This document shows positions 1 through 34,905 of a stretch of 34,905 bases of DNA, piece after piece. The position numbers and the translations under genes are program-made. This DNA is from Clostridiales bacterium Firm_10 (GTDB taxonomy: Bacteria > Bacillota > Clostridia > Christensenellales > Aristaeellaceae). Location of the stretch: assembly GCA_001603025.1 (NCBI GenBank), contig LVAP01000054.1, positions 1 to 34,905 on the forward strand, written 5' to 3'. Within the stretch, counting starts at the first letter, position 1, and each line of letters starts with the position of its first letter. Below the pieces are notes generated by a model. That model worked only from the letters and a program-made list of their open reading frames with translations, ran no database searches and had not been told where the DNA came from.

Positions 1-17
1 TGCTCAATTTTCAGCAT
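1..17 (-). CDS. 5' end of a gene leaving the left edge (partial)
   Basis: Only the start of this gene lies in the window: an ATG at 17-15 on the minus strand, reading M-L-K-I-E before the edge. It is called because an AGGAGG ribosome binding site sits at 29-34, 11 bases upstream, and a strong sigma-A promoter lies at 63-90. The product cannot be identified from five codons. It follows a sugar ABC operon on the same strand but is separated from it by a terminator and has its own promoter, so it is a separate transcription unit. Sugar-processing enzymes are common in this position, but that is only context. Confidence 0.5.
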
Positions 18-62
18 ACCGTTTGTTTCCTCCTTTTTATTCAGGAACCCTGTGCTGCCTCT

Positions 63-90
63 ATTATAGCTGATCCCGCCGTCATTTCAA
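63..90 (-). promoter_or_regulatory. Sigma-A promoter for the left-edge gene
   Basis: On the minus strand TTGAAA (85-90) is followed after 16 bases by TATAAT (63-68). Transcription would start near position 56, just ahead of the AGGAGG at 29-34 and the ATG at 17. Both hexamers are near-perfect. Confidence 0.65.
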
Positions 91-220
91 CGGGCTTTGC
101 TCATAAACCGCCGTTTTGAGTTCAAACGATACACTTTTCGCACCAAAAGCGCAGGACAGCGCATGCCGTGCAAGGCGTCTGAACCGCTCTCAGGCTTATC
201 CGGCGCGCCCACAGAGAAGG

Positions 221-254
221 AAAGTCCCGGGGCGGCAAACCGCCCCGGGACTTT
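221..254 (-). terminator. Rho-independent terminator of the sugar ABC operon
   Basis: A perfect 15-bp inverted repeat (AAAGTCCCGGGGCGG at 221-235, complement at 240-254) with a 4-base loop lies 27 bases past the stop codon of the solute-binding protein gene. On the minus strand the stem ends in CTTT and is followed by a T-rich CCTTCTCT stretch. Confidence 0.75.
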
Positions 255-281
255 GTCAGCCGTAATTCAAACGATTATGAA

Positions 282-1958
282 TTACTTGCCGCCACGCTCG
301 TAAGCGCGCTGCACGGCAGCGTTGCGGATCTCCAGGCACTTGTCGATGCCCATGGCCTTCAGGCCATTCTGGAAATCGGCCCAGGTGTCATCGTTCAGGT
401 CGGAAACACCGGTCAGGAACTTGGTGATCGTCTCGTCCTTGTAGGTGTCGATATCGGTCTCCAGGCTGGCCAGCTCTTCGGATTCCTCGGTGGTGAAGTA
501 CAGGCGCGGCATCAGCGAGCCGGAATAGTCAGAAGAACCGTTCCAGGTCTCGATGGTCTTCAGCTGGTCGGCGTACTTCATGAACTGCACCAGATAGCCC
601 TCATCCTGCGGGAAGGGGCCGGAGCTGTGGGCGCGGATGTACAGCGAGCAGGCCTCGGCCACGGCGTGATCCGGATCAGCCAGGATGGCGTCGGACCAGC
701 GGGGGAACTTGTCGCCGAAGGCGCTCAGATCCACGGGGGAGTTCAAGTCTTCATAGTTGATGTAGTTGAAGGAGATGCCTTCCTTGCCGTAGTTGAACAT
801 TTCCTTGCCCTCTTCGGAGTAGCCGAAGTCCAGGTAACGGCAGGCGCCCTCGACGTCCTCACAGGCCGTGGTGATGAAAGCGCAGAAGGAAGCCACATGC
901 AGGGCGGAACCGCCGAAGCGGCTCTTCTGGCCCTTTTCCAGGGTCGGGAAGGGCAGCGCGAAGGAACGGAAGCCTTCGGGGTTGGCGGGCTCGGACTTGG
1001 TGCCCAGCTCAGCGTTCTTGTAGTCATACCAGGTGCCCATGCCGCCGCCCAGGTTGGAGAAGTACATGGCCGCGTTGTCAGACAGGATGTTCTGGCGCAG
1101 CTGGGCGGTGTTCAGGTTGGCCTGCCAGTCGGGATTGATCAGGCCATCGTCGATCCAGACCTTGATCTGGGCGACGAAATCCTTGAAGGCGTCCTGGGTG
1201 GGGCCGTACTGCACGTTGCCCTCTTCGTCCAGGTAGTACTCCCAGCCCACGCCATAGGCGCCGGGCAGCGCGGAGTTGTCGCCGATGCTGTTCAGCGAGA
1301 CGCAGAGCAGCGGATACTCGCACTTGCCGGCCTCTTTGAAGGCGCGCAGCACGGTATCCCAGTCTTCGATGGTGCTGGGCAGGTTGTTCTCATCGAAGCC
1401 GATGCCCAGTTCCTCCAGCCAGTCGATGCGGACCTGGGGGCCCCAGCTGGTCAGAAGGATGTCATCCTCGCGGATGAAGGGGAAGTTGGTGATGTTGCCC
1501 CGGTCGGTGATCAGCTGGGGCAGCCATTCCGGATGCGCGTCGAAGTAGGCCTTCAGGTTCGGCACCAGGCCGTTGTCCCACGCGTCGTTCAGGGTGATGA
1601 TGACGCCGTCGTCCACAGCCTTGTCAACGCCGCCGGGATAGTTGGAGGTGTTGGACAGGTCGCGCTCGATGATGTCGGTGTAATCGCCGGTGGCGATCAT
1701 CAGGTTGAACTTCTCGGCTTCCTGGCCAGCCGGGGGATGAACGAACGTCACGACGCAGTTCGTCTTCTCTGCGATCCACTTGGAAAGCTCAGAATCGGCC
1801 CAGTTGGTGAACATGACGGTTTCCTTCGAAGTATCCAGAGCGCGCCAGTAGGTGAGCTCGGACGGCTCGGAACCATCAGCCATCGCGGTGATGCTGACGA
1901 CGGACATGAGCATCATGAGGCTCAGAACCAGCGCCAACACCTTGGTGGTCTTCTTCAT
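282..1958 (-). CDS. Extracellular sugar-binding protein of an ABC importer (LplA/YtcQ-type, family 1)
   Basis: This 558-residue protein is the solute receptor of the importer whose two permeases lie just upstream. It starts with a clear signal peptide (K-K-T-T-K, hydrophobic core at about residues 7-24, Ala-Met-Ala-Asp cleavage region near 27). The mature part resembles the large (over 500-residue) LplA/YtcQ binding proteins that pair with LplB/LplC-type permeases and usually bind oligosaccharides. The start follows an AAGGAGGG site eight to nine bases away. It is the last gene of the operon, and a hairpin in the 66-base gap before it may set its level apart from the permeases. The oddity is the signal peptide: no lipobox Cys is visible, although Bacillota binding proteins of this kind are normally lipoproteins. 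The exact sugar cannot be told. No ATPase is present; this class commonly borrows a shared MsmX-like ATPase. Confidence 0.88.
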   Translation of the reverse strand: MKKTTKVLALVLSLMMLMSVVSITAMADGSEPSELTYWRALDTSKETVMFTNWADSELSKWIAEKTNCVVTFVHPPAGQEAEKFNLMIATGDYTDIIERDLSNTSNYPGGVDKAVDDGVIITLNDAWDNGLVPNLKAYFDAHPEWLPQLITDRGNITNFPFIREDDILLTSWGPQVRIDWLEELGIGFDENNLPSTIEDWDTVLRAFKEAGKCEYPLLCVSLNSIGDNSALPGAYGVGWEYYLDEEGNVQYGPTQDAFKDFVAQIKVWIDDGLINPDWQANLNTAQLRQNILSDNAAMYFSNLGGGMGTWYDYKNAELGTKSEPANPEGFRSFALPFPTLEKGQKSRFGGSALHVASFCAFITTACEDVEGACRYLDFGYSEEGKEMFNYGKEGISFNYINYEDLNSPVDLSAFGDKFPRWSDAILADPDHAVAEACSLYIRAHSSGPFPQDEGYLVQFMKYADQLKTIETWNGSSDYSGSLMPRLYFTTEESEELASLETDIDTYKDETITKFLTGVSDLNDDTWADFQNGLKAMGIDKCLEIRNAAVQRAYERGGK

Positions 1959-1981
1959 GTAGGGTTCCCTCCTTTTTTAAT

Positions 1982-2005
1982 TTAACAGCATTGCGCTGCT
2001 GTTAA
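1982..2005 (-). promoter_or_regulatory. Intercistronic hairpin before the binding-protein gene
   Basis: A 9-bp inverted repeat (TTAACAGCA at 1982-1990, TGCTGTTAA at 1997-2005, 6-base loop) sits between permease and binding-protein genes. It has no U-run after it on the minus strand, so it is not a convincing terminator. A 5'-end stabiliser or processing site that raises binding-protein mRNA relative to permease mRNA is the usual explanation for such a hairpin; this is inference. Confidence 0.45.
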
Positions 2006-2024
2006 CCGGGATTGGCAGGGCACA

Positions 2025-2945
2025 TCAGCCCTTGATGGCGCCGATCATGACGCCCTTCACGAAGTACTTCTGCAGGAAAGGGTATACCAGCAGGATCGGG
2101 ATGGTCGCCACCATGATGGTGGAGTACTTGATGGTTTCGGAAATCGGGATGGTATCGTCCGCCACGGCGTTCTGCGCGCCGGAAGCGTCTTCCGTGTTGG
2201 CCAGCAGAATCTCGCGCAGGATCAGCTGCAGCGGGAATTTCTCGCGGGTATTCAGGTAAATCATGGCGCTGAACCAGCTGTTCCAGTGGCCCACCGCGTA
2301 GTACAGCAGGATGACCGCCAGCGTGGGCAGCGACAGCGGGAGGATGATCCGGAACAGGATCACCATGTCGTTGGCGCCGTCAAGCTCAGCGGATTCCTCC
2401 AGCGAGGCCGGGATGTTGGAGAACGCCGTGCGGGTGATGATCATGTTGAAGGTGCTGATGGCGCCGGGCAGCAGCAGCGCCCACACGGTGTCCAGCATCT
2501 TCATGCCCTTGACCAGCAGGAAGGTGGGGATCATGCCGCCGTGGAAATACATGGTGAAGATGATGAGGCCGGTCATGGGGCCCTTCAGCATGATGTCCTT
2601 GCGGGAAAGCACGAAGGCGCACAGCATGGTCATCAGCATGTTGATGGCGGTGCCCAGCAGCACATAGTAGATGGTGTTGCGGTATCCCAGGGGAATCATC
2701 GGGTTGGCCAGCACCTTCTCATAGCTGGCGAAGGTAATCTTGCCCAGCGGATAGAAGATGGGGCCCACATGGTACATGTAGGAGGTGGGCGCGGAAATAG
2801 AAGCCATGGCCACGTGCCACAGGGGATACAGGGTGACGGCAGCCAGCAGAATCATGAACAGGTAGTTGCAGGTGTCGAAGATGACGGAAGCCGTCGTCTT
2901 CTTGATGCGGTTGCCGCGTACGGTGTATTTGGAGTTATTCGCCAT
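2025..2945 (-). CDS. Sugar ABC transporter permease (LplC/YtcP-type)
   Basis: This is a 306-residue inner-membrane permease subunit with about six hydrophobic segments, the first at about residues 27-47. The cytoplasmic EAA loop that docks the ATPase is visible as E-E-S-A-E-L-D-G-A followed by I-I-L-P-L-S-L-P (around residues 185-210). The C-terminus ends V-K-G-V-M-I-G-A-I-K-G, typical of carbohydrate permeases of the LplC/YtcP/MalG type. A GGGAG site precedes the ATG. It lies 17 bases after the partner permease gene and upstream of the binding-protein gene, so the three are one operon. Length and motif are normal for the family. The substrate is not determinable; oligosaccharide uptake is the family expectation. 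Confidence 0.9.
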   Translation of the reverse strand: MANNSKYTVRGNRIKKTTASVIFDTCNYLFMILLAAVTLYPLWHVAMASISAPTSYMYHVGPIFYPLGKITFASYEKVLANPMIPLGYRNTIYYVLLGTAINMLMTMLCAFVLSRKDIMLKGPMTGLIIFTMYFHGGMIPTFLLVKGMKMLDTVWALLLPGAISTFNMIITRTAFSNIPASLEESAELDGANDMVILFRIILPLSLPTLAVILLYYAVGHWNSWFSAMIYLNTREKFPLQLILREILLANTEDASGAQNAVADDTIPISETIKYSTIMVATIPILLVYPFLQKYFVKGVMIGAIKG

Positions 2946-2962
2946 TTCTGCTCAGCTCCCTT

Positions 2963-3922
2963 CTACCACAGGCTGGTCTCGGTGACCTTGCGGCTGATCG
3001 CGTTGGCCGCCATGACCAGGATGAAGTTGATGATGTTGTTCATCAGGCCCACGGCCGAGGAGAACGAATAGCTGAAGTCCTGCAGGCCGCGGCGGTAGAC
3101 GTAGGAGGAGATGACGTCGGCCACCTCGTAAGTGCCGGTGGTGTACAGGAGGATGATCTTCTCAAAGCCCAGGCTCATCAGGTTGCCGATACGCAGGATG
3201 AGCATGATGACGATGGTGGGCAGCAGGCAGGGAATGGATACGTGCCACACCCGGTGGAAGCGGTTGCCGCCGTCGATGGCCACGGCCTCGTAGAGCTCCG
3301 AATCCACGCCGGACAGGGCGGCGATGAAGATGATGGAGTTCCATCCGATGCTCTGCCAGATGTCCGAGGATACGTAGATGGTGCGGAACAGGCTCATCTT
3401 GCCCAGCAGCGCACTCTTGACATAGTTTGGATTGATCAGCTGCGCGATCTGGTTGAACAGGCCGTTGGTGGAGCAGAAGTCCACCAGGATGCCGGCGATG
3501 ACCACCGTGGAGATGAAGTGCGGCAGATAGGTGATGGTCTGCACCGCCTTCTTGAAGACGGGCTTGTGGATCTCGTCCAGCAGCAGCGCCAGGATGATCG
3601 GCGCCGGGAAGCCGAACAGCAACAGGTAAATGTTGATAAACAGGGTGTTGCGAATGGTGCGCCAGGCGTAAACGCCGCTGAAGAAGCTGATGAAGTGCTT
3701 CATGCCCACCCACTTGCTGCCCCAGATGCCTTTGCCGGGATTGAAATCCTTGAAGGCGATCTGCACGCCGTAGAGCGGCCCGTAATGGAAGATGATGTAG
3801 TACGCGAGCACTGGAATCATCATCATATACGTCCACTTGTGCTTGACGATGTTGCGCCCCAGCCTGGCCAGATAGCTCTGGCTCTTACGAGGACGGCTGG
3901 AAACGGCCCCACCCTGTGCCAT
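2963..3922 (-). CDS. Sugar ABC transporter permease (LplB/YteP-type)
   Basis: This 319-residue integral membrane protein is the first gene of the sugar import operon. It has about six transmembrane segments; the first covers roughly residues 31-50, after a basic cytoplasmic N-terminus. The EAA loop reads E-A-V-A-I-D-G-G-N followed by H-V-S-I-P-C-L-L-P, which contacts the ATPase. The YGPLYGVQIAFKDFNP stretch after the first helix is characteristic of the LplB/YteP permease group. The start is supported by GGGAGGAAC eight bases upstream. The transcript should begin near 3989 from the strong promoter at 3996-4024, giving a leader of about 67 bases. It partners the LplC-type permease and the binding protein. 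Confidence 0.9.
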   Translation of the reverse strand: MAQGGAVSSRPRKSQSYLARLGRNIVKHKWTYMMMIPVLAYYIIFHYGPLYGVQIAFKDFNPGKGIWGSKWVGMKHFISFFSGVYAWRTIRNTLFINIYLLLFGFPAPIILALLLDEIHKPVFKKAVQTITYLPHFISTVVIAGILVDFCSTNGLFNQIAQLINPNYVKSALLGKMSLFRTIYVSSDIWQSIGWNSIIFIAALSGVDSELYEAVAIDGGNRFHRVWHVSIPCLLPTIVIMLILRIGNLMSLGFEKIILLYTTGTYEVADVISSYVYRRGLQDFSYSFSSAVGLMNNIINFILVMAANAISRKVTETSLW

Positions 3923-3995
3923 AGACAGTTCCTCCCATCATTATTGCGTCATTACCGTGCCAAGGCAGCATAGCCCATATTTTTACTTACTATAA

Positions 3996-4024
3996 AGTAT
4001 ACACGAAAGAATATATGAAGTCAA
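3996..4024 (-). promoter_or_regulatory. Sigma-A promoter of the sugar ABC operon
   Basis: On the minus strand TTGACT (4019-4024) is followed after exactly 17 bases by TATACT (3996-4001). Start of transcription is expected near 3989. A second possible -10 (TATAGT, 3990-3995) overlaps. Confidence 0.75.
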
Positions 4025-4197
4025 TGACAAAAAATCCGTGCCGGCATCTCATCAGGCAGGATCCGGCATCCGTGCGGGAACCGGGCTTTTACGGCAATTC
4101 CCGCGGCTGTTTCGGGTTAATGTCAAAATCCAAATTTCAATCCGGGTTTTCACAGCGCTGCGACCCGTCCGTCCGGCTCAGGCAGGCAAATGCCGGT

Positions 4198-4226
4198 TTG
4201 ACTTTTCCATCTGCCTGTGTTATCAT
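4198..4226 (+). promoter_or_regulatory. Sigma-A promoter of the URO-D-like gene
   Basis: TTGACT (4198-4203), a 17-base spacer ending in TGTGT, and TATCAT (4221-4226). The expected start near 4233 leaves a leader of about 40 bases before the TTG start codon at 4275. Confidence 0.65.
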
Positions 4227-4274
4227 GAACGGGTATGAAGGTCCATGCACACGGAAAAGGCAGGGTGATAGAGT

Positions 4275-5378
4275 TTGAATCAGCAAGAGCTCGAGCAATT
4301 CTGGAAAAACGACGAAGAAGCCCATCGCGACAACTGTTTCTACAAAGGCTGCCAGGTGGCGCTCGGCATCAGGATGAGCCATGAATGCGTGTTCGCCGAG
4401 CTGGGCGAAGAGGGAACGCCCTGGATGCCCATGCCGCGCGACCGCCAGCTGGAGCTCAACAAGCGCTATAACGACAAGGCCGAAAAGATGGTAGGCAAGC
4501 GCCTGCTGCCGGAAACCATGCCGGAGCCGGATGCGGTGTTCCCGCAGACCAGGCGCATCGGCGAGGTGTTCGGCGGAAGCTATACCTATCAGCACGAAAC
4601 CGAATGGCTCACCCAGAGCGTCGAAACGCCGGAAGAGCTGGAAGCCCTCCTGGATCGGGTCGATCGGCTGAACATCCGTGAATTCATGCTGCCCGAAAAC
4701 TGGGAGAGCGAGAAGAAGCGCATCTTCGAGACGTACGGGCTGCGCCCCCATCCCCTGCGGCACTTGCGCGGGCCGGTGACGCTGGCCTGCTCCATCTTCG
4801 GCTCTGAAAACCTGATTTTCCTCGGCATGGACGAGCCGGATCTCTACAAGCGCTTCTCGGACACCATCGCGCGTGTGCAGCTGGAAATGTCCGCCGTGAT
4901 GGATGAGGAGGCCGGCGTGACGGCGGAATCGCGCCATGGCTTCTCCTTCGCGGACGACAACTGCTGCCTGCTGACGCCGGAGCTCTACAGGGATTTCGGC
5001 CTGCCGGTGCTGCGGCGCGTCTTCGCCCACTACAGTCCCGACCCGGACGACATGCGCTATCAGCACTCCGACAGCGCCATGGCCCACATCATTCCCGAGC
5101 TGGCCGAGCTCGACCTGACCGGCGTGAATTTCGGCCCCACGGTCATGGTGCCGGAAATCCGCAAATACCTGCCGCGCGCCCGCATCGATGGCTGCATCGC
5201 GCCCTTCACCTTCATGCGCAACCAGGAAGAACAGCTGCGCATGGAAGTGAAGCGCGACATCGATTATGGCTTCGAATACGGCGGCGTGAACATCAGCACC
5301 GCCGGCTCCATCAACAACGGCTCGCTGCTGTCCAGCATGCGCCTCATCATGGAACTGATCTGGGAAAACCGCAGGTAA
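4275..5378 (+). CDS. Uroporphyrinogen decarboxylase (URO-D) superfamily protein, not HemE
   Basis: This is a 367-residue soluble protein of the URO-D fold family, which includes true HemE and the cobamide-dependent methyltransferases (MtaA/MtbA/CmuA type). Visible family features are the R-G-P-V-T-L-A segment near residue 164, the long central helices with D-E-P-D-L-Y-K-R, the histidine-bearing Y-Q-H-S-D-S near residue 262, and the C-terminal Y-G-G-V-N-I-S region. The arginine-rich N-terminal signature of HemE is absent, so heme synthesis is unlikely; a methyltransferase or a sugar-linked role of unknown chemistry is more likely. Translation starts at TTG behind a G-G-G-T-G-A-T site; the next ATG (codon 34) would remove the N-terminal helix. 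It is monocistronic with its own promoter, divergent from the sugar operon. Such orphan URO-D proteins are common near LplABC-type operons in Clostridia, but the substrate is unknown. Confidence 0.7.
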   Translation: MNQQELEQFWKNDEEAHRDNCFYKGCQVALGIRMSHECVFAELGEEGTPWMPMPRDRQLELNKRYNDKAEKMVGKRLLPETMPEPDAVFPQTRRIGEVFGGSYTYQHETEWLTQSVETPEELEALLDRVDRLNIREFMLPENWESEKKRIFETYGLRPHPLRHLRGPVTLACSIFGSENLIFLGMDEPDLYKRFSDTIARVQLEMSAVMDEEAGVTAESRHGFSFADDNCCLLTPELYRDFGLPVLRRVFAHYSPDPDDMRYQHSDSAMAHIIPELAELDLTGVNFGPTVMVPEIRKYLPRARIDGCIAPFTFMRNQEEQLRMEVKRDIDYGFEYGGVNISTAGSINNGSLLSSMRLIMELIWENRR

Positions 5379-5486
5379 CAGCCGGCGGAAAAGCCCTCGC
5401 TGCCTTTTTCAGGTCGGATCAGCGGCATCGGACGCCAATGCCGCATGATCGGATCCCGTATCATTCATTTCAAGGGGTTATCTATG

Positions 5487-5519
5487 AGCCGGAGGGAAAA
5501 TCCTCCGGCTGCGCTTTTT
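5487..5519 (+). terminator. Rho-independent terminator after the URO-D-like gene
   Basis: A 9-bp stem (AGCCGGAGG at 5487-5495, CCTCCGGCT at 5502-5510) with a 6-base loop is followed by GCGC and TTTTT (5515-5519). Confidence 0.7.
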
Positions 5520-5581
5520 ATGCGCCGCGAAGCGGCGCTAATTCTTTACACATCCTGCTCGCAATCTTCTCCATGCGCGAT

Positions 5582-5587
5582 TATAAT
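5582..5587 (+). promoter_or_regulatory. Possible -10 element for the ECF/coaX unit
   Basis: A perfect TATAAT lies 105 bases before the transporter start and downstream of the preceding terminator. No good -35 hexamer is seen at 16-18 bases, so the call is tentative. Confidence 0.35.
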
Positions 5588-5692
5588 GATATAAAAGGTC
5601 GGTATCCGTCCGGAACCGAACCTGTGGTGTTCCCGATGTCCCCGGTTTGTTTCGTCAGGTATCCCATTGTGAACTTGAACGGAGGTATTCCC

Positions 5693-6292
5693 ATGAAAAG
5701 CAAGTTTTCAACCCGTGATTTCGTGCTGCTGGCGCTGCTCGTCGCCGTGCTGATCGTGCTCGGCCTGGTGAACATCCCCCAGCCTGCAGGCCTGTCCATC
5801 ACCTTCAACATGATTCCCGTGGCCATCGCCGCCATTGCCCTCGGCGTAAAGGGCGGCGCCATCATCGGCGGCGCGTTCGGCCTCATCAGTTTCCTCCAGT
5901 GCTTCGGCATTCTGGGCTACAGCGGCATGGGCGCGGCGCTGGTGGGCATCAGCCCCTTCCTTTCGTTTATTCAGCGCTTTGTCTCCCGCCTGCTGGTGGG
6001 CATTCTCACGGCGCTGGTCTATCAGCTGCTCCGCAAGCGCGTCAACATCCACCTCAGCGGCGTGATCACCGGCTTTGCCGCCGCCTTTCTGAACACGCTG
6101 CTGTTCATGTCTGCCCTCGTGCTGCTGTTCGGGCAGACCGAATATTTGCAGAATCTCATCGCCGGGCGCAGCGTCATGGCCTTCGTCATCGCCTCGGTGG
6201 GCATCAACGCCGTGGTCGAAATGATCGTCGCCGCCGTGCTCACCGGCGCAATCAGCGCCGCCCTGCACAAGGCGAAGCTCATCCGGGCGTAA
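5693..6292 (+). CDS. ECF transporter S component, probably for pantothenate (PanT-like)
   Basis: This 199-residue membrane protein is the substrate-binding (S) subunit of an energy-coupling-factor vitamin importer. It has about six hydrophobic helices, a basic N-terminus (K-S-K-F-S-T-R-D) and the small, Gly/Ala-rich helices of the S-component family (ECF_trnsprt type). The ATG at 5693 is chosen because GGAGG sits at 5681-5685; the frame stays open upstream to 5438 but without support. The S unit works with a shared EcfA-A'-T module, which is not in the window. The next gene, 67 bases on, is pantothenate kinase coaX, so uptake of pantothenate followed by immediate phosphorylation is the likely role. 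The S-component family is recognised with good confidence; the substrate rests on the neighbour only. Confidence 0.8.
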   Translation: MKSKFSTRDFVLLALLVAVLIVLGLVNIPQPAGLSITFNMIPVAIAAIALGVKGGAIIGGAFGLISFLQCFGILGYSGMGAALVGISPFLSFIQRFVSRLLVGILTALVYQLLRKRVNIHLSGVITGFAAAFLNTLLFMSALVLLFGQTEYLQNLIAGRSVMAFVIASVGINAVVEMIVAAVLTGAISAALHKAKLIRA

Positions 6293-6359
6293 AAGTCCCG
6301 CCGGGCCGGCCGTTCTCCGCTCCGATTATTCCGTTGATCATAAGCCGGAGGTTTTGTTT

Positions 6360-7127
6360 ATGATTTTTACCATGGACATCGGCAACACCAACATCAAAAC
6401 CGCGCTGTTCGAGGGCGATGAAATGCTGCAGTACTGGCGGCTCTCGACCAACAAGCAGATGTCGTCCGACGAATACGGCATCCTGCTGGCCAACCTTTTC
6501 CGGCACAACGGCCTGGATATGAAGGACGTCACGGGCATCATCATCTCCTCTGTCGCGCCGTCCATCAACTTCACCATCGAACACATGGTGAAGAACTATT
6601 TCGGCATCCAGCCCATGATGGTGGTGCCCGGCATCAAAACCGGCATCAACCTGAAATACGACAATCCCCGCGAGTTGGGCTCAGACCGCATCGCCAACGC
6701 CGTGGCGGCCTGGGAGCTGTACGGCGGGCCCTGCATCTTCATCGATTTCGGTACAGCCACCACCTTCGGCGTGATGTCCGCGAAAGGCGAATTCCTGGGC
6801 GGCGCCATCTGTCCCGGCCTGAAGCTGGCCAGCGAAGCCCTGGTCGACCGCGCGGCCAAGCTGCCCCGCTTCGAGCTGGTGAAGCCGGAAAGCGTGATCG
6901 GCCGCAACACCATCGCGAACCTGCAGTCCGGCATCGTCTACGGCCATGTGGGCCTGGTGACCTATCTCATCCAGAAGATGAAGCAGGAGCTCAAAACCCC
7001 GGACGCGCGGGTCATCGCCACGGGCGGCCTGGCGCTGCTCGTCGCCGGCGAAACCGACATGATCGACGTGCTGGACGGCACGCTCACGCTCAAGGGGCTG
7101 CGGCTCATCTACGAGAAGAATTCCTGA
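6360..7127 (+). CDS. coaX: Type III pantothenate kinase
   Basis: This 255-residue cytoplasmic enzyme phosphorylates pantothenate, the first step of coenzyme A synthesis. It belongs to the ASKHA fold. The N-terminal phosphate loop D-I-G-N-T-N-I-K is at residues 5-12. The substrate/phosphate motifs G-I-K-T-G-I and E-L-G-S-D-R lie around residues 90-108, and I-D-F-G-T-A-T-T-F with G-G-A-I-C-P-G-L follows at about 127-160. Length is normal for CoaX. The ATG at 6360 is preferred because CCGGAGG ends eight bases before it; an in-frame TTG at 6354 is too close to that site. It follows the ECF S-component gene by 67 bases and probably shares its transcript. CoaX enzymes usually need a monovalent cation and resist CoA feedback (family knowledge). 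Confidence 0.95.
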   Translation: MIFTMDIGNTNIKTALFEGDEMLQYWRLSTNKQMSSDEYGILLANLFRHNGLDMKDVTGIIISSVAPSINFTIEHMVKNYFGIQPMMVVPGIKTGINLKYDNPRELGSDRIANAVAAWELYGGPCIFIDFGTATTFGVMSAKGEFLGGAICPGLKLASEALVDRAAKLPRFELVKPESVIGRNTIANLQSGIVYGHVGLVTYLIQKMKQELKTPDARVIATGGLALLVAGETDMIDVLDGTLTLKGLRLIYEKNS

Positions 7128-7142
7128 CGGGGCGTGGCGCCC

Positions 7143-7179
7143 GGGTTTGCCTTTTCGCGGGGTTTGCCTTTTCCCCGCG
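7143..7179 (+). repeat. Short tandem repeat and hairpin after coaX
   Basis: GGGTTTGCCTTTTC occurs twice (7143-7156 and 7160-7173, 17-base period). The second copy forms the loop of a perfect 7-bp stem (CGCGGGG 7156-7162, CCCCGCG 7173-7179). There is no U-run, so it is at best a weak terminator for coaX. Confidence 0.4.
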
Positions 7180-7191
7180 CCGTGTTATACG

Positions 7192-7200
7192 TGTTATAAT
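7192..7200 (+). promoter_or_regulatory. Extended -10 promoter before the PP2C-like gene
   Basis: TGTTATAAT at 7192-7200 is a TG-extended -10. No good -35 lies at the right spacing, which extended -10 promoters tolerate. Transcription would start near 7207, about 137 bases before the phosphatase ATG. Confidence 0.4.
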
Positions 7201-7204
7201 AGAC

Positions 7205-7315
7205 ATGTTCGCGCGGTGGCGCGGCCTGCGCTGCCCGGGCGGCTCCTCCGGCTGGACGCGCGGCCTGATGATGGCCTCCGTCATGGGAGCCCTGATGGGC
7301 CGCAGGCCGGTTTAA
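7205..7315 (+). CDS. Possible 36-residue small membrane-like peptide
   Basis: An ATG at 7205 opens a 36-codon frame ending in TAA at 7313-7315, between the extended -10 element and the phosphatase gene. The first half is Arg/Gly-rich and the second half (G-L-M-M-A-S-V-M-G-A-L-M-G-R-R) looks like a short Gly/Met-rich membrane helix with a basic end. The ATG falls almost at the predicted transcription start, so it would be translated leaderless or nearly so; there is no ribosome binding site. It may simply be leader sequence of the next gene. Confidence 0.15.
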   Translation: MFARWRGLRCPGGSSGWTRGLMMASVMGALMGRRPV

Positions 7316-7343
7316 TCCAATCAGAAAGAGTGGGCTCACCGAC

Positions 7344-8114
7344 ATGAACTGCATCGTCCGCAGCGCCATCCGGCGCAACAACCGCCCCAACAAGCCCTGC
7401 GAGGATTATCTCGTGTGCGGCCGCAGCTGCTTCGTCGTGGCCGACGGCGTCACCCAGAGCAGCGACGAATACCACGAAGGCATGGCCACCAGTCACGCCG
7501 CGCAGGCCGCCATGCTCACCGCGCAGGCCGTCGCCGCCGCGCTCGAAACGGCTCCCGACCCCACCGACGCCGCACGGGCCGCCGCGCAAAGCGCCGTGGA
7601 AATCACAGCCGCCTTCAACGCCGCGCACCAGGGCCCCTTCCCCGCCGCCGCAGTGTACGTTGCCGGCGCTCTCCGGGGCGGCACGCTGCACTTTTCCTAC
7701 ATCGGCGATTCGATGATCGTGCTCGTCAGGAACGGCGCGCGCATCCGGCTGAGCGAACAGCAGACGGCGCATCTGCGCGTATACGGCTCCACCAGCGGGC
7801 TGAAGATCACCAAGCGCGAGCTTTACGACACCATCACCAACAACGCCTCCCATCCCCTCGGGTACGGCGTGGTGGACGGCGATCCCCGGGCGCTGGACTT
7901 CCTGCGCGCCGCGTCGATCGCGCTGCAGCCGGGCGACCGGGTGATCCTCTCCTCGGATGGTATTGACAAATACCTCTCCTACGCGCCCATCAGCGCGCTG
8001 GCTTCCCTCTCGCCCGACGAAATGCTGGAGCAATCCACCGCCTATGACCAGCCTCCCTACAACGCCTACGCAGACGACAAAGCCGTCGTTGTGATCGACG
8101 TGGAGCGGCCATAA
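7344..8114 (+). CDS. PP2C-family protein phosphatase-like protein
   Basis: This 256-residue soluble protein is a PPM/PP2C metal-dependent Ser/Thr phosphatase homologue. The acidic metal-site positions are recognisable in order: C-E-D-Y at residues 19-22, V-A-D-G-V-T near 33-38, Y-I-G-D-S near 119, L-S-S-D-G-I-D near 203, and A-D-D-K-A-V-V-V near the C-terminus (a variant of the usual S-D-N-I-T). It departs from canonical PrpC/Stp at the DGMGG motif, which reads D-G-V-T-Q, so it belongs to a divergent subgroup. It has no membrane segment, unlike the second PP2C at 15.4-16.4 kb. The ribosome binding site is weak (AAGAGTGGG). It is transcribed towards the kinase operon and ends 132 bases from it. 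It could act in the same phosphorylation circuit, but it is in a separate transcription unit. Confidence 0.75.
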   Translation: MNCIVRSAIRRNNRPNKPCEDYLVCGRSCFVVADGVTQSSDEYHEGMATSHAAQAAMLTAQAVAAALETAPDPTDAARAAAQSAVEITAAFNAAHQGPFPAAAVYVAGALRGGTLHFSYIGDSMIVLVRNGARIRLSEQQTAHLRVYGSTSGLKITKRELYDTITNNASHPLGYGVVDGDPRALDFLRAASIALQPGDRVILSSDGIDKYLSYAPISALASLSPDEMLEQSTAYDQPPYNAYADDKAVVVIDVERP

Positions 8115-8191
8115 ACGCCCCTCACTTTCTCATAATCCCCCTTCGGGCCAGATCGCCCGCAAATCTCCTGACAATAATCATTCCGACATGG

Positions 8192-8233
8192 AAAAACGCA
8201 AGCGCCCCCGGGCCGTAAAGGCCCGGAGGCGCC
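8192..8233 (-). terminator. Rho-independent terminator of the kinase operon
   Basis: A 13-bp stem with one mismatch (8202-8214 against 8220-8233) lies just past the kinase stop codon. On the minus strand it is followed by TTGCG and TTTTT (8192-8196). It may also stop plus-strand reading from the PP2C-like gene, since CATTCTTTT follows on that side. Confidence 0.75.
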
Positions 8234-8246
8234 CATTCTTTTCCCG

Positions 8247-11200
8247 TCATTGGGACTCTTCCGCAGGAGTCTCCTCTTCATCCGGCACCCAGTCGGCCGT
8301 CAGCGCGTCCACTATGCTGCTGTTGATCGTCTGGCCCGAATCGTTCTGCACGCGGATGGCAATGCTGCCGCCCTCGTTCTGGCCCATCAGGCGCGTCGTC
8401 GTCCGGATGGTGTACTCGCCGTCCGGCAGGCCCAGGTTTTTCAGGTGAATCACGTAGCCGCTCCGCGCGATGCCAGGCTCGATGTCCGGCATGAGGTTCC
8501 TGATCTCGGCAGGCAGGCTGGAAACATCTCTGTCAAGGTAGCTCACGCCCTGTTCCTCGTCCAGAATGTCTTCCAGCGGCACCTCTGCGAGCCGCTTCTT
8601 GACCTCGTCGCCGGCGTATTCAATGATGACGTGGCTGATCTGGTAGTTCCTGCTCTCGTCGTCGCCATAGCGCCAGCCGGTCAGCAGGATATCATTGCCA
8701 TTGTACGTCTTCATCGGCCTGTCGAAGCCGACGACATAGTTGAGGCCTTCGTCATCGATCAGCGCGTAGCTGTCTGCCAGAACGACGCTCTCGTCCTCAG
8801 TCTCCACGCGCCGCACGGTGAAGGTCGCCGTATCGCCGATCGGGAGGTAAACACCTTCCGCAATGTCGAACGTCGTCAGGCCCACGGTGTATTCGCCTTC
8901 GAAATTCGTCAGCGGAACGTCCACGATAAAGGCATAACCATCCGTCACGTCCGCGGACACGGGCCAGCTTGCCTGATACCCGGCCAGCTCGTTCGCGTTC
9001 AGGGGTGTCCTGCTCATCGCGGAGGTCTCATACACCGGCACTTCGTTCTGGCGGATCGACAGGCTGACGCCTTCGATCTCGCGGCCATGGCAGGCGTACC
9101 ATCCGCTGACGGTCAGCGTCTGGGTCGAGTCGTACTCGCCGCCCACGTGCACCTCGCCGATCTGCCAGTCAGGCGCGCGCTCGACCGTCAGCGATTTCTG
9201 GATTCCGTTTTCAGCCTTATCCCATGCAGTAATGACAATGGTGTCTCCCTCGGCCAGCGCCAGCTCGTCGGCGGTGGTGAAGTAACCGTTTTCTCCCCTG
9301 GATATGGAACACCATTCGCCGTTGTGGGACACCGTTATGTCACTCGCGGTGGTCGTGCCGGAAATTACGGTGGTTTTCGCGTTAATAGTCTCCGTATCAA
9401 GAATTACCGCGGGCTTTGTGCAGTCCCAAAGGTATGTGTCGGTTTTGGCCACGCGCGTTCCGCTCTGCGCGCCAACGCCATCGGCATAGAATACGGTGTA
9501 GTTGATTTCCATGCCGTCGTCGCTGAGGGCATACTGTTCCGCCGTAAAGGGCACGCTGAAGGCGCCGGTGTCGTCAGCCTCAAAGCCGAACACATTGTCC
9601 AACGCGTCGATGGCTGTCAGGCTGACGTTCGGTTCCGCCGTGCCAACCAGTCGGATCTCTCTGCTGCGCATGGCGCCATGTTCGGTGGTATCATCAGATT
9701 CCAGCCGCGCCTCGATCATTGCGCGCGTGCTTTCACTCACCGTTACGGACAGGCTGGCCTTGTTGCTCGCACCGTCGACCGCGCTGACATCATAGACCAT
9801 TCCGCACATCAGGTCTTCCACGCTCAGGGCCAGCGAGAAGCCGCCGTCCCCATCAGCGTATCCATCGTGGATGGTCTTGCCGTCGTGCTTGATCGATACG
9901 TAGGCGTAGGGATCGGTGTGGACGCTGATGCCGTCGCTGTCTTCCGTCAGATTGTCCGTGGAAAGGCTGATCCATGTATCCCAGGTCAGTTCCTTTTCCG
10001 CATATACGCTCGCGCTCCGGCCGTCCGCATAGCGGACGACCAGCGTGCTGGTGATGCCGCCGGACGGCAGAGAATAGTCGGCATCGTCCAGCGTGACGCT
10101 GTATGCGCCGTTTGTGTCAGACCGGAATGTCGTGCTGACGACGCCGTTCCACATGACTTCAAGCGGCGCGTCAGGCTCCGCCCTGCCGGTGATGGTCATC
10201 GTATTCTTGCTCAGTATGCCGTGCTTCACGCCGGCCACGCTTGCTGTGATCGCGGCGCGCTTGGTCTCTTCCACCTGCACGGTGGCTTCCGCCTCATTGC
10301 CTGCCGGATCCTTCGCGCGCACGACGTAGGTCTCGCCCGCTGTGAACCCGGCGCCGTCGGGCGCCCACTCGCCCCTGCCGGAATCATCCAGCGTAAGAGT
10401 CCATTCGCCGGATCCATTGCTGATGGTAATCTGCGTGCCCGGCTCGCACGCGATCGTGAGCGATTGGCTGTCTTCGCTGATCTCGCCGAGCTCCAGCGTT
10501 ATATAGGGATCCCAGACGAAAGGCTCCGATCGGCCCGTCTTGTTCACGCCGCCGCCGTCCGCGTAGCACACCTCGACCTGCGTCGCAAGGCCCTCCTTGT
10601 CCACGTACCAGTGAGGCGCGTAGAGGAGCACCGAATAGGTGCCGTCCTCCGCGACGGGCACGCCGTCCGTCCACATGTCGTTCAGCTTGAACTGAATCGG
10701 CAGGGAAGGCTCGGCCGTGCCGTTGATGATCATTTCCTCGTTTTTCACCACGCCGTCGGCCAGATCCGGCAAGCTCACCGTGATCTGCGCGCGCATGGAC
10801 TCACCCACCTCCACGTCTGCCTGCGCGACGTTTCCGGCGGCGTCCTGCGCGACGATGCTGTATGTGTCGCCCACGAGATAGGTGCCCATGCCGCCGTCCC
10901 AGCTGAAGCGGCCCGTTTCCGCATCCGCCGTCAACTCAGATGCGACTTCACCATCCCTGTTGTAAACGGTAACCTGCGCGCCCGGGTCGGTGACGCCGCT
11001 CACCGCGCTGTCGTCCTCGGTCAGCGGGTCGATCGACAGATCCACCAGGGCATCCCAGAAATAATCCGCCATGGCCACGTTGTCCGCGTCGACGCCGTCC
11101 GCATAGCGCACCTCAATCACGCCCTGCTCGCCAACGCCGGGCAGGCCGCATTCTTCCGCGTCGAGCCGGACGGTGTAACGCCCGTCCGTCCCGGCCGCCG

Positions 11201-14200
11201 CGAGCTTTTCATTTCCGCCGTTCCAGCCGGCGCTCACCGTCTTGCCCGGCTCCGCTTCGCCGGTGACGACCAGCTTCACGCCGTCTGCCGCGATTTCAGT
11301 GAGGGTGATGGCCTGCCGCCGCGCCGTTTCCACGCTGCAGGGTTCGCGCCTGGAGTTGCCTGCGGCATCAGACACCTTAACCCAGTAGGTCTCGCCCAGC
11401 TCAAAGCGGGTGTCCTCCGGCGTCCAGATGTATTCGCCGTTTTCATCCGCGCTGCCCTGCGAGACCAGATCGCTGCTGCGATAGATTTCCACCGCCGCGT
11501 TCGCGTCGGTGTGGATGATCAGGGACTCGCTGTCCTGCGTCAGGGCATCCACGTTCAGCGCCACATACGGATCCCACACAAACGCCGTCGGATTCGCCGC
11601 AATGGAGCGGCCGCGGCCGTCGCCGTAAACGGCGTCCAGGGTGACCTCCACAGCGTCGCCGCCCAGCCCGAGCTCCTCCGCATCGAGCATGAGCGAATAG
11701 GCGCCGTCATTCTGGGCCTGCGCGCTTACCCACATGTCCTGCCAGCCCACCAGCACGACGGCGTTCGGCTCCGCCGTGCCCGACACGGTCAGCGTCGTAC
11801 CGGTTGCCACGCCGTCCACCAGGCCTTCCGCGGCGACCGTCAGAGGCGCGCGCTTCGAGAAGCCCACGATGGCATCGCAGATCGCCTCGTTGCCCATCTC
11901 ATCCACGGCATGCACGGCGTATACTGCGCCGGCTTCAAATTGTCCGAGCCCGCAATTCCAGCTGAAGGCGCCCACGTCGTCCGCCGTGAGCGAAGCGATG
12001 AGAGTATTATCCTGGGAAATCTCGATCTGAGCGCCCGGATCGGTCACGCCGCTCAGCGCTTCGTCGTCTTCATTGAGCTCGTTCACGGCCAGGTCGACGA
12101 AAGCGTCCCAGTCGTATTCGCAGGCGGTTTCCGTGCCCTCGCCGATGCCGTCCGCATAGCGCGCCTCGATGGTGCCATGCTCGCCCGCGCCCGGCAGGCC
12201 GCAGCTTCCGGCATCCAACTGGATGCTGAAATGCCCGTTCTTCTGGGCGCGGCCCGTCGCCGTACCGCGGCCGTTCCAGCTGACGCTCACCGTCTTGTCC
12301 GGCTGGGCGCTGCCCGCAACCGCCAGGGTCATTCCATCCTGAATGAGCGATTCCACACTGATGGGCATGCGCTGCGCCGATTCTACGGTGACCGTCGTGC
12401 GGTCCGAATTGTCGCGCGCGTCCGTTACGATGACCCAGTAGGTTTCGCCCAGGGTAAACGAGGTTCCCTCCGGTGCCCATGTGAATTCGCCGTTTTCATC
12501 CGCGTTGCCTTTGGCAGCCAGCTCAGCGCCCAGGTAGATTTCCACCGCGGCGTCCGCATCGGTGTGCACGGCCAGATATTCGCTGTCTTCCGTCGGCACG
12601 TCGACGGACAGGGCGACGCCGCCGTCCCAGAGGAAGCTGATCTCCTGTGTGGGCTCACCCGGTTCGCCTGCCGTGTAGCGAACCTGCAGCGTGCCTTCCT
12701 CGCCGGCGTTGGAGATGCCGAGCTCGCTGCCCGACAGGGTCATGTCGTAGCGCCCATCCGCGTCAACCGGCGCGGCCGCAATGTCGGCGCCATTCCAGCT
12801 GACCGTCACTTCGGTGTGGGGCTGCGCTGTGCCGGACAGGCGCAGGCTGCCGCCTGCGGCGCGCTCTCCGCCGAGACCGTCGATCTCCGCGGTGATCGGC
12901 ACGGTCAGACTCACGCGCCCAACGACAACGACCACTGTCTCCGTCTCGCCGTTTGCGCGCGCCGTCACTTCATATCGTTCGTCCTGTGCGAAGGCGCCGT
13001 CATGACCGATCACGCAGGCGCCGCCCTCGTCCGCCTGGGACATCCAGCTGCCGTCCGCGCCGCTGACGGAGACCTCCGCCCCGGGGACCGTGAGGATGGA
13101 GAAAGCGGTGCTGGCCGTGTCGATATCGTCCACGCGCAGGAGCATGGACGGCCAGAATGCAAACGAATTCCGGTTGCCCGCGGCGTCGCTCGCCGTTATG
13201 GTATACTTCTGCCAGCCAAAGGTATGCGTGCCCAGGCGCGCCTCTCCATCGTAACCAACGGAAGTGCTCGCCAGTGTGTTGCCGGCCGCATCTGCCAGGT
13301 CGACCTGCGCGCCTGTCTCGGTTCGGACGCGCAGCTCCGCCTCGCTCATCGCCTCGGGCCGCTCCAGCAGTTCGATGGAAGGCGCCGTGAGATCCACAGC
13401 CACTTCGACGATCCGTCCGATGCCCGTGTCTTCCGCGTAAAAGAAGCTGAGGGAATAAGCGCCGTCTTCGCTGAAGGTCAGGCTCACATCAGTCGTGCCG
13501 TTCGCGTCAAATGTCAGCTCCTGCGCCATCTCCTCAACTGCCGCGCCGTTCAGCGTCACGCGCAGGCAGGCCGCGCTGTCCGGCGTACCGTGCAGCGCCA
13601 GCCGCTGCGTCGCGCCGGCATCGCCGTTGACGAGATAGCCGCCGTCTTCGCGGAGGATGCCGTTTGGCATCTCCACCCCCATGGGTCTCAGGATATCCTG
13701 GGGGATTTCATCCTCGATGACCACCGTCAGCGTCTTTTCCTCGGTGTTGCCGGCAGGGTCCACAGCCTGGAGCACAAGCGCCTCGCCCGCCGTCAGCTGG
13801 AACGAATCGTTCACTGCGTCGGCTTCCATGTCCAGCACATAGGCGCCCGTTTCGTCCGCCGTGGCGCGGGCGATGACCTCGCCGCCCTGCAGCAGGCGCA
13901 CCTCGGCGCCGGCGTCGGTCGTGCCGCTCACGGCCTTGCCCTTGCCGATGACGTCGGTCTCACTGGTCAGCACCACGCCGCCGTCGTAATAGAACTCATC
14001 CTCCTGCTCGGCGCCGTCGTCAAGGCGGATGAGGACGTGGTTCAGCGCGTTGTCGCTCAGGGCTTCCTTCTCAATGGTATAGCTCCACGCACCGTCCTCC
14101 TCGGAGAGCACGGTGTCGATTTTTCGGTTGTTCAGGAAGAAGCTCACTTCACGGCGTGGGCCTGTCGTGCCCATGTAGGTGTATTCCTGCGCGCCGTTGC

Positions 14201-15404
14201 CGACGTTGTCGGTCGTCTCAAAGCCGCGTTCAAAGGCAATGAGCGTACCTGCCGCGGGCGGCTCTGTTCCATTGGAGCCGCTATCCGGAACGTCGGTCTC
14301 AATCTGGCCGGTCTGGGCAGGGCCTGGCGTCGGCGTCGGGCCGGAGCGGGAGAGCATCACGCCGAGCACGGCCATGCCCACCGCGCCTGCGGCAGCCAGT
14401 CCGATGACCACAGGCAGAAGTTTGGAACGCTTATGCGGCTTGTCGCCGCCCATCGCCTTCAGGCGAAAGCGCTCCAGATCGATATAAAGCGCCTGCATCG
14501 TGGGATAGCGGTCGTTCGGATTGGGACGCAGGCAGCGCTGCATAATCGCCCACAGCTCGGGATTCATCCCGCGGACAGGCGGGATATCCGCGCCGCTGAG
14601 ACGCTTTTCCCGCGCCTCGCGCGATTCCGTTTCCGTCGGGCGGCTGTTCTGCACGAAGGGCAGCTTGTCGTCGTTGAACAGCTCGTACATCACGACGGCC
14701 AGGGAATACATATCCGAACGGATGTCGCCGCCCTCGCCCGCGTTGATTTCGGGGGCCATGTAGTCCCGGGTGCCGACGATCATGCCCGCGCCGACTTTTT
14801 TGCCGTTTTCGCTTCGAATGGACACGCCGAAGTCACCCAGCTTGAAATAGTCTCGGCTGGGCTCGGCATAGAAGATGTTGTCCGGTTTGACGTCCAGGTG
14901 GGTAATGTCGCAGCGCTCGCAGAAGCTCAGGCCGCTTACCAGCTCGGACCAGATTCTCAGGTTCAGCAGCAGCCCCCGCTTGAAGCCATAGCGGTCGCAG
15001 GTTTTCAGAAAGGTGTCCAGCTGGACCAGCCGCTCCATGCGGATAATGACGTCGAAGCCGTAAGTATCCGTGCGGGGATAGACAGCCGCGTCCTCAAAGC
15101 AGACGATATGGCTGTCGCTCTTGAGGCGCTCCATGATTTGGATCTCGGTCCGGGCGTAGCGCAGTTCCTGGTCGATCCACGCGTTCACCCGGGCGACGGA
15201 GCCGCCCATTTCCTTCAGCACGGCGTTGTACTGCTGGTCGTCCTTGGGGATCGAGATCACCTTCAGCGCCGCGTCCACATCCTCAGTATGCACCAAATAG
15301 ACCGTGCCTGAATTGCCTCGTCCCAGTATCTCCGGGGGATCGTTCAGATACCATTTCCCGAAAAACGGCACATAGCTGCGGATGCGTTCATCGATACTCT
15401 GCAT
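8247..15404 (-). CDS. Giant transmembrane Ser/Thr protein kinase with Ig-like repeat ectodomain
   Basis: This 2385-residue receptor-like kinase is the last gene of the operon. Residues 22-315 form a Hanks-type kinase: glycine loop G-R-G-N-S-G-T-V (28-35), ATP Lys in A-L-K-V-I (48), catalytic loop H-L-D-V-K-P-D-N (169-176), D-F-G at 191-193 and A-P-E at 217-219. The catalytic loop has Leu where most have Arg, so it is a non-RD kinase. A single transmembrane helix covers about 329-351, followed by a Pro/Thr linker. The other 2000 residues are extracellular. They contain six composite units, each pairing a G-T-A-E-P type sheet with an E-D-S type sheet, then a distinct C-terminal region of about 350 residues. 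PASTA domains, usual in Gram-positive PknB/Stk1, are absent. The PP2C gene starts 31 bases upstream. The ectodomain suggests a ligand, partner or wall sensor; the signal is unknown. Confidence 0.9.
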   Translation of the reverse strand: MQSIDERIRSYVPFFGKWYLNDPPEILGRGNSGTVYLVHTEDVDAALKVISIPKDDQQYNAVLKEMGGSVARVNAWIDQELRYARTEIQIMERLKSDSHIVCFEDAAVYPRTDTYGFDVIIRMERLVQLDTFLKTCDRYGFKRGLLLNLRIWSELVSGLSFCERCDITHLDVKPDNIFYAEPSRDYFKLGDFGVSIRSENGKKVGAGMIVGTRDYMAPEINAGEGGDIRSDMYSLAVVMYELFNDDKLPFVQNSRPTETESREAREKRLSGADIPPVRGMNPELWAIMQRCLRPNPNDRYPTMQALYIDLERFRLKAMGGDKPHKRSKLLPVVIGLAAAGAVGMAVLGVMLSRSGPTPTPGPAQTGQIETDVPDSGSNGTEPPAAGTLIAFERGFETTDNVGNGAQEYTYMGTTGPRREVSFFLNNRKIDTVLSEEDGAWSYTIEKEALSDNALNHVLIRLDDGAEQEDEFYYDGGVVLTSETDVIGKGKAVSGTTDAGAEVRLLQGGEVIARATADETGAYVLDMEADAVNDSFQLTAGEALVLQAVDPAGNTEEKTLTVVIEDEIPQDILRPMGVEMPNGILREDGGYLVNGDAGATQRLALHGTPDSAACLRVTLNGAAVEEMAQELTFDANGTTDVSLTFSEDGAYSLSFFYAEDTGIGRIVEVAVDLTAPSIELLERPEAMSEAELRVRTETGAQVDLADAAGNTLASTSVGYDGEARLGTHTFGWQKYTITASDAAGNRNSFAFWPSMLLRVDDIDTASTAFSILTVPGAEVSVSGADGSWMSQADEGGACVIGHDGAFAQDERYEVTARANGETETVVVVVGRVSLTVPITAEIDGLGGERAAGGSLRLSGTAQPHTEVTVSWNGADIAAAPVDADGRYDMTLSGSELGISNAGEEGTLQVRYTAGEPGEPTQEISFLWDGGVALSVDVPTEDSEYLAVHTDADAAVEIYLGAELAAKGNADENGEFTWAPEGTSFTLGETYWVIVTDARDNSDRTTVTVESAQRMPISVESLIQDGMTLAVAGSAQPDKTVSVSWNGRGTATGRAQKNGHFSIQLDAGSCGLPGAGEHGTIEARYADGIGEGTETACEYDWDAFVDLAVNELNEDDEALSGVTDPGAQIEISQDNTLIASLTADDVGAFSWNCGLGQFEAGAVYAVHAVDEMGNEAICDAIVGFSKRAPLTVAAEGLVDGVATGTTLTVSGTAEPNAVVLVGWQDMWVSAQAQNDGAYSLMLDAEELGLGGDAVEVTLDAVYGDGRGRSIAANPTAFVWDPYVALNVDALTQDSESLIIHTDANAAVEIYRSSDLVSQGSADENGEYIWTPEDTRFELGETYWVKVSDAAGNSRREPCSVETARRQAITLTEIAADGVKLVVTGEAEPGKTVSAGWNGGNEKLAAAGTDGRYTVRLDAEECGLPGVGEQGVIEVRYADGVDADNVAMADYFWDALVDLSIDPLTEDDSAVSGVTDPGAQVTVYNRDGEVASELTADAETGRFSWDGGMGTYLVGDTYSIVAQDAAGNVAQADVEVGESMRAQITVSLPDLADGVVKNEEMIINGTAEPSLPIQFKLNDMWTDGVPVAEDGTYSVLLYAPHWYVDKEGLATQVEVCYADGGGVNKTGRSEPFVWDPYITLELGEISEDSQSLTIACEPGTQITISNGSGEWTLTLDDSGRGEWAPDGAGFTAGETYVVRAKDPAGNEAEATVQVEETKRAAITASVAGVKHGILSKNTMTITGRAEPDAPLEVMWNGVVSTTFRSDTNGAYSVTLDDADYSLPSGGITSTLVVRYADGRSASVYAEKELTWDTWISLSTDNLTEDSDGISVHTDPYAYVSIKHDGKTIHDGYADGDGGFSLALSVEDLMCGMVYDVSAVDGASNKASLSVTVSESTRAMIEARLESDDTTEHGAMRSREIRLVGTAEPNVSLTAIDALDNVFGFEADDTGAFSVPFTAEQYALSDDGMEINYTVFYADGVGAQSGTRVAKTDTYLWDCTKPAVILDTETINAKTTVISGTTTASDITVSHNGEWCSISRGENGYFTTADELALAEGDTIVITAWDKAENGIQKSLTVERAPDWQIGEVHVGGEYDSTQTLTVSGWYACHGREIEGVSLSIRQNEVPVYETSAMSRTPLNANELAGYQASWPVSADVTDGYAFIVDVPLTNFEGEYTVGLTTFDIAEGVYLPIGDTATFTVRRVETEDESVVLADSYALIDDEGLNYVVGFDRPMKTYNGNDILLTGWRYGDDESRNYQISHVIIEYAGDEVKKRLAEVPLEDILDEEQGVSYLDRDVSSLPAEIRNLMPDIEPGIARSGYVIHLKNLGLPDGEYTIRTTTRLMGQNEGGSIAIRVQNDSGQTINSSIVDALTADWVPDEEETPAEESQ
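9224..14250 (-). repeat. Tandem Ig-like repeat array in the kinase ectodomain
   Basis: This coding repeat covers roughly residues 385-2060 of the kinase. Two alternating sheet modules can be followed by eye. The first carries G-x-A-E/Q-P and often W-N-G, then D-G-x-Y-S, G-L-P and R-Y-A-D-G. The second carries x-E-D-S/D and T-D-P/A-x-A, then W, G-E-T-Y and D-A-A-G-N. The E-D-S element occurs six times and the G-x-A-E/Q-P element seven times. Period is about 165-190 residues. The same modules recur in the vWA-FHA and 1634-residue proteins. Boundaries are approximate. Confidence 0.7.
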
Positions 15405-15435
15405 AATACCCTCTGCCCGTCTTTTTTCTTTCGCG

Positions 15436-16386
15436 TTATCTCATCAGGAATTTGACCAATTCGAACACAGACCAGCCCAATCCGCCGGCCAGCAGCGCGG
15501 CGAGCACCGTCAGCGCTATCTGCCATCCCTTCATGCGGCGGATGCGCATCTTGTCCTTGTCCTTTTCACCAGCTTTGAGCACGTCCAGCACGATCACCGT
15601 GATGTTATCTGAGGAGATGCCCGCGGACTCCGCATTTTCAAGCGACTGGCGCACCAGCGTGGCCGCCGCATTGGCGGCCGACGGGGCGTTGCGCATGATT
15701 TCCTCGATCACCGTGTCGTGAACCTGATCGCTCAGGCCGTCGCTGCAAAGCACGAAGCGATCGCCGGGCATCAGGTCCTTGCGGATGCTGATGGTGGGCT
15801 TCAGCTTTTCACCTTTTTCCAGCGGCATGCCCAGGTGCTTGGTGATGACGTTCTTGAGCGGATGCTGCCACGCCTCTTCCTGCGTGATCTCCTTGCGGTC
15901 AACCATCATCTGCACTTCGGAGTCGTCCTTGGTCACGCGCTTCAGCCGGCCGTCGCGCATCAGATACACGCGGCTGTCGCCGACGTGAACGGTGCGGAAA
16001 TACCAGTCCTTCATCGCGACCAGCGCGATGGTGCTGCCGCAGTCGCCGGAGGCCAGGCCACGGGACAGGGAAATCCTGTCGACCGCCTCCGACACCTTAC
16101 CGATCAGCTCCTCCAGGTAAGAGGAGCTGTCCGGCTGGGCGCATGTCTGCTGGTATTCCTTGAGCATCTGCACGGATTTGAGCGAGGCTTCCTCGCCCAG
16201 CTCCGCGCCGCCCATGCCGTCGCACACGGCGTACATCTGCGCGTCGTCCATGCAGACCGAGTGCATCTGGCCGCCCTTATTCATCTGTTCACGTTCCATG
16301 AACAGCCCGTTGAAGAAGAAGTTATCTTCGTTATTCGGCCGGTGACCGATGTGGCTGTACACGGCGGCGCTAATCTTCAGGCTCAT
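15436..16386 (-). CDS. Membrane-tethered PP2C Ser/Thr phosphatase
   Basis: This 316-residue protein is a canonical bacterial PP2C (PrpC/Stp type) with a C-terminal membrane anchor. All metal-binding motifs are intact: R-P-N-N-E-D-N-F (about 16-23), C-D-G-M-G-G (near 60), H-V-G-D-S-R (near 135), C-S-D-G-L-S-D (near 215) and S-S-D-N-I-T-V (near 258). After the catalytic domain a basic stretch leads to one hydrophobic helix at about residues 289-308, with only a few residues beyond it; the enzyme therefore faces the cytoplasm. A GAAGGAGAA site lies eight bases before the ATG. It sits 32 bases after the Ig-repeat gene and 31 bases before the kinase gene, so it is the natural antagonist of that kinase and would act on its membrane-bound and FHA-bound substrates. 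Confidence 0.93.
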   Translation of the reverse strand: MSLKISAAVYSHIGHRPNNEDNFFFNGLFMEREQMNKGGQMHSVCMDDAQMYAVCDGMGGAELGEEASLKSVQMLKEYQQTCAQPDSSSYLEELIGKVSEAVDRISLSRGLASGDCGSTIALVAMKDWYFRTVHVGDSRVYLMRDGRLKRVTKDDSEVQMMVDRKEITQEEAWQHPLKNVITKHLGMPLEKGEKLKPTISIRKDLMPGDRFVLCSDGLSDQVHDTVIEEIMRNAPSAANAAATLVRQSLENAESAGISSDNITVIVLDVLKAGEKDKDKMRIRRMKGWQIALTVLAALLAGGLGWSVFELVKFLMR

Positions 16387-16418
16387 CTTCGTTCTCCTTC
16401 CGATTAATCCTTCAGGAA

Positions 16419-19400
16419 TCAGCTGCGCTTCTTGATCGTCAGCTGGCTCTCTCCGCTCACGCTGTCGATCGAAGCATCGCGCAGGCGGCGCAGCTTAAAT
16501 GTCACGCGCACCAGCAGCGCGGCCACCACCAGCAGCGCAACCGCAAACACAGCCACCAGGATAATGCGCGCCATGCGCGCCTCCTTTGTCCGGACGACCG
16601 TCCACTCAGCCGTGCAGAGCGTTTCGCCGTTCACCGTAAGGCTGCCCTTCAGGGCACCCACCGCCGCTTCCTGCAGGTCGGCATGCCTTGTCACGCGCCA
16701 GACCGTGGCGCGCGCGGTATGAATCTGGCCCTGCACGCCGGCAAGCAGCTTTTCGATCTTGTCAGCATCGGTTTCGCCGGCGATTTCAAGTCCGCCGGAC
16801 GGCACGCAGTCCTTCCAGTCCGAGAGGATAAACCCGATTTCCGGCTCCGGCGCGTCTGAGGCCGCGATGACCCAGCCTACGATGTCCACGGAACGGGTGC
16901 AGTCCAGCCCGGTCTTCTCCGCAGGTTCTTCGATGACGCCCCTGTACAGCGGCGTCTTCCCGACCGCGACCTCATATTCCGCTGACTCGTTGGGTTCACT
17001 GTCGCGGGTGGTTTCCGCCTCCGTTCCGTCGGACACGCCGTCGCGGGCAGTCACAACCAGCTTTTCCACCTTCAGCAGATCGCCCAGCGGCAGCGTGACG
17101 TCGCCGGCCGATTCGGCCGTGGCGACCGCAAGCTTTTCCCCGTCGCCGGTCTTCACGGTAATCTCCGAAGCCTCGTTCACGCGAACCGTCACTTCGGTTG
17201 AGATGTTGCTGATCTCCTCGGGCACCTCGAGCACCGGCGGCTGGGTGTCCACCAGGACAGACACCGTTTCGTTCACGGCGCTGAAATAGCCGTCAGCGTA
17301 GCGAATGGTGTAGACGTGCTTGCCGTCTTCCACGCCTTCCAGCGCCATCTTATAGGCTCCGTTCCGGTTGGCCTTGTCCGTGGTTTTGGTTTCGCCCTTT
17401 TCCATCAGTTCCAGCACATAGCCAGAGCGCACCCGGCCGCTGAACGTGACCGTCGAACCTGACACCTTCACGTTGACGGACAAAACCGCCTCGTCGCTGC
17501 CGACCACGTTGATCACGGCCGTATCGGCGTTGCCATACGGATCCGTCGCCGCGATCCTGTAGCTCTGGCCCAGCTTGGCCGGGCTGGACAGGCTGAACTC
17601 GAACGTTCCATCCTCGGCCTTCACAGTGTCCTGCTCAACGCCGCTCATCAGCAGCTGAACGGTCGAGCCTGCGTCCACGGTGCCCCGGATGGTCTTGTCG
17701 CCCTCGTAGACGGGCTCCTCGACCTGCAGCAGGCACTCTCCATCGTAATGAATCTGCAGAGGCTGGGTGTGGGTGTCTTCGTTCTTCTCTTCCTTGTACT
17801 TCAGGACGTCCTTATACCGCAGGACGAGCGTGTCTTCCGTGCCGATCGACGAAAGCTGGTCTGCCGTAAAGGTCTCGCTCCAATGGCCTTCACTGTCGGC
17901 CCTGAAAGCGCCGTCCTCGAGCACCTTGTCGTTTTCCTTGATGCCGTTGTGCCACAGCACGGGCTCCATGACCCAGCCTGGCTGAGCGCTGCCGGAAAGG
18001 GTGATCGCCTTGTTCGGGCCCAGCACGAGGTCGCTCTCTTCGATCGTGATCGCTCTGGCCAGCTTTGCCGTCAGCGTTGCCGCGCTCTCGTTGCCGTGGC
18101 TGTCCTCGGCCCGGATCGTGAACGTCTTGCCGTTCTGCAGGCTGTTGCCGGGGATGATTTCGCCGTTTTCATTCATCTCGCGGTCTTTCTTGCCCTCTTC
18201 GCAGAACCAGAGTGTCACATCCGGCTGGGAGGCGGCCTGAATCAGCACATCCATGCCCGGCAGATACCACAGCGTCACATCATCCGGCTTCGCAGCCAGT
18301 TCCTCATCCATGCCGCCGGTTTTCACCGAAACCGTTTCGATGACGGGCGGCAGGAGGTCCAGCGTCCAGCTGTGCTCTTTCATGCCCAGCTCCGGCAGGT
18401 TCTCATATTCGGCGACCAGCCGCAGCGTATAATCGCCCTCCGGCAGGTCGTCAGCCAGCTCGATCTCCACGGCCCACACGCCCTGATCGGTCACGTCGAT
18501 CGGCGTGCCGGGGGTTTGCGGCTTGCCGCCCAGCAACGAGTCTTCGTCGGATTCTTTACTGAACCGCGCCACAGGCTGCATCGTCATGGCAAAGATGTTG
18601 TTCGTCGAAAGCGCATCCGCGATTTCGGGCTGCTGGGTCGGCTCGATCTGCGCGGTCTGAATCTCTTCGGCCTTTCCGCGCCTGATCCAGATCTTGTTCT
18701 CAATCAGGTTGCCGGCCGCGTCCAGCAGTTCCCCAGAGACGCTCAGCGTCTGTCCGGGAGCCGCTTTGCCGCCCAGCTTCAGGCCTTCGGCGGCATCCGC
18801 CGCGTTGAAAGCCCCGGCTTCGTTGAACTCGATGCCGTCGAGCCGGATGAGGGCGATCTCGCGGGCCGTCCGGTTGCCCAGGCTGTCCGTCGCGGCCAGG
18901 GAAAGCACCTCTCCGTCAAGCGCCACGTTTTCAAACGCCGCCTGGCCATTTTCATCGGTGCTCTGTTCCCCGCCGTCATTCAGCGTCACGCGGATGCCCG
19001 GCTCCTTCGTGGAGACGGTCAGCGCCAGCGTGTCGGAGGCGTCAGCGCCGAGCCACAGCGTGTAATCCTTTTCAGCAGCTTCGACGCCGTCTTCACCGGG
19101 CGCTTCGTTTTTCCTCAGCGCGGCAGAACGGTCGTCCGTCCTGATGTCCATCTCCGGGGCAACGGTATCCACGGCCACGGACGCGGCCGTTTCGCTGGCG
19201 CCGGATTCATCTCTCTCATAAACGACGCTCAGCAGGAATTTGCCGGAGGCGACGCCTTCAAACACTTCTTTGGGAATGCTGGCCGTCCAGCCGCCGTCGT
19301 CATTCTCCATTTCGCGAAGTTCGGTGAACACGGCTTCATCGCTTCCGTCCCAACGGCCCGTCACATTGATCTTCTCGCCGGGTTCAGCCGTTCCCGTGAC

Positions 19401-21323
19401 GGCAAGCCCTTCCGCGGCATCCTGCGCGTTCAGGCCGTCGTCCTCCGCCAGCGCGGCGATCGTAATCGGCCGCGGCGCGGCGATTTCCTTCGTCGTTTCG
19501 TTGCCCAGCCCATCCTTCACAGTCAGAGACAGCACGGGATTCTCGCCGGGAATCACCGCAAATTGGGCCAGGCCGGCTTCTGCCAGGACGGGATCGCCGC
19601 CGTTCAGCGTCACGGTGGCGCCCGCTTCCGTGGAAACGACCAGCGTCACCGTTTCAGCATCCGCGCCGCACCACAGGACCCAGGATTCATCGCTCTTATC
19701 CAGCGCAGCGTGTTCGCTTTCTGCATTGATTTCCATTTCCGGCGGAACAGTGTCCACGCGCACGGACACTTTGGCGGCCTCGCCCTCGCCGCCCTTATAG
19801 GCAGCGCTCAGCTCCAGCTCGTCTTCTCTGTCTGTCAGCTCCTCCGCGGGGATGGCAATGCTCCAGTTGCCATCGGCATCAGCCGGGTCGGAATCCTTGA
19901 AGAACACGGGTTCCGGGTTCCCCTTCCAGCTGCCCGTCACGACAATCACCTGGCCGGATTCAGCCGTACCCTTTATGACGGCCAGCCCTTCAACGACGTT
20001 CTGCGCGCTGAGGCTGCTGCCCTCTGCCGGCATGTTGATGGCGATCGGCTTAATCGCGCGGGCAGTAAAGGCGGTGCGATAGAGCTCATTGTCGTCGCGC
20101 GCGATGACAATCTCGTACCGGCCGCTGATTTTCACATCCGCACTGACGACGTGCCTGTTGGGATTGCCTTCCTCCGGATTCATCTCCTGAGGCTCCCCGC
20201 CGTCAGGGACGAAGGATACCCTGACGTTTTGCCAGAAACGTGCCGCTTCGGCGGCGTACTCCTCAGGTGTATGCTCTCCCTCGATCTTCCGGTCGACCGA
20301 AACCATATATGCGCCGGGTTCAACCGGCGTTTCAGCGCTCGGCTCAAACGATTCGCCGCCATCCTTCACCAGCCTGACGGCCCAGCCCGTCGTTTCAAAC
20401 TCGGCCGGCGGCTCAGGTGTGGGTTCGGGCGTCGGCTCAGGCGTGGGCTCAGGCGGGAGCTCGGAACCTTTCTTCAGAGTCGTGGAAAGCTTCGCGATTG
20501 GGCCCTCAACGCCTGTCAACTCCGCCGTTCCTATGGTCACAGGCACGCTGTTGGCGGCATCAGGCGGCATTTCCAATGTGTATTCGTAGAGAGTCTCCTT
20601 GCTTCTTCCATCCGCGGTGGCTATCTGCGCGCCATCCGCCGGATTGATGATTTCCAGCCGGCCAAGGCCGAACACGGTTTTCATGTACGCCTTGTCCGCC
20701 GTCATTTCGACTTCGTCAGGGCGGCCGTAGCCTTCGCCGTCCTTCCCGGAGATCGTCAGGGCGCACAGGTGCACTTCGCGCGTCTTCCCGGGCACATTGG
20801 CGAGCGTCAGCTGAACCAGTTCGACCGGCCCGTTGTTCGTCGCGTCGCCCGTATTCAGGCATACCTTCAGCGTGAGTTTGGTCAGGTTCGCAATCGGCTC
20901 TTTGTCGAGCGAAGCGGTGTATACCGGCTCCGGTGCTTCATCGGAGGAAAAGTTCACCTGAATCGGGGATATTCCGCCGCTCTCCGGTTCCATACTCACA
21001 GCTTCGACAGTCCATTCCGTCTTGCCTGGGTCAGTCTCCCTAAAGTAAAGCGTATCGTACATGCGGAGGGTGAGACCTTCGGAAAAATCGGCCTCCAGGC
21101 TGCACTCACCTTTCGCATCCTTGGCGTAAGGACTTTTCGCAACCGTTGCATAGGCTGGCCCGTAAAGGACGTAGGCGGGCGAACCCGCGTCGCCCGCGTT
21201 GACCACGAGCGACGGCTCGCCATCGGCCAGCGCGATCGTGCGCGCGCCCAAGGCACTGATCGCAAGAACTGCGATCAGCGCCATGGCCATAATACATACC
21301 CGGTGAATCTGGAACCGCTTCAC
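16419..21323 (-). CDS. Large Ig-like repeat surface protein with single C-terminal membrane anchor
   Basis: This 1634-residue protein has no enzymatic domain that can be recognised. A signal peptide (basic M-K-R-F, hydrophobic core, A-L-A-D-G cleavage region near residue 34) is followed by an extracellular domain, a short P-T-P-E-P repeat linker near residue 300, then tandem Ig-like modules. These carry the same G-T-A-E-P/G-S-A-Q-P-G and D-G-x-Y type motifs as the kinase and vWA proteins. A transmembrane helix near 1583-1605 is followed by a basic cytoplasmic tail of about 30 residues rich in Ser/Thr, which could be phosphorylated. The GTG at 21323 is chosen because GGAG lies nine bases before it; the upstream in-frame TTG at 21338 has no site. 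It is 42 bases from the vWA gene and 32 from the phosphatase gene, so co-transcribed. A structural or adhesive role is likely. Confidence 0.75.
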   Translation of the reverse strand: MKRFQIHRVCIMAMALIAVLAISALGARTIALADGEPSLVVNAGDAGSPAYVLYGPAYATVAKSPYAKDAKGECSLEADFSEGLTLRMYDTLYFRETDPGKTEWTVEAVSMEPESGGISPIQVNFSSDEAPEPVYTASLDKEPIANLTKLTLKVCLNTGDATNNGPVELVQLTLANVPGKTREVHLCALTISGKDGEGYGRPDEVEMTADKAYMKTVFGLGRLEIINPADGAQIATADGRSKETLYEYTLEMPPDAANSVPVTIGTAELTGVEGPIAKLSTTLKKGSELPPEPTPEPTPEPTPEPPAEFETTGWAVRLVKDGGESFEPSAETPVEPGAYMVSVDRKIEGEHTPEEYAAEAARFWQNVRVSFVPDGGEPQEMNPEEGNPNRHVVSADVKISGRYEIVIARDDNELYRTAFTARAIKPIAINMPAEGSSLSAQNVVEGLAVIKGTAESGQVIVVTGSWKGNPEPVFFKDSDPADADGNWSIAIPAEELTDREDELELSAAYKGGEGEAAKVSVRVDTVPPEMEINAESEHAALDKSDESWVLWCGADAETVTLVVSTEAGATVTLNGGDPVLAEAGLAQFAVIPGENPVLSLTVKDGLGNETTKEIAAPRPITIAALAEDDGLNAQDAAEGLAVTGTAEPGEKINVTGRWDGSDEAVFTELREMENDDGGWTASIPKEVFEGVASGKFLLSVVYERDESGASETAASVAVDTVAPEMDIRTDDRSAALRKNEAPGEDGVEAAEKDYTLWLGADASDTLALTVSTKEPGIRVTLNDGGEQSTDENGQAAFENVALDGEVLSLAATDSLGNRTAREIALIRLDGIEFNEAGAFNAADAAEGLKLGGKAAPGQTLSVSGELLDAAGNLIENKIWIRRGKAEEIQTAQIEPTQQPEIADALSTNNIFAMTMQPVARFSKESDEDSLLGGKPQTPGTPIDVTDQGVWAVEIELADDLPEGDYTLRLVAEYENLPELGMKEHSWTLDLLPPVIETVSVKTGGMDEELAAKPDDVTLWYLPGMDVLIQAASQPDVTLWFCEEGKKDREMNENGEIIPGNSLQNGKTFTIRAEDSHGNESAATLTAKLARAITIEESDLVLGPNKAITLSGSAQPGWVMEPVLWHNGIKENDKVLEDGAFRADSEGHWSETFTADQLSSIGTEDTLVLRYKDVLKYKEEKNEDTHTQPLQIHYDGECLLQVEEPVYEGDKTIRGTVDAGSTVQLLMSGVEQDTVKAEDGTFEFSLSSPAKLGQSYRIAATDPYGNADTAVINVVGSDEAVLSVNVKVSGSTVTFSGRVRSGYVLELMEKGETKTTDKANRNGAYKMALEGVEDGKHVYTIRYADGYFSAVNETVSVLVDTQPPVLEVPEEISNISTEVTVRVNEASEITVKTGDGEKLAVATAESAGDVTLPLGDLLKVEKLVVTARDGVSDGTEAETTRDSEPNESAEYEVAVGKTPLYRGVIEEPAEKTGLDCTRSVDIVGWVIAASDAPEPEIGFILSDWKDCVPSGGLEIAGETDADKIEKLLAGVQGQIHTARATVWRVTRHADLQEAAVGALKGSLTVNGETLCTAEWTVVRTKEARMARIILVAVFAVALLVVAALLVRVTFKLRRLRDASIDSVSGESQLTIKKRS

Positions 21324-21365
21324 GTGAACACGCTCCAATCAGTTATCGAAAAAACGTCTTGGTGA

Positions 21366-24300
21366 TTATGCTTCAAATCGGATGACCAGCGTTGTGCGGC
21401 CGATCACGAGCTTCGCGCCGCTCAGCAGGGGCACCCGCTCGTCCGCCAGCAGCGGCGTGCCGTTCATGGTGGTGCCGTTGGAGGAGTGCAGGTCGGTGAT
21501 GAACAGCTTGTCGCCCTCGCGGGTGATCTTCGCGTGCTTGCTCGACACCGTCTCATCCTGCACCGGCAGGTCGCACACGTCAGCGCGGCCAATGGTGACT
21601 TCCTCAATCACGCGAATCGCGCGCTGGTTGGTGTAGCCGGCCCAATCCCTGCTCTCCTCGATGGTCAGCTCAATGCCGGCAGGCTGGGCGGGCATCTTGT
21701 TGATGCGCACCGTGCCGCCGCCGGTGGGCATCGCAGGCGCCTTGGAAATCCGCACCGTGCCGCCGCCAGTCGGCGCGCTGGGCGTCGGAACGCTGGGCAC
21801 AATGGGCGTGGGTGTGTCGATGCGCTGCGTGCCGCTGCTGGCCGTCAGCGGAGAAGCGGGACCGGCGGCCATGGGCGTATCAATGCGCTGCGTGCCGCTG
21901 CTGGCTGTGGGCGTGCCCATCATCGGAATGCTGCCATCGCTGTTCGGATGGCCGGGCTGGGGCCTGCGCTGGGTGGCGTCGCCGCTGGTATCAGAACCGG
22001 AAGGACCGCCCGCCTTGCGGCGCACAGTGCCGGCGGTGTTCACATAGGCATTGCCGCGCTCCCTGTCGTCGTCCTCAACGGTGCTCACGATGCGCTGCTT
22101 CTTCGCGCGGCGCACCAGCAGCACGATCAGCAGGGCGATCAGGAGCAGCGCCAGCAGCGCGCCAGCCGCCGCGAACCAGAACTTCGGATTGCGGAGCACC
22201 TCGTCGGGGCCGCCGAAATAGTTCGTTACGGAATTGATCCAGTTCTTCGGCCAGGGTTCCGGCTCGGGCGTGGGTTCGGGCGTGGGTTCGGGCGTAGCCG
22301 TGGGCTCGACCGTGGCCGTGGGCTCGACGGTGGGCGCGGGCGTGGGCTCGGCGGTGGCCGTGGGTTCAGGCGTGGTGACTTCCGGCGTCGGGCTGGCGGT
22401 CACGCGCGTCGGTTCGGGGGTCGCGGTCACCCACAGGAAGGAGGTATCGGACACGCCCGTCTTGCTCTGGCCCAGGCCGTCCGCATAGCGCACGACGATG
22501 TAGCCTTCGCCCGCCAGCGCCTCGCGCCATTCCAGCTCAGCCTTGTAGGAGCCGTTCTCCAGCGCGGTCGTGTTGGCCTCGCTCTCGTAGTTGCCGTCCT
22601 TGTACCACAGGACCCTCAGCTTCTGGCCGGCCTCCGCGCGGCCCGTAATCTCCATCTTTTCCTGATCGAACACGTTGCCATTCAGCGCCACGTTGACGGT
22701 GATCTTTTCGCGTGGGTTTTCCTTCACGAGCACAGGGGCGGGCAGCTTGCCCACGTTGCCGCTGGCATCGGTCACTTCGACCTCGATGGAGGCGCCGGGC
22801 TTCAGCCGCTTCTCCAGCGGAATGATGATGACGCCGCTCTCGTCGGTGACGCCGGTGGCCAGCTCAACGCCGTCCACCTTCACCGTGACCGTGGAATTGG
22901 GCTCAGTCTTGATGTAAATATCGTCGGAGTCCTCAGACAGGGTGGGATCCACCTGGATTTCATCCACGCTCTTGTCGGTCTGCGTGTCCCAGATGAGCTC
23001 GCCGCCGTCATAGATCCAGCTGCGGCTGGCGCCGCGGCCGTCGGCATAGACGGCACTCAGGGTACCGCGGCCTGCCGCGGCCTGATCCGCGGTGATTTCC
23101 TGGCGGAAGAAGCCGTCGTTATTGGGCGTTACGGTGAAGCGGGCTTCCTCGTTCGTCTCGACGTTGCGCCATATGATCGTCACGTCGCTGTTCGGCTCAG
23201 CCGTGCCGCTCACGGCCAGCGCCTCGCTGACCAGCGTCGCGCTGTTCTGGGGGAGATCCTGGATTTTTGCGGAAATGGGGCGGCGGCTGGATTCGGCTAC
23301 GGTAACGGGGCCGGTGCTGGCAGTGTTGCCGTGGACGTCGGTCACATCCACCTGCACCTTCGTGCCCGGCTTAAAGCGGCCGTCCAGCGGGAAGGTGGCC
23401 ATGCCGGCTCCGTCGGCGGTGGCGGTGGCGAAGTCCACGCCGTCCACCTTCACTGAAACAGTGGCGTCCGGCTCGGTTTTCACGGTGATATCGTCGCTGT
23501 CCTCGGACAGGGGCGGATCGATCTGGATCAAATCGACGGCCTTGTCGGTCTGGGTATCCCAGAACAGCTCGCCGCCGAACGTCCAGCTGCGGCTGTAGCC
23601 GCGCCCGTCGCTGTAGGAGGCGCTCAGCGTGCCGCGGCCCGCGGCGGCCTGGCTCGTGGTGATCTCCTGGCGGAAGAAGCCGCCGTCGCTGGTGCGCACA
23701 TAGAAGCGGGCTTCCTCGCCCGTTTCCACGTTCTGCCAGATGACTTCCACGTCGGTATTGGGCTCAGCCGAGCCGCTCACGATCAGCGTCTCGCTGATCA
23801 CGGTCAGGCTCGCGTCGATGCCCTGCACATTCGCGGAGATCGTGCGGCGGTTGGACTCGCTGACCACGGTGGGATTCTGGGAATCGCGGTTGTTGCCGGC
23901 CTGGTCAGTGGCCTCGGCGTGCAGCTGCTCGCCGCGGTGGAAGTACCTGCCCTCCGCGGCCGATTCCCACACGAACGTGCCGGACTGGTCGGCATAGTCG
24001 CTCTTGACCTGATCGTCGCCGAGGAACAGGCGGACATAGGCGCCCTTCTCCGTGCGGACGACGACGCGGGTGCTGTCCTCGTTCACGGGGTCGATGTCAA
24101 GCCGGTCCACCTCGGTGTCCGGCACCTCGGTGGGCGCGGGCGTGGGCGACGGGGTCACGACGGGCTCAGGCGTGGGCGTGGGAATCCGGCTCCAGTCCAC
24201 AGCGTAGACGTAGCTGCTGGACTGCCGGCTGTCGATCCACTGCCCACCGCCGTTCACGGCGACGCCGATCACCTGGTTGTCGCGGCTGGTGCCGTGCTTC

Positions 24301-25154
24301 AGGTTCTCAAGCTCGACCCTGACCACGGCCGCGCTGCGGTTCAGGCTCTGCAGGTCGACGAGGGTCTCCGGGAAATTGTGCCAGTCCTTGTCCTGGAAGA
24401 TGCCGCCGGACATGTAGGCCAGGTTCCGGAGCGCCTCGAACTGGTCGTCCGTCTCCTTGCGCTCGAAAGCGACCGTATAAACCGGCACATGGGCCAGGCC
24501 CACCTGCGCGGCGATGTTGTCATAGCTGTACTGGGCGCCGCCTTCCTTGTTGGGATCGTCCGTGCCGTCCGTCAGCACGACCACGACCGTGTTCGGATAG
24601 GCGTTCGCGTTGCTGGTGGCCAGTCCGATGGCCTCGTAAATGCCCTGGTAAAGCTGGGTCTGGCCGTCGCGGAACTGGAGCGTAGCCACGGCGCTCTTGA
24701 GAGCGTCCTTGTCCTGCGAGGCCGTCTGGAGCGTCGTCACCGTGTTGCCGAAGGTGATGAGGCTCATGGCTTCGTTGCCGGACAGGCCGTCCACAAAGCT
24801 GTTCAGCGCGTTGATGACGGTGTTCTTTTCTTCAGCCACGCCGCCGAAATTCGGATTGCCGATCGATCCGGAAATATCCACGCAGACGATGTAGTGAATC
24901 GCCCCGCCGTATCGTTCGACCTGAGCGGCGTCAAACTGCTCGTCGTCGACCGACACTTTGTAGTCCGCCTTGGCATAGGTCTGCGTGGCGGTCCTGTTCA
25001 TGGCGTCTGCCGCCGTCACGTACAGCGTCAGGTTTTTGTCGTTCTGCTCCACGTGCGTCACGTGCACGTTGGTAGCCACGGCTGCCAAACCCGGCTGCGC
25101 CAGCGCCAGGGCCAGCAGCATCGCGATCAGCAGAATGCTCAGGAATTTCTTCAT
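21366..25154 (-). CDS. vWA - Ig-like repeat - transmembrane - FHA receptor protein
   Basis: This 1262-residue protein joins an extracellular binding head to a cytoplasmic phosphothreonine reader. A signal peptide is followed by a von Willebrand A domain (about residues 85-280) whose metal site D-I-S-G-S lies at 93-97 and T-D-G-T-D further on. A P-T-P-E-P linker, three Ig-like repeat units (E-D-S motifs) and a second long P-T-P-E/T-A-E-P linker follow. A transmembrane helix lies near 990-1015, then a Gly/Pro/Thr-rich cytoplasmic linker, and a C-terminal FHA domain (V-T-I-G-R-A, S-S-K-H-A, H-S-S-N-G-T, N-G-T-P) over the last 85 residues. The second ATG (25154) is used: GAGGAG lies nine bases before it, whereas it abuts the first ATG at 25163. 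Cognate FHA and kinase genes in one operon suggest direct signalling. Confidence 0.9.
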   Translation of the reverse strand: MKKFLSILLIAMLLALALAQPGLAAVATNVHVTHVEQNDKNLTLYVTAADAMNRTATQTYAKADYKVSVDDEQFDAAQVERYGGAIHYIVCVDISGSIGNPNFGGVAEEKNTVINALNSFVDGLSGNEAMSLITFGNTVTTLQTASQDKDALKSAVATLQFRDGQTQLYQGIYEAIGLATSNANAYPNTVVVVLTDGTDDPNKEGGAQYSYDNIAAQVGLAHVPVYTVAFERKETDDQFEALRNLAYMSGGIFQDKDWHNFPETLVDLQSLNRSAAVVRVELENLKHGTSRDNQVIGVAVNGGGQWIDSRQSSSYVYAVDWSRIPTPTPEPVVTPSPTPAPTEVPDTEVDRLDIDPVNEDSTRVVVRTEKGAYVRLFLGDDQVKSDYADQSGTFVWESAAEGRYFHRGEQLHAEATDQAGNNRDSQNPTVVSESNRRTISANVQGIDASLTVISETLIVSGSAEPNTDVEVIWQNVETGEEARFYVRTSDGGFFRQEITTSQAAAGRGTLSASYSDGRGYSRSWTFGGELFWDTQTDKAVDLIQIDPPLSEDSDDITVKTEPDATVSVKVDGVDFATATADGAGMATFPLDGRFKPGTKVQVDVTDVHGNTASTGPVTVAESSRRPISAKIQDLPQNSATLVSEALAVSGTAEPNSDVTIIWRNVETNEEARFTVTPNNDGFFRQEITADQAAAGRGTLSAVYADGRGASRSWIYDGGELIWDTQTDKSVDEIQVDPTLSEDSDDIYIKTEPNSTVTVKVDGVELATGVTDESGVIIIPLEKRLKPGASIEVEVTDASGNVGKLPAPVLVKENPREKITVNVALNGNVFDQEKMEITGRAEAGQKLRVLWYKDGNYESEANTTALENGSYKAELEWREALAGEGYIVVRYADGLGQSKTGVSDTSFLWVTATPEPTRVTASPTPEVTTPEPTATAEPTPAPTVEPTATVEPTATPEPTPEPTPEPEPWPKNWINSVTNYFGGPDEVLRNPKFWFAAAGALLALLLIALLIVLLVRRAKKQRIVSTVEDDDRERGNAYVNTAGTVRRKAGGPSGSDTSGDATQRRPQPGHPNSDGSIPMMGTPTASSGTQRIDTPMAAGPASPLTASSGTQRIDTPTPIVPSVPTPSAPTGGGTVRISKAPAMPTGGGTVRINKMPAQPAGIELTIEESRDWAGYTNQRAIRVIEEVTIGRADVCDLPVQDETVSSKHAKITREGDKLFITDLHSSNGTTMNGTPLLADERVPLLSGAKLVIGRTTLVIRFEA
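21700..22040 (-). repeat. Short G-T-x-R repeats in the cytoplasmic linker of the vWA-FHA protein
   Basis: Between the transmembrane helix and the FHA domain, five copies of G-T-V/Q-R occur: one G-T-V-R-R-K, two G-T-Q-R-I-D-T-P and two G-T-V-R-I-(S/N)-K. The two G-T-Q-R-I copies lie in 23-base identical DNA repeats at 21820-21842 and 21883-21905 (63-base period). The two G-T-V-R-I copies repeat at a 45-base period (from 21706 and 21751). Confidence 0.8.
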
Positions 25155-25206
25155 CGTCAGCATCTCCTCTTCACCCGTCGTTTTTTCTTTGCCGAATCTA
25201 TATCAT

Positions 25207-25971
25207 TCAGCCGCCCAGCTGATTCTTCGCGTTGCTTCCCGCGGTGAGCCGCTCTCCCCGGGCATCCAGGCCGATGGCGTGCATGTAGCCGCCAGCGATG
25301 ACGACCGCTTTCTTCCACTCGCCCGCGTCCAGCTGACCGCCGCCGTTAAAGCCGGAAGCCGTCACATTGCCAGACTTGTCGATCACATAGCAGTTGTTCA
25401 CGCCCGCCGCGATGCCCTTAGCGCCTGTCATGCCGTCCTGCGTCGCCCGGCTGGCGTCGCCGGCCACGTACACACGGCCCGTGCGGTCCAGCGCCACGGT
25501 GAAGCCGTAGCCGCAGTCTACCAGCACGATATCGCGCCATTGCTTCACATCACACTCGCCGTAGGCATTGGATCCGTAGGCTCCCACCGTGCCGTCCGCG
25601 CGGAGCAGCGCCACATGGGTGGCACTGGCGGCCAGCGCGAGCACGTCGCGCTCCTGCGCCAGCTCGCCCGGCGTCGCGATGGCGTCTCCGCAGGCGCACA
25701 CGCGGCCGTCCTCCAGCACGGCGTACGAGGCGTAGGGCCCGGCGCCGACGCTCCTGACGGCTGCGCCGCCCGTATCCAGCGCGCACTGGTGCTGGTCGTC
25801 GCTGCCGGCATAGACGATCTCCCCATCCAGCGTAAGGCCGACGGCGTGCTGGTCGCCCAGGCGGATCATCTGAACCTGCGGCCAATGGGATGTATCGCAC
25901 TGGCCGCTCGTGTTGTCGCCTATCACCTGCGCGACACCGTTTTCGATCCAGGCGGAGCCCGCCTCCTTCAC
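25207..25971 (-). CDS. RCC1-repeat (beta-propeller) protein, probably 5'-truncated
   Basis: This 254-residue product consists of about six RCC1-type blades with motifs such as G-D-N-x-x-G-Q-C-D, H-A-V-G-L-x-x-D-G and A-x-G-S-N-A-Y-G-E-C-D. Bacterial RCC1 proteins of this kind are usually secreted or surface-attached and act as binding scaffolds. The only start is GTG at 25971 with a poor AGGG site 12 bases away. The protein begins in the middle of a blade, has no signal peptide, and a TGA lies five codons upstream in frame. All of this points to loss of the 5' end at the junction near 25.97 kb. It is 52 bases upstream of the vWA-FHA gene on the same strand, so in the intact locus it would be part of that operon. 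The family is clear; that the gene is functional as it stands is doubtful. Confidence 0.7.
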   Translation of the reverse strand: MKEAGSAWIENGVAQVIGDNTSGQCDTSHWPQVQMIRLGDQHAVGLTLDGEIVYAGSDDQHQCALDTGGAAVRSVGAGPYASYAVLEDGRVCACGDAIATPGELAQERDVLALAASATHVALLRADGTVGAYGSNAYGECDVKQWRDIVLVDCGYGFTVALDRTGRVYVAGDASRATQDGMTGAKGIAAGVNNCYVIDKSGNVTASGFNGGGQLDAGEWKKAVVIAGGYMHAIGLDARGERLTAGSNAKNQLGG

Positions 25972-26920
25972 CGATAAATCCGCCCTTCAGACCAACTACC
26001 TCGACGACGCCGCCTTCGCGGCGCTGCAGGAATGCTGCCGCCAGAACAACCTGGTGTACAGCGAATACGGCCTGCTCTTCGACACGTGGTACGCCATCAA
26101 GGACGGCGCCATCAAGAACGTCAATCCCTCCGTTACCGAGGAACCCGGCCGCCACCTCATCGTATACGGCGAAACCAGCAGCGACGTGGGCGAGATCCAG
26201 CGCAAGCTGCAGAGCCTCAACTATCGGGAAAACTACACCATCAACACCTATGACGCCGCCCTGCGCGACGCGCTGGACCGCTTCCTCGAAATCAATAATT
26301 ATAAATACGACCAGTACGTCGCCGGCGGCATCACGCCCGAGCTGCAGGAGTGGATCCTGACCTCCGACAGCCTGGTGCCCTACGTAGAGCCCGAGGTGAC
26401 GCCCGAGCCCACCCCCGAGCCCACGCCCGTCCCCGGCAAGATCGAAAAAGTGCGCAACTACTTTGTTGAGGAGACGAACGTGCTGGGCCTGTCCATGCCC
26501 AACCTGGTCGTATGGATCGTCGGCTTGCTGGTGATCATGCTGATCGTGCTGGCCGCGATCCACTTCTTCGGGCCAGGCAGCGAAGGCAAAGTCAAGGCCG
26601 GCGGGGCCGGCACCACGCTTTCCTTCGCCATCACCTACGACGGGAAAACCGAAAACTACAGCTGCGTCGTATCCAAAGTGCTGCGCATCGGCCGCAACGT
26701 GGGCAGCTTCCCCCTGAACCTGAACGACACCAGCATTTCCCGCCGCCACTGTGAAATCTACTACCTGAACAATCAGCTCATGCTGCACGACTATTCCACC
26801 TACGGCACGCAGATCAACGGCCGCCTCGTCCATAACAGCGAGAGCAAGCTGAACAGCGGCGACACCCTGCAGATCGGCGAGCATACCATCATCATCACCT
26901 TCGGTCAGAAAGGAAAGTGA
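25910..26920 (+). CDS. Peptidoglycan-binding-like / transmembrane / FHA protein, probably 5'-truncated
   Basis: The frame opens at GTG 25910 (336 residues), but the first 22 or so codons overlap the divergent RCC1 gene and look unnatural; recognisable sequence starts near 25978. What follows resembles repeated peptidoglycan-binding domain segments (D-V-G-E-I-Q-R-K-L-Q-S-L-N-Y and Y-D-A-A-L-R-D-A-L-D-R-F). Next come a T-P-E-P-T-P-E-P linker, one transmembrane helix near residues 198-218 and a cytoplasmic FHA domain (V-L-R-I-G-R-N, S-I-S-R-R-H-C-E, S-T-Y-G-T-Q-I-N-G). The domain order mirrors the vWA-FHA protein: wall-contacting outside, phosphothreonine-reading inside. No signal peptide and no ribosome binding site are seen, so the true N-terminus has probably been lost. 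It is the first gene of the plus-strand secretion operon, followed by a second FHA gene at six bases. Confidence 0.75.
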   Translation: MLSPITCATPFSIQAEPASFTDKSALQTNYLDDAAFAALQECCRQNNLVYSEYGLLFDTWYAIKDGAIKNVNPSVTEEPGRHLIVYGETSSDVGEIQRKLQSLNYRENYTINTYDAALRDALDRFLEINNYKYDQYVAGGITPELQEWILTSDSLVPYVEPEVTPEPTPEPTPVPGKIEKVRNYFVEETNVLGLSMPNLVVWIVGLLVIMLIVLAAIHFFGPGSEGKVKAGGAGTTLSFAITYDGKTENYSCVVSKVLRIGRNVGSFPLNLNDTSISRRHCEIYYLNNQLMLHDYSTYGTQINGRLVHNSESKLNSGDTLQIGEHTIIITFGQKGK

Positions 26921-26925
26921 CCGTC

Positions 26926-27492
26926 ATGGCCAACCCTGAACCCATGCCCCGCAAGAAGGTCGTAAGCCTCGTGGTCGCCGTGAGCGTCCCCTCCCTGTTC
27001 GTGTTCGTCATCCTGTTGGTTTTCTCCCCGATCGCGGCGCTGCTCTTCCTGCTGGCGCTGGTGGTCGGCCTGGGCCTTCTGAGGCGCGCCAAGCCCGAGT
27101 TTTTCGAGGCGCTGAAGCGGCCGGCAAAAGCGCAGCCGTCCTACGACCCGATCGCGCCACCTCCGCCTTCCAAATCGTCGAAGCGTACCTATATGATGCT
27201 GGTGGGCATCAACGCCATGAACCAGCAGCGCGTCACCGTCAACGAATCGCCCTTCATCATCGGGCGCGACAAGTCCTGCTCGTTCCACCTGGACTACCCG
27301 CAGGTCAGCCGCCATCACCTCACCATCACCTATCAGCCCGAGGAGAAACTGTGCTACGTCACCGACAATTCCTCGAACGGCACCTTCCTGAACAGCCGCC
27401 GCATGGCCAAGGGCGAGAAGCTGCCCCTGCACCAGGGCGACGCCCTGCAGATCGCAGGCATCATCTTCTCGGTCGAATACGTCCATTATTGA
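26926..27492 (+). CDS. Small membrane-anchored FHA-domain protein
   Basis: This 188-residue protein has two closely spaced hydrophobic helices at about residues 9-48, then a cytoplasmic FHA domain over roughly 85-185. The phosphothreonine-binding motifs are complete: F-I-I-G-R-D-K, V-S-R-H-H, D-N-S-S-N-G-T-F-L-N. The ATG at 26926 is chosen because AGGAAA ends nine bases before it; a GTG at 26917 overlapping the previous stop is too close to that site. It sits 25 bases before the EssC-like ATPase gene. With no extracellular domain, it probably gathers phosphorylated proteins at the secretion motor. EssB, the usual membrane partner of EssC, is not recognisable here, so this protein or the preceding one may take over part of that role (inference). 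Confidence 0.88.
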   Translation: MANPEPMPRKKVVSLVVAVSVPSLFVFVILLVFSPIAALLFLLALVVGLGLLRRAKPEFFEALKRPAKAQPSYDPIAPPPPSKSSKRTYMMLVGINAMNQQRVTVNESPFIIGRDKSCSFHLDYPQVSRHHLTITYQPEEKLCYVTDNSSNGTFLNSRRMAKGEKLPLHQGDALQIAGIIFSVEYVHY

Positions 27493-27517
27493 TCGTCTGA
27501 GCAAAGGGGAGAAACAG

Positions 27518-30500
27518 ATGTACGCTGCCTGGCTATTCTACGGAGACCACTTCAAGGATATCTTTTTCCCGGATCTGGACAGCTGGACCAGCCAGATCGT
27601 CATCACTCAGGAGGAAAGCGGCTGGAATTCGGACTCCATCTTCCAGGTGCGCGAACTGGACGGCCGCGTATTCCTCGCGCCTTCCGCGCATTTTTTCTGG
27701 AAGCAGGATAAATCCACCATCGAGCGCGTGATCTCGCTGGAGGAGCACAACATCTTCTCCTCCGCAGACGGCGAACTGACCATCATCCTCAAGAAGATGG
27801 ACGCCGAGCGTCTCTGTTTCAACAAATACCTGGTGGCCTCGAAGACGCTGACCGTCGGCCGCAACCCGCAAAACAACGTGTACGACGCCGACCAGCGCCT
27901 GAGCACGGCCCACGGCTACATCGCCTTCGGCGACGGCAAGCAGGCCGAGTACACTGACAACAACTCCGCCAACGGCACCTACCTGAACGGCCGCCGCATC
28001 ATGGGCAGCACCGTCGTCATTCAGTACGGCGACGTGCTCACCTTCCCTTCCGGCCTCAAGATCGTGTTCCTGGGCAACATGGTCGCCATCAACCGGCTGG
28101 AGACGCTGCAGCACATTCAGATGCAGCGGGCCGTGCCGCGCGCCAACATTCCCATGCCCCACACGCCGGAGCACTTCCCAAGCCTGTACGTTCAGTACCA
28201 CCGCGCGCCGCGCATGCTGCAGAAGCCCGTGTCCGATTCCATTGAAATCGAGCCGCCGCTCGCCAAGCAGAACAACGCCAACCCGCCGCTCTGGCAGCAG
28301 GTCGGCCCCTCCATGACCATGGTGCTGCCCATGCTGATGGGCACGCTCATCGCCGGCAGCCGCGGCTCCGGCATGGTTTCCTCCGGTCTGATCATGGTGG
28401 GCACCTCGTCGATGCTGGCCGTCATGTGGGGCCTCATCAACCGCCGCTACCGCCAGCAGCAGGCCGAGGCCACTGAAAGCCAGCGCATCGGGCTGTATCA
28501 GAAGTACATCGCCGAGATGGAGCAGACGCTGCGCGACATGAACACGCAGGAATACAACCGCCTCGTCACCACCTATCCGAACGTCGGCGAGTGCGTCGCG
28601 CTGCCCACGGACGGCACCTACCGCCTGTGGAACCGCATGCCCACCCATCCCGATTTCCTCAACATCCGCCTCGGCCTGGGCCGCGTGCCGCTGCCCAGCG
28701 CCATCGAGACGCAGAAGCAGAAGCTGTCCATCATCAACGACCCGCTGCGCGATGAGCCCGAACGCCTCAAGCAGACCTACGCCACCATCGACGACGCGCC
28801 GGTGCTCGCCGCTCTTCGCGGCGAATCCGTGGTGGGCATCCTGGGCCGCGAGGAGGCGACCCAGTTCGCCCAGGGCCTGCTGATGCAGATCGCCGCGCTG
28901 CACAGCTATCACGATGTGCGCATCGTGGTGTTCACCGAGGAAACCAACACCTCCCAGTGGGCCTGGGCGCGCTGGCTCCCCCACGTGTTCGCCAGCGAGG
29001 ATCGCCAGATGCGCATGGTCGTCTCAAACCCCTCCGCCGTGCACGACGTCATGAACCATCTGAACGACGTGATGAACATGCGCCGCACCACGCAGGAAGA
29101 CGGCGCGCTGAACGCCGCCGAATCCGACGAGGATCGCATCGCCGCCTTGCCGCTGCCCCACTACATCGTGTTCTGTACCGACAACCGCATGCTTGAAAAT
29201 GAGCCCACCATGCGCCAGCTGCTCACCAACCAGCTGGGCATGACGCTGATCATGCTCGCGCCCAGCATGGAGCTCCTGCCCAAGGAGTGCCACCTCATCC
29301 TGAACGTGGCCGCCAAGCCCGGGCAGCTGCACACCAGCGACGGCGAAACAACGCAGATCGATTTTGAATATCCCAACCGCAACCTGCTGTTGTCGTTCGC
29401 CCGGCAGCTGGCGCCGCTGCGCGTCAAGGACGCCGCCGAAAACGCCGCCATCCCGACGCTGGTCTCCTTCCTGGATATCTACGGCGTGCGCCGCACCGAC
29501 GACCTGGACGTGTGGCGCATGTGGACGGAGAATCACACCTACAACGGCCTGCGATCGGTCATCGGCTATGCCGCCGGCTCGCAGCCCTTCGTGCTGGACA
29601 TCTCCGATAAATACCACGGCCCCCACGGCCTGATCGCCGGCACCACAGGTTCCGGTAAATCGGTCATGCTGCAGACATACATCCTCTCGCTGGCGCTGAA
29701 CTACAGCCCCGCGGAAATCCAGTTCATCCTGATCGACTACAAGGGCGGCGGCATGGCGGACGCCTTCCGCGGCCTTCCCCACGTGGCCGGCATCATCGAC
29801 AACCTGCAGGGCGAGCTGATCATCAGCCGCGCGCTGGCCTCGCTGAACGGCGAAATCCACCGCCGCGAGCACATCTTCAAGGAACACGGCGTGGACAAGA
29901 TCGACGAATACAACCGCGTATTCGGCAGCGATCCCTCCGAGCCCACCCTGCCGCACCTCATCATCATCGTGGACGAATTCGCCGAGCTGAAGAGCGAGCA
30001 GCCCGAATTCATGAGCGAACTGGTCTCCGCCTCCCGCGTCGGCCGTTCCCTGGGCGTCCACCTGATCCTCGCCACTCAGAAACCTTCCAACTCGGTTTCC
30101 GATGAAATCTGGGCCAACTCGCGCTTCCATCTCTGCCTGCGCGTGCAGACCCGTTCGGACTCCATGGAAATGCTGAAGCGTCCGGACGCCGCCTTCATCA
30201 AGGGCATGGGACGCTGCTTCATCCAGATCGGCAACGACGAGCTGTTCGAGCAGGTCCAGACCAGCTACTCCGGCCTCACCTACAACCCGAACGAGCCTCG
30301 CGCCGAGGAGATGCCGCACCTGCTGGGCAACAGCGGCCAAGCCGTGCGCACCCCCAAGCCCAAGAAGGCAAAGAGCGCCAACCCCAAGGAAAAAGAGACC
30401 ACCCAGATGGACGCCGTGCTGGCGCGCATCTCGGAAATCGCCGGGCAGCACAGCCTGGACCATCAGCGCCAGCTGTGGCTTCCGCCCATGCCGAACCAGC

Positions 30501-32437
30501 TGTACTTCAGCCAGATGCGGCTGTATTCCGACACGGTGGTGCGCGGCACGCGGTACGCCAACTCGCCTGAGCAGATCAGCTTCCTCATGGGCATGGCGGA
30601 CGACGTGGCGCAGCAGCGCTACCTGCCCTATGTCGTCAACCTGACGCAGGTGCGCAACCTTATGATCGTGGGCCTGGCCGGCACCGGCAAAACCACCGCC
30701 ATCCAGAGCATCGTCACCTCGCTCGTCGGCCAGTATGACCCCGAGCACGTGAACATCTACATCATGAGCCTCACCAGCAAGACGCTGAACAGCCTGGCGG
30801 CCTTCCCGCATGTGGGCGACATCGTCTTCGAGAGCGACATCATCGAAATCAAGCGCCTCATCAACATGCTGTTCGAGGAGGAGGAGCGCCGCAGCGAGAT
30901 GTTTGCCGAGCTCTCCACCGACAGTTTCATCGAATACAACCGCGCCTGCCGCAGCAAGGGCCGGCCCACCGTGCCCGCCATCGTCGTGTTCATCGACCGC
31001 TATGAGCAGCTCAAGACCATCTTTGCCAACGACGATTTCTACACCGCCCGCATCCAGGCGCTGCTGCGCGAGGGCAGCGGCCGCGGCATCCACTTCATCG
31101 TGACCGCGCTGGGCAAGAACGAGATCCAGGCCAAGCTGCATCCGTTCTTCAGCGGCATCGCGCTGCAGCTGCGCGAGCGCGCCGACTATTCCGATGTCAT
31201 CGGCACGCGCCTGCCCTTCGACATGGCCCCCATCGCCAACGTCCCCGGCCGCGGCATGGGCATCATCATGGAAGGCGACAAGGCCGTACCCTACGAGATC
31301 CAGTTTGCCCTGGGCGGCTATGACCCCGGAGAGCCTTCCGGCGAGGATTTCGCCGACCTGAACGCCTCTGTGGCTTACAGCATGACCTCCCGCCTGGATG
31401 ACATCGCCCCGCTGCCCGACGGCGAACGCAACGAGCGCATCGCCGCCTTCGCCAACCAGCTGAACGCCCAGTGGCAGGGCCGGCGCCCCGCCCCCATTCC
31501 GCGCATTCCCGAGAACCCGGATTATCCGCAGTTCACGCAGGCGCAGGGCTTCGCCGACATGCAGATCACGCCGTACCAGCTGCCAGTCGGCTACGATATG
31601 ACCAAGGGCTCCCTGGCCTGCATGGACCTGGAGAAGAACTTCTCCATGCTGGTCACCGGCCCGAAGAAGAGCGGCCGCACAAACTTCCTCAAGCTGCTGG
31701 CGCGCCTGTTCTCCGAACGGGGCGCGGATGTGTTCGTCTACGGCGACCCGAGCTGGAAGAAGCTCACCGATTCCCTGGGCGCCCACCTGTACACCACCGA
31801 GGACGAGCTGTCGAACTTCATCAACATGTTCGTGAGCGAGTATCCCGCCAAGCGCAAGGCGCTGCATGACGCCGCTCTGGCCCAGGGCCGCGCGCAGGCC
31901 CGCAAGCAGGCCCTCGAGTTCAAGCCCTGCGCGGTGCTGCTGGACGACGTGGAGCGCATCTGCCGGGACTTCACCGCCCCGCGCTTCAGCAAGAGCGCCG
32001 ACCAGATCATCGCCGAATACGAGCAGGCCCTCAAGGCGGCCCGCGAGGCCGGAACCCCCGAGCCGCAGGAGCCCTCCGAGGAGATCCGCAAAATCGCCGC
32101 GCATCCGGTACGCCACAACATTCCCACGAAGAAGTTCATCGCGGACCTGCTGGCGCAGATGTCCACCATCGCCGAGCTGTACAACATCTTCATCTTTATG
32201 TCCGTCTCCTCGGCCAACCGCCTGTTCGAGCGCGAAGAGCCCATCAAGAGCCTCATCGCGCAGGGCCGCGGCGTCGCGCTGGGCGGCCGCCTGAGCGACT
32301 TCGACCCGCTGGGCATTTCCGCCAGCCTCCAGCCGCAGACCCGTTCCCAGGCGCTCCCTGCCGGCGCCGGCTACCTGGTCACCAACGCGGGCATCGTTTC
32401 CATCCGCGTGCCGCTGGCCGACACCGAAGAAGAATGA
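27518..32437 (+). CDS. essC: EssC-like type VII secretion ATPase (FHA + three FtsK/SpoIIIE domains)
   Basis: This 1639-residue motor protein drives T7SSb secretion of WXG100/LXG-type substrates across the membrane. Residues 1-180 hold a degenerate and then a recognisable FHA domain (V-G-R-N-P-Q-N near 111, S-A-N-G-T-Y-L-N-G near 150). Two transmembrane helices lie at about 265-307. Three ATPase modules follow. D1 has an intact Walker A, G-T-T-G-S-G-K-S near 710, and Walker B, I-I-I-V-D-E-F near 813. D2 has G-L-A-G-T-G-K-T near 1052, with F-I-D-R-Y in place of D-E near 1157. D3 has a degenerate G-P-K-K-S-G-R-T near 1380 and L-L-D-D-V near 1471. Length and order match EssC of Staphylococcus and YukBA of Bacillus. 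The ATG follows AAAGGGGAG. YukD is encoded four genes downstream; EssA, EssB, EsaA and WXG100 genes are not in the window. Confidence 0.93.
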   Translation: MYAAWLFYGDHFKDIFFPDLDSWTSQIVITQEESGWNSDSIFQVRELDGRVFLAPSAHFFWKQDKSTIERVISLEEHNIFSSADGELTIILKKMDAERLCFNKYLVASKTLTVGRNPQNNVYDADQRLSTAHGYIAFGDGKQAEYTDNNSANGTYLNGRRIMGSTVVIQYGDVLTFPSGLKIVFLGNMVAINRLETLQHIQMQRAVPRANIPMPHTPEHFPSLYVQYHRAPRMLQKPVSDSIEIEPPLAKQNNANPPLWQQVGPSMTMVLPMLMGTLIAGSRGSGMVSSGLIMVGTSSMLAVMWGLINRRYRQQQAEATESQRIGLYQKYIAEMEQTLRDMNTQEYNRLVTTYPNVGECVALPTDGTYRLWNRMPTHPDFLNIRLGLGRVPLPSAIETQKQKLSIINDPLRDEPERLKQTYATIDDAPVLAALRGESVVGILGREEATQFAQGLLMQIAALHSYHDVRIVVFTEETNTSQWAWARWLPHVFASEDRQMRMVVSNPSAVHDVMNHLNDVMNMRRTTQEDGALNAAESDEDRIAALPLPHYIVFCTDNRMLENEPTMRQLLTNQLGMTLIMLAPSMELLPKECHLILNVAAKPGQLHTSDGETTQIDFEYPNRNLLLSFARQLAPLRVKDAAENAAIPTLVSFLDIYGVRRTDDLDVWRMWTENHTYNGLRSVIGYAAGSQPFVLDISDKYHGPHGLIAGTTGSGKSVMLQTYILSLALNYSPAEIQFILIDYKGGGMADAFRGLPHVAGIIDNLQGELIISRALASLNGEIHRREHIFKEHGVDKIDEYNRVFGSDPSEPTLPHLIIIVDEFAELKSEQPEFMSELVSASRVGRSLGVHLILATQKPSNSVSDEIWANSRFHLCLRVQTRSDSMEMLKRPDAAFIKGMGRCFIQIGNDELFEQVQTSYSGLTYNPNEPRAEEMPHLLGNSGQAVRTPKPKKAKSANPKEKETTQMDAVLARISEIAGQHSLDHQRQLWLPPMPNQLYFSQMRLYSDTVVRGTRYANSPEQISFLMGMADDVAQQRYLPYVVNLTQVRNLMIVGLAGTGKTTAIQSIVTSLVGQYDPEHVNIYIMSLTSKTLNSLAAFPHVGDIVFESDIIEIKRLINMLFEEEERRSEMFAELSTDSFIEYNRACRSKGRPTVPAIVVFIDRYEQLKTIFANDDFYTARIQALLREGSGRGIHFIVTALGKNEIQAKLHPFFSGIALQLRERADYSDVIGTRLPFDMAPIANVPGRGMGIIMEGDKAVPYEIQFALGGYDPGEPSGEDFADLNASVAYSMTSRLDDIAPLPDGERNERIAAFANQLNAQWQGRRPAPIPRIPENPDYPQFTQAQGFADMQITPYQLPVGYDMTKGSLACMDLEKNFSMLVTGPKKSGRTNFLKLLARLFSERGADVFVYGDPSWKKLTDSLGAHLYTTEDELSNFINMFVSEYPAKRKALHDAALAQGRAQARKQALEFKPCAVLLDDVERICRDFTAPRFSKSADQIIAEYEQALKAAREAGTPEPQEPSEEIRKIAAHPVRHNIPTKKFIADLLAQMSTIAELYNIFIFMSVSSANRLFEREEPIKSLIAQGRGVALGGRLSDFDPLGISASLQPQTRSQALPAGAGYLVTNAGIVSIRVPLADTEEE

Positions 32438-32463
32438 CGACCGCCTGACGGGAGGTTCATCCG

Positions 32464-33210
32464 ATGCTGCCTGTGTTGATCTACGACGTGGACGCGTCCC
32501 TGCGCGCAATGCTTCTGCGTGTGCTGAAAGCATTGCCCGGGAGTTCTGCGCTTAAAATCATCTCAGCCGGCGCCTCTGCCGAGGATACCGAGCGCTTTTC
32601 CGGCGCGCAGGACGGCATCATCCTCACCATCATCGGCCTCTCGCTGCATCCCGACAACCGCCGGCGCGGGCTCGACCTGGGGCGCGCCATCATGCGGCGC
32701 AACCACGACAACTACACTGTGTACTGCATCCATGAACTGACGGACCTGGAAACCGTGCTGGCCGGCTGCGAACGTCCCGCCGGCATCCTGCTGGCGCCGT
32801 TCTCGCCCGAGCGCATCGCTTCCTGCCTGCGCCGGATCGTGGACGAATACGTCTCCCTCAACGAGGGGAACACCGACGCCAGCTGCCTGACCCTCACCTC
32901 CGGCGCCTCGACCTACCGCATCCCCTTCGACCAGATCACCTACATTGAGGCCCTGGATAAAAAGCTGAACATCTGCACCCATCGGCAGACGGTCACCGTG
33001 CGCGGCACGCTCGCAACCCTGGCCGATCAGCTGCCGGAGCAGTTCGTCCGCTGCCACCGGTCCTACGTCGTCAATGTGCGCTCCATACGTCAGTCCGATT
33101 TCTCCGAAATGACCCTCACGCTGTTCGACGGCGACACGCTGCCCATCTCGCGCTCCAGCCGGAATGAGCTGCGCCAGCGCCTCGAAAGTGTTTGGGAGGT
33201 GAACGCATGA
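32464..33210 (+). CDS. LytTR-type transcription regulator with degenerate receiver domain
   Basis: This 248-residue cytoplasmic regulator has a receiver-like N-terminal half (about 1-125) and a C-terminal LytTR DNA-binding domain (about 145-245). LytTR hallmarks are I-P-F-D-Q-I-T-Y-I-E-A near 155 and F-V-R-C-H-R-S-Y-V-V-N near 200. The receiver keeps one acidic pair (D8, D10), but the strand that normally ends in the phospho-acceptor Asp reads I-I-L-T-I, with Thr at about 55. Classical histidine-kinase phosphorylation therefore seems impossible, and no histidine kinase gene is near. It lies 26 bases after essC with GGGAGG before its ATG, and overlaps the next gene by four bases. It probably controls this secretion operon or its effectors. 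Thr at the phospho-site makes control by the Ser/Thr kinase conceivable, but that is speculation. Confidence 0.85.
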   Translation: MLPVLIYDVDASLRAMLLRVLKALPGSSALKIISAGASAEDTERFSGAQDGIILTIIGLSLHPDNRRRGLDLGRAIMRRNHDNYTVYCIHELTDLETVLAGCERPAGILLAPFSPERIASCLRRIVDEYVSLNEGNTDASCLTLTSGASTYRIPFDQITYIEALDKKLNICTHRQTVTVRGTLATLADQLPEQFVRCHRSYVVNVRSIRQSDFSEMTLTLFDGDTLPISRSSRNELRQRLESVWEVNA

Positions 33211-33734
33211 ACGCTGAAACAGTAAGCTATCGCTATACCCGCGCTGAATTGAGCGCCCTGCTGCTGCTGCTGCACCTCAACGCCCTGCCCGGCGCACCGC
33301 TGCCGCCAATCACAGAGGCCGACTACCGCAAGGCCATGGATTCACTGGCCGATTCCGGCCTCGTCACCCCGGCGGCGGACCGCGCCATCATCGATTCGCT
33401 CACCACGCTGATCGTCTCCAGCGCCGCCCGCTGCCGCTATTACGCCCGTTTCGACGCGCCGGACAGGACCATCGTGATCTGGCGCTGCCCGATCATGGGC
33501 GTGCTGGGCACCTTCCCGGCCCAGGGGGGATGCACGCTGACCCCGCTGGGCTCCTTCGAAGAGGCGCTTTCCGTGCTCGGGGACGCGCTGGCGCGCTGCG
33601 CCTTCCCCGTGTCCGCTTCCAGCCCCGCCCTGCTGGGCGAGGAAACCCTTTCCGCTGCGGATGAGCCGCAGCTGAACAGCGTCCGCGCCTCCCTCTGGCA
33701 CAGCGCCCAGGCCGTCGAGGCCAAAGACAAATAA
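33207..33734 (+). CDS. Conserved-looking unknown protein of the type VII operon (possibly EspG-like)
   Basis: I do not recognise the family with certainty. The product is 175 residues, soluble, with no signal peptide or membrane helix. The N-terminal 70 residues look like a winged-helix-type unit (Y-T-R-A-E-L-S-A-L-L, then A-M-D-S-L-A-D-S-G-L-V). A strand-rich part (R-T-I-V-I-W-R-C, L-T-P-L-G-S-F-E-E-A) and an acidic tail follow. The pattern of a start with L-x-x-x-E-L-x-x-L-L followed by A-L-x-x-R/S-G-L is reminiscent of actinobacterial EspG, the cytosolic chaperone of ESX substrates. That resemblance is by eye only. ATG 33207 overlaps the stop of the LytTR gene (ATGA) and follows GGGAGGTG. 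Position between regulator and YukD suggests a cytosolic secretion or regulatory accessory. Confidence 0.6.
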   Translation: MNAETVSYRYTRAELSALLLLLHLNALPGAPLPPITEADYRKAMDSLADSGLVTPAADRAIIDSLTTLIVSSAARCRYYARFDAPDRTIVIWRCPIMGVLGTFPAQGGCTLTPLGSFEEALSVLGDALARCAFPVSASSPALLGEETLSAADEPQLNSVRASLWHSAQAVEAKDK

Positions 33735-33772
33735 ACCGAAGCACAGCGCTTCGCTCAATATGAGGTGATAAT

Positions 33773-34024
33773 ATGGAAACGATCATCGTCGAGCTCTACG
33801 TGCCCGCCACTTCCTCCACCTTCGATTTCCAGCTTCCCGCCACGGGCCGCGTGTGCGACATCGTCAACGAGATCATCCGCATTCTGGAGGCCACGCAGCA
33901 GAACCTGCGTTTCGACAAGGACCTCCCCGTGCTGTGCGACCTGGAGCACGGGTGTTCTCTGAACCCCGGCGCCTTCATCGCGCAAACCGGGATCCACGAC
34001 GGTTCCCGGCTGATGCTGGTATAA
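33773..34024 (+). CDS. esaB: YukD/EsaB ubiquitin-like type VII secretion accessory protein
   Basis: This 83-residue protein has the beta-grasp, ubiquitin-like pattern of YukD/EsaB: a leading strand (M-E-T-I-I-V-E-L-Y-V), a second strand around F-D-F-Q-L-P, a helix (V-C-D-I-V-N-E-I-I-R-I-L) and the C-terminal strand G-S-R-L-M-L-V. Length matches the family (about 80 residues). There is no C-terminal Gly-Gly, as in other YukD proteins, so it is not a conjugating ubiquitin. In Bacillus and Staphylococcus, YukD/EsaB is a small cytosolic component needed for T7SSb activity. A GAGGTGATA site precedes the ATG. It is the last gene of the operon, with 38 bases after the previous stop and a strong terminator about 110 bases downstream. 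Confidence 0.88.
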   Translation: METIIVELYVPATSSTFDFQLPATGRVCDIVNEIIRILEATQQNLRFDKDLPVLCDLEHGCSLNPGAFIAQTGIHDGSRLMLV

Positions 34025-34122
34025 TCGAATCGCGGCGACGCCTCCCCGGCGTTTGGAACAGCCTGATCCTCCCTCTTCCGACGGAGGCGAACAGCTGCCG
34101 GGCGCGGGGACGCCCATGCCCG

Positions 34123-34172
34123 CAAAAAAACGGAGGCAGCCCGCGGCGTTGAAGCGCCGCGGGCTGCCTTTC
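34123..34172. terminator. Strong bidirectional terminator between the convergent type VII units
   Basis: A perfect 14-bp stem (GGCAGCCCGCGGCG at 34135-34148, complement at 34155-34168) with a 6-base TTGAAG loop. Plus-strand reading ends in TTTCC. On the minus strand the stem is followed by TCCG and seven T (complement of A at 34124-34130), so it stops the DUF4176 transcript well and probably the esaB transcript too. Confidence 0.8.
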
Positions 34173-34206
34173 CAAATGATCTTCCAAAGGCCCCGTCTTG
34201 TCCGGT

Positions 34207-34512
34207 TTATTCTTCCCCGGGCTTCCACTCCTGGCGGAGCTTCACCATCATCTCGTCGGCGCGCTCCTTGAAGGCGAGCGCCTCGTCGTCCTGATAGCCC
34301 AGGAAGTACAGCCGGTCGATCTGATCGGTGTTGAACAGGAAGTTCTCATCCGCGCTCATGTAGCCTTCAGGGAAGACGCAGCCCACGTAATCATACAGGT
34401 TCGTGCCCTTATCGGTGACGCCCTCCTGGCAAACACCCATAATCATCACGCGCTTGGTGCTGTCCTTCAGCAGAACCACTGTGCCGATCGGAAGAAGTCC
34501 TTCAATTTTCAT
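34207..34512 (-). CDS. DUF4176-family type VII secretion accessory protein
   Basis: This 101-residue cytosolic protein matches DUF4176: L-L-P-I-G-T-V-V-L-L-K near the start, T-K-R-V-M-I-M-G, Y-D-Y-V-G-C-V-F-P-E-G in the middle and F-N-x-D-Q-I-D-R-L-Y-F-L-G-Y towards the end. This small family is found mainly in T7SSb and LXG effector loci of Bacillota; its biochemical role is unknown, with a chaperone or assembly role often assumed. GAGGAGG lies eight bases before the ATG. It follows the DUF3592-like gene by 24 bases on the same strand, so the pair is co-transcribed, opposite to the essC operon. Its presence supports the reading of this window as part of a type VII locus that continues to the right, where effectors and WXG100 genes may lie. 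Confidence 0.88.
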   Translation of the reverse strand: MKIEGLLPIGTVVLLKDSTKRVMIMGVCQEGVTDKGTNLYDYVGCVFPEGYMSADENFLFNTDQIDRLYFLGYQDDEALAFKERADEMMVKLRQEWKPGEE

Positions 34513-34536
34513 CCGTATTGCCTCCTCAATTACGAC

Positions 34537-34905
34537 TTATCGACGCATCAAAACGACTGCCACGATTATTATAACAGCTCCGATGCCCAAAAACAACCAC
34601 CCGAGTACCGCGGAAGAACGATTTCGGTTGGCGAGAATGCCGTCCACATCATTCTGGTCGAGTATGATGTCCCAGCCCTTCATGCCCATCGCGTTCGTCC
34701 TGCGATAGACGATATCCACCTCGTCGCCGACTTTCGCCGTCAGGCTGGAGGTCCCCACCGCGCCTGTGCTCTGGCGGACGGTTTCGCCATCCGCCTGAAA
34801 CTCAACCACGGGCTTCACGGTGTTGGGGCCGTCGGCCTGCATCACGGCGACCAGCGTGGCTCGCGTGCGGGTGAAGCCGCCGGCGCTGCGTCCCCGCGCG
34901 GCGAG
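34537..34905 (-). CDS. DUF3592-like membrane protein (partial, runs off right edge)
   Basis: The frame has no stop from 34537 to the window end, so the start codon is outside; 122 residues are visible. The part reads R-A-T-L-V-A-V-M-Q, then V-V-E-F-Q-A-D-G-E, V-G-D-E-V-D-I-V-Y, and ends in one hydrophobic helix with a short basic end (V-V-L-M-R-R). This is the beta-strand plus membrane-helix pattern of DUF3592 proteins, which usually have another helix at the N-terminus. The inner GTG at 34845 could be mistaken for a start but has no ribosome binding site and cuts into the domain. It is just upstream of the DUF4176 gene in the same transcription unit. DUF3592 proteins are frequent in type VII and toxin loci, without known function. 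Confidence 0.65.
   Translation of the reverse strand, partial: LAARGRSAGGFTRTRATLVAVMQADGPNTVKPVVEFQADGETVRQSTGAVGTSSLTAKVGDEVDIVYRRTNAMGMKGWDIILDQNDVDGILANRNRSSAVLGWLFLGIGAVIIIVAVVLMRR

Follow-up and report, generated by a model that had tools for sequence, protein, structure and literature searches.

How a type VII secretion motor might be governed by a kinase, phosphatases, FHA domains and Ig-repeat surface proteins is the question raised by contig LVAP01000054.1 (C107) of Clostridiales bacterium Firm_10 (GCA_001603025.1; G000, a MAG that is 88% complete). The window analyzed here is the whole contig of 34,905 nt, the end of which falls inside the locus. Genes were called by profile searches (Pfam and TIGRFAM-type models) against curated cut-offs. 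C107 is an EssC type VII secretion (T7SS) locus in which EssB and EsaA were undetected, and it contains the following features.

Gene content of the locus

7344..8114, plus strand: soluble PP2C phosphatase, transcribed divergently from the kinase (PF13672 43.1 bits; no TM)
8247..15404, minus strand: Ser/Thr kinase-TM-Big_6 Ig ectodomain protein, 2385 aa, TsxD-like (Pkinase 110.9 bits; Big_6 237.9 bits)
15436..16386, minus strand: PP2C with C-terminal TM at 299, TsxF-like (PF13672 52.6 bits; 61% to L138)
16419..21338, minus strand: giant Ig protein, 1639 aa, TsxI-like (Big_6 43 bits; TM 23 and 1601)
16422..16502, minus strand: Ig-protein cytoplasmic tail carrying a single Thr motif, TIKK (motif search)
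21366..25163, minus strand: signal-like helix-vWA-four Ig-TM-Thr-motif linker-FHA protein, 1265 aa (VWA 59.7, FHA 62.4, Big_6 103.1 bits; TM 19 and 1008)
21702..22028, minus strand: part of the vWA-FHA cytoplasmic linker with six T[VQ]R motifs (motif search)
25207..25971, minus strand: RCC1-repeat protein, 5'-truncated relative to G151 (RCC1_2 75.6 bits)
25910..26920, plus strand: PG-binding-like-TM-FHA protein, 5'-truncated relative to G151 (FHA 53 bits)
26917..27492, plus strand: small FHA protein with N-terminal TM (FHA 67.7 bits; 49% to L043)
27518..32437, plus strand: EssC/TsxC motor ATPase with N-terminal FHA (TIGR03928 971.9, FHA 42.8 bits; 67% to L043)
32464..33210, plus strand: LytTR regulator, TsiN-like (PF04397 86.9 bits)
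33207..33734, plus strand: predicted EspG-like chaperone, TsxG-like, short form (predicted fold)
33773..34024, plus strand: YukD/EsaB ubiquitin-like protein, TsxB (PF08817 26.9 bits; 80% to L043)
34207..34512, minus strand: DUF4176 protein (PF13780 95.2 bits; 73% to L043)
34537..34905, minus strand: incomplete membrane protein running off the contig (DUF3592 at 16.2 bits, below its cut-off)

The sequence-only reading had recognized a T7SS core of EssC, YukD and DUF4176, which the profiles bear out: EssC lies above its cut-off of 778.4 bits, and YukD, just below its cut-off of 27, is 80% identical in the syntenic relative. The profiles likewise confirmed the transmembrane kinase, the membrane-anchored PP2C, the RCC1 protein, the LytTR regulator and four FHA-bearing proteins, one of them EssC. 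The reported giant Ig-repeat surface protein is present, but Ig repeats occur in three proteins rather than one, namely the kinase, whose ectodomain has 13 Big_6 stretches, the vWA-FHA protein and the 1639-aa protein. The N-terminal helix of the 1639-aa protein is signal-like, and the protein aligns at 23% over 721 aa with the L138 protein at the same place. The membrane PP2C scored 159.2 bits with the Stp1 model, below the cut-off of 230, the PG-binding-like call is weak (PG_binding_2, PF08823, 18.4 bits; cut-off 21.1), and the product cut by the contig end matches the L043 gene at the same place at 35% over 84 aa.

Two genes extend the earlier account. The soluble PP2C gene on the plus strand, just outside the first-noted range 8247..34905, possibly encodes another phosphatase belonging to the system. 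Between LytTR and YukD lies a gene, absent from the earlier reading, whose product has a predicted fold that matches solved EspG and is accordingly listed as a predicted EspG-like chaperone; no such gene was found between LytTR and YukD in G153 or G154. WXG100 genes were found on another contig, C97, with five above the PF06013 cut-off. All seven genes of this C97 array match, in order, the array adjoining the locus in the nearest relative, G151, where the row of WXG100 and effector genes ends with the DUF4176 gene. The genome also encodes a lipase with a C-terminal WXG100 domain.

The RCC1 and PG-binding-like FHA genes abut at about 25957-25975, and the RCC1 protein has lost the first ~117 aa, TM included, of its G151 counterpart. 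A 1343-aa gene sits at this junction in G151 and had no match in G000; the junction at 25.96 kb is either a real deletion or an assembly artefact. RCC1 was not treated as a core part because it was present only in C107 and G151 (2 of 81 EssC loci).

Relatives and the T7SSb membrane proteins

The EssC of the locus belongs to a well-supported clade of five genomes (clade X, support 100), within which G151 is syntenic, with gene order kept; the G151 contig stops shortly beyond the kinase gene. Clusters of T7SS genes in clade X contain PP2C (5/5), kinase (4/5) and vWA-TM-FHA (4/5) genes, and LytTR directly follows essC in all five loci. The L138 relative of the kinase is 53% identical over 410 aa, while the G152 kinase comprises 358 aa without an ectodomain. 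In G154, other contigs (C19 and C56) carry the two kinase matches, and the 18.4 kb of C56 examined held no T7SS gene. At the place of the Ig protein, G153 has a 762-aa protein without a Pfam match, which is grouped with the Ig proteins solely by its position and its C-terminal TM.

EssB (PF10140) and EsaA (TIGR03929) gave no matches in G000 and the four other clade-X genomes, with Streptococcus controls at 347.2 and 216.3 bits, respectively, so their reported invisibility holds in G000 and its four nearest relatives. The EssA model (PF10661) matched in none of the five genomes and missed the Streptococcus control too. An arrangement named beforehand as speaking against the reading, essC normally accompanied by canonical EssA/EssB/EsaA with no such cassette, was not borne out: in an even class sample of 245 genomes, with EssC counted above cut-off, 15 had EssC and one had EssB, and EssC occurred without EssB in 14 of the 15. 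The expected conservation of the cassette with essC stood among the nearest relatives and was partial further out: of the 14 other EssC genomes in the class sample, 6 had both kinase and PP2C genes near essC. Oribacterium sp. KHPX15 (locus L104), a cultured commensal, has kinase, PP2C, LytTR and vWA-FHA genes in the vicinity of its essC. An order-wide scan found EssC above cut-off in 1 of 151 genomes, G000 itself.

In the EssC tree, clade X is apart from T7SSb and from the T7SSe-like Bacillus/Neobacillus rows (L064, L066, L067 and L070), which were identified as such from gene content and genus rather than from accessions. L145 (G168), intended as a T7SSb reference, yielded no EssC row and is absent from the tree. 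Exclusivity of the vWA-TM-FHA protein to a 45-row EssC clade was rejected; G230, outside that clade, has one.

Kinase, threonine motifs and FHA domains

The kinase domain spans residues 25-306 and is followed by one TM (~338) and an Ig ectodomain of ~2000 aa. Its catalytic Lys, HLDVKPDN, DFG and APE are intact, and the membrane kinase is predicted from these residues to be active. The HRD Asp, Asn and DFG Asp were kept in 25/25 aligned kinases, a chosen subset of 22 of 55 kinase ORFs plus three from further contigs, and the ATP-site Lys in 24/25, with a cut ORF as the exception. This alignment replaced a regular-expression check (27 of 53 ORFs passing), because its strict DFG and exact catalytic loop failed DFN, DYN and DWG forms.

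FHA domains recognize phosphothreonine (pThr) with +3 specificity (PMC4157861), and self-binding FHA tails prefer hydrophobic residues at +2 and +3 (PMC6733907). In the cytoplasmic linkers of 14 vWA-FHA proteins, T..[ILVMF] occurred 35 times against 14.8 expected (0/2000 shuffles), whereas S..[ILVMF] was not enriched (8 vs 15.3), and hydrophobic residues at T+2 and T+4 numbered 17 vs 15.0 and 10 vs 14.7. The motif class was first spotted in the very sequences on which it was then tested. The linkers outside clade X are the fairer part: nine of them gave 17 vs 5.8 (0/1000 shuffles), compared with 17 vs 9.0 (2/1000) in four clade-X linkers. Outside clade X, T+2 was also enriched (15 vs 5.9). The extracellular parts of the vWA-FHA proteins showed no enrichment of Thr +3-hydrophobic (49 vs 57.5 expected) and an excess of Ser+3 (45 vs 33.3; 19/1000 shuffles).

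The +3 signal was often missing when linkers were taken singly. It was not significant in L097, L104, L109 or the C107 linker alone (5 vs 2.96; 14% of shuffles); L111 has no Thr in its linker, and L139x has no +3 motifs and repeats EETIQPY instead. The C107 linker contains six T[VIQ]R (0.23 expected; 0/2000 shuffles), a motif picked after being seen; GTQRID and GTVRIS are examples, and the Ig-protein tail has LTIKK. T[VIQ][RK] was found in the Ig-protein tails of C107, L138 and L142 (3/3; 0/5000 shuffles); in L045, the fourth clade-X tail, TLPV stands in its place. The tail motifs resemble the linker motif of the same genome, several linkers hold more than one Thr motif, and the motifs differ by lineage. 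As for the readers, the EssC FHA of C107 has the GR, S..H and NG signatures and, next to the Ser (STAH), neither Arg nor Lys; by regular expression, the EssC FHA domains of L045 and L046 lack GR and one L045 FHA lacks S..H.

Known systems and a proposed phosphothreonine switch

A kinase/PP2C/FHA/Ig cassette on a type VII motor, which the sequence-only reading took as the mark of a would-be distinct subtype, has precedents: among the subtypes T7SSc-j described by Garrett, Higginson and Palmer (2024; PMC11217815), several have a kinase, a PPM phosphatase, FHA domains and a giant Ig protein, T7SSe and T7SSj being cases in point, and that paper compares them with T6SS regulation. No other description of such a gene combination was found in open-licence PMC literature, by titles and abstract starts. 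The locus joins two published sets, the T7SSi core and the T7SSe/j cassette, and is new relative to both in its surface vWA-TM-FHA protein and its kinase with a giant Ig ectodomain.

As in T7SSi, published for Vallitalea only, C107 has EssC with FHA, a LytR-like regulator (TsiN), an EspG-like chaperone and YukD, and the WXG100 genes lie together with those of substrates. The TshM-type kinase-like protein of T7SSi has a C-terminal TM and no ectodomain, unlike the C107 kinase, although the G152 kinase does have this TsxM shape. Compared by published description, T7SSi has no named PP2C, separate FHA, vWA-FHA or Ig protein. With T7SSe/j and T7SSd the locus shares the membrane kinase (D), the giant Ig protein (I; signal peptide and C-terminal TM) and FHA on the ATPase, and with T7SSe/j also the PPM phosphatase (F), separate FHA protein (J) and YukD (B), T7SSd being described without F, J and B. 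C107 adds to these subtypes LytTR, the EspG-like gene and the vWA-Ig-TM-FHA protein, and its kinase ectodomain consists of Ig repeats, whereas theirs are described as helical or TPR. TsxJ of T7SSe/j is a DUF6382-FHA protein; the three separate FHA proteins of C107 (one truncated) are membrane-bound and showed no DUF6382 by Pfam.

T7SSb resembles the locus in EssC above the TIGR03928 cut-off with N-terminal FHA, YukD, WXG100 and, elsewhere in the genome, the lipase with a C-terminal WXG100 domain, and differs in that EssB and EsaA were not found here and an active-looking kinase takes the place of a pseudokinase. In T7SSb, the YukC pseudokinase domain copurifies with the YukB FHA region, as presented in PMC9600267. 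The kinase-phosphatase-FHA logic of PpkA/PppA/Fha also stands at a secretion motor, that of the unrelated T6SS machine, which makes it an analogy and not membership; there, Fha is described as binding phosphothreonine of TssL, activating secretion (PMC3953482). The OdhI/GarA/DgcB tail switches, too, have a flexible Thr-motif segment before FHA with hydrophobic +2/+3, as described in PMC6733907, but the C107 segment follows a TM helix and several vWA-FHA proteins hold more than one motif.

We propose, with a probability of roughly 55% and from sequence features, that kinase, PP2C and pThr-FHA docking couple the surface Ig/vWA proteins to EssC and switch secretion on. The Ig/vWA ectodomains would sense the cell surface or contact, and the kinase would phosphorylate Thr motifs in the linker of the vWA-FHA protein and in the tail of the Ig protein. 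The FHA domains of EssC, the two small membrane FHA proteins and the vWA protein would bind the phospho-sites and assemble the channel around EssC, so that pThr-FHA docking would replace the contact between EssB pseudokinase and EssC FHA of T7SSb. The PP2C would reset the switch, LytTR would control expression, and the EspG-like chaperone would load WXG100-partnered substrates. A more tentative extension, which we consider less likely than not, makes this a distinct subtype with a pThr code: the kinase would be a live EssB counterpart writing lineage-specific Thr motifs in the linker of a vWA receptor and in the tail of an envelope-spanning Ig protein, and four FHA domains (one on EssC) would read them as a multivalent zipper, allowing a channel only at engaged receptors, with T7SSb as a dead switch turned fixed scaffold.

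The locus could also be a plain T7SSi (or T7SSe/j) system whose accessory surface proteins contribute nothing to the mechanism, since the order C-LytTR-EspG-YukD fits the described T7SSi parts C, N, G and B, and the D, F and I parts fit T7SSe/j. We consider this rather unlikely: the EssC clade is apart from T7SSe-like Bacillus loci and T7SSb, no DUF6382 was found, and the published account of T7SSi mentions neither a PPM nor a separate FHA or Ig protein and describes its pThr motifs as poor. A mainly structural cassette, in which the kinase is an EssB-like scaffold, the Ig/vWA proteins an EsaA-like envelope conduit and phosphorylation secondary, would suit the EssB-like topology of the kinase (cytoplasmic kinase fold, one TM, extracellular part) and the TsdI size of the Ig protein, a conduit role having been proposed for TsdI in PMC11217815. 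The catalytic residues kept in all 25 aligned kinases, the PP2C in all five clade-X clusters, the Thr specificity of the linker signal and the ectodomain-free G152 kinase make it improbable.

It is still harder to credit that the kinase and phosphatase sense envelope stress and act on transcription, for example via LytTR, rather than on the EssC motor. LytTR does directly follow essC throughout clade X, and Enterococcus, according to PMC11217815, has a kinase, IreK, that activates transcription of T7SSb; the FHA domains and Thr motifs, however, are located on EssC and membrane proteins, and LytTR has no FHA by Pfam and a single T[VIQ]R match.

For the switch proposed above, one cluster supplies candidate phospho-sites, readers, a writer and an eraser. 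The Thr motifs differ by lineage and therefore yield predictions on which FHA binds which peptide, so that the phosphorylation idea of Garrett et al. becomes testable with peptides and purified FHA domains. The FHA-pseudokinase contact of T7SSb looks like a relic of phospho-signalling, and, if the pThr-code subtype is true, T7SSb would be the form whose switch died and now serves as a fixed scaffold.

Gene content of the locus and its relation to published T7SS types

The source genome is a 2.72-Mb draft (179 contigs, 88% complete), of which the window is one entire contig of 34,905 bases. Transmembrane (TM) helices were called by a simple hydropathy scan.

Features of the window in order
Left flank, sugar-transport and pantothenate-kinase genes, unrelated to T7SS
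4275-5378, plus strand, URO-D-like protein adjoining the sugar ABC transporter, apparently with no T7SS relation
Plus strand, soluble PP2C, first gene of the locus after the left flank
Minus strand, kinase-TM-Ig protein, 2385 aa
Minus strand, PP2C-TM protein, after the kinase
Minus strand, Ig protein with C-terminal TM, 1639 aa, after PP2C-TM
Minus strand, vWA-Ig-TM-FHA protein, 1265 aa, after the Ig protein
Minus strand, RCC1 protein, last of the minus-strand run
Plus strand, PG-binding-like-TM-FHA protein, opening the plus-strand run
Plus strand, small TM-FHA protein, between the preceding gene and EssC
Plus strand, EssC
Plus strand, LytTR, after EssC
Plus strand, EspG-like gene, between LytTR and YukD
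Plus strand, YukD, end of the plus-strand run
Minus strand, DUF4176, after YukD
Minus strand, cut membrane gene, right end of the window

EssC scored 971.9 bits (cut-off 778.4), which makes its identity unambiguous. The RCC1 and PG-binding-like FHA genes abut head to head at 25957-25975, where both lack the N-terminal, TM-bearing parts of their counterparts in G151, the nearest relative by EssC among the matches listed; the junction is either a deletion or an assembly join.

The sequence-only reading had proposed that such a cassette on a type VII motor would be a distinct subtype; that it is unprecedented is not supported. Parts of Garrett, Higginson and Palmer 2024 (PMC11217815) already describe T7SSc-j, which in varied sets combine a kinase, a PPM phosphatase, FHA proteins and Ig proteins of the TsdI type, and suggest phospho-regulation with the T6SS as analogy. 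In the locus, every core part listed for T7SSi (C, N, G and B: ATPase, LytR-like regulator, EspG-like chaperone and YukD) occurs together with those of T7SSe/j (D, F and I: kinase, PPM and giant Ig protein), but it differs from T7SSe/j in the DUF6382 FHA feature and from T7SSi in the TsxM shape. Therefore, by gene content and leaving Vallitalea TsiC aside, it is a variant of published T7SS types, uniting the T7SSi core with the T7SSe/j core.

No WXG100 genes were found within the window, and five above the Pfam cut-off were identified on contig C97 of the same genome. The seven-gene C97 array pairs one to one, in the same order, with an array of G151 (36-61% identity) that lies just past three genes, for DUF4176, a TM protein and a candidate effector of 608 aa; the source genome therefore has a matching WXG100 set, known on a contig separate from the locus. 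The C97 array leads into another DUF4176 gene (31% identity with the one in G151), directly followed by a TIR domain and trypsin-like protein (L010 958-2993), a candidate for an effector, immunity or defence role. Additionally, contig C38 encodes a protein (L011 2062-3792) that starts with a lipase-like (Mbeg1-like) domain and has its WXG100-like domain at the C-terminus (21.6 bits, below the cut-off), the reversed domain order that part of PMC11217815 describes for TslA. A 36% relative lies beside DUF4176 in the T7SS locus of G153, another genome of the EssC clade described below.

Conservation around EssC

An EssC alignment was used to scan species genomes and yielded a sample of at least 80 loci. 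The nearest among the matches listed is L043/L138 of G151 (MAG RGIG4322, from the duodenum of a roe deer; EssC 67%), which shares the gene order of the window and has two additional genes, one for a second Ig-TM-FHA protein and one encoding 1343 aa. In a quick maximum-likelihood EssC tree of 82 rows (SH-aLRT only), the window, L043, L044, L045 and L046 formed one clade of five genomes (clade X, support 100), nested in a 45-row clade (support 99) in which 27 rows bear the label Lachnospiraceae; the T7SSb rows and the T7SSe-like loci of Bacillus fell outside the latter. With 14 more rows, supports were 100 and 98, respectively. L060, from a MAG labelled Deltaproteobacteria, groups with Oscillospiraceae and Lachnospiraceae rows, and its label is possibly a binning error. 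Of 151 genomes in the host order, the source genome alone had EssC above the cut-off, which hints at horizontal gain.

When extra contigs fetched beyond the EssC loci were included, the clade-X genomes carried PP2C (5/5) and kinase (4/5) at the T7SS cluster, vWA-TM-FHA (4/5), LytTR after essC (5/5), YukD (5/5) and, by sequence, an EspG-like gene (3/5). Kinase matches in G154 were confined to contigs C19 and C56, and the part of C56 that was covered had no T7SS gene. Locus-only counts took in flanks of up to 10 kb, often shortened where a contig ended, with the window counted whole. Among the matches listed, these gave kinase 2/5, PP2C 3/5 and vWA-TM-FHA 2/5 in clade X; kinase 25, PP2C 10, TM-FHA 25, vWA-TM-FHA 10 and LytTR 27 in 34 Lachnospiraceae-type loci; kinase 14, PP2C 11, TM-FHA 1, vWA-TM-FHA 0 and LytTR 2 in 25 T7SSe-like-clade loci; kinase 3, PP2C 2 and vWA-TM-FHA 0 in 11 T7SSb/c-like-clade loci; and none of the counted cassette genes in a third group of six.

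Of 245 genomes drawn evenly from the class, 15 had EssC above the cut-off and one had EssB, encoded beside essC, which goes against the refuting condition that essC is normally accompanied by EssB. EssB was found in three among the genomes behind 32 of the at least 80 EssC loci. Family models found neither EssB nor EsaA in clade X (0/5 each; controls 347 and 216 bits), in line with the sequence-only reading, in which neither was visible; the EssA model also missed the positive control. The proposed co-occurrence of the cassette with EssC holds for clade X and is only partly kept in the class draw, where 6 of the 14 EssC genomes excluding the source had kinase and PP2C near essC and one had vWA-FHA.

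Kinases, FHA domains and threonine motifs

The window kinase retains its ATP-site Lys, HLDVKPDN, DFG and APE. Among 25 aligned T7SS-locus kinases, 11 have DFN or DYN in place of DFG but retain the Asp of HRD, the Asn and the Asp of DFG (L051-L054, L059, L094, L104, L107, L109 and L117); several of the loci have two kinases. In G152, the clade-X kinase is encoded on a second contig (L142 3963-5039), flanked by PP2C and YukD; it has 358 aa and stops right after the TM helix, so the ectodomain is dispensable in evolution. A giant protein with a C-terminal TM directly precedes the kinase gene in L053, L054, L057, L059, L085, L117 and L122 (984-1900 aa within the loci, most of them truncated where the locus ends). 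Four were scanned, with Ig-like domains above the Pfam cut-off in three and just under in one; thus, the Ig-protein/kinase pairing may predate clade X.

GR, S..H and NG patterns occur in the window's FHA domains, except that the 336-aa protein has YG for NG. The FHA of EssC has no basic residue beside the Ser (STAH), and the GR pattern is missing from the EssC FHA of L045 and L046. FHA domains have been described as pThr-specific, with selectivity chiefly at +3 (part of PMC4157861), and self-binding FHA tails as favouring hydrophobic residues at +2 and +3 (part of PMC6733907). The 153-residue cytoplasmic linker between TM and FHA of the window vWA-FHA protein has six T[VQ]R motifs against 0.23 expected (0/2000 shuffles; motif picked post hoc). 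Fourteen such linkers together held 35 Thr followed by a hydrophobic residue at +3, against 14.8 expected (0/2000 shuffles); for Ser the +3 count was 8 against 15.3, and for Thr with the hydrophobic residue at +1, +2 and +4 the counts were 30, 17 and 10 against 15.2, 15.0 and 14.7. In many single linkers, including that of the window, the +3 enrichment was below significance by shuffling. Since the class was first spotted in these sequences and tested afterwards, linkers outside clade X are the fairer test: 17 against 5.8 at +3 and 15 against 5.9 at +2 (n = 9, one 19-residue linker removed by a length filter). Clade-X linkers gave 17 against 9.0 (n = 4), and other TM-FHA proteins 20 against 11.4 within clade X (n = 11) and 23 against 15.6 outside it (n = 33; 27/1000 shuffles). 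In extracellular parts, the +3 counts were 49 against 57.5 for Thr and 45 against 33.3 for Ser.

The short cytoplasmic tail of the Ig protein carries a Thr motif akin to that of the same genome's linker: TIKK and T[VQ]R in the window, TIRQ in both in G151, TVRL and TVRM in G152, and TLPV and TLPP in G153. T[VIQ][RK], widened from R to R/K to take in TIKK, occurs in the first three tails (3/3, 0/5000 shuffles); the G153 tail, of a 762-aa protein with no Ig match, falls outside it. The seven Lachnospiraceae-type giant proteins before kinase genes have short basic tails free of Thr, indicating that the tail motif is a clade-X feature.

Proposed phospho-gating

In T7SSb, the EssB/YukC pseudokinase domain and the FHA part of EssC/YukB copurify (part of PMC9600267); the window kinase protein has a topology like that of EssB, but carries an apparently live kinase. 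In the Agrobacterium T6SS, Fha binding to the phosphothreonine of TssL is activating (part of PMC3953482). FHA readers and candidate Thr sites are distributed over EssC and four membrane proteins of the window. From these sequences we infer a phospho-gated assembly, in which engagement of the Ig/vWA heads at the surface would activate the kinase, pThr-FHA contacts would gather the envelope proteins around EssC, and PP2C would reset the state.
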